Shown here piece by piece: positions 1-64,000 of a DNA stretch of 64,000 nt. Under the pieces are notes generated by a model that was given only the letters and a program-made list of their open reading frames with translations, was not told the DNA's origin and did no database searches. Position 1 is the first letter of the stretch, and each line of letters opens with the position of its first letter. This stretch comes from Marchantia polymorpha subsp. ruderalis (taxonomy: Eukaryota; Streptophyta; Marchantiopsida; Marchantiales; Marchantiaceae): NCBI GenBank assembly GCA_037833965.1, contig AP031358.1, positions 1,248,001-1,312,000 on the forward strand. The letters are read 5' to 3'. Position numbers and translations under genes: made by a program.

Positions 1-680
1 ATTATCTAAACTTGACCTAGAAGACTTGTAGCATTTCATATGATCAGGTACATCAAGTTTTCAGGTTGAAAGTCAATGACATCCTTAATCGGAAAGGCCA
101 AATTGAGTTAAGAGGAGGCTGGCTTGGATGCTTGTGGAAGTAATGCCAATAAGACGCTGCTCGTATCAAAGTCCAAATAGGGTCAGGATGGGCAAGCCTA
201 ATAACGATGTGTGACGACTTCGTTACTTGATGAATCTTTCAAGAGCTAGATAAAGAGAACATGTGCTATGAATGACATGATGAAAGGAAAGTTTTTGATC
301 CCTGAAGAGAGATTGTTGGACTCGGAAAACCAGTAATTTGATTGCTATGAAGGTGCTTCGAACTACATTTCTATAGGAGGCTGCGACTTTATAATAATAT
401 ATTGCTGATTGAGAGTGAAATACTTTGAAATACACTTCTCTGGGAAAGACAGAGGAAGTACTCAAAAAGTTTTTTGAGTTCAAAAAAGCAGTACATTGAC
501 TAACAGTGAATCTTTGAAACGGCTGTTTTAAATCCAAGAAAAAATATCAACGAAATACAAAAACTGACCTAACAATGACGTGCCTAAAGTATTGTGAAAT
601 TCAATTGTCCTCATCAACAAGTGATATTTGACGTGTCCAAGTACTCTCAAAAAAAAATGGAACCTTGAAAGTCAAGCTTT
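1..680 (-). other. probable LRR-coding tail of the NLR, degenerate or partial
   Basis: Beyond the donor at 698 the minus strand has leucine-rich stretches (for example LRVLGHVKYHLL near 600-660, and a 104-codon frame at 223-537). An LRR domain is expected here, but I cannot find a clean LxxLxLxx repeat series or firm splice sites. The region also runs off the window. It may hold decayed LRR exons and introns. Family knowledge predicts an LRR here, and the sequence only hints at it. Confidence 0.3.
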
Positions 681-691
681 AGAAAATAGTC

Positions 692-1783
692 TCATACCTT
701 AAGTTCCGTAGCAGTGCTGGATGATGCCGAGAGAACATTTTTCTTGTTCCAAGTTCTACACATGCAATTATCTCCCCATGCCGCAGCCAATCTTATTCCC
801 AGTGATCTCATTTGCTCATGCATTTGTATATTGTCTTTTTCATTTACATCGTAAACGAGAGACAAATCTACCAATATTCTCCATCGTACATCTTCGAGGC
901 CATAGACCACGCGCCAGCAAGATTTAGCTTCTTGCAATTTCCAAATGGAATTGACGAAGAAAGTCGCAACATCTAGAAATATTTCTTTCTCACAGAGATG
1001 TAAACTATTGTAACTCACTTCTAATTTCGCCCACAACCGTTCATCCCAATCGGATATGGCTTCTGCTGCATTCAGAGCGTCAAGACACTTCCTCCATGTG
1101 CTTACTTCCTTCATGTCTTGTCTCTCACCACTTATATAATTGCCCATCACCTGTAAGGTTAATGGTAATCCCTCACATTTCGCGACGATTTTGTTTATCC
1201 ATTCTATCATGAATGGATCTGGCTGGGTTGCATTAGGAAATGCATAACTCATAAATAATTTCTTAGACCTCTTAAAATCCAAGAAACCTACTTTGAACAC
1301 TGCTATGTCTAGAGGGACATCATGTAAATCGATACCAGTAACAATATAGCGGCTGTCTGCACAATCACTCTTATTTCTTATTTCTTCGAGAAAGTCAAAA
1401 TTACTGTCCATGTCGTCTATAACGAGGAGAAGTTTCTTCGACCTCAACTCAATCAAATTTCTAATTCGAACTTTTTCTCCTTGTTCGACCTTTATGCCAT
1501 GGTGATACAGCGATGAATAGAAGGATTCTAGCTGGTTCTTGTAATCTTCTTTGATTGTTTTCTTCGGCAACTGAAAGAAACAAGTATATTCGAAATCAGC
1601 ACACAACTCATTGAACAACTGCTTTGCGAGAGTTGTTTTCCCTATACCGCTCATGCCGACAAGAGCTACTCCTGGAAATGTGCGTAAGATGTTTCGCACA
1701 TCTACGAACTCTTCAGAATGCACCTCAGAACTCAATGCCATCTTCTGCTTCTCAAGAACTCTCGTTCTCGGCTCCTGTATCAA
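692..1783 (-). CDS. NB-ARC exon of the HNL-type NLR
   Basis: A 363-codon open frame holds the NB-ARC order. P-loop GMSGIGKTT is at about residues 43-51, kinase-2 LLLVIDDMD at 118-126, GLPL in CEGLPLTLQVMGNY at 204-214, and an MHD-like QMHEQM at about 320. This is the ATP/ADP switch of plant intracellular immune receptors. Kinase-2 ends in DDMD, the form common in non-TIR/TIR-like plant NLRs. A strong donor (AAG then GTATGAG, exon end at 698) suggests that the coding region continues into an LRR exon toward position 1. The exon has no internal stop. It is on the same strand and downstream of the hydrolase exons, and I read them as one receptor gene. An independent NLR fragment is the alternative. 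Confidence 0.8.
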   Translation of the reverse strand: MIQEPRTRVLEKQKMALSSEVHSEEFVDVRNILRTFPGVALVGMSGIGKTTLAKQLFNELCADFEYTCFFQLPKKTIKEDYKNQLESFYSSLYHHGIKVEQGEKVRIRNLIELRSKKLLLVIDDMDSNFDFLEEIRNKSDCADSRYIVTGIDLHDVPLDIAVFKVGFLDFKRSKKLFMSYAFPNATQPDPFMIEWINKIVAKCEGLPLTLQVMGNYISGERQDMKEVSTWRKCLDALNAAEAISDWDERLWAKLEVSYNSLHLCEKEIFLDVATFFVNSIWKLQEAKSCWRVVYGLEDVRWRILVDLSLVYDVNEKDNIQMHEQMRSLGIRLAAAWGDNCMCRTWNKKNVLSASSSTATELKV

Positions 1784-1948
1784 TCACGATAGCTAAACGC
1801 AGTTTAGATTTGTCAAGAAGAATCTTACCCAACTAAAATAGCCTCTTGCTTGGAAACCACAATTTGAAACTTTGTCTGCAATGATCTAGTTAACGATGAA
1901 TCAACTAGATTTGTTTGGTTTCTTCAACCTATTGTCACTCCCATACAT

Positions 1949-2178
1949 CTAAAAATGAGTATCATGGGCTAATTTTTGCCTTTCTTGAGGAAAAATACAA
2001 ACTGCCAAGAAGAAGGACATGTTCGTGTGAACAACCTCTAGCATACTTTCAATGAAGTATGTCAACCGTCTATAAGTGTTTGAAGTTCTGTTCTCGGGCT
2101 GGCAGAGAGAAAAATGATCCTCATCCTCCAAAGTGAAATCCAGATACCGAGCTGAAGCCTCGTGTACAATGATCACAC
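1949..2178 (-). CDS. third exon of the HNL gene, hydrolase C-terminus
   Basis: After a TTCATAG acceptor the frame reads a stretch with ASARY, then DEDHFSLCQPE and RTSNTYRRL. In SERAC1-like hydrolases this is the C-terminal region that carries the catalytic histidine (here the H of EDHFSLC). The same stretch, with changes, is found on the plus strand at about 56315-56540, which supports its being an exon. The frame then runs to a stop at 1949. How it joins the NB-ARC exon is not clear. The 2180-2400 stretch between this exon and exon 2 is also similar to the paralogue and may be intron or a short exon. Confidence 0.55.
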
Positions 2179-2478
2179 TATGAAACTTCCCCTCCTATAC
2201 TTCGGAAACAAGTAGAAACAAACTACTGGTCAGACTTGTCAATTGAAATTCTTCTATGGTGGATAGATTTCCAGAAAATAAAACTGGAATTTAGACAAGT
2301 TCATGAACCCCATCAGCATCTTTTGTAAATGATGTCCGAACAATCTCAAAAAAGTACTGGGTTCCGAACCATGTTCTGTTGATGCAAAATTGATACTTCT
2401 TCAGAAAGCTAAAATCAAGATGGGTAAAATAAAGAACAAACATGTCACATCATGAAGGCAAATCAATCTCACACTCAC

Positions 2479-3449
2479 TGGCGTCAAGAACGTAGTAGGC
2501 CTTGATTCTCCGACTCCAGCAATGCTCCACTTGTGAATCCCACGTAAAGAATCAAACCATTCATGAAGACGAGCTGATTCTGTGCAAAGCACCTTCACAT
2601 ATTCCAATAGAGGATTGGCAACTTTCAGTTGTGTTCCATTTGGACTCGATAAAAATAACGATCCGCGATGGGGCGTTCCATAGAAGAAAACTCCTCTAAC
2701 ATAGTTGAGAAATCCAACCTCTTCTCCCTTCAAGCTTTGGCTGTTGTGCGCCTCGTAGCACAATTGTTTGATCACCAAACCTCCGTAACTGTGACCGACA
2801 AGTATAACTGGATGCTGCCCCACTTTTGCAATTTTAAGATCTGCCATCAAACTTTCGGCTGTGTTGTAAAGGTCTACTGTTCCATACTTTGTTGATGTCG
2901 TGATATAAGCATCGTAATTGACAGACAGAATCCGAGCTTTCGAAAACTCTTCTGGGAGCCAAGCCATCGGCCATACTTCCTTCTGAGGACCGCGTGACCT
3001 CCATGTTGATATGTGAGCATCATAGGTGTGTGACAATTGTAGGCCATGAAAGAAAACAATGTCCAGCAATGACTCAACTCCTGGCTTGTAAAGTTCGTAT
3101 ATAGAGTCGGTTAACCTATTGGCCTGATGCAGATCAGCAATCAAACAACGTCAACCGATCTTCCGTAATGCAGCTCTGAGATTAGATTTCAAAAAATAAT
3201 TGGAAATAGCGCAAACAAGTTTGAGAGTTGCTACACTGTATTTTGCGTAGATAATTGTGATTTCCTTACCCTCGGCGCGGCAGTGGCTGAATCCGCAGGG
3301 GGTAGAGACGTTATACTCCCCATCGTTCTTCTAGGACGATGGAGTAACGAAAGTACAAAGTAACAAAAGAACACGAAAATAACGATGCTCAGAACGATGC
3401 TTTGTGTTGTCGGCGACAACACAAAGCTCATTTCTGATAGCTTCCACAT
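2479..3449 (-). CDS. N-terminal hydrolase half of an HNL-type NLR gene
   Basis: Minus-strand exons encode a SERAC1-like alpha/beta hydrolase. Exon 1 (3449-3270) has an ATG, a hydrophobic segment (IVLSIVIFVFFCYFVLSL) that looks like a membrane anchor, and ends at a good donor (GTAAGG at 3269). Exon 2 (3123-2479) follows a CAG acceptor and ends at GTGAGT. It carries the oxyanion-type FFHGL and the nucleophile elbow GHSYGG (Ser at about codon 119 of the 2401-3144 ORF). The family is an alpha/beta hydrolase that in liverworts is fused ahead of NB-ARC in HNL immune receptors. The NB-ARC exon lies 0.7 kb downstream on the same strand, so I infer one gene. The start codon at 3449 lies inside a palindrome absent from the paralogue at 54.7 kb, so the true start is uncertain. 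Confidence 0.75.
3399..3427. repeat. perfect 14-bp palindrome in the NLR first exon
   Basis: GCTTTGTGTTGTCG (3399-3412), one base, then its exact reverse complement CGACAACACAAAGC (3414-3427). It lies inside the first coding exon. The paralogue at about 54944-54965 has only a single copy of CGACAACAC.AAGC, so this looks like a fold-back duplication specific to this copy. Confidence 0.85.
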
Positions 3450-3484
3450 TTCGATTGAGAGACAACTTGTCGCTCAATCGAAAT
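3448..3484. repeat. near-perfect palindrome covering the proposed start codon
   Basis: Arms ATTTCGATTGAG (3448-3459) and CTCAATCGAAAT (3473-3484), with a second pairing GACAA/TTGTC inside. The proposed ATG (3449-3447) overlaps the arm end. In mRNA it would form a hairpin in the last 35 nt of the leader. It is missing from the inverted paralogue. Confidence 0.8.
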
Positions 3485-5516
3485 CCTCAATCCCTCCAGA
3501 CCATCTCATATGTGCAATCGGAAAGAACTTCCTCTGCTAGCCGATTACGAGGTTCCTCCTTGTGTGGTTGCGTTGCTGGGTTTCCTCGGGAAGCCTGTTA
3601 GCCCAATGTTAAGCAGTGTGTAGGTCACATAGACAAGTGAGCCTCATGAGCAGGCCTCTCTAAATAGGCAACTTTCCTATGTTCAGTATTATGATCACAA
3701 ATTCGGTAAGCGATACGGCTCGTTGTCATTGCCACCGTCGTATCTCCGATGAGGGTCTTCGGAAGTCCCGAAAAGACCTTTGAACCACTTCATCTTGGAC
3801 ATCTTGAGTCCTTGGATTCAATCAGAAGACGTCTGCTGCAACAAAAAGCCCGCAAATCTCGTTAAAACGAAGCTACAAGCAGGGAGCCACGTCCGAAATG
3901 TCAACGGAGTCAGTAAGATTAAGACTCATGTGCAAGTAACTGGTGTTCTCTAGTGGCTTTGACGAAAGATGCTCAGCTGCCCTCAACCTTGATGTTCTAA
4001 AAAATGGAAGGCGAAATTGTCGGTAGGCTCAGGAAGAGAGGATCCTTACCAGGTGAATAGACAGGGAGGCAACAGGCGAAGCCGAATAAATTCCCCAATT
4101 TCGGATGGCGCAGCTGATTTTGTGGAATTGGTCAACAACACTCAGCGCAAGAGCATTCTGCACAGCGGATCTCAATTTACTCGGGAGAGTTGTTTGGGCA
4201 AACTTCGTACAATTTAATCCTTCTCTCTTATGCATCGCACAGCTTAATCCTGCTTCTGCAAATCAAATCCACCGGAGATCATCTCCAACGAGTTCTTTCG
4301 CAGGAGTGCGGAGATCGAATAAACCAGCGAATTCCGCGCTTACCAATCTACCCTTCGGCAGAGGAAGCAGCTAGATCTCTGCTCCGCGGGCACCATCACT
4401 CACGACCAGATCGGAGAAAGAAGCATACAAGGGGAAAATTGAAAGCCTCAAGCAGACGGCAAACGCTCGGGAAACGTACGCCGGCAAAAGGCAAGTCAAT
4501 GATCGCCCGAGAAGAGAAGAGACAAGACGAGGAGAGAAGAAAAGGGGCGAGCTGCGTGCGCAGGAACGAGGGCTCTCGGAGAGACGAGGAGACAAAACGA
4601 AACACGAGGCGTCGCCGAGTAGTTGCAATCTAGAGCATCAAGATCCTCGAGTAATGACAGACGCCTCTACCCAACCCAGCCCGCACCGAGCCAGCCCACG
4701 GAGTGCCAGAGCAGAGCAGAGACCCTGCACTGCACAGCACTCCACAGAGAAATGCAACGACCGACGACCGACCCACGGTCACCCACCGCGACTAAGCACT
4801 AGCGTTCGGAGCGAGGCGTGATTCCCTCGCTCGCTCGCTCCCGCCCTCCCTCCCAAGCATCCGTGGAAACAGAGCAGCAGCTGCTCACACACATACAAGC
4901 ACAGACACAAAGACGATACTGGCACTGGTCTTCCGTCTCGGGGAAAAAGTACAGCTAGAGGCGTCGGCCGGACTAAGAGCAGAGCAGAGCACGGCAGACG
5001 AGAACAGAGAAACAGCCACGTGGAGGTGGCGAGGCCCCCCTCCCTCCTCCAGAGGTCGACGGAATCGTCGAGAGTCCGGGCTCCCCGGCAAGGAAAGGGA
5101 AGGGAAGGGGCGAAGAAGACGAAGGGCGAAGGCAATCGAGCGATCGGGGAGGAAAAGGAAGGGAAGCGAAGGCTACAGGGCGCGCGGGCCAGGCAGGCAG
5201 GCGAGTCAATCAATGGCGCGCCTCCGCCTCTGACTGTGCATGGCTCGCACTCACGCTCCCGCTTGGCTCCCGCTTGCTTGCGGCCCTGCTTGCCTCGGGC
5301 GCCATGCTAGGCCTAGCGCAGCGCAGCGCGTCAATAAAGTGGCCGCGCTGAGTCACCAGAGGATCACCGGAGTATAGAGCAGGATCTAAAACCTTGCATT
5401 AAAGTCAAAATGTCAACAAGGTAAAACCAATGGGCTTCCCGCCGTCGTTTAATGGCAAGATGTGTAAAGCACAAAAATATGTGGTTTGTCTCTCTTTGAA
5501 AAATAATTATTATATT
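3485..5516. other. non-coding stretch, GC-rich at 4600-5340
   Basis: 3485-3690 is the upstream flank shared with the paralogue at 54690-54940. From 3700 on I recognise no gene. 4620-5340 is GC-rich and full of short CT/GA and CGAG runs (for example clusters of TCGC around 4830), which open several spurious frames on both strands. It could be a promoter or leader of an unseen gene, but nothing proves it. Confidence 0.4.
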
Positions 5517-5599
5517 TGGGAGAGGTAGGATTCGAACCTACGTAGAAAACCTTCAGCAGATTTACCGAATGTAGCTTTTGACCACTCGACCACTCTCCC
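5517..5599 (-). pseudogene. trnY: mitochondrial-type tRNA-Tyr(GUA) pseudogene
   Basis: The minus strand reads a class II tRNA shape: acceptor GGGAGAG, D-arm GTGGTCGAGTGGTCAAAAGC, long variable arm, T-arm GTAGGTTCGAATCCTAC, and acceptor CTCTCCCA. It matches plant mitochondrial trnY-GUA. GTA sits at the anticodon position, but the anticodon stem (ACATT opposite TCTGC) no longer pairs, so it is probably not functional. It marks the left edge of the organelle-derived stretch. Confidence 0.85.
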
Positions 5600-6352
5600 T
5601 GTAACAAGTAACCTTCTACTTTCCGGTCTCACGGGACTCTCGTGAAAAACAGGTCAATCCACAACAATTATGCGCCTTTCGAATTGTTCCTTTATTTCCA
5701 TGCGCCTCACGAACCTGCCCAAGTTTCGTAGAAATAATGTCTAGGGGGTACCAATAGTAGTTCGGTATCGAGAATTTATTAGTTTCTCAACACAAAGATA
5801 ACTGCACAATACATTGTGGATGATTTTAAATTTTTTGAATTATTTGAGTCAACTTTGCGTCTTGACCACCCTAATTTGACCAATAATTAATTATTAAAAA
5901 GCACATACAACAGGGTTTTTGCGATGGTGTTCATTGCTTCCCCATCGCAAGAAAGATGTATTATTTTAGGCACATAGTGCTATGGGAGAAAGCATCCATT
6001 GTGCGGAGATACCACTTGATGGAAAGAACCTAGCAATAGGAAAGCACCGGATAACAAGCAGTAGGGAAAGAGCCTATTCCTTACTTACTCCCTGGTTCCT
6101 GTTTGGCAAGTTTCACTTTGACGAGTCTATCAGCCCATCTTCCAAAGATCGTGTAATAGGCGCTCGAAAGAGAGAGAATGTGCGTTTGATAGACCTTCCG
6201 GGTTTGAAAAAGCTCTTAAGAAAGTCAGGTTAGATGGGCCATTATCTTGTACGGTTCGTATTTTCATTCCCCGAAACACGTTAATAGAACAGAAAATACA
6301 ATTAGTTCTTTTTACCTGTACCTGCATACTATACAATCAACTTCCTTGATAT

Positions 6353-6583
6353 TCATACGTCTAAGATAAGAGGTGGTGTTGAGTTGGACCTTTTTTGTTC
6401 GAAAGGCAGTTTGTACTCGAACGTAATATACCCTTGGCCGGTGGTCAATATATTCACAGGCTTTTCAGAAACACAACCTTTTTCCGTTGTCACCATAAAC
6501 CTATCCGCTATAGGGGAAACAACTTCTGTTAATGAACGAGCCGCCGGAGTAAACTGGGCCCTTGGGAAAAAAGTCGGTCCCAA
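6353..6583 (-). other. unidentified open frame within the mitochondrial block
   Basis: A 76-codon minus-strand frame with a protein-like composition (motifs PVNILTTGQGYITFEYKLPF and RFMVTTEKGC). Both strands are open over about 230-300 bases. I do not recognise it as a standard mitochondrial gene. It may come from an intron or an intergenic mitochondrial ORF. Confidence 0.3.
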
Positions 6584-6929
6584 GCTATGGTCGAAAGACT
6601 TTCATTTCGGTGAGCTTTTTTTATCAACACCACTGCAAATTTGCTTACTTGAGGCGCATGACCAAGCCAAAGGAGATAGTTGTGAAGACTAAACACGATT
6701 ACTGGACTGTTGGACAAATCCACCGAGTCCTCCATTGCCGCAGGGCAGAAATACAGACTAAGCAGAATTTACTGTCTTCTGGACCGTCAAGTACTTCAGT
6801 ACTATCAGCTCATATGGTCCTGCCTACACACCTTATCACACAAGATTAAAGCCAAGGGCGTGGGTAAAGTCATAGACATATATTCCTACGAGCTGCGGGT
6901 GGAAACGGCGAAGAGCCCTAGGGTATGTG

Positions 6930-7032
6930 GTTCCGCGCGTTCTAACATTTCTCCATTGATTTCCAATGCTAATCGTAAAACACCATGAGCAGCAAGATGT
7001 TGAAGTCCAAAATGAAAAGTAAAATTCTTCTC
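6930..7032 (-). pseudogene. nad7: nad7 exon fragment (complex I 49-kDa subunit)
   Basis: The minus strand reads [10 protein letters not shown], then [20 protein letters not shown] and EPH. This is the N-terminal core of mitochondrial NADH dehydrogenase subunit 7, where the family has [15 protein letters not shown]. The QHP proline is lost (QHL). Reading frame fails soon after EPH, at or near where an exon end or a frameshift would fall. No start, no remaining exons: a fragment. Confidence 0.8.
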
Positions 7033-7305
7033 TTGGAGTTATACCATTAACTAATATCACTTAGTATTCCTAATCCGGGTTTATTTGCTTCGCTTTTGAG
7101 GTAAGGAATCGTGGTTAATCCCCCCATCAGTAATAGATTGGCGATTGTGAAGTGCTTTATTAATGGCCTGAGGTAGAGCACTCAATGGGCTAGGGTGGCC
7201 CAAAGCTTGAAATTTGAATTTGTATAGACAGACTTTGGGCGCTAAGGTCCAAAGCTATTTCGCACGTTTCGGAGGGCACTTCAGTAAGCGTTACAAGGGC
7301 TGAAG

Positions 7306-7434
7306 TTTTGACCCCTATTCCTATGATGCTAGAAGTCGTTTTGATATAGGATTTTATCTTGTTTCTATTTTATTTATTAGATTTGATTTGGAAGTCACCT
7401 TTTTATTTCCTTGGGTAGTTTCTCTGAACAAGAT
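7306..7434 (+). pseudogene. nad3: nad3 exon fragment (complex I subunit 3)
   Basis: The plus strand reads [19 protein letters not shown], then [17 protein letters not shown] and VVSLNKI, which is nad3 from its middle to the second membrane segment. The family has [25 protein letters not shown]. Homology begins abruptly at TTTTGACCCC, the place where bryophyte nad3 is split by a group II intron, and ends at AACAAGAT. The C-terminal third (LFGFWSM onward) is missing. Substitutions at conserved places suit a nuclear pseudogene. Confidence 0.85.
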
Positions 7435-7872
7435 CAGCTGTGGTAGAGGCGACTCTTATAAAGAAAAAAGTAGTTTTCAAATTGATGCATTTCACTTATT
7501 CGGTTCGGCAACGGAGACCATAGCATGTGAAAAAAGCTCCGGGATTTCTCTCATCCTGAAAAGTATGACCGAATAGTAGGAGGCGAGCCGGTTCATGTGG
7601 TTGAAGATGCGGATCCGTACTGCTAAACATTGCTGAGACAGTAGAGCCCCGAAGGCTCCACTGTCTAACCAGATGCAAAGGTCAAATACCCCCTTGTTTT
7701 TTTCAGCTTTTTTATGCGTGTGGGGCGAGGAAGACTTCTTCCCAAAAAGCAAACATCACAAAAAAGTACCAAGTACAATTGGAAAAGAACTCAGGACCCG
7801 GTCCATTTTTCCATTTCGTACTCGCCCACCTTATCCTTGATTAGTTATGTTTTGGGTCTTTAGCCCAAGCCT

Positions 7873-8160
7873 ATGAATAAACTACTTCGAAAGAAAATAT
7901 TTAATAGCATTATTACTTCGGATGTTCTTGAAGTTTTAAAAAAAGTTGCAACCTCCCAAGAATATCACGCATTAATGAATCTTAAAATACATTGCAATGC
8001 ATGGCCCGCAGCTCAAACCAAAATCCAATCGAGGCCGTATAAGGTTGTATTAAACAAGTACTTTTATCGCGCAAGACCTGTCGGCCTAGCGCTAAACCAA
8101 GCTCGAACCCTCATTCATTTAGAGCTAATAAGCTTCACCCTAGTATCCGCGAATCTCTGA
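7873..8160 (+). other. unidentified 95-codon frame in mitochondrial block
   Basis: An open frame starting MNKLLRKKIFNSIITSDVLE with a lysine-rich, ribosomal-protein-like start. It lies between nad3 and the repeated segment at 8515. I cannot assign it. It may be a mitochondrial ribosomal protein start joined to unrelated sequence. Confidence 0.25.
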
Positions 8161-8514
8161 TTAGTGAACACCCTACCTTGATTGTTATTCATATGAGGAA
8201 CCTATAACACTGTATCTTCCAATGCGAGAACAACCTGCAGTAGAATGAAAACTAATTAACCCTAACCGAGTGATAACTAGCAAGTCCCTTTCTGAATTGA
8301 GCGTCTAGAATAGAGAATTTTGCTTGATGGGACCCAATAGATTCCATTTTAAGCGACGAGTCATAGTCAGTTATGTTCTTGTAACTATTTTGTTTCCCGT
8401 TCAAAGAAAAATAATAATTCTTCTCGAATTTAAATTAGTAAGATTTCCCATGGTTCCAATCTTCATCGTGCAAGAGCCCAATCTCTCATTTCCCAGAATG
8501 ATTTTACAGTTATA

Positions 8515-8905
8515 ATGTACGGGCATAATCTATTTACTCTTTATTTTTTTTTCTAAACTTCTTGGCCGAAGTCAAGTAAGTTGCGTAATTTGATCAATGA
8601 AGTGTCTGCAGGGAAAAATCACTTTTCAACAAAGAGCCGAAGTGTTTTTCCTAATCCGGATCTAAAACAATTACAAAAACTCGCAGTAGAATATCGGTGA
8701 CGGTAGATTGAACTACCGTCTTCATATAATATCATCACTCGTTCTCTCTCTGGCCCCTTAGCAGAATCATGTCCGTTATTCCGGGCCCGTTGCCTACCCT
8801 TCTCCCGGGTTTGACAAGTCCGGCTTCAGGGCACGTCGAACCCAGGGGCCATTTATAATTTAACCGGGCTTAGGTATATGTACTCTTTCATTTAAGTACA
8901 TCGAA
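8515..8905 (+). repeat. segment present in inverted form at 62530-64000
   Basis: 8515-8815 is similar to the reverse complement of 63694-64000 (shared GTCAAACCCGGGAGAAGGGT on the minus strand and TGTACGGGCATAATCTATTT at the far end). 8815-8905 is similar to the reverse complement of about 62530-62640. The last 40 bases (8865-8905) also recur, inverted, at 11343-11382. The second copy is split by about 1.06 kb of other sequence. Confidence 0.8.
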
Positions 8906-9060
8906 CAAGTATCTAGTGTGAGCCTTTTTGGGCCCAGACAAGAAACAATTAAGGATCCAGATCTCAAAACTTTATACGTAATTCTTTCTTGTGTGATGCA
9001 TGAGATACATATAACTTTGACAATGTCTTTGACAGCACTACTACACATAGCGACGCCCCC

Positions 9061-10190
9061 CGACCATTTAACTAGTTAGTAATTTAAATTTATGGCACAA
9101 TTGGGGTACTGTTTACCGTCACCACGTGTCAATATAAAAATGGGCAACAAATGGAAAATCTATCTCTGCCGATCTTCAACTCATTAATGATAATAAATGA
9201 GAGGAGCAACTAAGGGGGTGCTGAAATATGGAATATGTTACTTTGTCTGTTTCCTATTTTTTTATCCGTCTATATTTTAAATAAACGGAAAAAGTATATG
9301 AAACTCTCTTGGATGGCGATATAGTCAGGTATGCTTGCATGAAGTATGCTCGGTGTGGAAGATAGGTTGCATGTGTTTGGTACTTAAATTTCATAAAGCC
9401 AAAAAAGAGCTGTGACCATGTCAATAGACTAGACTTGACTTGTGTAGGAGAAGCAACAAGAGCCTCATGTAACTTTTCCTTAGCTCATAAAGGAAAGCTC
9501 GTATGTGGAGGCAGGTGGACTTCCTGCGTTCTTGGCTCCCGTGTGATAGACGGAACCCAATGAAGGAATTTCTACTATGAGAGTCAGATACCGTTGTAGA
9601 CTTTTCAGATGCTTCGAAAACTTTGCATTTCTACTTAGCATTCTGAAAGTAATTCTTGTATAAACCAACAGAATAAAATAGCTGATATTGGTATGACTTT
9701 TATAATACATCCAAAAAAATTGCACTATGCATTCATTTGCTTGAATACACTTTTCAATATTTACTAATTCATTCTCATTGAAAACATGAGATGTGACACG
9801 ATTACAAACAAGAGAATAGTGATTCAATCTTCGAAAAATGAAAAATCAGCACATGTGAAAATATAAGGGCATAGCATCACATTTACAAACTGCCTAAAGT
9901 CAATCACATTAAGCCTTCTACACTTTTTTAATTCTAAGTAATGAAAGATTCCAAGAAGAATATACCTTTAATAAAAATACTCACCTATAATATGAAGAAA
10001 ATCACATCTGGAAAAAAACTCAAATTTTTTTATTCAGTTTGACAATGAATGTTATCTATATGTTAATTTTATTTCAATTGATTTTAAGAAAAATTAATAC
10101 TTATAAAAAATCAATTGAATTAATTAAAAATTATATTAAATAAAAAAATAGTCCATATAATCTTTGGATATTATCATAGATTCAAAAATA
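9061..10190. other. no recognised gene; becomes AT-rich
   Basis: I see no conserved coding frame. 9840-10190 is very AT-rich. A 115-codon minus frame at 9480-9827 has no recognisable motif. Confidence 0.4.
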
Positions 10191-10327
10191 TGTTATTGAT
10201 GGGATCACATCAAGCAAATATCTCCCTTTGGATACAAACGCCTATTTATCAGCAGAATTTTGGAGCAGGGACATCGTTCAGGCGTGTGCTGGCTCTTGCA
10301 CTATTATGCACAGTGGCAATGTACGCG

Positions 10328-10423
10328 GACATGGCAGTTGATTCTTAATTTCTAGCGTGCTTTAGCTTTGCTGCAGACATGGCAGCTGATTCTTAATTTC
10401 TAGCGTGCTTTAGCTTTGCTGTG
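10328..10423 (+). repeat. 48-bp tandem duplication
   Basis: GACATGGCAGTTGATTCTTA and the following 28 bases are repeated directly (10328-10375, 10376-10423) with few changes. The second mosaic copy (about 61613-61660) has it once. Confidence 0.85.
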
Positions 10424-10471
10424 TATGCTGCTGTAATGCAAAGCGAAAACCATTTCAAATACAATTATTAC

Positions 10472-10752
10472 TTTTATAGATTATAAAGGAAATACAAAAG
10501 CTTGGTACTCCTCAGGTTTTGTGGGGTTTAAGAGATCTCGTCTCTCAACGAATTATGATGCTCAAGCAACTGCAGAAAATGCCGCACGAATTGCCATTCA
10601 ACTTGGATTTAAGTTTGTTGAAGTGAGGAAAAAAGGATTAGGTTATGGAAAGGAATCTTCGCTACATGGTTTAAACTAGGAGCTCTTATTATTACCAAAA
10701 TTCGCGATGAAACCCCAACGCCATGTAATGGATGCCGACCCCCTAGACGGCT
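10472..10752 (+). pseudogene. rps11: mitochondrial rps11 fragment, copy 1
   Basis: The frame reads GFKRSRLSTNYDAQATAENA, then ARIAIQLGFKFVEVRKKGLG and YGKESSL. After a one-base shift it reads FKLGALIITKIRDETPTP and NGCRPPRR. These are the hallmark stretches of ribosomal protein S11 (KGLGYGKESSLRG and TPTPHNGCRPP), with the bryophyte/plant mitochondrial flavour. The N-terminus is missing and the frame is broken in the middle, so it is a pseudogene. It belongs to the repeated mosaic unit. Confidence 0.85.
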
Positions 10753-10766
10753 AATCCACTTAGGGG

Positions 10767-11075
10767 ATGACACCCTATCTTTTGGGCCCCTTCGGAGAGA
10801 GGCATCGGGTGTTCCGTAGTAGCGATTATCGCAAAGGGATCAAGAGAGAGATAACTTACCAGGTACGACTGGCTCGTATGAGTTGTACCGTCTATTGTAG
10901 GGAAGTCTCAGCGCGAACTAATTGGGACTCGGGAAGAGAGAACTCTGAAATCGTAAAGCAGAGTGGCTATAGGCACGTAGTGCGCGTTCGGGTATCGTGC
11001 GCAGAAATTGTAAGAGTTCTTCGGAACCTTCGTCGCTTCTTTCGTGGGCAAGGTGCGTATCACGTGTCCCTATAG
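10767..11075 (+). other. conserved unknown frame, mosaic copy 1
   Basis: A 102-codon frame beginning MTPYLLGPFGERHRVFRSSD. The same frame is open in the second mosaic copy (61981-62262) with roughly nine in ten residues alike over the shared 93. It is arginine-rich and basic. I recognise no family. Survival of the frame in both decayed copies is more likely from short divergence time than from function. Confidence 0.35.
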
Positions 11076-11182
11076 CACTCGTGCGCGGGAATAAACCATT
11101 TCTGCAAACTTTTCTGCCTTAAAAAAAAAGGGCCATAGGGTGAGTGGAGAGATGCGAAGCACTCGACTACTATGCGTCACTT

Positions 11183-11261
11183 AGGGTACATCTGATAAAT
11201 TTGGAACGATGCAGAGAAGCCCCTGCGCAAGGATGACACGCACAAATCGAGAAAGGGTCCA
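11183..11261 (+). pseudogene. U6 snRNA-like pseudogene, copy 1
   Basis: ACATCTGATAAATTTGGAAC, GATGCAGAGAAG, then CCCCTGCGCAAGGATGACAC and GCACAAATCGAGAAAGGGTCC. This is plant U6 spliceosomal RNA from its 5' stem region to its 3' end, with about ten bases lost after CAGAGAAG (the ATTAGCATGG segment). No U6 promoter (USE plus TATA) or T-run terminator is visible, so it is a pseudogene fused into the mitochondrial mosaic. Confidence 0.85.
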
Positions 11262-11382
11262 TAGGGAGAGGCCCCGTAAAGGCAAAAAAGTCTCCTTCGG
11301 AACCTTTGGACCCGGGGCTCCACACAATGTTCTTAAGAAGTCCGTACTTAAATGAAAGAGTACATATACCTAAGCCCGGTTA

Positions 11383-12780
11383 AATTTTTTATAAAATTTT
11401 TTAGAGTAATTATATAAGGTACAAAGGTTATTAGTTTCTCAACATGAATTAAATAAAAGATTATTGGTATTAACTCTAAATTCAAAATAACTAGTTAATG
11501 TTAGTATATCTTTTTGGTGGCTCTTTAGTATTTAAACTCCCCGTCCGTCGTTTGTATACTGATGCTATGCATTAATACATTAGTGTGTTGACTTCACCTA
11601 CATCCATTAGTTCCATCCATGGGCTAATGGATGTAGCCCCTAGGTGAACTATGTACTTTTAGCGCGTTTATCTCTTCTTGTGAATTTTTACCGTGAGTTC
11701 TGTTTGACGTAGTAAGCCTCGTTTGAAGTCTCCAAACTGAACATTCAGCGTGGACGGATTGGACCTTAACACCGTTTAATTATGTCAACAATGATGCAAA
11801 TGTCTTCTAACTTACATCAGTCTAGCTTCTTAGATGAAAAGCGTGAAGAAGTCATCCCTTATATCATGATTCACTATATTTTCAACAATCATTCACTTGC
11901 AATTGAATGTAAGTTCTGAAATCCTATAATCTGTTCAGTATTTCTAATAAAAATTCTTCAATCACCGTGAATCAAAAGTAAATTAATTCACAACAATCTG
12001 CAATAGGCCAAAATCATATAGCTTATATAAATACTTGAACTCAAAGGTCTTATAAGAGTGAGAACAAGTGCAAATATTGTATATCATATTCAATATATAA
12101 TCAAAAAGAATCTTAACACATTTTTCTATTTTACATGTTAACTCCATCTCACATTTTTTTTTCTAAGTTGAAGTTACATCTTACAAATGTGTTGCAACCA
12201 ATGCATATTGGTGAATTGTAAGTGTATTTTGATATGGAAAAGTCAAATTTGTTCAAGTCAGCAAATAATGCATTATAAGCACAAGCTTTTTCCTTGGATT
12301 TTATAACTTGCTCAATGAAAATTATTAGCATATGTAGATTTTTTTTGGTGTATTAGGGCGATCAGTCTAAGAAATAAAGTAAATTATATGTTTTCTCAGT
12401 GTTGTTTATTAGGCTCTCGCCATTCTTGTGGCCGTGAACCTTCTTCTCAAGTGCCGTAGAAAGTTGTGAACGAAAGAAATGAATAGTGTTTTGCATCTCA
12501 TTGATTTTCACAGCCTACATCAAAGTGGAACATCAACTTAGTCATAATATAATGTACCAGAATTGTGACAAAGACACGTTGAGACTAGAAGGTCAGATAA
12601 TCATAATAACATAAAATTTTGAACTTACTTTGTATTGCAATTGCTCTTGGTGTATGCGATTCTCAACAGTTTTAAGATGTAAATATGAAACAATGGATAT
12701 TATGTATTAAGATAAAAGACATATAAATTTTATGAATTATTACCTGTGTTCATATTAATAACTATAGGAAATAATAGTAA
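11383..12780. other. no recognised gene, AT-rich
   Basis: I find no coding similarity. Short frames only (for example minus 12149-12331). It may include the far end of the copia element D, but no LTR is recognisable. Confidence 0.4.
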
Positions 12781-13369
12781 TGATTATTATTTTTTATCTT
12801 GCTAATTAGCATTATTAATTGTTTTCTTTAACCATAATTTCAACTTGGTTCTGCCAACTTTTGAAAGTTGGAAACATTTTAGACTTGTGTTATAGTAAAT
12901 AAACTCACACATATCTTCAGTAATCATCAATAAATGATACATAGTACAACTTTTTAGAGAGTGAGGCAATATGACAAGGTTCGCACACATCTCTATGTAT
13001 ATACTCACATAACTCCTTTGAACTATGAGTTCCAACACAAAGATTTGTCTATGCTAGGAACCCATGATACAATGTTTGCAAAATGCAAAATCAACTATAC
13101 CCAAACCATATAACAACTTACTCTTGTCAAGGAGATACATGTACTTGTCACTCATGTGTTCTAGCCTAGAATGTCATACATGAGACATCACAACTCGAGA
13201 TTGGATAAAGTGTACTTTTTCACAGATGGTGTTGTCATCTAGCATGTATAGATTATAGTGCTTGTGTACTCAAAGTATAATCTTATCACGTGATTTAACG
13301 TCTAACATATCATTCTTAGAGTTTCATTCGCAAAGTGCTATTCGAAAAAATAAAAATAAATTTTTTTTT
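12780..13369 (-). pseudogene. copia element D, integrase-region remnant
   Basis: On the minus strand, in shifting frames, there are copia marks. NLYMLDDNT and RLEHMSDKYM are from the pre-integrase domain. DFAFCKHC is the zinc-binding C of the integrase N-terminus. VSFIDDY, then VYLL.HKSKMFPTFKSW, matches the core start (family: FIDDYSRKVWVYFLKHKSEVF). Several stops interrupt it. It continues the domains at 13736-14269 once the rps8 insert is removed. Confidence 0.75.
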
Positions 13370-13735
13370 ATGCATACATTTAAGTAATCTTTTATCTAGT
13401 ATAAAAAATGTGCAAAAAGCTCAAAAGTGTGTTCTTTTATTTTCCTCTTTCAAAAAAATAAGCAAGAGAAAAAAACGCTTTGTCTGCTCTGCTTGTAAAA
13501 TGATGCCTCGTGTTTTCGTTTCGCGTCTTTGTTGGGATTTTTGTAGAATTTTGTACAATGAGGGTTATATTCACGGATTCTCTTAGGAAGCATACTGAAG
13601 CTTGAAATTAGTCTTAAAGTATCATTCTTCTGAAGTAGGTGTAATAAAAAAATGAAAACAATATCTAAACAAGGTTTTTGAATTTATTCATCAAAAAATC
13701 GTTTATCAAAAAAAAATGAAGGACTTGGTATAACC
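13370..13735 (+). pseudogene. rps8: mitochondrial rps8 inserted in copia element D
   Basis: From ATG at 13370 (one extra T shifts the frame after MHT) the plus strand reads LSNLLSSIKNVQKAQK, KKISKRKKRF, SRLCWDFCRILYNEGYIHGF, then, with further breaks, LKLVLKYHSSEVGVIKKMKT and KNRLSKKNEGLGIT. This is mitochondrial ribosomal protein S8. On both sides the copia frame resumes on the other strand, so this is a short mitochondrial insert. The gene is cut before its C-terminus. Confidence 0.85.
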
Positions 13736-14269
13736 GAGTGAATCTAGTATATCAAGAGAGATTAAGTTTTTTCTCATGGAATGAATAAAATTAACTTTGA
13801 TCAATGTCCGTTTGACACCATCAAACATGCAAATCTTTACAAATCCAACATCTTCAATACTACATGCTTGATTATTCCCCATAAAAATTGATTTGTTTGA
13901 TCTTGAGAAAAATACAAATAAAATCTTCAATGTAACATATGTGGAAAGATAAAGCATTAACCGGAATCCATAGCTCATCAATAATCTTTGGTGAATTGCA
14001 TAGTGCATTTCTCTCACATCATAGATCATACTCCAACAATTCATACTCTTCAAGGTCAAAATATTGCGTCACATTAGCCAACAGAGCAGTATTTGCCTCA
14101 TTTATCTTCTTCATCTGGCATTCTTTTTTGACGTGGCCACTCATCATATCGCCAACATAATACCATCTTCTTCTCAAGAGTCATATCATTGAACTTGGAT
14201 CTCCCTTTGGATCCAACAAGATTTTCATTCCTATTTTTCCTTGAACGTAATCGGCCTCAAATCACGTTA
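13736..14269 (-). pseudogene. copia element D, gag knuckle and pre-integrase remnant
   Basis: The minus strand has a zinc-knuckle relic (SGHVKKECQ near 14100-14150, first cysteines damaged). The frame 14059-13706 follows with FMGNNQACSIEDVGFVKICM and FDGVKRTL, then NLISLDILDSLGY. In Ty1/copia this is the protease/gag-pre-integrase stretch (family: MGNN..C.I.GIG...RMFDG..RTL and LKKNLISLGTLDS). Its upstream gag half lies 24 kb away at 38649-39200. Confidence 0.85.
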
Positions 14270-14428
14270 AATGCCGTTTTAAAAGATTTAAATAGGCAAG
14301 ATAATGAAATCAATTTCTATTCAATGCCGTTTTGAAAGATCTAAATAGCCAAGATAATAAAATCAATTTCTATTGAATGCCGTTTTGAAAGATCTAAATA
14401 TGCGAGATAATAAAATCGATTTCTACAA
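14270..14428 (+). repeat. three 53-bp tandem repeats
   Basis: Units start at 14270, 14323 and 14376, each opening AATGCCGTTTT and containing GATAATaAAATC. They differ at only a few positions. They lie in the gag region of copia element D just left of the B1 insertion. Confidence 0.9.
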
Positions 14429-14694
14429 AAGGTCGTTTGTTAAAAGAGAACTTACAATCTTGTTGTAAGTAATTGTTTGTCAATCAGTGTGGTAATCTAC
14501 TTTTTGTTTTTGTGCGGAATTTAAACATTTTTGAAAAACAGTACCGCAACAGCAACTGTAAATAGTAATCGATACACTAAAATAGAATTAAAATGGATGA
14601 TCGCGGATCCAGGAGAATCCTGGAGAATCATCGAGTTGGGCGCAATGTCGGGGACAGGCGCCCTGCCCCGAACGGACGGTTCCTACTGAGGGAA

Positions 14695-15215
14695 AGCGCC
14701 TTCGGCGATGTACGCCTTCGGCGGAAGAGTGAATCTCTCATAACTTTCTCAATTCGTAACGCCTTGACTTAGTTAAGGTCTTGTTGGAAAGAACTCGACA
14801 CGCTCGTCCTAACTAGCCCAAGAACTTTTATAACGAATAAGGGATCATTGAGTTATGAGTGTCGGAAGTTACTAATATGGGGCGCTTTCGGCGGAAAAAC
14901 GCCTTCGGGGCAGCGCCTTCGGTGATACGCCTTCGGCGGTGTACTCCTTCGCCTGAACGCCTTCGGCGCCAACGCATTGATATTAGGTCAACGCCTTCGG
15001 CGGTGCGACTTCGGCCGTACGCCTTCAGCGAAACGGAACACCTACGGCAAGAGCGCCTTCGGCAGGACAAGAAAGAACAATGGAAACGACAAGACGCATC
15101 GACTTTGGTCAACGCCTTCGGCGGAAGACGGACGCCTTCAGCCGTACGCCTTCGGCGATACGGAGAAAGTAAATCAGAAACCGGCCCGTGACGAAGTCCT
15201 TCGCCGCCACGCCTT
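14695..15215. repeat. array of CGCCTTCGGCG palindromes in B1
   Basis: About 17 exact or near copies of an 11-mer, CGCCTTCGGCG (an odd palindrome that can fold to a 4-bp stem with a 3-base loop), are spread at irregular spacing through the 5' part of B1. More occur within its ORF (17460-17745). Spacing is not periodic, so it is not a simple satellite. Confidence 0.9.
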
Positions 15216-15571
15216 CGGCGATGCGCGAGCAAGGCTAAATCGACGGACAACGGCAGAATCGAATTCAATTTTCAGGCGTGAGAGTTCGCACAACGGCGGA
15301 GCGTGAAGCCGAGCGTGCAAAGGAGGCCGTTACGCCTCCAAGCCGGCGCTGCAATCAAGTGGGTCGACCCCCACTCCCAAGTGTTGAACGGTGAAATCTT
15401 GATCGTCGAAGGCAGACGTCTCATTCTTGCAATTTCCATTTCGATTTCGCTCGAGCGTCGACCGCGAAGCAGGAAATCAGCGGAGAGAAATTAGAGAGAG
15501 TTGCGACTAGCGGGTTGTTGCAGGAGAGCGTGCAGCAGCTGAGTGCACAGCCAGAGGGTTCTTACTAGAGA

Positions 15572-18209
15572 GTGCGGGAAGCTCGCGGAGTGATTGAGTC
15601 CGCATGCAAGAAGCTTGGGGATAGAGAACGGAGAGTTAGCGGACTTCTGACGTGTATGGCCGAGTTCAAGAACGCGATGTTGAAGGCTACGCAGCTGCGG
15701 ATGATTCCGCTGAAGCTACCGCAGATTGGATTGCACGTATTCCAGCGCGAACTGACTGCGGTGAAACTCGATTTCCTCTTGTGGGGATGGAATTGGATGT
15801 GTCCGGATATGATATGAGAGTGGCTGCGGGACAAGGATCAACCTACGCGCGGTTTCCGACCGCACCCGGAGCGATGGGAATTCAGTGACTGGGAGCAAGT
15901 GTTAGGAAGATGCGGGGGAGAAGAATGCCATCTTCTTTTGGAGTGCGAGAGTGTCAATGTCTCGAAGGAGGAAGAAGCTTCCGTCGGGGCGCTGTTCAAG
16001 CATAGCAAGTCGAGCAAGAACGGGTAATGTAAGACCAGATATTACATGTGTGAAATAAAACTAGAATTAGCCAAGGAGTTAATCATGGTTAGAATAGTTA
16101 TGACTAAATCTAGCTAGTTATGACTTAGTCTAGCTAGTTTAGCTATAATGTCTATACTTGGCGGAATAACTAGGGAAGTTCTAGAAGATTTGAGTGAGCA
16201 CTTCTATTTTGTCTTGTACAAAAGTCTAGATTCCAAGAGAAAAGACTTTTGAACTTCATGTTTAGTTTTGATTGGTTTGACTAAAGTAAGGAGTATTTCA
16301 TTGGTGAGACTAAGTCTAATGTTGACTTAGTGGAAAGTGGAAGTTCTAGAAGTGGGAAAGGCACAAATGGCATGTCGCCACCTCAATCTAGGGATTAGTA
16401 AACATCTAGAAGGTTTAGGGGGCCAATGGCATGTTGCCACATATTGATAACTAGTCAACCTTACTATGGTTTATCTTCGTAAAAGTAAGTTAGATAGAAA
16501 TTACCATTTGTTACTATGGTAAATTCTCAAGTAGTATATATAGAGAGGTAGGGAAGAGACTCTCAAGCAAGTTTGGAGAGTTCATATGTAGAGACTTGTT
16601 TCATATATGAAAGAGTGACGAATTTTCAATACCTTAGAGTGTCGATGAGTGTATGAGTTGGAGTGATACCTTGAGAGATTGTGTGAGAGGGTGTTTAGCT
16701 TATGAGTATGATACGGAATCCTAGTCTTCTAGAATCATGATGAGCTACCGAAAAGCCATCTGAGGTAAACCTGAGTGAGAGTTAGCCCGGAGGTTGCAGT
16801 ACAAGATCCGTGACTACAAGGATCGCTTCCGTAAGAATGTCGCTGTAGCACTCATTCAACTCTTGCAGCCGCACCGGACCACCTACATAACTTCTTGGCA
16901 GGTGGGGTTCGTGGAGCTGGCGTTGTCCGGAGCTCCGATTCATTGGGCTTGCATTCTGTGGAAGGCGACGAGACAACATACATTCGAGGAGTAGGGAGTA
17001 TCGATCAATCACCTCTCCCCCTTCTTGATCAATTTCTATCGGTCGATGGGATGTTTGACCGCGACGGAACTGGTACAATTTCCATTGGTGTCACGCAGCA
17101 ATCCGGGCCGATATGTGAAGGACGTCGAAGTCCATACTGACGAAGACGAGACGTCCGCCTGCACGCCACCAGCTCAACCGAGGGCGGAGGAAGAACCGCT
17201 CGCAGCACGAGTGCCGCGGAAGCGGAAGTGGGAAGGAGAGGCGGAGCAGAGCCAGCAACGCGATGCTGCTGCTCCCAATTGAAAGCGGCCGATGACGGAG
17301 CTCTACAGTCGATCCAAGCAGAAGGCTCGCAGGCTCGTCCTACCAGCAAGCAGCGCAGAAACGGGAAGAGCTGCTGAGAGAAGAAACTCGCCATCCTCGG
17401 GGGAGGATGCGAGTGCACGAACTGCGGAGAGGTCAACGGACCTCCCTGCACCGAAGGCACGTACGCCTTCGGCGGAAGCGAGAAGGCCTTCAGATCAAGG
17501 AATACAACATGCGGCACCGACAAATGTGCCGACGACGGACAAGTGCTTCGCTTCCGAGCAAGTACCATTTGATGACTCGACTTCGGGTCAAGAGCCTTCG
17601 GCGCAACAGAGGAGTGAGGAGAAGCCTTCGGCTCAACGAACTTCGGGTCAAGCGCCTTCGGCGCAAGCCCCATGTGAGAGATCGACGACGGACGAAAGAC
17701 GGAAGGAGGAGACACGTGTGCCTTAGGCACAAGCGCCTTCGGCGGAAGCAGATCATGCAGGTGAAGCGGACTTGTCGGGAGCCGGATCTCCCACCGCATT
17801 GGACATTTTGGCGGGGAGTGGAGCGGCGGCCGCGACAGCAGAAGCCACGCAACCCAACTCCCGAGAATCGCCGGGAAATTTTGTGGCGACCGAGATCCTC
17901 AATTCAGAGGATGAAGAGGATGAGTCGAGTTCGGAGGAGCAGGAAAAGGAGTCGGTGCAAGGCACGCCGACAGGAGTCTTGTGCGAGCAGGTGGTACCCC
18001 TGCTGAGGTACCTTGATCGCAAGGTAGTGAAGTATGGTGATCCTCGCCATCGGGGGTTCTACGTCGAATTGGTGCCCAATCGGACGCGAACCAAGGTCAA
18101 GACAAGTCGTTTGTTGGCTTCCTTGGACGAGACAATCAAGGATTTGAGGTTGAAGAACGAGGCCCTGCGTGGACACCTCGCCATTTCGCGGAAGTTGCAA
18201 AAGGCGGTC
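15572..18209 (+). pseudogene. B1 long ORF, 5' portion, broken
   Basis: It is homologous along its length to the 863-codon ORF of B2. Conserved marks include LLWGWNW, RGFRPHPERW, VLGRC.GEE, GWQVGFVELALSGAPIHWA, LYSR.KQKAR, and SPTALDILAGSGAA with CEQVVPLLRYLDRK. A stop (TGA near 15815), frameshifts and a solo LTR at 16028-16798 break it. A gypsy element interrupts it at 18210. The remaining C-terminal portion resumes at 30983. It is therefore an old, dead copy. Confidence 0.85.
16028..16798 (+). mobile_element. solo LTR of gypsy family A
   Basis: 771 bp, TGTAAGACCA to GGAGGTTGCA, the plus-strand version of the LTRs at 18210-18980 and 30212-30982. It is inserted in the B1 ORF: KHSKSSKNG on the left continues as KIRDYKDR on the right. 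Flanks GGTAA and GTACA are not identical but can be aligned as GTA(C)A, so the target duplication is imperfect. No internal element sequence is left, as after LTR-LTR recombination. Confidence 0.9.
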
Positions 18210-18980
18210 TGCAACCTCCGGGCTGACTCTCACTCAGGTTTACCTCAGATGGCTTTTCGGTAGCTCATCATGATTCTATAAGACTAGGATTCCGCATCAT
18301 ACTCATAAGCTAAACACCCTCTCACACAATCTCTCAAGGTATCACTCCAACTCATACACTCATCGACACTCTAAGGTATTGAAAATTCGTCACTCTTTCA
18401 TATATGAAACAAGTCTCTACATATGAACTCTCCAAACTTGCTTGAGAGTCTCTTCCCTACCTCTCTATATATACTACTTGAGAATTTACCATAGTAACAA
18501 ATGGTAATTTCTATCTAACTTACTTTTACGAAGATAAACCATAGTAAGGTTGACTAGTTATCAATATGTGGCAACATGCCATTGGCCCCCTAAACCTTCT
18601 AGATGTTTACTAATCCCTAGATTGAGGTGGCGACATGCCATTTGTGCCTTTCCCACTTCTAGAACTTCCACTTTCCACTAAGTCAACATTAGACTTAGTC
18701 TCACCAATGAAATACTCCTTACTTTAGTCAAACCAATCAAAACTAAACATGAAGTTCAAAAGTCTTTTCTCTTGGAATCTAGACTTTTGTACAAGACAAA
18801 ATAGAAGTGCTCACTCAAATCTTCTAGAACTTCCCTAGTTATTCCGCCAAGTATAGACATTATAGCTAAACTAGCTAGACTAAGTCATAACTAGCTAGAT
18901 TTAGTCATAACTATTCTAACCATGATTAACTCCTTGGCTAATTCTAGTTTTATTTCACACATGCAATATCTGGTCTTACA
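18210..18980 (-). repeat. 3' LTR of element A
   Basis: 771 bp, plus-strand text TGCAACCTCC to GGTCTTACA. Near identical to the LTR at 30212-30982. Confidence 0.95.
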
Positions 18981-18997
18981 TTTACCCCCGGACCAAG
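18981..18997 (-). other. polypurine tract of element A
   Basis: Read on the minus strand, GGTCCGGGGGTAAA abuts the 3' LTR start TGTAAGACC. Purine-rich and in the expected place for plus-strand priming. Confidence 0.7.
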
Positions 18998-19003
18998 ATT
19001 TCA

Positions 19004-19469
19004 CTACGCCCTCGAAGTGAAAGAATCTGATCTTCGATGGAATAATTTGAACTTGTCGTGGTTGACTCGATCGAAGTGACGTCCTCCTAACTCCTTGATA
19101 TCATAAGTAAAGTTTCCCCACACCTTCTCAACTATGAAAGGTCCAAAATACTTAGGAAGAAACTTTTTCCTAGCTCTCTTGTATCTAATTGCATCAAAGA
19201 GCATCACCCAATCACCTTCCTTGAATGGCTTCAAGTTCTGGTTTCCACTTCGTTTGTCGTGATACTTCTTCTGCAACTGTTGAGCCCGCTCCTCTCGTAC
19301 CATGGCTAGTGCTCGAGCTTCCTCCAACTCCATCAATTGTTTTTGGCGAGACTTGATGGCTTCTGCTCCATTTGATTTCTTCAACCTTTGCTGGATTGTC
19401 ATGAAAGTAGTCAAGTCAAATTGTATTGGGAGCTTTGACTCAACTCCATACACCATCCGAAAAGGTGAA
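19004..19469 (-). pseudogene. element A integrase C-terminus
   Basis: The minus frame reads SPFRMVYGVESKLPIQFD, a helical stretch, then KPFKEGDWVMLFDAIRYKRA, FLPKYFGPFIVEKVWGNFTY and HFDRVNHDKFKLFH. This is the end of a gypsy integrase (TPFxLVYG motif and GPF/Y module). The upstream rest of the integrase is at 24593-25633, separated by B2. The stop is followed at once by the PPT and LTR. Confidence 0.9.
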
Positions 19470-19616
19470 CGTGGTAACACACTTTTTGTTATTTCGCAGA
19501 ATTTAAACAATTTTGAAAAAGAAGTACCAAAGCAGTGTCTGTAGTTAGGAAATGGTACGTTAAATAGAGTGAATTGAGGAGATCGCGAGTCACGAAGAAT
19601 CACGGAGTTGGGCTCA

Positions 19617-20345
19617 ACGGCGCCAAACGCCTTCGGCGCCTTCGGCAAGATCTCCTTTGCTGAGGTGTCTTTACCCAGGCGGCTCCGGCGCTTAGGGAAG
19701 GTACGCTTCCGGCACAGACACCTCTGGAGGAGATGTCGCTGAAGACGTCAGAAGCCGGCAAGGACCTCTGAATGCTTCCGACCAGGAGTGCACCTTCGGC
19801 GATGCGCCGTTGGCGCGGGAGAGAAACCTTCATAACGATCAGGATTCACGGTAGTTCTATTTGATTAAGGTCTCATTGGAAAGAGCTCGGGACGCTTGTT
19901 CTAACGAGCCCAAGAGCGCCGGAGATGGATCAGGCACGAGGAAGTTATGAGCATCGGTAAACTCGCATCCGGCGATGCGCTGTTCGCGCTAGGGTTCACC
20001 TTCGGGAAGGACCCCCGTACGCCTTCGGCGATGCGCCTTCGGCGGAACCACGCGCTCATGAGAGGAGATCAAGTCGGAGGCGGAAGCGCCTTCGGCGGCT
20101 GTGCGGCGGGAGAGAAGCGCCGACCTGATGTACGCCTCCGACGTGGCGCGGACAGGCGGATGCGCCGGCATAATTCGCGCCGGCGGGATACGCGCCGTCG
20201 GCGATATGCGGGGCAGAACGGACAAAAGAAGTCGTACAAGTACGTGTCGGCGTAATTCGCGCCGACTTGATGTGCGCCTCCAGCGAGGCGCCGACGGAGA
20301 AGGAGTACGCCTTCGGCGATATGCCTCTGGCGATAGGCAGGTTGG
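19617..20345. repeat. CGCCTTCGGCG-type palindromes in B2
   Basis: The 5' part of B2 holds repeated CGCCTTCGGCG, and relatives such as GCGCCGACG and ATACGCGCC, at irregular spacing, matching the array in B1. GC content is well above the flanking A element. Confidence 0.8.
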
Positions 20346-20941
20346 GAAAAGACAACATAGTCGGAGCGTACGCTCCACTGCGGCGAACTCGAGGCCGGAA
20401 GCCCTCGGCGATGACGAACTCAGAGCCGGCGGACGATGGCGGCGGGAGAATTCAACGTTCACGCATGCGAATGCGCGCAGTGCGGAGTCGTGAATTCGAG
20501 CATGCGAGGGAGGACCGTTAGGCCGTATAGCCGGCTGCGTAATCAAGTTTGATTGTACCCACTGCCTACGAAGAGCGTTGTGCGATCTTGATTTCTGAGA
20601 AGAAAAGTTTGCTCTCCACTCTCATTCTCTCATTCTTGATTGTGAGTTTTCCAGCTTCAGAGCTTGAGACGTGCAGCTCAATCGGGCGGAGAGACCTTCA
20701 GTGAGTTGGAGAGAGTGCAGGAATCAGTGAGCAGGAAGGAGTGCGTAGCAACCAGGCGCACGAAGGCGAATTTCGCGAGGATCTTGACGGACCCTGCAGA
20801 GAGTTTGAGAGTAGAGAAATTGAGCGCGCAAGGGAGGAGAGAGCAATTTCAGTTAGTGTTTGAGCGGCCGACGCGCAGCGGCGATTGTGAGAGATCGAGT
20901 GGGAGGGAAGAGCGTATGTGTGTGCACGGAGAGCAAGAAAT

Positions 20942-23509
20942 ATGTCGAAGGTCCCCCAGCTACGAGTGTCTCCACTCAGAGTGCCGCAGATCGGTTTGCG
21001 CGCATTCCAGGATGTGTTGACAAGGTTGAAGCTTGATTTCCTCCTGTGGGGATGGAATTGGACGTGTCCGGAGATGGTGCGCGAATATTTGCGGGAGAAA
21101 CACCAGCCCGCGCGCGGATTCCGCCCCCACCCAGAGAGGTGGGACATTAGTCATTGGGCGCAGGTATTAGGAAGGTGTGCAGGCGAGGAAGGGTATCTCC
21201 TCTTCGAGGCCGAAAGCGTGAAGGTGTCGAAGGAGGAAGAGAACTCCTACAATGATCTTTTCAAGGTTGGCAAGCATCCCAAGAACGGCTTCCGGACACG
21301 GGATTACAAAGATCGATTGCGGAGAAATGTCGCGACGGCATTGCTTCAAATATTGCAGCCGACCAAGACCGCCTACATGCATGGTTGGCAAGTGGGATTT
21401 GTGGAGCTAGTGTTGTCAGGAGCTCCTGTTCATTGGGCACGGCTCCTGTGGACGGTGACGCGCCAACATGCGCAAGAAGAGAGAGGAGGGACCCTCAATC
21501 ATCTTTCGCCTTACCTGATCGTGTTCTATCGAGCGATGGGATGTTTGACAGCTTCAGAGCGGGCGCGATTTCCGCTGCTGACCCGGAGTAATCCGGGTAG
21601 ATACTTGCGGGAGGCTGAAGTGGACACAGATCTGGACGAAGCACCTGCCAATCCAGCTCCAGCTCCGGCTCCGGCAAGAGCAGAAGAAGAGCATCGAAGT
21701 GAGCACGCACCGCGGAAGCGGAAATGGGATGAGAGACCAGAAGACAGGCAGCCGGAAGCTCCCGCTGCGCCGACTCGGAGTCGGCCAACCCACGAGCTTT
21801 ACAGCCGGCCGAAACAGAGGGCACGTAAGATGGTGTTGCCAACTAGCAGTGCGGAGACCGGGCATACTCTAGTCCGGCGGAATGTCCTGCCCACGCAGGA
21901 GGAGATAATCGCGCAGGTTCTGGGGAGGTCGATGAACCTCTCTGCGCAGAAGGCGCGGATGCCTTCGGAAGAAGTCAGGCGAACTGAGAGTCGGCCGACT
22001 GCGAGTCGGGCGACTGAAGGTCGGCCAACTGCAGGTCGGCGAGAACAGCGTGTTGAACCGGACAGCAGGCCGGAAGCAGAAGAGAGTTTGGCTGCAGAGC
22101 CAACGACTCTCAGAGAGTCGTCTTCGGAAGAAGACGCTTCTGAGGAAGCGCCTCCAGCAAAGCGACCAAGTGGAGTGAAGACATGCAGAGTGGATCCGAC
22201 TGCCAATCGGACAACTGCTAGTCGGCAGACTGCGAGTCGGTCAACTGAGAGTCGGCCAGATTCGCCGACTGCGAATCGGATAGACCCGGCGACCATTGTG
22301 CGGGCGCCTTCGGCGGACACACCTCCGGCGAAGACACCTTCCGCGCAGATCGCGCCGGAGGAGCAGGCAGTAGAAGTGGGCGGTGCAGAGGCGACAAGAG
22401 TGACTACGGCGCCGACCCCTTCGAGAACAGGAGATCAAGTCGGAGCGGAGGCTCAGGCAGTGGGATCCCCCACTGCCTTGGATATCTTAGCAGGGAGTGG
22501 AGCGGCAGTCGCGGCGGAAGCTGCCACGCGCCACAGTTCAAGGGAGTCGCCAAGAGCTTCTATGGCGACTGAAATCCTCGAAACAGAGGATGAGACGAGT
22601 TCGGAAGAACAGGAAGCGGACTCTGTGCATGGGACGCCAACAAGGGTACTGTGCGAGCAGATAGTGCCACTCTTGCGATATTTGGATCGCAAGGCAGCAA
22701 AGTACGCGAATCCTAGAAAACCGCAGTCTTATGTGGAGTTAGTCAAGAACAAGACGAGGAACAAGGTGGCCATTTGGGCCACTAGGTGCCAAACGTTGGA
22801 GATGAAGAATACTGCCCTCCAACAGCACCTGGCGATCACGAAGAGGCTACAACAAACCCTTCAACAACAGCGTGAGAATGCGGCGATGAAAGCCCAGGAG
22901 GATGTCGAGCTAATGCGGGCAAGGATTGAGTTGGAATTGCAGGAAGAGCGGAGACAAAACCGCATTCTAACAGAGGAGCTTGCGCGCCAGACGCGCGCAT
23001 TAGAGCAAGGTCAAAGCACGCGCAAGGCGGATGAGGAGTTGTTGCGCAACTTGCAATCCGAGTGCGCGGAATTGAGGGCGCAGCGCGCGGAGGCGGAGAT
23101 GCAGCTGACAGAGGTGGAAGGCAGCAGCCGGCGCGATGCGGATCGTACGCGAGAAGAGTTGGTGGCGCGGGTGACCCACTGTCTCAGAGGATACACCCAC
23201 TGGGAAGTGGCGGCGCAAGAGAAGATCACACTCAGGGAGTTTGAGCTTCGGGCGGCGGCGTTGACGGAGGGTGACAGTCGGAGTCGGCGGCGAGTGGCGA
23301 AGAAATTAGAGGCCTTCTTGTCGGGTGCGCGCGATACTATGGCGCACTTGGAGTCGGAAGTGACCGGGGTCCTTCGGCGGCTGGGGTTGCGCAGCCGAGC
23401 GGAAGACTGGCAGGGTAGGGAGATAGTGCGCGGCAGTCCGTCGCGCAGAAGGCGCAGTACTGGATCTGCAGAGTGCAGTAGTGTAGCTTGGTTCCGTGCA
23501 GGCGTTTAG
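20942..23509 (+). CDS. B2 long ORF, unknown protein with coiled coil
   Basis: Open from 20918; I prefer ATG at 20942 because homology to B1 begins there. The first ~220 residues are a compact conserved domain rich in W and R (LLWGWNW, RGFRPHPERW, QVLGRCAGEE, WQVGFVELVLSGAPVHWARL, YLIVFYRAMGCLT). About 225-560 is disordered, charged and repetitive (ESRPTASRATEGRPTAGR, TASRQTASRSTESR). Then comes CEQIVPLLRYLDRK, a long coiled coil (about 605-770), and a basic tail ending RGSPSRRRR. No RT, RNase H, integrase, protease, zinc knuckle or transposase motif is seen. It could be a gag-like structural protein of a non-autonomous element. It resembles weakly (by eye) plant-transposon-associated proteins with GxxVxWAxLL...YL..LY..MG. 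Function is unknown. Confidence 0.7.
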   Translation: MSKVPQLRVSPLRVPQIGLRAFQDVLTRLKLDFLLWGWNWTCPEMVREYLREKHQPARGFRPHPERWDISHWAQVLGRCAGEEGYLLFEAESVKVSKEEENSYNDLFKVGKHPKNGFRTRDYKDRLRRNVATALLQILQPTKTAYMHGWQVGFVELVLSGAPVHWARLLWTVTRQHAQEERGGTLNHLSPYLIVFYRAMGCLTASERARFPLLTRSNPGRYLREAEVDTDLDEAPANPAPAPAPARAEEEHRSEHAPRKRKWDERPEDRQPEAPAAPTRSRPTHELYSRPKQRARKMVLPTSSAETGHTLVRRNVLPTQEEIIAQVLGRSMNLSAQKARMPSEEVRRTESRPTASRATEGRPTAGRREQRVEPDSRPEAEESLAAEPTTLRESSSEEDASEEAPPAKRPSGVKTCRVDPTANRTTASRQTASRSTESRPDSPTANRIDPATIVRAPSADTPPAKTPSAQIAPEEQAVEVGGAEATRVTTAPTPSRTGDQVGAEAQAVGSPTALDILAGSGAAVAAEAATRHSSRESPRASMATEILETEDETSSEEQEADSVHGTPTRVLCEQIVPLLRYLDRKAAKYANPRKPQSYVELVKNKTRNKVAIWATRCQTLEMKNTALQQHLAITKRLQQTLQQQRENAAMKAQEDVELMRARIELELQEERRQNRILTEELARQTRALEQGQSTRKADEELLRNLQSECAELRAQRAEAEMQLTEVEGSSRRDADRTREELVARVTHCLRGYTHWEVAAQEKITLREFELRAAALTEGDSRSRRRVAKKLEAFLSGARDTMAHLESEVTGVLRRLGLRSRAEDWQGREIVRGSPSRRRRSTGSAECSSVAWFRAGV

Positions 23510-24551
23510 AGTAGCAGGTAGTGCAGCGTAGTGTTAGTTAGGACCTTAGAGGGTATAAAGTAGTTCAAGGCGTTTTGCCTTGGGATTCTTCCACTTTCGG
23601 AAGTGCAGATCAGGAACTCACTTTCTCTGCGTGTTTGTGTGTTTAGTTCTTTCACCACGCAAGAGGAGCTACAGCTTGACGAAGGTACCGTATTTTGTAG
23701 CTGAAGGCCTTCGGCTGAATGTTCAGAGCTAGTATACCGGTTAGAGACTTGAGTAGTGTGGATCTACACCTGCGGGTGATTGCCGATGCTCAGAGCCGGT
23801 TGCGAGTTAGAGACTTGAGCAGTTCCCCCTTACACCTTCGAGTGATTTATCCTGATTGTACTCCTACAGGACGTTTCCCCTGAATGCCAAAGTGAAGTTT
23901 TGTTACTTCGTGTAAACCTTGGTTATCAATTCAGGTTACGCTGCAGAAGGCACCCTCAGGGCACACCTCTGTAGTAATTCTAGGAATGACAAGTGCCTAA
24001 GAATTCAAACTCTTCAATAGACTGTTATGGTGTGTGTGTTACTGGATTGTGTCTCAGTTGAGTTTCTCAGTCGGGCCTGTATTCTCTACGCTTGGTGTGA
24101 GTTGAGGGTGACGTCCACCGCGTATGAGTGACTTCGTTCCGAAGTGGGAAGTCCAATCCGGGTTCCCTGCGCTAGCAGAAACTAGCGGAAGGGTTGTAAA
24201 AGCCGGAGTGGGAGTCACTACCTGCAGAGCCTTTGAATGTACTTTTGAGAGACTTTCCCCCTGAAATCCTAAGCGGAGGTCCTGACCGACCTCCGAGTTG
24301 TGCTTTTCCAGTTTCAGGTGTGTGTGTTGAGTGACTTACGCTGCACTGTGCATCCTCCGAGTTGAGCATCCTCCGAGCGGCCTCCGAGTTGAGCACTTGC
24401 AGTATTTCTGGGAGTGACAGTCGCCTGAGAATTCAAACTCTCCAAAAGTCTGTTAAACGTGACACTTTGTACTCTGTGTGTTGCCTCTGTCCCTGTGGGT
24501 TCGACCTTTTTACCACCATACTGCAGTTTTAGCCTTTGGTGGGTTATTACA
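23510..24551 (+). other. 3' region of B2 with internal near-repeats
   Basis: Non-coding, about 1 kb, collinear with 31590-31759 plus 37797-38648 in B1. It holds partial repeats (TTAGAGACTTGAGcAGT and ACACCT.CG.GTGATT at about 23742-23840; ATTTCTgGGAgTGAC at about 23970 and 24400; TCCGAGTTGAGCA at 24357 and 24382). It ends in CCTTTGGTGGGTTATTACA. Confidence 0.7.
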
Positions 24552-24592
24552 TAAGGAGCCGACGACTTCTTTTTGATCCAAGATGTATCCAT

Positions 24593-25633
24593 CTATCCGG
24601 TAGATGTTTTCCAAGTCGTTCGATACTCCCACAAGATAGCATGCAACCTCTTGTCCCAGTTTTGCTTGCTCCCGTCCATGTCTGCATCCTTGGCCAACAT
24701 CATACAAAGAGTGTAGTTGGTCCGCTCCGCCAACCCATTAGCATTGGGTTTGTAGGAAGTGGTCACTCTAGACTTGATGGAAAAATGATCTAACATTGCT
24801 TGGATCAAACTTCCCACAAACTCTCCTCCTCTATCCGACACTAACTCCAAAGGACAACCAAATCTGGTTATGATTCTCTCATACAAAAACCTACCAATCT
24901 CCTTCTCATTAGTAGATTTTAGTGGCCTTGCCTCTACCCACTTGGTAAGATAATCTGTAGCTATCACAATGAACTTATTTCCCCGAGGAGTAAGATTCAA
25001 AGGACCTACAAAATCTATCCCCCATTTTTCAAAAGGACCTAACATTGGAACTGAAATCAAAGGAGGGGTTTTCATGGACTTTTTAGCAAAAGCTTGACAC
25101 ACATCACAACTCTTGCAAAATTCCACACAATCTTTGAAAATACCCTTCCAATGATATCCAGCATCAAGGATCTTGAAGGCTGTTACCTTCCCCGCAAAAT
25201 GTCCTCCACACACGGCACCTTCGTGAAACTCCTTCATGAGTTGCAATGCTTCGCCTCTTCCAACAGCTCGTCGTAGCAGACCGTCAGCTCCTTGATGAAA
25301 TAAGACCTTCTCAATGATCATATAGGGTTGACATCTTTTTACCAATGCATTCTTTTCTCTTGAATGCATACCTTGAGGAAATTCTCCTTTGGAAATGAAC
25401 TTCCAAATCTCCTTGTACTCCTCTAGTACCAATGTCACCGTGTCCATGACCAACAAATCTTCGTCCGGGAAAGTGTCATCCACAGATTGATCTCCTCCCT
25501 CATCATAAGCTCTTGACAACAAATCCGCATTAGCATGCTTCTTTCCCGGTCGATCCTCAATGGTATAATCAAATTCCGCTAGTAGTAGTTTCCATCTAGC
25601 TATCCTCCCCTCAGCATTAGGCTTGTTGAAAAT
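24593..25633 (-). pseudogene. element A integrase (zinc domain and core)
   Basis: The minus frame has the H-H-C-C zinc domain (MKEFHEGAVCGGHFAGKVT and CVEFCKSCDVCQ), then the catalytic core with WGIDFVGPL (first Asp), IVIATDYLTKWVEARPLKST, LVSDRGGEFVG (second Asp), and a catalytic Glu region at YKPNANGLAERTN. It ends at TTWKTSTG where B2 entered. The frame is open from 25522; one stop near 25633 separates it from RNase H. Integrates the cDNA copy into the host chromosome. Confidence 0.9.
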
Positions 25634-26005
25634 TTATTTCAAGGCCTTATGATCAGTCATTATAGTGAATTTTCCACCCGAAAGATAGTGTCGAAACTTC
25701 TTAAGTGAAAAGATGATAGCTAAAGCCTCCCTTTCGGTCACTGAATAATTCTTCTCTGCTTGTACCATCTGTCTACTAGCATAGGCAATTGGATGATCAT
25801 GCTTTTCATCATCAAATTGACTCAAGGTGCATCCTACAACAATATTTGATGCATCTGTATAAAGAAGAAAAGGTTTACCCCAATCAGGTTTCGCCAAAAT
25901 TGGAGCCGTCACCAACGCCTTCTTGAGTGCCTCAAACGCCAACTTCGCCTCTTCATCATTGAAGATGAGCTCGTATTCGGTCCCCTTCTTCATGTAACTC
26001 GTCAA
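25634..26005 (-). pseudogene. element A RNase H domain
   Basis: The minus frame has FEALKKALVTAPILAKPDW, LLYTDASNIVVGCTLSQ, YASRQMVQAEKNYSVTEREA and MTDHKALK, the gypsy RNase H pattern with catalytic TDAS, TEREA and TDH. It is out of frame with the RT by a small insertion near 26005 (an apparent CATCTTGTCATC duplication) and ends at a TAA. Confidence 0.9.
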
Positions 26006-26892
26006 GGCATGAGCTTTGTTGGAGATGACAAGATGAACCTCCGATAGTACCCCACCATACCAAGGAATTGTCTCAACTTGGTCAACGTCACCGGAAAAGG
26101 TAACTCCATGATCCTCGTCACCTTCTCTGGATCCACAGCTATACCATTCTTGAAAATGATGTGCCCCAACAATAAGCCTTCCTCACATCCAAAAATGCAT
26201 TTTTTTGGATTGAGTGAAGCTTTGGCTTCCTCCAAACGTTGGAGTATTTTGATCAAATGATCAAAATGATCCTCCTTCTTCCCGTACACACAAAAGTCAT
26301 CTATGAAATCTCTCACAAACTTTCCAATGAAAGGTTCAAACACCCTATTCATGAACCTTTGGAAAGTGGCCGGAGCATTACATACACCAAATGGCATTAC
26401 TCTAAAGGCAAAAGTTCCCCATGGTGTGGTAAAGGTAGTTTTCAATTGATCCTCTGAAGCAATTTGGATTTGGTTATAGCCACTATAACCATCTCCAAAA
26501 CTATACCACTCATGGCCTGCTACCTCCTCAAAAATCTCATCTATAAAAGGTAAAGGATAGTAGTCCTTCTTTGTGACAGCATTCAACTTCTTGTAATCTA
26601 CACATACACGTAGTTTACCATTCTTTTTCTTCACTATCACAATAGGAGACACCCATTCCGAATTTTCTACCTTATAGATGAAGCCAGCCTCCCTCAGCTT
26701 GTCAATCTCCTCTTTTACCACCACAGCTGTAGGAGGATTGATTCGTCGTTGCTTCTGCCGAATAGGGCGAGCTTTCTCCTCCAACTCAATGTGATGAGTT
26801 TCAAGTGTCACATGCTTCAAATCTTTGTAACTAAAGGCAAAGACATGGATATATTTGCGGAATATATCCAAAAATCTTGCCTTCTCCTCCAT
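26002..26892 (-). pseudogene. element A reverse transcriptase
   Basis: A 296-codon minus frame: RPIRQKQRRINP, EIDKLREAGFIYKVENSEWV, VKKKNGKLRVCVDYKKLN, the first catalytic Asp in SFGDGYSGYNQI (about 131-142), MPFGVCNAPATFQRFM, and the catalytic FIDDF at 196-200, then LGMVGYYRRFI. The order and motifs are those of Ty3/gypsy RT. All catalytic aspartates are present. The frame breaks before RNase H. Confidence 0.95.
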
Positions 26893-26928
26893 GGTAACAT
26901 TTGGACCAAACCTGAGGGTGGAAAGTCT

Positions 26929-28581
26929 TCAACACACCTCCTCCTCGCTCATCTCCACTTTGTCCGGATCTTTCTTCACCCCCGGTCTAGGAAGCAACTC
27001 CATGGCAGCAACCACTTGAACTTGTACATCATCATCTGAAGAGTCGTCTGACGATGTTTCTTGATCAGAAGTTGACATGTCGGTGTCAACTTCTAAAAAA
27101 CTGCCACTCTCCTCACTCTCAAATTCCCAATATTCGTCGGTTGGTCTATCTGAGTCGGTAAGAGAACTTCCTCCTCCTGTCAAATGAACCTTCACCCGAT
27201 GGTTCTTTGGGCCTATCCTCAGATAGCCCTTGTGCCATCGATCAGTAGTTCTCACCGCCCTCAACCAAGGACGTCCCAACAGCAGATCATAACTAGCTTC
27301 CTTGAGTACTTGGAAGGAAAGTAAGGTTTGCACACCTCTCACACTTACCACAACTTTGTCAACCACACCAAGTGGTTTTACCTTCTGTTTGTTGGCCATA
27401 CCAACAATTATACTTGAAGGTCTGAAAAGTCGCATCCCCAACTTCATCAACAATCTTTCAGACATTGCATTTACAGCAGACCCACCATCTACTAGCACGT
27501 CTGAAACATCATGCCCATCGATCCTCACTTCGATCTTTGAGGCATGTGTACATACCTCCGAGGCAGCAGCATCCACCACACCAACTCCCACATTAGTCAT
27601 GTGAGCCTTTCCTTTGGATCTTCGCTTCTTGATCCTTGTGGAGCTAAGGCCTCCTCTCAACTCCTTCCGTATGGCTGGATTTAAAGCAATGAGTTGGCCA
27701 ACTGTGATATTGGCCTTCTGACTTCCTACATCTTCCACCACGTCATACTTAGCTTGAGAAGATGAAATGGAAAAGTCATTCATGCCCAACTTCTTTCTTG
27801 GTACTCTTGGTTGACTTACTCCACTTGATCGTGTACTCCGACTTGGCATGTCCTCCATGGAAATTGACTCATCTGCAAATCGAGCACGTTTCTTTTCATG
27901 TGCAAGGATATCCACCTTCGACTTTGAGCTCTCTCCTTTCTCAAAGGTGCATTGATGAGGAAATACATCAATGGATGCTACTCCCTTATCCTTGGCTTGT
28001 TGTGTGGCCGGTGCATTGTTGTTGTGCCGAACTCCATCATGTTGTTGAGGGTTAGGAGAATTTCGCTGAAAATGAGGACCGCCACAAGTAAAACAAGAAA
28101 CTGCAAAGTTTCCTGGAGGTGGATTTCCTCTTGGAGGATAATTTCCATACCCTCTAGAACTTCCTCCTACATTCTGATTCCTCTTCTCCCACAACTGTAC
28201 TACATTGATCTTGAGGTCTGCTAGAGTTTCCGTAATAGATTTCAACTCATTTTGCAAATCTACATTAGGATTCACCATTGTGGATGAACTAGCAAGATTT
28301 GAATCCATGGATCTTCCTACAATCGGTGGAGTTACTTCTCTAGCCACCAAGCTAGAATCATCATCTTCTAAGCTTTCCTCCATTCTAATAGCAATTCGAA
28401 TGGCTTCAGCTTTAGAAGAAGGCTTCTCATCTCTCACCTTACTTCGAATCTCGGGTCTCAAACCTCCGACGAAGTTCTTCATGAGCATTGCTCGTATCCC
28501 CACCATTGTAGTATCCACTTCGTCTCCACCCTTCCTCAACACCACGTGGAACCTCAACTCTAACTTCTCAGTTCTCTCCAC
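26929..28581 (-). pseudogene. element A gag end and aspartic protease
   Basis: A 550-codon minus frame. It starts in capsid-type sequence, has a damaged zinc knuckle (CFTCGGPHFQRNSP, last Cys replaced by Ser), a charged linker, then a retropepsin-like domain with VLVDGGSAVNAM (family DTGA or DGGSA) and SYDLLLGRPWLRA. An acidic serine-rich tail follows. The upstream capsid half is in another frame (28560-28898), so a frameshift splits gag. Confidence 0.85.
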
Positions 28582-28898
28582 ATAGTCCTCACCTTCTCGT
28601 TCTCTCCTTGTTTCAAGAAGGTGACCTCACACATCAGCTTTTCATAACTTTCATTGGGAAGAAATTTTTCGATGAGGCTCTCCGTCAACGTCTCCCAAGT
28701 GTCCTCCTCCACATGTTCTCTCTTGTACTCCTGGTACCATTTGAGAGCAGAATCCTCCAAGAAATCCGGCAAAAGCATAGCCCACTCAACCTTCTTTCTT
28801 TCATTGTTTCCTATGCACGCCCTCTTGAAGTCCCTAACAAAGGCTTCTACATCCTCATTTTCCCTCCCATAAAACACCGGAAGCTTCCCCATTTTCAA
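28560..28898 (-). pseudogene. element A gag capsid start
   Basis: The minus frame has LPVFYGRENEDVEAFVRDFK, DSALKWYQEY and FLPNESYEKLMCEVTFLKQG. This is the retrotransposon gag capsid domain (family: F.G...P..W......W...F...F). It overlaps the next frame by 22 bases; in an intact element both would be one gag. Confidence 0.9.
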
Positions 28899-29106
28899 CT
28901 AATTTTTTTTTTTTCTATTGGAAATTTATATGGGACTCCCTAATACAATACAAACAACACTAACTCCATCCTTGAGTAATTCATCAAAGGAAACACAAAA
29001 GGAATTGGTTGCTCCAAGATAGCCAAAGCTCTCTTCTCCCCTAGGCATACAATGAGTCTTACCCTCATCATCATCTTCTCCATCATCCGAATGATGATCT
29101 CCATCT

Positions 29107-29535
29107 TCAGTCCGAGCTTGAACCCGCTGAGGTGATTTTCTCCGTTTCAGCACTTAGCTTGCCGTCAAACCCTTCCACAAGTGATTCTAGAAGAGCCTTC
29201 ACTCCGCTGCATTCGTGTCCCGCCGGTAGTCCAATCACTCCGCAATTGTCACAAAAGGTTGCACTTTGGGATTCATGTGGCAATGATGGTCCCAAGTGAA
29301 GTTTCAAATCTCCCAAGGTTCTCTTGCTCCTCAATCTTCTATCCTTGTTCCGCAGTGAACAATTGACAACCTTATGTCCCTCCTCTCCACAATAAAAGCA
29401 AGTCTCACGTTTCACTCTTGGGGATTGATTAACTACTCTTTCTTCAAATTCCACCTTGAATTCTCTTGTATTGGAGTCTAGAGACACTATAACATCCAAA
29501 CCTTGAGGTACTTTCCAGCCCCCTTGATCACTCAT
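29107..29535 (-). CDS. small zinc-knuckle ORF at the start of element A
   Basis: A 142-codon minus frame upstream of gag, with CFYCGEEGHKVVNC (a proper CCHC knuckle) and a second metal-site-like TFCDNCGVIGLPAGHEC. Elements of this class sometimes carry an extra ORF before gag. No other domain is recognised. The 29536-30189 stretch to the PBS is an untranslated leader with no clear frame. Confidence 0.6.
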   Translation of the reverse strand: MSDQGGWKVPQGLDVIVSLDSNTREFKVEFEERVVNQSPRVKRETCFYCGEEGHKVVNCSLRNKDRRLRSKRTLGDLKLHLGPSLPHESQSATFCDNCGVIGLPAGHECSGVKALLESLVEGFDGKLSAETEKITSAGSSSD

Positions 29536-30189
29536 TTTTCCATAAGGTGGAAACCACTCAAAAGGTCTATCCAGAAACGTTATCTACTGGGCCAAAACTT
29601 CGAATAAAGAAACCCAAAACTTTTGCTATCTTATCCTGATTTTGTACCCCCTAAACTTCAAATCATCATAACTTCGTCTCTAGACATGATCTCTCAGTAA
29701 ACTTTTGACTCACACGTAGGTAATCTTCAAATACACACGCGTACGAAGTTTCAAAGCCTAACTTGAAATACACAAAAAGAAATTTACTCTGTACAAACTT
29801 TCCAGAGAGCAAACTTTTGGTACCCGTGAAAACCCCCTCAACTTTTAACTCTCATATCTTTCTGTTAACACATGATCTAGACCTGAAACAAAACGTAAAT
29901 GTTCTCTATCTTCCACTCTAAAATCAATAAAAACTTTGAAAAATACTTTCAAAAATACTTTTTCGGTGTCTAAGATCACTTTTCTCTCAAAAAGACCTGT
30001 TTACGTGTACAAAACGTACAAAATCACTTCTAGGCTATCATATGAGACTATTGGATAAACAAAGGGAATTTCGCTCTCAAGCACACTCTCCGCTCTTTCA
30101 TTCCCCAATGTTAACACCAAGTGATCCCTCATGGATACTTTCTCTCAAGCTAGAAATCGAATCCTAAACATTCCGCCTTCTAGATTGAG

Positions 30190-30207
30190 GTCCCGGCAAC
30201 GGAACCA
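30190..30207 (-). other. primer-binding site of element A
   Basis: Read on the minus strand, TGGTTCCGTTGCCGGGAC follows the 5' LTR after four bases. It is complementary to a tRNA 3' end of the form GTCCCGGCAACGGAACCA, which fits tRNA-Glu by my memory of that tRNA. Confidence 0.75.
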
Positions 30208-30211
30208 AAAA

Positions 30212-30982
30212 TGCAACCTCCGGGCTGACTCTCACTCAGGTTTACCTCAGATGGCTTTTCGGTAGCTCATCATGATTCTAGAAGACTAGGATTCCGCATC
30301 ATACTCATAAGCTAAACACCCTCTCACACAATCTCTCAAGGTATCACTCCAACTCATACACTCATCGACACTCCAAGGTACTGAAAATTCGTCACTCTTT
30401 CATATATGAAACAAGTCTCTACATATGAACTCTCCAAACTTGCTTGAGAGTCTCTTCCCTACCTCTCTATATATACTACTTGAGAATTTACCATAGTAAC
30501 AAATGGTAATTTCTATCTAACTTACTTTTACGAAGATAAACCATAGTAAGGTTGACTAGTTATCAATATGTGGCAACATGCCATTGGCCCCCTAAACTTT
30601 CTAGATGTTTACTAATCCCTAGATTGAGGTGGCGACATGCCATTTGTGCCTTTCCCACTTCTAGAACTTCCACTTTCCACTAAGTCAACATTAGACTTAG
30701 TCTCACCAACGGAATACTCCTTACTTTAGTCAAACCAATCAAAACTAAACATGAAGTTCAAAAGTCTTTTCTCTTGGAATCTAGACTTTTGTACAAGACA
30801 AAATAGAAGTGCTCACTCAAATCTTCTAGAACTTCCCTAGTTATTCCGCCAAGTATAGACATTATAGCTAAACTAGCTAGACTAAGTCATAACTAGCTAG
30901 ATTTAGTCATAACTATCCTAACCATGATTAACTCCTTGGCTAATTCTAGTTTTATTTCACACATGCAATATCTGGTCTTACA
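30212..30982 (-). repeat. 5' LTR of element A
   Basis: 771 bp, TGCAACCTCC to GGTCTTACA in plus-strand text. About seven single-base differences from 18210-18980, so the insertion is fairly recent. Confidence 0.95.
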
Positions 30983-31589
30983 TGTCAACAAGGCGCGTGA
31001 TGAGAAGTTGGACGAAGCGGAGAAGTAATTTGCGAAGTAGTGGGTGAAGCTCGCGGAGGATCTCGATTTTGAGCAAGCTCAGAATCGCATATTGTCAGAG
31101 GAGCTCGTGCGACAGACACGGTTACTAGATCAGTGTCAGAGTGCACGTCAAGCCGATGAAGAGTTAATTCGTCACATGTAATCGCAGTGCGGCGAATTGA
31201 GAGCGCAGCATGCAGAGGCAGAGCTGCAACTGGTAGAGGTTGAAGGCGATCGCCGGCGCGCGACAGATCGCACGCGGGAGGAGTTGGCAGAGCGAGTGAA
31301 CTGCTGCCTCAGAGGTTACACTCATTGGGAAGTGGCTGCGCAGGAGAGAATCACACTGCGCGGGTTAGAGATTCGTGCGGCGGAATTGATGTCGGGTGAC
31401 AGTCGGAGCCGACGACGGGTCGCGAAGAGGTTAGATGCTTTTCTGTCGAGGTCACGAGACGCCATTGCGAACCTCGAGGCAAAGGTGACCGAGGTACTTC
31501 GGCGGCTGGGGTTGCGCAGCAGAGCCGACGACTGGTTGGATAGGGAGTTAGTGCGCGGTAGTCCGTCGCGCAGGAGACATAGCAGATGA
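30983..31589 (+). pseudogene. B1 long ORF, 3' portion
   Basis: It resumes the frame cut at 18209: NKARDEKLDEAEK, stops near 31027 and 31038, then AQNRILSEELVRQTRLL, LRAQHAEAELQLVEVEGD, CCLRGYTHWEVAAQERITLR and EVLRRLGLRSRADDW. This is the coiled coil and basic tail of the B ORF. Three in-frame stops make it dead. Codons from 31197 are open to the normal end. Confidence 0.9.
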
Positions 31590-31759
31590 CGTGGAGTGTA
31601 GTGTAGTGTAGAGTGTTAGGTAGTTAGGACTTAGGAGGTATAAAGTAGTTCAAGGCGTCTTGCCTTGGGATTCTTCTAGTTTCGGAAGTGCAGATCAGGA
31701 ACTCATTTTCTGTGCGCGTTTGTGTACTTAGTTCTGTCAACGCGCAATTGGAGCTACAG

Positions 31760-32174
31760 TGTAACACTAGGGTTTAGAGAGAAGTTCACTCGAAGATAGA
31801 AACGTAAACTCTGAAGATGAGAGATACCAACAATTGTTCTCCTCTCCCCTATATAGCTCTCACCAACAAGTACAAGGTGATAAGATCTAATCTCCACCAT
31901 CCATCCCACTCCTAGTGGATGAATGACGTGGCGGATAACCCTAACAAGCACACGGATCGCTGACGTGGCGCACCCAACTAACACACTAACTAACACACTC
32001 AATCCTTACCTACAAGCACACGGATTGCTGACGTGGCACTGTCAACTAACACATCCACTCTGTACCTACCAAGTGCGCGGATCGCTGACGTGGCAGCTAT
32101 GACTAGTGCACACTAAAGTATCTACATCAATATTCAGAGTAACCTCTACTTTAGTTCTAACTAACTAAAGTACA
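31760..32174 (-). repeat. 3' LTR of element C
   Basis: TGTAACACTAGG to AACTAAAGTACA in plus-strand text. Contains three near-copies of CACGGATcGCTGACGTGGC. Confidence 0.95.
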
Positions 32175-32190
32175 AACCTCCCTCCTTTTA
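32175..32190 (-). other. polypurine tract of element C
   Basis: Minus-strand TAAAAGGAGGGAGGTT directly precedes the 3' LTR start. Confidence 0.8.
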
Positions 32191-32226
32191 AGATGCAACG
32201 ACCTTGTTGCACATACGTTCAAACTC

Positions 32227-32739
32227 CTAAACTATCAAAGGTGCATTTGCTAAATTTTTAGCTGATTCCCATGTTGATTCATACGATGGATAGCATTTCC
32301 ATTGAATCAAATACTCTAGTTTGGGATATTTATGACCTCGAATACGTTTCTTGAGTATCTTTTCTACCTCAAACTCCTCATGATCTGCTATCAAGGTTGG
32401 AAGAGGAGGTGGTGCTGGTTGGTTGGTGAATTGTTTTGGTCGTGGTACATGTTTTCGCAATCGTGCCACATGAAATACTGGATGTATTTTCATATGTGAC
32501 GGAAGTTCCAACTTGTATGACACTTCACCAACACGATTCAAAACCAAAAATGGACCAATGAACCTAGGGTTTAACTTTGGTGTTCCTACAAGAGACAAAT
32601 TCGTTGTAGATAACCAAACATGATCTCCAACCTCAAAAATCACCTCTCTACGATGAGCATTGGCATGCTGCTTTTGCCGATTTTGAGCTATCACCAACTT
32701 CTCCTTGGCCTGATGTAGTCCTCGGTGAATATGCTCCAC
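32227..32739 (-). pseudogene. element C integrase end with chromodomain
   Basis: The minus frame has NAHRREVIFEVGDHVWLST, LNPRFIGPFLVLNRVGEVSY (GPF module) and then a chromodomain: EEFEVEKILKKRIRGHKYPK followed by LEYLIQWKCYPSYESTWE. The aromatic cage positions (Y, W) seem kept. In chromoviruses this domain steers integration to methylated histone H3 chromatin. Confidence 0.9.
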
Positions 32740-32973
32740 GAATTCGTTGACTGCTGCAACTTTGGTCGAAAACTACTCTCCTTTGGGAAGTTTCATCAAA
32801 CTTGAAGTAGTTATAGTATGAGCTCCATACATAAGAAAAAATGGAGACACTTTTGTGGATGCATTAACAAAATTGTTATATGCAAATTTCACAAGTGGCA
32901 AAAGGTTGTCCCACTCTTCTTGCTCTTCTAATGTGAATGCTCGTAGCATATCCTCTATGGTCCTATTTGCCCT

Positions 32974-33270
32974 CTAAGTTTGTTCATCAGTTTGAGGGTG
33001 ATAGGCCGTTGACATTGCTAGTTTTGTTTTGAAAAAACTAAACAAAGTTTTCCAAAATAAACTAGTGAAGTGAGTACCTCTATCCGTGATTAACACTTTG
33101 CCTAAGCCATGATTCACAAAAACTGCATCTAGATACAATTGAGCTAGTTGTGGAGCTGTTACTGTTTTTGTGGTTGGCCTGATGTGAATCATCTTGCTCA
33201 ATTTGTCCACAAAAACCACCACTGAATCATGTCCTAACGAAGTCCTTGGTAACTCGCATACAAGATCCAT
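32974..33270 (-). pseudogene. element C integrase core
   Basis: The minus frame starts MDLVCELPRTSLGHDSVVVF, then VDKLSKMIHIRPTTKTVTA and LITDRGTHFTSLFWKTL, ending AYHPQTDEQT and a stop (a catalytic-region AYHPQTDGQTE in relatives). It carries the first and second catalytic Asp positions. Joined by overlap in another frame to the zinc domain. Confidence 0.85.
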
Positions 33271-33554
33271 GGTGACATGTTCCCACCGCTGTTCGGGAAT
33301 AGGAAGAGGTTGTAATAAACCCGCTGGTTTTTGACTGGTTTACTTGCCTTGTTTTGTTGACAAGCAACACAACTTCGAACATAAGACTCCACATCCTCAC
33401 GTATTTTGGGCCAATAGTACACTCGTTGTATATTCTCCACGGTTTTCTCCACTCCCACATGACCTGCAATGGCTGTATCATGACTTTCTGCCAAAATCAT
33501 TGTGAGCAAATCGTGATCTTGTGGAATCCATATACGCTGATTGTAAAACGCCAA
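33227..33554 (-). pseudogene. element C integrase zinc domain
   Basis: The frame 33234-33554 reads IWIPQDHDLLTMILAESHDT, AGHVGVEKTVENIQRVYYWP and YVRSCVACQQNK, the H2C2 zinc domain of gypsy integrases (H-H-C-C all visible). Confidence 0.85.
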
Positions 33555-33557
33555 ACC

Positions 33558-34298
33558 TCAAGATTTCTCTGCCTTTCCAGTTTGTAGTGCTCGAGTGATC
33601 TCTTCATACTCCTTTGTGGCTTGTGACATCTTGCTCCACCAATCCGCCTGAATTTTCACTTCTGCAACATGATTCAAACAATGTATGCGTGTGAGAGCAT
33701 CTGCAAGTTGCTTCTTTTCCTCCACGTAGACAATCTTCATGTTGAAGCGTTGACGCCACTCTGCCCATCGAATTTGTCGTTTGGACAAATCCTTCTGAGT
33801 TTCCAAATAAACCAAGGGTTTATGATCAGTCTCTACCACAAACTTCTTATCACCCAAATAATGCTTCCAATGTTTGGTTGCCAACACGATGGTTAACTCC
33901 TCCCGTTCTGTCGTGTGATAATTTTGTTCCGCTGCCACCAACTTTCAAGAATAGAAAGCAACTGGATGCCATCCATCCTCCCATTCTTGTTGAAGTATGC
34001 CACTCACTGTTGTACCTGATGCATCAGTGGCCAACTTGATAGAACGGTTAGGATCATACCACTTGAGAATAGGTGCGTGTAACAAAGCATCTTTCAATGC
34101 TTGAAAAGCTAACTCTTGAGCTGTTCCCCATCTCCACTTTTGACCTTTCCCTAACATGGAAGTCAAGGCCTGAGCTAGTCGAGCAAAATCTTTCACAAAT
34201 CTACGATAGAATCCAATGAGCCCTAGAAAACTCTTCAATTGAGTTTGATCCTCAGGTGCTATCCATTTCTGAATGGCATCTATCTTCTCACTCATCAC
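33558..34298 (-). pseudogene. element C RT thumb and RNase H, two frames
   Basis: 34298-33945 has FLGLIGFYRRFVKDFARLAQ, ALKDALLHAPIL and IKLATDASGTTVSGILQQ. After a break, 33941-33558 has VAAEQNYHTTEREELTIVLA, FVVETDHKPLVYL and RQIRWAEW. Together they are RNase H with catalytic TDAS, TERE and TDH. One stop (about 33943) separates them. Confidence 0.9.
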
Positions 34299-35616
34299 TT
34301 CTTGTAGCTGTAACTCTATGACCCAAGTAATCTACTTCTGACTTGCCAAATTCACATTTTGAAGCTTTGGCATACAATTGATTGTCTCTTAAAACTTGAA
34401 GTACCTCTCGTAAATGACTTCTATGATCACTCAAAGTTTTGCTATACACCAATATATCATCTAGAAAAACAATGACAGATTTATCTAGATAAGGGTGAAA
34501 GATATCGTTCATCAATCCCATGAATGTAGCAGGTGCATTAGTGAGATCAAAAGGCATCACCAGATACTCAAAGTGTCCATACCTAGTACGAAAAGCTGTC
34601 TTGTGAACATCTTCATCTGCAATTCGAATTTGATTGTAGCCGCTTCTCAAATCTAGCTTGGTGAAGTACTTCGCTCCTTGAAGTTGATCAAACAAATCAT
34701 CCATACGAGGTAATGGATATTTTTTTTTCACCGTTTGCTGATTCAACCCGCGATAATAGATACATAGTCTCATGGATCCATCCTTCTTCTTCACAAAGAG
34801 TACTGGAGCTCCATAAGGTGAAACACTTGGTTGAATGAATCCTTTGCTCAACATCTCCTCCACTTGAGCTTTGCATTCTTCCAATTCGTTTGGAGCCAAA
34901 CGATATGGAGCTTTGCAAGTTGGTGTACTTCCAGGTATCACCTCAATCTTATGATCTACTCGCATCTTTGGTGGTAATCCTGCAGGTAGATCATCTAGAA
35001 AAACATCTTTATACTCCATAAAAATGTCGTTCAAGGACTCCGGGATGTAAGGTTTGTCTGTGGACCCAATATCTCTTATAAGTCCAAGGAAACATACATC
35101 ATCTCTAGAAATGGATGCTGTATCCATCACAAAGAGGGGTAAATTCCTATTCTGAGATCTAATTCTATCTCCATAGATCTTCCATCCACTACTTGTAATC
35201 ACTTTTCTTCTCCAATCTACCTTCAGATTATATTGTTCCATCCATGGCATTCCAAGGATGACATCATATCGAGCTAAACGAATTACTCTCAATTCAATGC
35301 TCTCCTTGTATCTACCTATGGATAATTCTACACTCCGTGGTAGTGTTTCTATCACTTTTGTTTGCCCGTTTGGCAATTCAACTTCTTCACTCACGTCATT
35401 CATCAATATCAAACCTAACTTCATAGCAACACTCCTTGATAGAAAATTCTCAGTTGCTCCAGGATCAATTAAAACTCTCACCTTGTGTTCTTCCATGAAA
35501 CCATCCGTGACAATGAGTTGAGCTTGCTTCTTACTCCTTCCATGAGCTCCCAACCATTGCCTTCTTCCAACCTCGCCTTTTCTTCGCTTTGTAGAACCAG
35601 TAAGGCCGCGAGGCAA
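34288..35616 (-). pseudogene. element C protease and reverse transcriptase
   Basis: A 442-codon minus frame: retropepsin motif [13 protein letters not shown], then [15 protein letters not shown] with [54 protein letters not shown] (first Asp), [17 protein letters not shown] and FLDDILVYS (catalytic DD). Unusual residues are IYYRGLN where DYRALN is normal (the D is lost) and MPFDLTNAP for MPFGLTNAP, signs of decay. Confidence 0.9.
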
Positions 35617-35734
35617 GATTACTGGTGATCTTCGTTTCCCGAAACTGCTTCCTCCACCTCTTCATACTCTATCCCCTCCATATTGTTGAACGGTCGTCGC
35701 TGCATGGGCCGTCCTCCTTGTTGTGTCGGCCGAA

Positions 35735-36451
35735 CTCGACAAAACTTGGCTATGTGACCCATTCGTCCACATGCATAGCATTGGCGATTGTCACGAACTC
35801 CAGCTCCTCCTCAAACCATTCCATTATTTGCATAACCTTCTTGCAAATTTGGAACTCCTGGTCGCCTAATCTCACCTCCAAATCTTGGTGGTGGTCCTCT
35901 TGTTGTGCAAAACCTTCTCTACGTCGAAGGTTTCCCAACTCCATCGGTGTTGGATCAGATGGATCTCTAAAATTGCTCACTGGTTCACCGTGTGTGACAC
36001 CAAAAGCACCCGAAATTCGTTGAGCAATTGCGATTGCTTCATTCACAGTAGATGGATTGCTTACCATCACCTCCTTTCGAATTCGATCTTTCAAGCCTCG
36101 TTTGAACACGTCCAATGCTTCAGCTCCACTCATATCCATGATAGATACTTGAAGATCACGAAATTCTTCAATGTACTCATGAATACCTCTTTTTTGCTTC
36201 AGATCCCACAACTTCATTCTTGCAGTTTGAAAAGAATCCACCGCTTGAAAATTTTGCAGAAGTCCTTCCTGCATTCCACTCCACAAAATGATAGCACCTC
36301 GTTCTGAAAGCATTCTCTCCCATGTTATGTACCATGTGAGAGCCTTATCCGTAAGATAAGATATCATGAACATTCCTGCAATATAATCAGAAACATGAAA
36401 ATGGGATAAATGAATATTCATCCTCATAATCCATCCCTCTAACACTCCCAT
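35735..36451 (-). pseudogene. element C gag with zinc knuckle
   Basis: The minus frame 36451-35750 is a capsid domain (YLTDKALTWYITWERMLSER, LWDLKQKRGIHEYIEEFRDL, FKRGLKDRIRKEV). A shifted frame continues into a clean knuckle CYACGRMGHIAKFC at about 35740-35785. A short frame at 36562-36762 with an acidic helix is the probable gag start. Confidence 0.85.
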
Positions 36452-37363
36452 TACTCTACATTACAGGATTTTCCCATTCGAAGCAAAAGATTTGCTTGAT
36501 CTTCAATCTCTTGAAGACGTCTCCTATTTGCCTCTGCTGCATCAATAGGAGTTGGTTCTGGCTAAACTTGGGAAGCTTGAACTTGAGGTTCAACTTCCAT
36601 CTCTCCAACTCTCTCTCTCTCTACTTTCTCACTCTCTAATGCGAAAATTTTATCTTCCATGGCTTGCTGCTTGGTATGCCCATCTACTATCGCTTTTCTC
36701 AACTCCTTCATCTCCGCCATGATTGCATTGAGAACCTCACCCATATCAATTGATGTTCCCATGCTTTCTCACACTCCCTCTAATAAAAAGTGAGTATAAT
36801 CACTATGTGACCTCTCAACAAAGGAGTCACAAAAGGTGCAGATGACTCTATCACAGCTCTATAGTACTCCTCTCCATAATTCCTCACAAGAAAATCTCTC
36901 CATATCCTCTTCTGTCTATATACTGTTCTAATCTCTACATAAGTGCTGAATCAAACCGGGACAGGTGGTTCGCGATTCAAATCCATGAAACAATCAGTAT
37001 AGAATGTATATAGTACAATCCCAAGTCTCTCCATAAGTAACTATTGGAAGAATCAGTGGCACTCTTGACTCCATCACTCTAGTCATAAAATCTGCACCCC
37101 AACAAGCCACAAGGTACATCCAAAAATGATGTTTCTCCATGCAACGAAGGTGAATATCGAATAGGTTAGGAATTGGCCAGTGCGGTACTGGATTCCTGTC
37201 AATCCCGTCCATATCTGCAAAAACACAATTTCCCCCTTCCACCTCTCTCTACATGCAGATGAATGAGCTCTGCCAGCCTCTATACACTCTCAAGACTACA
37301 CTCTATCATCACTCACTTGCTATTCCATGAGGGATAATCCACACTCAAGGAAAGAGCAAGATC

Positions 37364-37375
37364 GCTCTGATACCA
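37364..37375 (-). other. primer-binding site of element C
   Basis: Minus-strand TGGTATCAGAGC, one base from the 5' LTR end, complementary to the 3' end of plant initiator tRNA-Met. Confidence 0.95.
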
Positions 37376-37376
37376 T

Positions 37377-37796
37377 TGTAACACTAGGGTTTAGAGAGAA
37401 GTTCACTCGAAGATAGAAACGTAAACTCTGAAGATGAGAAATACCAACAATGGTTCTCCTCTCCCCTATATAGCTCTCACCAACAAGTACAAGGTGATAA
37501 GATCTAATCTCCACCATCCATCCCACTCCTAGTGGATGAATGACGTGGCGGATAATCCTAACAAGCACACGGATCGCTGACGTGGCGCACCCAACTAACA
37601 CACTAACTAACACACTCAATCCTTACCTACAAGCACACGGATTGCTGACGTGTCACTGTCAACTAACACATCCACTCTGTACCTACCAAGTGCGCGGATC
37701 GCTGACGTGACAGCTGTGATTAGTGCACAATAAAGTATCTACATCAATATTCAGAGTAACCTCTACTTTAGTTCTAACTAACTAAAGATGGTTACA
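37377..37796 (-). repeat. 5' LTR of element C
   Basis: Matches 31760-32174. About eight substitutions, plus a 5-base gain near the outer end (ATGGT before TACA). Confidence 0.95.
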
Positions 37797-38648
37797 TACA
37801 GCTTGACAAAGTTACCGCATTTTGTAGCTGATGGTCTTCGGCCGAATACTCAGAGCTAGTGTGCTGGTTAGATACTTGAGCAGTTGGGACCTACACCTGC
37901 GGGTGATTGCTGAATGCTCAGAGCTAGCGGACTGGTTAGACACTTGAGTAGTTCGATCTTACACCTTCGGGTGATTGTTCCTGTTTGTACTCCTTCGGGA
38001 TTTTTCCCTTGAATGGCAAAGTGAAGTTTTGTTACTTAGAGTAAGCCTTGGTTGTAAATTCAGGTTACGATGTAGAAGACGCCCTCGGGGCTAGCCTCTG
38101 CAATATTTCTGGGAATGACTAGTGTCAAACTCGTCAATAGACTGTTATGGTGTGACACTGGATCTTTTCTTAGTTGAGTTTCTCAGTTCAGACCTGTATT
38201 CTCTGCGCGTTTTGTGAGTTTAGTGTGTTGTTCACCGCGTGTGAGTGACTTCAGTTTGACGAAGGTACCGCATCCGAAGTAGAAAGTCCAACCCGGGTGC
38301 TCTATTCTAGCCGTCGGAGTTAACAATCCGGAGTTGGGGAACACTACCTGCAGATCCTCTGAATGTACTTATGAGAAACTTTCCCCCTGAACCTTGAGCG
38401 GAGGTCCTAATCGACCTCTTAGTTGTGCTTTTCCAGTTTCAGGTGTGTGTTGGGGTGAACTACGCTGCACTGTGCGTCCTCCGAGTTGAGCACTTGCAGT
38501 ATTTCTGGTGGTGACAGTCGCCTGAGAATTCAAACTCTTCAATAGTCTGTTAAACGTGACATTTAGTACTCTGTGTGTTGCCTCTGTCCCTGTGGGTTCG
38601 ACCTTTCTGCTGCTATACTGCAGTTTTAGCCTTTGGTGGGTTATTACA

Positions 38649-39200
38649 ATCAAGATGAAGCAAAAAACGTGATAACATATGATACAATGTCGTCAACAAA
38701 TTTGACGAGCTGAAAAGACTTCATCTCATCTATAATCTCCTTGCCAAGATTTTGAGGATCAATCATAAGATCACCAAAAGCGCCAATGTGACCTTGGATC
38801 TTTGTACGAGAATCTTTCATCTTGAAGTTTATCAGCTTCAAGTGGGTGTACAAATTATTCAACAATTATATGTGATGAAATTTAGAGCCTCAAACAGTTA
38901 TCCTTTATCTCGTCATTCTCGCCCACACATTTTAAAACTATAGGTTGTAGATATACTAGAAAGATGTATACTTCTTGTTCCTACAGATCCTTTTGTTTGA
39001 TGTCGCTTAAGTTATATGGTTTTTCTCTCAACATCATATCAAGTTCCATGATCTTCAACTTACCCTTTACATGTCTTTCCCAAAGCATGAAATCTTCGCG
39101 TCTATCAAACCTCATGATTTCATAACCAGATCCTCTAGCCTGTTTTGTAGCCATCTCTGTAAAAAAACTAAAGTTTGTGCCACTTTTCTCCTTTCTTCTC
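38649..39200 (-). pseudogene. copia element D, gag N-terminal part
   Basis: The minus strand carries SGYEIMRFDRREDFMLWERH and VKGKLKIMELDMMLREKP (family: FDG..FSLWK..M...L...GL), then LYTHLKLINFKMKDSRTKIQ, FGDLMID and EIIDEMKSFQLVKFVDDIVS from the UBN2-type gag. It stops where B1 begins. The rest of D is at 12780-14488, so 24 kb of insertions split one gag gene. Confidence 0.8.
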
Positions 39201-39769
39201 ATTAATTATCTCACGTGAGGTTTGCCAATGTCTTAATTACGTCAGCTTTCCAATTATACTCAATTTGCCTATATTTAGAATAAGATTTTGTTGAGCAAAA
39301 TAATTCTTACAGATGAAATATTATTTTTGAATCTGCCTTGAGTTATCCGCTGTTGCATAAAGTGCCCAATGTCTCAATGTGATATATCAAAATATTTTGT
39401 TATTGAACTTTTATACTTCTTTTTCTAGACATTCATTCTCCTTGTTGTTTGATTGTCATGCGCAAAAATCCTCAAATCGTTCAATCAGTCAACCTTTACC
39501 TAGACAATTGTTGTTCTGCTTGTCCGAATGACACGAGCAAAAATTCTTAAATGTTTTAAACGGTCTTTCTTTTTCAACTGCAGTAAAGATAGATTTTGCT
39601 ACATATTGTATTGTCAATTGTTTCAAGGAATCAACTATCTCAAATTTTTGATGATCTATCAACGAACAACGAGCACTTTGAAGATTATCAAACAAGTTAT
39701 TGTAAATTGTCTTGATAAAGATGGCTCAATAGAAAAATAGTTGAACCAAGGAATGATTGCCCGATTCAC

Positions 39770-40430
39770 TTGCTTGAGTGATAATTGAGGTAAGATCGCA
39801 ATAATACAATCTTCATCTTAATTGCTCACACTTTGTAGGAAGGTGTAGAATATCACACCTTCCTACAAAGTGTGAGCCAATTATTTCCAACATACTTTCT
39901 AATCAAATTCCTAATTACTGATTATACTCATCTTTGCAACAAGAGTGGTTGGGTATAATCAACATTTGAAGATATTTTTTTCAAAACATATCGTTTCTAA
40001 TGAGATTTTTAATCAAAATATCAAAAAACTTGCTCCTAGTTTAAGTCAAGCCTTTGATGATTTAAAAAAACCTTTGTTATAAATTTGACTCGCTTCTTTC
40101 TCAACCTATTTAGATCTTGATGAGGTAAGTATTGAACAAATTGCTAAAGATTTAATTGAAATGAATGTTTTTTATATTAATGACGATGACCATGTTGATG
40201 ATGTTAGCATTGCCAATTATCTATTAGAATATAACAACCTCTCACAAAGTGTAAGCAATTCAAATGAAGTATTGCGATTTTATCTCAATTGATGATGTTA
40301 GAATTGTCAAGTATGTGCTATAATAATCTTCAAATGTTTATTATACCCAACCACTCTAGTTGCAAAGATGAGTATGATCAGTAATTAGGAATTTGATTAG
40401 AAAGTATGTTGGAAATAATTGGCTTTGACA
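39770..40430. repeat. fold-back element with ~200-bp arms
   Basis: 39770-39850 pairs with 40235-40310 and 39877-39975 with about 40320-40430 (for example CTAATCAAATTCCTAATTAC at 39899 against GTAATTAGGAATTTGATTAG at 40382). The arms are not nested in simple order, so more than one inversion or duplication is involved. No target duplication seen. Confidence 0.7.
39825..39876. repeat. perfect 22-bp inverted repeat
   Basis: CTCACACTTTGTAGGAAGGT plus GT, eight bases of loop, then the exact reverse complement ending at 39876. Confidence 0.9.
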
Positions 40431-41357
40431 AAGCATTATTAAATAGTATTTTTCTTTATATCACCTGATGCTGATATAACCCAGCAAGCAGAGCAGTTAA
40501 AAGCGTTGACTGTTATCAAAATTAAAAAAAGTTAACGCTTTGATCTACACTTTGTTGGTCATGATTGAAAACCGTCGGTAATTAAACACAATTTCCAAAA
40601 GACACTTCACTACTGTAAGATCAATCTCTTCGACTGTATCAAGAGAGAGCATTCGCATTCAGTTCAACAGCTGAAAAGATTTGTCGATTTCGTTTTCAGT
40701 TCGTTTAGAAATGTGTGAACCAGAGGGCCTGGCAGAACCGAGGATCTTCCTGACGTCTACTACCTACAATGCAGGGATTTTCACACATACAAATCTTCAG
40801 CAAGGTACACTTCTGAACCAATTTCCGGCCACCAAGATGTTATTTGTAAATACTAATTTCTATGATGTCCTTTTTCGTACTACTACAGTCTTCAGTGATG
40901 GAGACGACATATACATATATTTTTATATATTATTACTATACTAATTCTCACATCTTTCCCGTGTCCCTCAACGTCTGTTGAGGGAAAGTCGGGCTTCAAT
41001 TGAGAAGTATGTACATTAGGCAGTTACAATAAAACTGATGTGGCCAGCTCACCTTAGGGCGGCTGACCAGGAGGTCCCCTGATTTTTATTTGAGGGTACC
41101 ACCAGTCCGGGAGTCCGGTGGAAATATCTGGATTGATTGATTGTGTTTAAGATTGGAAACTTCGAAGCTTACTTTGATAAATGTAGAATCATTTGACTAC
41201 AAGTGGTAGTGTTCGCCAAGTGCCCGAGAAATGCGAATATACAGCTCGGTGCAGTGCTCGTTGAAGTGTCAAATGTAGTACAACGCCAAGACTTCTCGAT
41301 CGTGTCGACACTTGCAGCATAGGCCACTGTAGCACCTGTTGTCAGCTGATATCACTT

Positions 41358-43810
41358 TCAGAGAGGAAACGTACCGGTCATCTTCATGTGCTCAAGAGTC
41401 TGTGGAAGACCATAACGTCCAACAGCAATCTGGCCCGCCCTGAAACCCCCTCCGTATACTGGAGATGGATCATGTGCGATCTGGTGCCTAAAAAACTCCC
41501 CAAGTCGGAGCTGGTCGACCTGGTTTCCCCTCTTCAGGTCATCTGAAGTGGAAGAACTAGAAAAGCCTGTTTGAGCAAGCAGCCACATATGCGCCATGAC
41601 TTGACAGATGCCCTCTTCAACCTCACTTGCAAGGGTCGGGAAACGTCCTGCAGCCGTTTAAGAGTGATGAATTTGAGGATCAACGTCTGAACGATCATCC
41701 AAGAGCTCCGTGGATTTCTAAAGTTAACCAAAATCTGAACTAATTCAGACAGTTGGGACTATAATGTCTTCGCAAGTACAGAATGGTCAAACATGGCCAA
41801 GGTGAAGAGAAGGGGACGTTACCATCGAGCCGCAACCATGCATGCATCAACTCATGTGCAAGAATTGAACCCGTGAGCAACCTGACAAAACAATAATGTA
41901 ATACTGTCAGACTCACGAAAAACGAGGTTATCCAACATGTCTGCCTGCCGAAGTGATGAAAGGGTGGAAGTAAATCTAAAACAAGACAAGTAATCGAAGA
42001 TAAGTCAGGAGACCCTTCAGAGATCTACATATGCCTGCAGCTGATAGATGAATGAGGAGGTTGCATAGAAGGAAGGTATGCACAACATGGTCTACCGAAT
42101 CTTGTTTTCATTCACCCAAACGATTCTTCAGCATTCACAGCTTAGGAGAATATCTCAGGGCCTGTTCCACACGCATCTGAAGCATTTTCTATTTTGATCT
42201 ATATGATATGTACATGGCTTAGAATTTCCACGAATTTCGTTCTTGGTTTCAGCGGTGGCATTTTGCACAGGTTTCTGAGAATCTGCTCATTTCCAGAATT
42301 GAGCTAAATCTCATGACGAAGTCTTCTCGTAAAAGGTGTTGGAAAGGTCACACAGGATCGCATGGACATATAGAATTACAACGATCTAAACGTCGAAATT
42401 CCTCTACAAACTACGCCTGCGTTAAAGATTGCACAGCCAAGAAATATAACGTTCAGATGGCAATGTGTTTACCGGGGAAGGCCGTAGAGAACAAGAATCG
42501 CGGTGACTTCACAATGTCGCATCAATTTCTGCGATTCTGTTCGCACCATAAAAGGTTTGGTCCCTCTAACTTTAGATGGCTTTCTGTAAACCTGCAGAGA
42601 ATCAAGTTTGAAGCCAACCTTCAGATACTCGATCGGAAGACACTCAGTGGCCTTACTTTTTAACTTACAAATTTACCCTCTGTAAGACAGGGCCAGCTAG
42701 AAACCAGGTGCCTGTAAGCTTAGTTCTCAAAACGTGCACCCAGTGTGACATCTAGAGATTCAGTTGTAACTGGAGATGTACATCACGTATCCTTGCAACC
42801 CTACCACATATAAGAAGCTCACTGATGACGGGTATTTCTAGTAAAAGATCATAATCCTCTCAGGAGAAATCTCCTAGAATTATGTATCCTGGAGATTAGA
42901 GAAGAGGCGATTTATAATTCACTTACTATAACATGTTCGACATCATTCCATGTCATGATATGTCTATCATGAACTGTTTTTCAAATGAATGCGACATAAG
43001 AATCTGGTGCAGAACTGGTAGTTATCATCACTATAGGTCAACATCCAAAAAAGACAGGTTGGGTCAAGCACATACAGAGGTGATAATCTGCTCTTCAGAT
43101 AGACACAAGCCTCTTGTTTCAGGAGTATGACGATGTCCCTGCAAAATGGGTGACACGACGTAACTCAGTGGCTTCGAATGTATCCATGGGTTGGAAATCA
43201 TTCGTTTGATATTGAGCCATTACATGCCTCCGCAATAGTACTTGGTACTTTAAACAAAATTGCAGGTTTGAAATGACGGAAATGAGCTGACTACAAACTA
43301 AAGAATGTTCACCATACGTACATCTCTTTCGCCTTCTCTGGCAGCGTTTAGGGCCTGTCTTTCCACCAAAAGCATTGGAATCTCCTGCTCAATATTCATG
43401 CCCAGGTGTTTGTAAAACTTTAAAACATTGTAGTACAAGGGCTGGCATTCCTTCGTATCCATTATTACCGAGTCCAGGCATTCCAAACAGAGTTTGCGCC
43501 CATCATCTAAGTCGACGTAGGTCTGGTCCCGAGGCTGCAAATAGCCACCGTATATCACTTCAGAAGTAAGAATTTTCCATTAAAAAATCGGAATTCTAAT
43601 TGTCCAATCTGTTACCTTCCAAGTGTGTCACACAGGAATAGAGAGCCCAAATAAAAGACATCTGAAACAGACATGTAACGTGACGCTCACCTGTATACGA
43701 TCGCAGCTACCGCAGCGTGGAGTCCTGTCCGTTTCGTGGGAAGGACAGTACTTAAGTTGCCAAAAGGGATGTGATCTGTATTCTATCAGGCCGGCACGAT
43801 TTGTTGGAAT
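41358..43810 (-). CDS. DA1: DA1-type LIM peptidase, C-terminal exons
   Basis: Spliced exons on the minus strand, each with good sites: 43810-43691 (IPTNRAGLIEYRSHPFW, CPSHE, second LIM part), 43534-43322 (LDDGRKLCLECLDSVIMDT, ECQPLY, IPMLLVERQALN), 43138-43076 (TPETRGLCLSEEQIITS), 42528-42473 (KLMRHCEVTAILVLYGLP), 41881-41823 (LLTGSILAHELMHAWLRLDG, zinc HExxH) and 41647-41358 (VEEGICQVMAHMWL, GGGFRAGQIAVGRYGL, MTGTFPL, stop). DA1 is a ubiquitin-activated peptidase that limits organ growth in plants. An exon of about 25 codons (RRPR...TEPY) between 43076 and 42528 was not found. The LIM start and the UIM region are not seen: the upstream side is occupied by a kinase exon on the other strand. 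So it is either a 5'-truncated copy or a gene with a fragment in its intron. Confidence 0.85.
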
Positions 43811-43888
43811 CTGCAACGGTGAAAGTCACAATAGATCTCAGCTTGCGAATGACACATTGCCAAGAGAGAACAACGTGCTTGACACCTA

Positions 43889-44647
43889 CAACCTCAGGGC
43901 AACATCGTGGAGTGGGCCGTGCCGCTGATCAAAGCTGGGCTCACGAGAACGATTCTCGACAACCGGATCGAGGATCCTCGCGACCTCGACGCTCTGGACA
44001 AGCTGGCCAAGGTGGCCGCGCAGTGCGTGAGGATGCGGGGCAAGGACAGGCCGTCGAAGGAGAAGGTGACCACGTCGCTGGAGCGCGCGCTGGCGCTGAT
44101 GCTGGGCACTCCGAACAGCGATGGGCAGCTGATTCTGCCCACGGAGGTCGTGCTCGGGAGCGCCAGGCTGAACAAGAAGACGTCGTCGAGGAGATCGTCG
44201 TCCCACAAGAGCGAGTCGCGCAAGTCGGACTCGGAATTCGGGGAGCCCGTGCGGGAGAGGGACAAGGATTTCGTGGACGTGCCGGCGTTCGGCAAATTGA
44301 GGGGCTACCATCTGAGCGTGGAGGATCTGCCGAGGGTGTCGTCGCTCACCAGGGTTCAATCTTTCAACAAAGTGCACAGCCTGACGAGGAACCAATCCCT
44401 CACCAGGGCCTATTCTTTCAACAAGGCTTACTCTCAGCGGACCGCGAGCAGCAGGTTGGACGAGGAAGACCTGGAAATGCAGTCGTTCGGCTCGCCTCCT
44501 TTCGAGACCAATAATTCACTACGGGCAGTAGATCGCGAAGCCCCGCGGGATATCCGAATCGACTCGTGGCCTCAACATATCAGGGGCCCCAGCTCGTCGG
44601 TGCCCTGTGACTCTGAGATTTCCCCCGAATCTCCCCGGCAACTGTAA
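43889..44647 (+). pseudogene. last exon of a CRINKLY4-like receptor kinase, probably a fragment
   Basis: After an acceptor (CTACAACCTCAG) the frame reads GNIVEWAVPLIKAG, DALDKLAKVAAQCVRMRGKD and RPSKEKVTTSLERALALM. This is the end of the kinase domain of the CR4 family, where the conserved text is CVRMRGKDRPSMDKVTTALERAL. A serine-rich tail follows with a repeated LTR.QSFNK/SLTR motif, and a stop at 44645. No N-lobe, activation loop or extracellular repeats are found upstream; within 80 bases the DA1 exons begin on the other strand. The exon is open and well conserved, so it is young or part of a gene with a very long intron. Confidence 0.7.
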
Positions 44648-47600
44648 CTACTGGAGATTGTTGTGGAGTTTTTTCTTCTTTGCCTCTGCCCCTCTGTTTG
44701 CTCTTTCCGCTTCAATATTGCCGTCCGATCTCTCCCATCTGCTAGGAGATACATTCTTAACTTTTGTAAATCATCATTACATTGAGGAATTCCTTATTCA
44801 CTAGTTGCAGTCTGTCCAGATCTGCTCAGTAACGAACGATCCAAGAAGAAAAGCTTTGAATCTGGTGGCCGCAAGGACAAGGCCACGAGCTGTTTCCACC
44901 ACCGGATTCTTCAATTTTGTATTTATGTAGTCTCAGGCAGTGCAGTCAAGTCAGTCAGTCAGTTCAGTCGGTCGGTCACCGATCCTCGTGCTTCATGAAT
45001 TGCAGGAACGCGCTATTTATGCAGTTAGCAATGGCATCTTTCGTGATGTTAAGTGTGGTCTGGAAACTAATGTTCGGTGAGAAAAGATTCTCCGAGCTCG
45101 GAGGAGCTGAATTTGTGATTCCGGCCGATTTCAATGTTCTTAAAGAAACCACTTCAAAGTGGAACAATTGTAAGTCAGTTCCCTTGGTTCTACCCCCTGC
45201 TGCCTCGCTGTGGTACCTGCTCGTCTCCTCCCCTCCTTCCTCCTGATGCTCATGGTGATGACAATTGTGCACCGGGGCGAAGATGCTGTCCTGTTTGAGA
45301 ATGCTATGTGCTCGTGAATGGCTTCCTTCGACAGATTTCTCCTTCCATCTTCTCGTCCTAGCTCATCTCCCTCGGCCTTCTGCTCACGTCGTACGGTGGT
45401 CCTAGAGTTCTGAACCTTTCTGCTGCAGCAAACGTGGTCCCCGGATGATCACCCTGTGAGAAAGCCCAGGGGCGAGGAGTGGCAGGCAGACAGGCAGAGG
45501 AGGAAGGACGTGTGTGCCCCAGAGATTCAAATTCCGCTCGTCCTTCTTCCTCAGTGGAGAAAGCTGCTCCTACCTCACGGAATCCTGAGAGCAACAGTCC
45601 CCTCCTGCGCCTGGCATGCCTGCGTGGCTGCTCCTTGGCAGATGCGATTCTTTATGCCGAGAACAGCGACGGTTTTTATGGCCATGCCGGCCTGTCCTCT
45701 GCTCTCATCTGCTTTGCTCTGCTTCCCAATGCTTTGCATGCAGTCGACGAGTTAGCCCAGTCGTCCTGAGGAGGGGAAGGCTTTTGGAACGTACTTGCAA
45801 TCGATGCACGAGACATGGTTTTCGTCCGATTCGCGAGCAGTAGGTATTGGAAAGTACTCGAGCTGCATGCCCCGACTCCCACAAAGATGGAGGATGAGCT
45901 TGTTGTTTCGCGGATAATAACTTGCGGAACAGCCCCAAAGGCGAAGTAGGTACTGGCTAGTGGCCTACAATCGCAGTCTTGCATTTCTGGGCCATTAAGA
46001 CGTGGGACCCCTATATCTATTCACAGCCTGGATAAGATCTGCGTCGACAAACGTCCAAGCGCAGGAATTGAACTCCCCTATGCCCTCCTCGACCACGACC
46101 TCCACTTGCTGGACATCAATACTCTCCAGTGTGCAGGTTGTTGAACCTGTCCCGCACTCCCGCTGTCTTTTTCGGAAGGCGGGTATTCGTTCGAGGTGCG
46201 CAGGAATGCCCCAGCGACGTCTGCTCTCCTCGTCAATCACGGTCAAGCTTTAAGCTCGACAGTGGAATTCCGCCTCTCGGTCACTAAAGTAAGAAACGCC
46301 CGAGCTCCCACATCTTCGGGCTCTCGAGGTACGTGGGGCCTAGCAGCCCTGCGGGTGCTTGTTTCCAGGTCTTCGTTTTGAACTCACCACACATCATCTC
46401 GGTTTCTGGACATGATGATATTCTGTTCTCCTTTGGCGACAGCCTCTCAAGTATGACCTCGGAACATATGAACCTCCAAAACGATGGAGCGAACGAATTA
46501 TTGACAGACCGAATGATCTACTCGTCGCCATGGCCTTCATCCCTCATGTCTTCGCTGTGATACGAGTGGTCCCTTAAACCCCAAAATTCGCTTATTTCTC
46601 CACTCCCATCAATCAAGAAGGAGTTGGTCTAAAAGTGGAGAAATCAGCGAGTCGAAAATCTAAAATCAATTATTTATGACCTCTAGCATCAAGCGGAATC
46701 TGAAGCCTTAGATCGAGACGCTAATTGGCATGGGGAGCTGTCGGGTCCATCTTCACGAGAGGAAGAAAGTCTGGATCTTGCGCTCACCAGCCGCAAGAAA
46801 AGCGAACGAAAGCGGCCGACAGGCTTCAGAGCTGACAAGAGTCAAATCGAGAGTCCAAAGGGGAACCTTTTTCTTCGGTATTTGTGTACTTAACGAGCGT
46901 TATTGTTCGCGTCCCAGAACCAAAAACGAATCAGATCGGTCCCGGTCAGACTGCGGTTACGCAAGCGGGCGCCTGGAGGATTCCGCATGGATTCTCCCCG
47001 CGGTCCCCCGGATTCGAAGTTCAGACCGCTCTAGATCCGCGGGTCCGCGCTCCTGCCTGCCACAGCGTGGGCTGCTCCTCCTGGGCCGTGTGCCCGTTCC
47101 TTGTTTAAGATCGGATCTGAGGAGCGCTCGTGGTCGCCGGGCTCGCTAGCGGCATTCAACGTTGGTCCCCACCCTCGCGATTCTGCAGCTCTGCGCGCGG
47201 AGGGAGCCGGCTGCTGGAGTCGAGCGACGTACGCCTGCACATCCTGCAGAGATCAATTATCTTCGTCGACGAGTTTGTCGTCCTCGTCTGGCGATGGAGT
47301 CGGGGAGCGAGGCGTGGTGGCGATGATGGGGGAAGCCAGATATTAGAGCTATCGAAAGAGAGGGGGAGAGGGATGGGAAGGTATGGGAGATGGTGGCCGA
47401 GGTTTGATTGATGTTTCAGAGTCCATTGGTGGAGACGGGGTTCTCATCCGGTCCGAGATTATTCCGACTTATGGCTCATCATGTCCCATGGCCACCACGT
47501 TACTTCTGCTTCGCCTGGAAGACAGGCATCCTTCCAGTGCCTGGCATAGCATACGAGTCCGCCCTTCCCCTCGGTCCCTCTCCGAGGTACCGTAGCCGTG

Positions 47601-48570
47601 TTGTCAGGGCTTATTTAGTGATTGATTCTGGACACTGCAAATCATCTCATGAGCAAGTACGGTCACTCCCCCATGTGCCTTAATCTGCTTCATCCCTCCC
47701 CCTCCCTCCTCCCCTTCGCCACGGATGCGATCCAGCAACGGAGACGAGTGTCTGCAGATCGCCAACTCTGGAATCCCGGGAGTAAATTCCTTAACTCCCT
47801 CTCCTTAATATTGGAAGTGGATGTTCTGGAGGGCAAGTGAGATGTCAAGGCAACGAAAGGGGTGGAGTAAAATTCATAATTCTGGTGTTGTTGTGGTCGC
47901 TTTTACTGATTGAATAAGTTCAATTATCCACGCCCGTGAATGTCCTTCACGTGCAGAAGACATCCAATCAGTGAGGTACCATGTAGACTACTGAAAATCC
48001 ATGCAAAGTCAAGAATGATGTACTACAGGTTCAGAAGAAAACTGAACAATACCGTCTGTGTATTCACACCGTTCCTTGGAGTACTTTGTGAGTTTTGAGT
48101 GCCGGAAGAGCAAAGAAGTCTGATTGATTCTGACAGTGCATTGTATCTTTGTGTGTATCAGTGAACATGGTCATAGATGAAAGTCCAACATGTCCACACG
48201 GTTATATCTGGCACCACGGCCCGCAGTTCAGTTCAGTCCAGTTCGTACTTGAATGACCGGCGAACGAGATGGTAATGTGAGTATGTAAAGGGTCACGTTG
48301 ACTGGAAAAGTGCAAGTTAACAGATGAATGATTGATGCACAGGGCGGAAGCTAATAATAAGTCTGCCCACAGACTGACAACTGGAGGACAGCGGAAGCTG
48401 AAATTGGCGATTTGAGGCAAACCAGGTAAGATATAATCTGTACGTCTCGTGCATTGGAGAGCTGACAAAAATAGACACACGGCTGCCACAGCGACAACGG
48501 GAGGGACAAAAAACATCGGATGAAAAGCCGGCTGATTTGAAAAAGCTGCCCTCACCTCCAGATCCCTTTC
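44648..48570. other. no recognised gene
   Basis: Some GC-rich parts (45350-47350) open frames on both strands without conserved motifs. A CAGTCAGTCAGT-type short repeat is at 44935-44980. It could contain promoter or untranslated sequence, which I cannot prove. Confidence 0.35.
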
Positions 48571-48576
48571 TTTTTA

Positions 48577-49164
48577 CTTAAAGTTGTCAAAGCCCGCGCC
48601 TCCCAAATCGATGTTGAGATTAGGAAACAGGGCCAGCTTTTCACAGGAAAGCTTGGAACCCAGATAGCTACAGCTGCAAGCCTCAGTGTCATGTTGACTT
48701 TCCACCTCCGAGAGAGCTTCTTCCAGGTCATCGCTTTGAGGTGAATAGACTGAGTTGCGATTTCTGATAACATATCTGCGACTGTCTGGAACTGTGTAGG
48801 CGATCTCTTGTGGATTGATATGGCGTTCTCGGTCAGAAGGATGCTCACGTTTAGGAACAATTCGCAGTCGCCTCTTCGTCAGTTCCGTATTTCTATCACT
48901 GGGATGGGGAAGAAATCAAAGCTGTCGGTGTCCTCTTTCGGGTTTACAGTGCTTGCCACACCAATCCGAGGTCCTCTCATCGATATCGTCACTGAACAAC
49001 CTCAAACCAGGGGAAAGTACAATTCTTCGCACTTCACTGAATGTACATTTCGGGGTGCTGATTTTGAGTCCTTCAGATGAAAATGAGCTCAATTTAGTAG
49101 TTGACCTCATTTTCAATTGGGCAAAATTCCAGACTGTTGTAACATTACCTACACAAGAAATCAA
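48577..49164 (-). CDS. unidentified minus-strand exon pair
   Basis: From 49164 a frame runs to a TGA near 48914 (LKISTPKCTFSEVRRIVLSP, DDIDERTSDWCGKHCKPERG). The same frame then stays open from there to about 48577 without a Met: TKRRLRIVPKREHP, EIAYTVPDSRRYVIRNRNSV, SPQSDDLEEALSEVESQHDT, CSYLGSKLSCEKLALFPNLN, GGAGFDNFK. The composition is protein-like, and the TGA could be in a short intron (an acceptor ACCGACAG is next to it). I do not recognise the family. It may be a real exon of an unknown gene or a fragment. Confidence 0.35.
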
Positions 49165-49169
49165 CTACC

Positions 49170-52100
49170 GAGATCAAAAGTGACGGTAAAACTGCAGAGA
49201 AGGATATGCCACAACCACCCAAAAAAAGTATAACTGCGATGTCTGTTGTTGCTCCTCCAGGCCAATGCTCGAGAGTTACTAGTCTGGAAGGATTGAATTG
49301 CACTCTCGACGAACAGGTAACAGCAGCCTGACACAAGTTACACAACGCTGTGCTGACGAGTTGCTCCTATGCCGGCAGTGTATGGCGGTCTGTGCTCCAA
49401 GTCAATATCATAATAAAAAATCTGTTCTATTTTCAACAACAGAGGTGACAGAGCTCTCTGACCCAAACTCCAAGTCGATCGGGGATTGTCTTCGCATCAG
49501 ACTTCCCATCTACTGAAATACAAAATCTGGAATTCCCAGCACCCTGAATTTATAAGACCAATTTAAACCGTCTACAGCCGAAACTTCAGGTACTGGAAAC
49601 ACATCTCGACTCGTACAGACCCGATTCACCGTCCTGTCCTAGTCTAGACTTAGGCATATAAAATCAGAGATCCTCATCTGCTTCAGAGTCGGGCGGTACT
49701 CCCTCCAACGAAGAGTAGAGTCCAGGCGCCCACCTGCAAACCTTGAGATCCCTACACAACTTGGAGCACAATCGTGCGCTTGGAAGAGTGCCAGTCCGTG
49801 GGAGAAGCAAACGAACAGACCGAGATAAACAGGTCCAGGTTGCCCGAGCCTATATTGACACAGACACGGGCAGCTCGCTGCGATCAAAACTCGCACATGC
49901 AAGCATGAAATCTGTATTTATTGGACCTCTTTCGAACAATCATATTCTATCTTAGCCAAAATAATGTGCTTTACATTGGTGGCACGACATAGCCTTCGTT
50001 CTTCCTTCTTTTATTTCTTAGTTTCCTTTGGTTTTCTCAAGGGAAGTGATGAATATTAGAGGGTTTTTAAGGAATCTACTGCCTCATGTTGTAAAAGGGC
50101 AAACTCTTAAAGAGAGAAACGCAGCACATGAGCAGGCTGGTTAACGTAGTGCCCTTACCGAGAAATATCTCAGGGGACAGGCTACTTCAGTATTCAAGCG
50201 TGAGTTAGTGTATCCTAACTTACTAAAACTTATCTTGTGAGAAGAGTGATCCCCAACAATTAATTATCCAATGTAGATTATATTTTTTTCTTGATTTATC
50301 CACAAATGGATTCATTGCTCACACATATGAGAGATAATTGTATTTGGAACAGATATTCATATGATTAAGCTCTAGATGGATATAACTATCCATAAAATCT
50401 TCAGGATGTGATGTTTGTGGTGGCTCGTGAGGCTTTCTACCCTAAATAGATAATATATTGATATGTTATGCAGTGAATTGGGTTTTTGATATATCTATAC
50501 TTGATATGCAAGGAGCAAGTTACTACTGAAGGAGCAAGTTACTATATAAGACCAATGCTTATTCACCCTACATTTGACATGTCTTTAGTTGAATTGAGTC
50601 CATCTTCACATATGAATCATAGCTTTCATCGTCTGAAAACATACAATTGCAGATTTATTTTTTGGGATATTTTAATGTTGAAATTATATATAGCTAAGTA
50701 TGCTAAATGACTGTGAAATAGCGCCAAAACCAAATTTCTAGTACGACATGATGGATACATTTATTCTTTTCTAGATTCGCTTAATTTAGAGATATTTTCT
50801 AATTGCAATTCTATATACAACGCTAATTATATTTAAGTCAACAATCATAATACATGATGTTTATTTGGATGCTCTTTTGACAATTGTAAACAAGCTGACC
50901 GTTCTCATTTTCTCGTTATTTTTAAGTCATATGATACTTTCACTGTAATATTACATATTTGATTTAAATTTTCTGCTTTCACTTCTTCTTTTATTCATCT
51001 TGATTGATAGAAGTGCAATATTTTTTATTTTTCACTACCATCATTATCATTTATGATCAATATTCATGTTTATTTCAAATCATTTACATACAGACATGTA
51101 AAATTGTTATTATGAGAAGAATTTTTTCAAATCAAAATTCACATTGTAAAGAGTAAGATGAATGTATTATGCTTTGCTTATAATTATTCAATACATTGAT
51201 GTTTAAAAAAATCATCTAAATTTAATCTAAAAATTTAATCATCTGTGTACCAATTCGAATACGTGTTTATCATGCAATTTATATTCATAAGAAAACTTGC
51301 GTTAAATAATATGATCATGAACTGAAAATCAATCTTTGAGAAGTGATGATTTCAAATATGCTTGTTTGTGAAGATGAAAAAAGTGTATTATTTCACAATA
51401 TGGTTTATAAATATATATCGCACATATATATCTCATAATTAACTAACTTCATAGTAAATAAAATATGTCTCAATGATCATTTAGCCTGTTTGGTATCATA
51501 TTGATTTATAAATTAAACTTACGTCAAGCTTTGTACTGTTACGCACAATCCTAACTCAGCGATGAGACACTGACACACAAATATATCATGACACAAGGAT
51601 TCACATTCACAGCGGACATTGAAAATTATGTGGTTATCACTTCAACCTACTCATAGACACATCTTAATATTGTCATTGAGAGTTTTGTTGATCTTTTCTG
51701 TAAAATGACAAATCAATGGGATTGAATAATGGGGCTTAGGATTACCAGAGTTAAATCAAGAACTGAGTTAATTCCTAACACATATTTGTCAAATCACTTC
51801 AATTATGTTTTTCATGTGTATTATGTATATAGACTTTGTGCAAGTATAACTATTCATTTTTATTCATTAGTGAACATACAATCAACACCATAGCCAACTA
51901 CTGCATGCTACCCCAGCGCACAAAGACTCAAAGAAATGAAAACTTTTAGAGTTTCTTCAACTATATACTCTCCGACAAGATTGACCTCTAACTATAAATA
52001 TAGACAAGAGATGTGAACATGACAGAATTATTGCCAAATTGAAATTTATAGTAGCAATATACCAATTGAAAATTTTAAAATATCTATAAAATGATCAAAT

Positions 52101-53700
52101 AAATCCTTTTGTCAAATATCATATGAATCAAGTTCAATAACTACTAAAAAATTGATTTTTATATACAATATACCTTTCAATTTTTGTATGTCATATCGTA
52201 CATCATAGAAAAGCAAAGAATAAAGTGTTTGAAGTTTATATTTTAGTTGATTGTTCTACATGTGAAATGTAAATGATAAACATGAATATGTGAAAAAATA
52301 AGTTAATCACATGGAATTTTTTGGGATTTTAAATTCTTCACTCATTTATATCAATATATTATTGATTTTATTCAAAGCATGCATTTGGTTATATAAAGTG
52401 ACATATACATATAAAAGTTTTATGAATGTAAATTTTCATTTGATTCAAAATTTCAAATATAGAAATATAATTTTTGATGTGATGAACTTAAAATATCATT
52501 GCATGATATACGGGGGATGATCATCTTTTAATTATCATTAGTTAAAATAATTATATATATTTAATTATATATTAATTTTATTTTGGTATAACATCAGAAT
52601 ATAAGTAGAAAATACTAACTTTAATTTATAGTACATGATGAGATAAGTTGATTCAATACTATATGAAGAGATTTTATATTGTACGTGAGTTGCATCATTG
52701 TATAATATATTCATATATTAAACTAAGCTTGAAAAGATTATCAAGGTTAGTTTTACAAATATGCATCATGCAGTCTAATCATATGAACATTCAGTTTAGA
52801 TTAGATTACTCTACTTACTTACAATAATACAAGAGTCTGCCTTTTTCCTTTGTATTGAAATGATCCCCAAATATTTCTGTGGATGAATTGATCTTTCATT
52901 TAGATGTATGCAAGAGATATGAGTACAAGATTATATCTTTTACACAAGTTTCTATATAATTTGAGACACACTTGAATCTTGAGTTACAATAAGAATTCCT
53001 TTTTTGGCATCTCATAAGACCTTCAATCTATAGTTCATCTTGGCGGACAGAAAATTCAATTTCCTTCACAGTCAAAGATTCATGCCATATTTCGAACTAC
53101 TGGAACACACTTCCGCCTTTATTCTGACTAGGTAGTAAACTCTTAAAATATGGCCAGCTCATCCATTAATTTGTTTGATTTGCATCAATTATTTATATAC
53201 ATCAATGAGGCTGTGCTGGAATTTGATACCTTCATAATTGATACATATGTTTCATCATCATACTACTACGTTGAATTTCTTGTGAGATTTTATTCCTCTA
53301 TGGGTTGATGAAATAGTAAAACTTATTTAATCTAATGCAACTTGAATAGAGATAATATTCTTGGGCTATTCTTATTCAATGTGATGATGTATGGTCACCT
53401 TTCAAACTTGGTGGAAAAGTAGTCAACCACACAGTCCAATTCGTGATACGTCCTCACACTACTTCACGAAGTTATACGTGAAACCTGTACTCTCATCAAC
53501 CGCCGGATCACGAGTATCCGTTCTTGGAGGTTAATGACAAGTGAATCTTTCATGTCAACCTCGTACCAAATCAGTCAGAAATGACAAAGCAAATGAAATC
53601 CAGGAAAAGTTGTGAAGTCGTCATGATGATGTTTGTTATCGATACGCAGTCCAGGAGCTGGCACAGTGGTGGTTGTCGACCTTGTGACTCATGAGTCCTG
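49170..53700. other. no recognised gene, strongly AT-rich from 50.2 kb
   Basis: 50200-54250 is AT-rich with no coding similarity. It resembles an intergenic or decayed repeat region. Confidence 0.45.
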
Positions 53701-53705
53701 AGAAA

Positions 53706-53750
53706 GTTACCGAGTGAACCTTCAGTTACCGAGAAGGTTCACTCGGTAAC
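53706..53750. repeat. perfect 17-bp hairpin
   Basis: GTTACCGAGTGAACCTT, 11-base loop (itself containing GTTACCGAG), then AAGGTTCACTCGGTAAC. The loop repeats the first arm's start, so GTTACCGAG occurs twice directly and once inverted. Confidence 0.9.
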
Positions 53751-54689
53751 TGCTATCCATCAACTGCATCATCACTTTGTGCGTTGTGAAGAATCATAGA
53801 ACGTCTTCATCATTGATGGAATAGTGAAGTGCGTCATATAGTGGACAAAACGATGCTTTCTGATGGCTGGCTGGCTATTTTTCATTCACAAGTAAGCACA
53901 TTCATTCTATAATATGCATATAATAATATTCAAAATTGAGTATCCACATATAGACTTATAAAATGATTAAAAAACAAACTGGATTCACACGAAAATAATC
54001 AAATTGGTTGATGATTCTGAATAAAAATTTTAACCTCCCAATACTATCACCTCCTACGAGTGAGTTCCTTCTACTAGTGACATGAAATTCCAGAACCATT
54101 AGTTTGTAACTTGTGAATATTCCCAATAATAACATCACAGCTTTATTGGCAATAGTGACATGATGTTATTATTGGACATATTGGCATGATACTATACAAT
54201 AAAGACAGCGTCAAGTGTAATTTTGGAGCTACAATTTTTTTCATAATTATCATCATCTCTACCAAGCTCATGGCTCCATTGCATTATCCAGTTTGATGTG
54301 GATCGTGGGCATGACCTCTTTCCAGGCAGTGAACTTTTGGTGCAAGCTGCATGGCCCTGGAGAAAAACGGCTTCACCGATCTTCTTTCCTTAGATCTTCA
54401 TTTGTTCAATCTGCAGTTCACGTATTTCTGCATTGTTTGGGAAAGCTTAACGAAGGTTGCACCAAGAGTATCAGAGCTCGCGTAACGGCCATCGTGTCGA
54501 GTACAAGTTGTGGACGTTCCTCCTGTTTGCCACCGTCAAAGTTGTTTCAATTTCGCCCTTAGCTCGTGAAGTTTGTTTTATGGCCGTATTGCTCCTTGCC
54601 ACTATCACCTCAGCCTCGGAGTGTCTAATTTGTTGTTGTCCAGAACATTGTCGTGAGATCGGACATCATGGAAGAAAACATAAAAAATT

Positions 54690-56550
54690 TGTACTAAACT
54701 CAATAGATTCCGTAGTTTATTCTGATCATAATACTGAACATGCGAAAGTTGCCTATTTAGAGAGGCCTGCTCAAGAGGTTCACTCGTCTATGTGACCTAC
54801 ACACTGCGTAACATTGGCCCAAGAGGCTTCCCAAGGAAACTCAGCAACCCAACCACACAAAGATGAACCTCGAAATCAGCTAGCAGAGGAGGTATTTTCT
54901 GATTGCACGTATGAGATGGTCTGGAGAGATTGAGGATTTCGAATGATCGACAACACTAAGCTCATTCTGAGCATCGTTACTTTCGTGCACTTATGTTAGC
55001 ACTTGTCCACTGACGAGGAGGAGAAGTAAATATATCACATACTCTCCATCGTCCTTCTAGAACGGGAGTCGATTCCGCAAGTTAAATACAATGTCTGTGC
55101 CCCCTGCGGATTCGGCCACTGCCGCGCCGAGGGTAAGGATATCACAATTATCTGTGCAAAATACAGTATAGCAGTTGTGGAACGTGTTTGCGATATATCC
55201 AATTGAATTTTGAAATCCAAGAATCTCAAAGCTGCATTACGTAAGATCGGCTGACGAAGTTTGGTTGCTGATCTGCATCAGGTCAATGGGTTAAGCGACT
55301 CTATACGAACTTTACAAGCCAGGAGGTCAATCACTGCTGGACATTGTATTCTTTCATGGCCTCCAATTGTCACACACCTCTGATGCTCACGAATCAACAT
55401 GGAGGTCACGCGGTTCCCAGAAGGAAGTATGGCCGATGACCTGGCTCCCGGAAGAGTTTCCGAGAACTCGGATTCTCTCTGTCAATTACGATGCTTATAT
55501 CAAGACATCAGCAGAGCATGGAACATTAGACCTCCACAACACAGCCGAAAGTTTGATAAAAAATCTTATATCTGCAGAAGTGGGGCAGCATCCAGTTATA
55601 CTTGTCGGTCACACTTACGGAGGTTCGGTGATCAAACAATTGTGCTACATGGTGCATATCAGCCAAAGCTTGAAGGGTAAAAAGGCTGGAATTCTCAACT
55701 GCGTCAAAGGAGTTTTCTTCTATGGAATGCCCCATCGCGGATCTTCATTTTTCTCGAGTCCGAATGGAACACACCATAGAGAGCTAGCATCTGCTAGCCC
55801 TCTATTGGACAATGTGAAGGTGCTTTGCGCAGAATTAGCTCGACTTCATGAATATTTTGATTCTTTCCGTGTGACCACAAGTGGAGCATTGTTGAAGTCA
55901 GAGAATCGAGACCTACTACGTTTTTGACGCCAGTAAGTGTGAGACTGATTTGCGTTTACGATGTGACATGTTTATTCTTTATTTCACTCGTCTTGATTTT
56001 AACCTGCTGAAACAGCAGCATCAATTTACCAAGTTAATGCATGATTGGGGTCCAACAAATCCCACTTGAAGAGTTTCTTTTTGTCGCAATGATCATGTCC
56101 TCATTCGATGTTCTTCATTGTATAACAGTCATTGAAAAGTAGAACTGAAGATTTTGGAGACAATACCGCTTCCAGGACAGTCGGAACTACTCTGCTGAAC
56201 CACGCTTTCAACATGGTGGACATGGTTCCATCAACCATAGAAGAATTTCAATTGACGAGTCTGACCAGTGGTTTGTGCCAACTTGTTTCCGAAGTATAGG
56301 AAGGAAATTCTCAGAGTGAGATGATTTTACTCGAGGCTTCAGCTCGGTACTACAACTTCCCTACGGAGCCTGAGGATCATTTATCTCTCTGCCAGTCCGA
56401 GAGCAGGACTTCAAAAACTTACAAACGGTAGACAGCGTTCTTTCAGAGTACTGATATCAATAACGTTGCTCACACGAACATGTCCTCCTTCTTGGCAGTT
56501 TGTATTTTTACTCAAGAAAAGCAAAGATTAGCCCATGATACCCTCTTTTA
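54690..56550 (+). pseudogene. inverted paralogue of the HNL hydrolase half
   Basis: It is similar to the reverse complement of about 1945-3690. It carries the upstream flank, the end of exon 1 (VPPADSATAAPRVR), exon 2 with SINMEV.../STWRSRGSQKEVWP, LVGHTYGGSVIKQLCY (GHSYGG is now GHTYGG, so the nucleophile Ser is replaced by Thr), FFYGMPHRGSSFF, and the ASARYYNF/SLCQSE exon near 56340. A frameshift around 55300-55390 and the lost nucleophile make it non-functional. No NB-ARC follows. Confidence 0.85.
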
Positions 56551-57730
56551 GATGTATGGGGCTGCGGTAGTAGAGTTCCATAAGTTCTTACATATGCCCG
56601 AGCTGAGATCAGGTACAGGAAAGTCTTCCTTAGTACATTTTGAGTCATTTAGTTCGCTGAGCCTCGGCAAGGAAGTGCAGAATTGCAAAAACGGCATCAG
56701 ACTTGTTTCTGGTCGTAAGATTGATGATGTGGTGGGGTTTAAACTTGTGAATAGTCTGTAATCTGAGTACCACGAACTCAGCGTGCTCTTTCTTAATTAA
56801 GGTTCTCTTTTTTTCAGCTTCGCAAATTTAACAAAATCATCCAGTCTGTGATGGAATCCCAGAAAATCAAAACACAAAAGTGTGATGAAGAGTCGAGAGA
56901 GGTTTTCTGTTTCCACCATGACACTTCGAGGAAACTTCTTCTTCGCCACTGCCAACTTCAGTAAATTGCAAGAAATGACCCATCACCACTTACTACAGCA
57001 ATTCATCGACACTGATTTGATTGTAGACATGAGCATGGATTTGAGAAAGTGCATAATGGAAAACATACACGTCTTATGACAGGGTCGGGACTATTGCGCT
57101 TTCCTGAAACTTCTCCGGGTTGACGATCCCGAAAACCACTGCAGGTAAAAGGTAGACCAGACGGACGAGAAAAGCAGCGTGCATGGTTCAGTGCTGGGAA
57201 GAGACGGGGAGAGAAACGGAGAGCAAAATTTGAAACCCCGCCAGTTCTCTCAAAAGCCGCGACTACAGTAAAAACCCCGGCCCAATACAAACGCAACTGT
57301 CGTGTAAATCGTAACTTATCAACTTGAATGCAGAATTCATTCGACAAATCGCCAACTCCGAGCTCACCTGATCCCACATCTCCAATCCAAAAGTGCGTCA
57401 CAAGAAATGCTGGACGAAATCGCAGGCCAGAGTCGTATTGGAGGCGAAACGCGATACCACGGGTGAAGTGACGTCGGAGCGGAGGCTTCGGCTACTCTTG
57501 TTACGCTACTCGATCTCCTGTCCTGCCGCTCGGGGTACACGGTTCGGCCCGTGTCGCCATGCCGCTCAATCGGGGAAAAGAGAGGGTGGCCCTGCCCTTC
57601 ATGCGCTCGTGTTCCGCCACTTGCATGCCTGCAAAGAATTCCATCGCCACGGAATTCTTCGTAATTTGTTCGCGTTATCCAAATTATGTCTGCAGATCTT
57701 GCCAGGAGCTCATAGATTCTCACATCAGAA
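56551..57730. other. no recognised gene
   Basis: Only weak frames. 57110-57560 is richer in GC, and frames on both strands overlap without known motifs. Confidence 0.35.
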
Positions 57731-57880
57731 ATTCAGAACCTGCACTTACTACGAATGCTCGACATCTACAGCAACAAGCTGGTCGACAGCATTCCACCAA
57801 AAATTGCTAAGCTCCCTCGGCTGCAAGAAGTTCGTCTTTATGACAACCAGCTCACCAGAACCATCTTCAAGCTGACTTGC
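57731..57880 (+). pseudogene. leucine-rich-repeat scrap of a receptor kinase
   Basis: The frame reads IQNLHLLRMLDIYSNKLVDS, IPPKIAKLPRLQEVRLYDNQ and LTRTI: two extracellular-type LRRs (LxxLxxLxLxxNxLxxxIP). It then runs into unrelated sequence. It is too short to be a gene. Confidence 0.8.
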
Positions 57881-58079
57881 CGCTGTTGTCCTTACAAGGG
57901 TGCTGGATCCATGCACAAGCAAGTCTGAATTACCAAACGATCGTCACCGGAACATCCCCAATTCGCAGCGAGTCCAGATTCAGATTTGATCCACTCCGAC
58001 GTCGACACAGCGCCCTGCCACTGCCCCGCGCGCTGGATGCAATCCACTTCGGACCTCGACGATCTAAAACATTCTTCCT

Positions 58080-58757
58080 TTAGCTTGCATCGAGCTTCTT
58101 CGATACACTTTTATCCCCCATTGCATGTATAGCTGTGGATGGTGGACCTATAAACCTGATCCCTTCTTTCTTGCAGGATTCAGCAAAGTGAACATTTTCG
58201 GACAGAAACCCGTAGCCTGGATGGATTGCTTTTACGTTTGTAGAACGGACAGCAGCCAATATTTTTTCAGCAAAGAGGTAGCTGAGACTTGCAGGAGCCA
58301 GTCCGATGTGTACTGCTTCATCCGGACTTTTGACATGCACGGAGAACCTATCAGCATCACTGTACACAGCGACTGTTTTTATACCCAACCGCCTTGCAGT
58401 TTTGATCACTCTGCAGGCAATCACACCTCTATTAGCTATGAGTATTTTATCAATAGGTCCCTTGAGCTTCTCTTCAACGAAAGCAGAAGACTGCGATGAA
58501 GAGATTGCTAAAAAGGCACGATGACATTGGCCAACAGCAGGCCATTGAGTTTTCCAGCACCGGCCCAGACGCAAGTGAGACTTGAATCTTTTGCTAACGT
58601 TGGATATAGGAGGAACCCTGCCTTGACGTGCGGAATTAAAGTCCATGGATCCATTACTGATCAAAGCTGATGAGGATCTCATTGCTAAGCCACAGGAACT
58701 GCGCTGCTGTAACAGCAATTTGAGCCCCTGAGTATATAAATCTGATCTCGTACTCAT
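58080..58757 (-). pseudogene. N-terminal part of 3-methylcrotonyl-CoA carboxylase alpha
   Basis: A 225-codon minus frame. The first ~100 residues are basic and serine-rich, like a mitochondrial presequence. Then comes the biotin carboxylase N-domain: [79 protein letters not shown]. The SDADR..HV and LSYL context fits the plant MCCA subunit of leucine breakdown. The family's ANRGEIA has Val for Glu here. It ends soon after GDKS with a stop, so ATP-grasp, BCCP and the rest are missing: an intronless truncated copy. Confidence 0.8.
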
Positions 58758-58876
58758 TTGTGACTAACAACCCACTCAACTGCAGCTACTGTAAGACAAG
58801 GATGATGATAAGCTTGATAAACAACACCTGCCGACTCGCCCTTCCAAGCCCAATTTCTCCTTTGACAAGCAAAGAA

Positions 58877-58910
58877 AGAGTTATTGCTCTGATACCAGCA
58901 ATAACTCTTT
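58877..58910 (-). other. initiator-tRNA PBS-like site inside an inverted repeat
   Basis: GAGTTATTGC and GCAATAACTC flank CTCTGATACCA, whose minus-strand reading TGGTATCAGAG is the usual plant PBS. A similar TTGGTATTAGAGCC is read at about 59383-59396. These may be remains of minus-strand LTR elements, but I cannot outline LTRs. Confidence 0.35.
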
Positions 58911-60660
58911 CCGAGAACTTTTGATCCTCGAATCAAAAATCTACTGTCACAAGGAACTTTAGATCCTCAAAAGTTGCTTGGAAAAACTCGTCTCCAGTTT
59001 TTGAAAAAATAAAAACACGTCAAATTCGTCAAACCCTGTCTTACACCTCAAACGGACACTTCAAGAATTTTCTGACTTTCTTGAAGTTAAAACTGTCAAC
59101 TCTTCTACGGATAATTGTCATTGGAAACGTTGTGTCACAGACTTTTGTCACAAAACCTTCACTGACGAAAACAAAATGAAACGTAAGAAATTTGACAGCA
59201 CAGTCAGACACACAAACACTATCTCCTTCAAAAACACTCGTTATTGATAGAAAATCTATGAACGATAGAAAAAATCCTTCACCGTCAGAAAGCTATCACA
59301 AATGGTAAGTGACAAACATCGAAGTGAACGGACTGAATGGAAACAACTTTTCAAAAACTCTAAACTCGAATCCTCGGCTCTAATACCAAGAAAGACATAG
59401 TGACACAAAAGTAACGTGATTCACCCTCTGAAAGAACCTACGTCCACCCCGACCTCTCATCACTTTATTCCAAATCTTGTCAAAAAGACGTAATGTACAT
59501 GGCTAACTCCGAAGTATTTATCCCGAGTCCAGCGACCTTTTTGGCTATAAATAGTTAGTACCTGAGGTAACTCTTTAACTGGAATTAACCTCAACAATCT
59601 TACCATGACACAAATTTAACAAACATTGGTACTTTATTAATATGTGATCACTAACGAAGTAACAAGAGGTTTGCTAGTCTAGCTGTTCAATATTGCTACC
59701 AAGTCTACCTTCAAATATGCTCCACGGAGAAGACACAAGTCTCAATCAAACACATAAACACAAGCAATCACTATTTACAACGCCATGCAAGAGTACATTG
59801 CAATTAGCTTGTTTTTTTCAAAAGATGGTGTTGTTGGACTAAGAAGAACGGAATCAAGGGGAACCGTTTAAGAATTTGATTTATGATCATGAAATTAGAT
59901 CTCTCTTGTTTGTTAGAGCTTAAACTCAGATGTGAATTTAGATCCTTAATCTAGAAGGTCGATCGATTTTAGGTTTAGTTACTCAATTCAGCCATTGTGC
60001 ATCAATGTGAGACTTCCTAGGTTAAAAGTATCTATTACATGTTTTGACTATGAGCAGCAATAAACCTTGTGTGAGATAAACACATTGCCAGTATCATGTA
60101 GCATAAGACTGTAAAGTCTTTGAATTAACTTGAACCAAGACAAAACAATGCAGTCAATGCCTACATAATTCTATAACTCTTAAACATAATAATTGAAAAT
60201 CGGAAACCTACTGAGAATGAATCAAAAGTCAAAATATAACTTCACTAATCCACACGATTAAGACTCAGTGATTACGTCACATAGAAGAGTGAACTTCATA
60301 ACTTATCGGCAGGCCTCTCTAAATACGGACATATGTCAATGGATTTCCATGTATTCCAAAGTTATGGAAATACAAACTTATTTTTTATCTACGTGGCATA
60401 ATAAGAAAGTGATAATAGGTACCAATCTAATCAGGCCACTCAATTTACGGCTATTAAAACCTATTAACCAGTTTTTTTTGGTTTCACTGCGCTCACATTC
60501 TTATTTAACTTAACTGCAACTATAATTTGGACTCGAAGAAGCCCCTCCTTTCACCTTTCATGGGGCTCCTCCTTTTGTAACGAAGGCACCACTGGACAAT
60601 AGGGACCAGAAGGAAAAAGTATCAAGCGTGTGAAAGCATGAGAAATAGCACAGCGGGCGT
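58911..60660. other. no recognised gene
   Basis: Non-coding by my reading, with the second PBS-like site above. AT-rich from 59800. Confidence 0.4.
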
Positions 60661-60666
60661 CGAGAT

Positions 60667-61277
60667 ATTTGCTTGATGGAACCCCATCCAAAAGTAAATT
60701 GCTTGATGGGACCCATCAAGTTTCAATTTACCCGATGGTACCCCACCGACGGTCCACGTCACACTGTTCTAGTATGAACAGACGATGGTGCATGAATCAC
60801 ACTTCGTTCTACCTTCGGCACGTGATACTCCGTTTCGCCCTTCGCATCGCTGCGTAAAGTCTGTCCCTGCTGAACCACTTTCTTGAAAAGCATGGGACGG
60901 TAAGATGGGGAAGATGAAAAAATAGCTCGGTCAGCTGCTGGAGTCAGAAGAAGGAAGGTTCAGTTTGTATGCTTGCTATATCGCGGTGATCGAGTGTTGC
61001 CTTCTGAACAGTTTAGGTTAAGGCACCCAATTCTATTCGACTTGAGATCTCAGAGCGTGGATGTCGCGGGAATATATTAGAATAATCGATCAGCTTTCTG
61101 AAGCGGTGCTACAGTTTGAGGTGCTACATATTCTGACAAGATCATACCCGTACTAGAACACCTAATAGAATTCAGGGACGGCACACCGTCCGTGGAGTCC
61201 CATCGGGTAAATTAAAACTTGATAGGTCCCATCAAGCAATTTACCTTTGGATAGGGTCCATCAAGCAAATCTCTCAG
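60667..61277. mobile_element. MITE-like fold-back element
   Basis: About 610 bp with long terminal inverted repeats (about 60667-60762 and 61178-61277). The outer motif ATTTGCTTGATGG is repeated inside each arm as AAATTGCTTGATGGGACC, and the arms continue through AATTTACCCGATGG to CACGGACGGTG. No coding capacity. Flanking bases do not show a clear target duplication. Bits of the same end motif occur at 8323 and at 10196-10216, next to the other mosaic copy. Confidence 0.85.
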
Positions 61278-61710
61278 GGGGCATCTGAATGTAGGTCTTA
61301 TCAAATCTCGTCACTCCTACCTCACCTCCTCTCTTCTCAATAACTCATAGGAGAGTAGGAAAGTCGTCCTTAGCTTCACTGTATCTCATCTCTCGGATCC
61401 ACTTTGGAATCACGAGGGAATTGTAGGTACATATGACTCTGGGATAGTGTGAAACTCCTCCCTACATCCCACCGAGACACGCCTTCTCATAGATACGACA
61501 GTGCCTCACGATAGATACAAACGCCTGTTCATCAGCAGAGTTTTGGAGCAAGGACATCGTTCAGGCATGTGTGCTGGCTCTTGCACTGTTCTGCGCGGTG
61601 GCAATGTACTGCAGACATGGCATTTGATTCTTAATTTCTAGCGTGCTTTAGCTCTGCTTGTGTATGTTGCTGTAATGCAAAGCGAAAACCATTTCTAATA
61701 CAATTATTAC

Positions 61711-61966
61711 TTTAACAGATTATAACGGAAATACAAAAACTTGGTCCTCCACAGGTTTTGTGGGGTTTAAGGGATCTCGTCGCTCAACGAATTATGCTGG
61801 TCAAGCAACCGCACGAGTTGCCATTCAACTTTGTTGAAGTGAGAAAAAAGATTAGGTTATGGAAAGGAATCTTCGCTACATAATTTAAACCAGGAGCTCT
61901 TATTATTACCAAAATTCGCGATGAAACCCCAACGCCACATAATGGATGCCGACACCCTAGACGGCT
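61711..61966 (+). pseudogene. rps11: mitochondrial rps11 fragment, copy 2
   Basis: [20 protein letters not shown], then a deletion removing the ENAARIAI core, FVEVR, a broken KGLGYGKESS, and LIITKIRDETPTP. More decayed in length than copy 1 but closer to the rps11 consensus in GSRRSTNYA. Confidence 0.85.
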
Positions 61967-61980
61967 AATCTACTTAGGGG

Positions 61981-62262
61981 ATGACACCCTATCTTTTGGG
62001 CCCCTTCGGAGAGAGGCATCGGGTGTTACGTAGTAGCGATTATCGCAAAGGGATCAAGAGAGATATAACTTACCAGGGAAGATTGGCTCGTATGAGTTGT
62101 GCCGTCTGTTGTGGGGAAATCTCAGCGCGAACTAATTGGGACTCGGGAAGAGAGAACTCTGAAATCGTAAAGCAGAGTGGCTATAGGCACGTAGTGCGCG
62201 TTCGGGTATTGTGCACAGAAATTGAAAAAGTTCTTCGGAACCTTCGTCGCTTCTTTCGTTAA
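61981..62262 (+). other. conserved unknown frame, mosaic copy 2
   Basis: 93 codons, MTPYLLGPFGERHRVLRSSD to NLRRFFR and stop. Counterpart of 10767-11075, which runs slightly longer because the stop is absent there. No family recognised. Confidence 0.35.
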
Positions 62263-62404
62263 GGCAAAGTGCGTATCACGTCTCCTTGTAGCACTCCGTG
62301 CGCGGGAATAAGTCATTTCCTCAAACTTCTTTGCCTTTAGAAAAAAAGGCCATAGGCTAAGCATCTCTAAAGAGATAGCACTTGACTACTATGCATACCT
62401 TTGT

Positions 62405-62473
62405 GTACATCCGATGAAATTGGAACTATACAGAGAAGATTAGCATGGCCCGCACAAATCGAGAAACGATCAT
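62405..62473 (+). pseudogene. U6 snRNA-like pseudogene, copy 2
   Basis: ACATCCGATGAAATTGGAAC, TATACAGAGAAGATTAGCAT, GGCC, then CGCACAAATCGAGAAAC. This copy keeps the ATTAGCATGG lost in copy 1 but lacks the CCTGCGCAAGGATGACA kept there, so the ancestor had complete U6. Confidence 0.85.
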
Positions 62474-62639
62474 AGGGAGAGGCCCCGTAAAGGCAAAGAA
62501 GTCTCCTTTGGACCCGGGGCTCCACACAATGTTCCTAAGAAGTCCGTACTCAAATGAGAAGAGTACTTATACTAAGCGCGGTAAAATATATAAATGGTCC
62601 CTGGGTTCGAAGGGCCCTAAAGCCGGACTTTGTTTGTCA

Positions 62640-63693
62640 GACAGGCCCGGGCTTTATATTGTGAGACACCAGAAAAATTGTCCGACTGGGCCCGAGACTG
62701 TCAGACAAAAAAGGTAAAAACATCTCACAAAATTCCGGCCCTGCGTGCCAGATACTGGAAAGTTCCTGGGTTTTAGGGACACGAGACGTTATGGCCGAAG
62801 AAGCCGAAAAGCCCTTCGGCGTCTACGACCCACGTATTTCTTCGGGGTCTGAGGGCCAAACCACAGGACAGGCAGCCGCAGTGAATCCTCGTCTATTGTT
62901 GGCACCCAGTTACCCCATTTATCACACGGGAATGAACGGCAATTTGATATATTAGAATATATCAATTTGATATATCAGAATATATCAATTTGATATATAG
63001 AAATCGACTTCTCCAAACTACCAAGGATTTCCTAGGGAAATCTGATTTTTCCGGAGTATATCCACTCCACGTGTACTTTCGTGCCATCTTGGGTTACTAC
63101 TCCAATGACTTTTTACCGGTGCGTTGCAATTAATAGAGACATTTTTCACTTTTCCCTCCAAAGGCATTACCTGTAGTGTGGTAGAGGTTATGGAATTGTC
63201 TCCAACTGGCCAACTGAGATCTACAAGAACTTGGTTTTCTTATAACCAGGAGGTTGATGCCTGCTGCTGCCGGTCGTGTGGTTTGGTCCTAAGACTTGAT
63301 AGTGCTAAGAGTATAGTTACCCTAATCTATGAATATTTATCCCAATCTGGTGAAAATAAGACATTACACGAAATCCATCATGAAGAAGCTGAAAGGGGAA
63401 ATCAAAAGAACATACAGTATATTGGATTGTGTAATTACACTAAGAAACATCGTAGATCTCTTTGTATTACAATGACAGCTAAAAATAATAATAATAAATT
63501 GAAAATTTCATCATGATATTTTTATATGTTAAAAAATATTTTCAATTGCTCGTGGTGAGTTTTCTATAATTGACAAGTAGATAGTTTACCACATCTATAT
63601 TGAGAGAAACTACATTTGGCTTCAGCAAGTTTATGAAATTCATCCCTTTTTTACGGACAATCCTCATCTTTTGGGAAGCCTCCAGTATCTTAG
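62640..63693. other. insertion interrupting the inverted repeat segment
   Basis: About 1.05 kb absent from 8515-8905. It holds a 130-codon plus frame (63124-63516; CCCRSCGLVLRLDSAKSIVT, no family recognised) and the short tandem below. No terminal repeats or target duplication are evident. Confidence 0.4.
62941..63000 (+). repeat. 23-bp tandem repeat, about 2.6 copies
   Basis: AATTTGATATATtAGAATAT plus ATC, starting at 62941, 62964 and 62987. Confidence 0.9.
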
Positions 63694-64000
63694 TGGGGGG
63701 TGTCAAACCCGGGAGAAGGGTAGGCAACTGCCCGCCGGAATATTGGACATGATTCTACTAAGAAGCAAGACAGAGAACGAGTGATGATATTATACGGAGA
63801 CGGCAGTTCAATCCACCGTCACCGATGTTATACTGCGAGTTCTTGTTCTTGTTCTTGATCCGGGTTAGGAAAAACATTTCAGCTCTTTGTTGAAAAGTGA
63901 TTTTTCCCCGCAGGCATTTCACTGACCAAATTATGCATACGTGACTTCGACCAAGAATTTTAGAAAAAAAAGTAAAGAGTAAATAGATTATGCCCGTACA
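63694..64000 (-). repeat. inverted copy of 8515-8815
   Basis: GTGTCAAACCCGGGAGAAGG to TTATGCCCGTACA is similar to the reverse complement of the segment at 8515-8815, through the window edge. Likely of mitochondrial or mosaic origin, no gene identified. Confidence 0.8.

What the first reader, a model, noticed from the sequence alone, without database searches (positions are those of the whole stretch)
14489..38648. Unclassified transposon-like family B with one unknown long ORF, two copies
Two collinear copies (B1 14489-38648 with inserts, B2 19470-24551) share sharp ends (TGTGGTAATC / CGTGGTAACAC and GTTATTACA), a palindrome-rich leader, one ~860-codon ORF and a ~1 kb 3' part. B1 has an ATCAG/ATCAA flank, like a target duplication. 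No RT, integrase, transposase or LTR pair is visible, so it fits no standard class I or II structure. It could be a non-autonomous retroelement whose ORF is an unknown structural protein.
Basis: partly seen in the sequence, partly recalled or inferred. Interest (0 to 1): 0.8.

Follow-up and report, generated by a model that had tools for sequence, protein, structure and literature searches.

The report
Giant liverwort LTR carrying a gene
The "unclassified" repeat is the 5-kb terminal repeat of a Ty3/gypsy retrotransposon in a Marchantia-like liverwort; what is unusual is that this repeat holds a long, selectively maintained protein gene of unknown function.

Summary
The two copies are real, but family B is not unclassified: it is the 5.08-kb long terminal repeat (LTR) of a Ty3/gypsy retrotransposon in a Marchantia-like liverwort. 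Elsewhere in the genome it has TG...CA ends with exact 5-bp target duplications (9 of 13 delimited copies), a tRNA-Asp primer site after it, a polypurine tract before it and gag-pol between. B1 is most likely a solo LTR with three later insertions; B2 is a 5' LTR with 24 bp of internal DNA, inside another gypsy's integrase. What is unusual is the 855-codon ORF, wholly inside the LTR, ending 45 bp before its only TATAAA, so probably in U3. A related family with a complete 16.6-kb copy has an open homologous ORF at the same place. Third-position bias, frame-keeping indels and dN/dS 0.21-0.32 between subfamilies show selection for protein. The protein has no recognised domain. I read it as a U3-encoded accessory gene: a new variant of the additional ORFs of plant gypsy elements. 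Expression and function are inferred, not shown.

The parts
19470..24551 (+). B2: complete LTR (5,082 bp), 5' LTR of a lost element
   Evidence: Ends fixed by other genome copies; followed by the spacer that leads to the primer site in six other loci.
24552..24575 (+). first 24 bp of the element's internal region, the rest missing
   Evidence: Alignments extend to 24575 in L020, L021, L022, L025, L026, L028.
20942..23509 (+). LTR ORF, 855 codons
   Evidence: Open frame; selection on protein.
19470..20941 (+). U3 leader, rich in GCCTTCGGC
   Evidence: 6 of the 22 window copies of GCCTTCGGC lie here; indels of any length between subfamilies.
23554..23559 (+). TATAAA, the only one in this LTR; likely promoter of the element RNA
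   Evidence: At the matching place in 7 of 7 aligned LTRs, families B and C. Promoter function is inferred.
23585..24551 (+). inferred R-U5 (start approximate)
   Evidence: Downstream of the TATA box; 80-93% identical between B and C in 100-base steps except one step at 63%.
14488..38648 (+). B1: LTR of a second subfamily, probably a solo LTR, in pieces (about 14488-16021, 16800-18208, 30984-31756, 37788-38648)
   Evidence: Collinear matches to B2, ATCAG/ATCAA flanks.
16022..16799 (+). solo LTR of G1's family, opposite orientation to G1, inserted in B1
   Evidence: 99.4% to the complement of 18209-18987.
18209..30983 (-). gypsy G1 inserted in B1; B2 lies in its integrase
   Evidence: LTRs 18210-18981 and 30212-30983, 99.1%; protease and integrase Pfam matches.
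31757..37787 (-). gypsy G2 inserted in B1
   Evidence: Terminal repeats 31757-32170 and 37374-37787, 97.8%; RT and protease.

Best explanation
Family B is the 5.08-kb LTR of a Ty3/gypsy retrotransposon without chromodomain. The complete element is about 16 kb: LTR - tRNA-Asp primer site - gag-PR - stop - RT-RH-INT - polypurine tract - LTR. Shown: this anatomy, the selection on the LTR ORF, and its place upstream of the conserved TATA box. Inferred: element RNA starts just after the ORF in the 5' LTR and ends in the 3' LTR, so it reads R-U5-gag-pol-U3(ORF)-R; reverse transcription then copies the gene into both LTRs, and it stays behind in every solo LTR. Inferred, less sure: the protein is made from a subgenomic RNA or from a promoter in the U3 leader and acts as an accessory factor (in the nucleus or on the RNA particle) that helps the element replicate, as has been proposed for the additional ORFs of Grande and Retand. 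The gene may have reached the LTR when the polypurine tract came to lie before an ORF that once stood between pol and the 3' LTR.
For: LTR: sharp ends, TG...CA, exact 5-bp duplications in 9 of 13 delimited copies, none in the two that run on into the primer site. Primer site in 6 of 6 loci, 18 of 18 bases complementary to the 3' end (with CCA) of a tRNA sequence found 29 times in the genome, one tested and called tRNA-Asp(GTC). Polypurine tract before the LTR in L022, L023, L031. On C1-C3, 39 of 97 primer-site junctions have a polypurine junction on the same strand within 7 kb, 37 of them at 5,763-5,802 bp; 2 on the opposite strand. gag, PR, RT, INT fragments in the B copies L026+L031 and L028+L029. 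Family C: complete copy, LTRs of 5,390 bp, 2 differences in the 1,766 bp and 0 in the 57 bp held of both, full gag-PR and pol frames. ORF: B2 against L023 differs at 97, 102 and 203 of 829 sites by codon position, 4 of 4 indels multiples of three; leader control 95, 91, 65 and 16 of 19 not. dN/dS 0.21-0.32 against six more distant copies, 0.43-0.44 against two close ones. ORF at the same place in family C, open for 1,045 codons.
Against: No RNA or protein evidence at all. 8 of 8 other full-length B-type ORFs carry 1-4 stops, so most copies cannot make the protein. The sequences were open segments, which favours coding-like comparisons, and dS near 2 makes the family C values rough. The rise in B-C conservation begins about 200-380 bp before the TATA box, inside the last part of the ORF, not at the box. 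The only complete copy read through both LTR ends is of family C; for B the complete structure rests on junction spacing and on nested copies. No domain, fold or homologue gives the function.
Confidence: 0.8

Rival explanations
1. B is a separate non-autonomous element with its own ends, moved in trans by other elements.
For: Copies without internal region are the majority of exact 3' ends: 495 of 2,355 are followed by the primer-site spacer.
Against: The same ends are joined to primer site, polypurine tract and gag-pol at a fixed spacing. TG...CA with 5-bp duplications is what LTR-LTR recombination leaves.
Confidence: 0.03
2. B is an LTR, but the main RNA start lies upstream of the ORF, so the ORF is in R and is the first gene of the element RNA.
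For: A pyrimidine-rich stretch near 20610-20660 could be part of a TATA-less promoter (sequence; motif recalled). The leader folds slightly better than shuffled sequence (z -2.3, 1 of 20 shuffles as good).
Against: The only TATAAA of the B2 LTR lies after the ORF and is kept in 7 of 7 LTRs. An R of several kb at both RNA ends would be unusual (recalled).
Confidence: 0.12
3. B is an LTR and the ORF is a captured passenger gene without a role in transposition.
For: 8 of 8 other full-length B-type copies are broken; faster change (dN 0.47) than PR (0.23) or RT (0.06) between B and C.
Against: Selection between subfamilies and the same ORF at the same place in families B and C; 53 relatives found, none of them a recognised host gene family.
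Confidence: 0.06

Closest known systems
[not shown]
   Same: Ty3/gypsy, present in Marchantia, native RNase H only, no additional RNase H, no chromodomain found.
   Different: No tree was made here, so membership is open; the passages read say nothing of an ORF in the LTR.
Additional ORFs of plant gypsy elements: Grande gene23, Retand/RIRE2 TRP28 ORFs (PMC7264820, parts 1-2 of 3 read; PMC11963269, passages)
   Same: A long, family-wide ORF of unknown function besides gag-pol, next to the 3' LTR.
   Different: Those are in the internal region and antisense, with PF04195 in most Retand clusters; here the ORF is sense, inside the LTR, in two copies per element, with no Pfam match.
Retrosat2 / RIRE3 / RIRE8 with ORF0 (PMC3485330, passages)
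   Same: Long LTRs (over 3.2 kb) and an extra, fast-changing ORF.
   Different: ORF0 lies between the 5' LTR and gag.
Ogre elements (PMC6431247, passages)
   Same: Very long LTRs (1.9-6.5 kb) and extra ORFs.
   Different: The extra ORFs are in the internal region.
sag gene of mouse mammary tumour virus (recalled)
   Same: A protein gene within U3, so present in both LTRs.
   Different: An animal retrovirus with an unrelated protein; likeness of layout only.

Membership tests
Ty3/gypsy LTR retrotransposon | Two direct LTRs with TG...CA ends and a target duplication | tested here: met
   Family C copy: both LTRs 5,390 bp by their ends, GTGTG on both sides, though within a GT run. B: 9 of 13 copies with exact 5-bp duplications.
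Ty3/gypsy LTR retrotransposon | Primer site after the 5' LTR and polypurine tract before the 3' LTR | tested here: met
   The primer site begins about 22 bp after the LTR.
Ty3/gypsy LTR retrotransposon | gag, PR, RT, RNase H, integrase in this order | tested here: met
   for family C (the PR matches are below the curated cut-offs); for B fragments.
Solo LTR (B1 and most copies) | One LTR flanked directly by the target duplication | tested here: met
   9 exact of 13; B1 4 of 5; L015 3 of 5. B2 is not one: it runs on into internal DNA.
Tat/Athila (OTA) lineage | RT tree position | not tested
   No reference RT sequences at hand; suggested by host and layout only.
Tat with additional RNase H | Second RNase H domain | tested here: not met
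   One RNase H region in 946 aa of pol.
Chromovirus | Chromodomain after the integrase | tested here: not met
   No Pfam match at E 0.01.
Retand-type additional ORF | Antisense ORF with PF04195 between pol and the 3' LTR | tested here: not met
   ORF is sense, inside the LTR; pol stops 37 bp before the 3' LTR in family C; no Pfam match in 17 relatives at a credible level. The genome search for PF04195 had silent controls.
Env-like additional ORF | Transmembrane segment | tested here: not met
   Highest 19-residue hydropathy 1.22.
Non-autonomous LARD/TRIM element | LTRs around an internal region without gag-pol | tested here: not met
   gag-pol is present.
sag-like U3 gene (works like) | ORF lies within U3 | tested here: inconclusive
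   It ends 45 bp (B) and 37 bp (C) before the TATA box; RNA ends were not mapped.

The most novel reading that the evidence does not exclude
A clade of liverwort gypsy elements has moved a selected gene into its LTR, so that each element carries it twice, and LTR-LTR recombination, which normally deletes every gene of an element, leaves a free-standing gene copy. Young solo LTRs would then supply the protein in trans, making solo LTRs part of the element's life cycle.
Probability: 0.2. Interest if true: 0.8.

Novelty: new variant of a known kind. Interest (0 to 1): 0.55.

Why it matters
LTRs are usually treated as non-coding. Here a selected gene of 855-1,045 codons lies inside the LTR of a family with more than two thousand exact LTR ends in one genome, and relatives of it stand as hypothetical proteins in public Marchantia annotation. 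It is a clean case for asking how accessory genes of plant gypsy elements move between internal region and LTR, and what solo LTRs can still express.

Tried and rejected
Terminal inverted repeats or an LTR pair within B2: only short internal matches. Known domains: Pfam with B2 alone found none and with 17 relatives nothing credible. PDB by sequence: one match at E 0.1, over the low-complexity middle. Two structure models were poor overall (mean pLDDT 50.0 and 52.9; in the second, residues about 91-130 reach 74-91 in ten-residue means); PDB searches with both models and a viral-structure search with the second had no match at E 0.001. Likeness to the element's own gag: nothing by profile comparison, from a shallow alignment. 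Transposase_32, Transposase_28 and PMD were sought in the genome because the N domain reminded me of them: no match, but the controls were silent too, so this says little. Rfam: nothing at the gathering scores in 14000-39000. Paper searches for an ORF inside an LTR or for this family listed no such plant case; the library holds open-licence papers only, and most listed papers were seen as listings.
Full report
Where it is. The window is C9:1248001-1312000 of a 241-Mb genome in nine contigs. Of 53 protein relatives, 44 are named from Marchantia polymorpha subsp. ruderalis and 9 come from an unnamed source. I take the host to be a Marchantia-like liverwort; the genome itself is unnamed, and the best-matching relatives are at 88% identity or less, so the exact species is open.

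What the window holds. B2 (19470-24551) lies inside gypsy G1, in its integrase: the - strand integrase frame ends at 24593 and its C-terminal part resumes below 19470. G1 (18209-30983, LTRs 99.1% identical over 772 bp), a solo LTR of G1's family (about 16022-16799) and gypsy G2 (31757-37787, terminal repeats 97.8% over 414 bp) all lie inside B1 (14488-38648). So B1 is the oldest layer and B2 is younger than G1. B1 and B2 match over the main blocks at 67-79%.

B is an LTR. I fetched 20 of the 39 other listed hits for the first 601 bases of the ORF, mostly from the top of the list, so they lean towards copies like B2. Seven of the 20 align in one piece from 19471 to about 24551; the others are interrupted or truncated. 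Of 13 copies with both ends delimited, B1 and B2 included, 9 have an exact 5-bp duplication, B1 has 4 of 5, L015 3 of 5, and B2 and L028 none. B2 and L028 instead run on into TAAGGAGCCGAC. In six of six loci with that extension (L020, L021, L022, L025, L026, L028) TGGCGCCGCTGCCGGGGA follows. These 18 bases are complementary to the CCA-tailed end of a tRNA whose 3' part, GGTTCGATCCCCGGCAGCGGCG, occurs 29 times in the genome; one of the 29 was tested and is tRNA-Asp(GTC). At the other end, a polypurine tract stands right before TGTGGTAACAC in L022, L023 and L031.

Complete elements. Exact counts in the genome: 2,355 for TTTGGTGGGTTATTACA, 495 for that end plus the spacer, 327 for tract plus LTR start; reversed controls 0 in each. 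On C1-C3, for which both listings are complete, 39 of 97 primer-site junctions have a polypurine junction on the same strand within 7 kb: 2 at 3,438 bp and 37 at 5,763-5,802 bp. Twelve more have one at 8-30 kb, perhaps through nested inserts, and 46 have none within 40 kb; on the opposite strand 2 have one within 7 kb. So most exact B ends are solo or truncated LTRs and a minority belong to complete elements. Exact patterns make all counts lower bounds. For scale, PMC9985172 gives 222 full-length LTR elements for M. polymorpha (passage).

Family C. A related LTR family shares the last 1.4 kb of B at about 81-83% and gives a complete copy on C8:1640761-1657336: LTRs of 5,390 bp, internal 5,796 bp, GTGTG on both sides, within a GT run. 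I hold 1,766 bp and 57 bp of its 5' LTR; they differ from the 3' LTR at 2 and 0 places. It has a 943-codon gag-PR frame and a 946-codon RT-RH-INT frame, with Pfam matches to gag, zinc knuckles, RT, RNase H and integrase above the cut-offs, PR below them, and no chromodomain. The two frames are in one register, separated by TAG CAATTA. The same junction stands in L026 and L028 (B) and L021 (C-like); the pattern was not found in the four other loci scanned, L020, L029, L033, L035, which may lack this part. TAG CAATTA is the readthrough context known from tobacco mosaic virus (recalled).

The ORF. B2's ORF is open for 855 codons. Against L023, of another subfamily, differences by codon position are 97, 102 and 203 of 829 each and 4 of 4 indels are multiples of three; the leader of the same two copies gives 95, 91, 65 and 16 of 19 indels that are not. 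Nei-Gojobori dN/dS of B2 against the eight sequences tried: 0.28 (L023), 0.24 (family C), 0.29 (L034), 0.22 (L020, - strand), 0.21 (L026, - strand), 0.32 (L033), 0.43 (L035), 0.44 (L025); the N domain alone 0.13-0.25. These were open segments; dS is near 2 for the C-type sequences, so those values are rough, and one sub-comparison (L020, middle) had no estimate. In 8 of 8 other full-length B-type ORFs there are 1-4 stops: copies decay after insertion, while the lineages that keep replicating keep the protein. Between B and C the ORF changes faster (dN 0.47) than PR (0.23) or RT (0.06). Family C's ORF is open for 1,045 codons from a Met shared with two other C-type copies.

Where in the LTR. 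The only TATAAA of the B2 LTR starts 45 bp after the ORF stop; in family C it starts 37 bp after. It is at the matching place in 7 of 7 aligned LTRs; L018 has a second one far upstream. In 100-base steps B and C are 9-69% identical up to 23170, 70-73% to 23370, and 80-93% from there to the end except one step at 63%; the rise thus begins inside the last part of the ORF, before the TATA box. I place the ORF in U3. In family C the pol stop lies 37 bp before the 3' LTR, so nothing else is coded between.

What the protein may be. It is basic (pI 9.3), without a transmembrane-like stretch, with an N domain of about 240 residues, an Ala/Glu/Arg-rich middle and a Glu/Arg/Leu/Gln-rich C-terminal part that looks like a coiled coil (no coiled-coil program was run). 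No Pfam, PDB or fold match is credible. A role as accessory factor is by analogy with Grande gene23, a nuclear protein, and the TRP28 ORFs of Retand (PMC7264820, parts 1-2 of 3 read; PMC11963269, passages).

Known or new. Very long LTRs and additional ORFs are both known in plant gypsy elements. In PMC7264820 and in the passages read of PMC6317226, PMC3485330, PMC6431247 and PMC11963269 the additional ORFs lie in the internal region. I saw no description of a conserved long ORF wholly inside the LTR of a plant element, in a library limited to open licences; a description elsewhere may exist. I file it as a new variant: a Ty3/gypsy element, perhaps of the Tat side (no tree made), with its accessory gene in U3.

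Noticed in passing
L032 near 5316 (- strand), L028, L026:9108, L021:9605: gag-PR and pol are in one frame separated by TAG CAATTA, in both families B and C: the leaky-stop context known from tobacco mosaic virus (recalled), suggesting pol is made by stop-codon readthrough.
   Followed up: partly
14698-23715: GCCTTCGGC occurs 22 times in the window against 0.32 expected, 22 of 22 on the + strand and inside B1 or B2; it can form a small GCC/GGC hairpin.
   Followed up: partly
G000:C1, about 2.26, 2.65 and 3.02 Mb: The same pair of primer-site junctions 25,993-25,995 bp apart recurs three times: a large duplicated block or an assembly artefact on the 5.6-Mb contig.
   Followed up: no
window 1940-3700 with 54720-56560; 10222-11144 with 61505-62361; 8516-8784 with 63735-64000: Duplicated stretches, some inverted, on either side of the nested transposons, including frames that look like NB-ARC and lipase-like genes (by eye).
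   Followed up: no
P0001-P0053: 44 of 53 relatives of the LTR ORF are public M. polymorpha hypothetical proteins; they are probably LTR-derived gene models.
   Followed up: partly
C8:1640761-1657336 (L031, L032, L037): The family C copy lies inside the U5 part of another LTR of this group (flanks): these LTRs nest in one another.
   Followed up: partly
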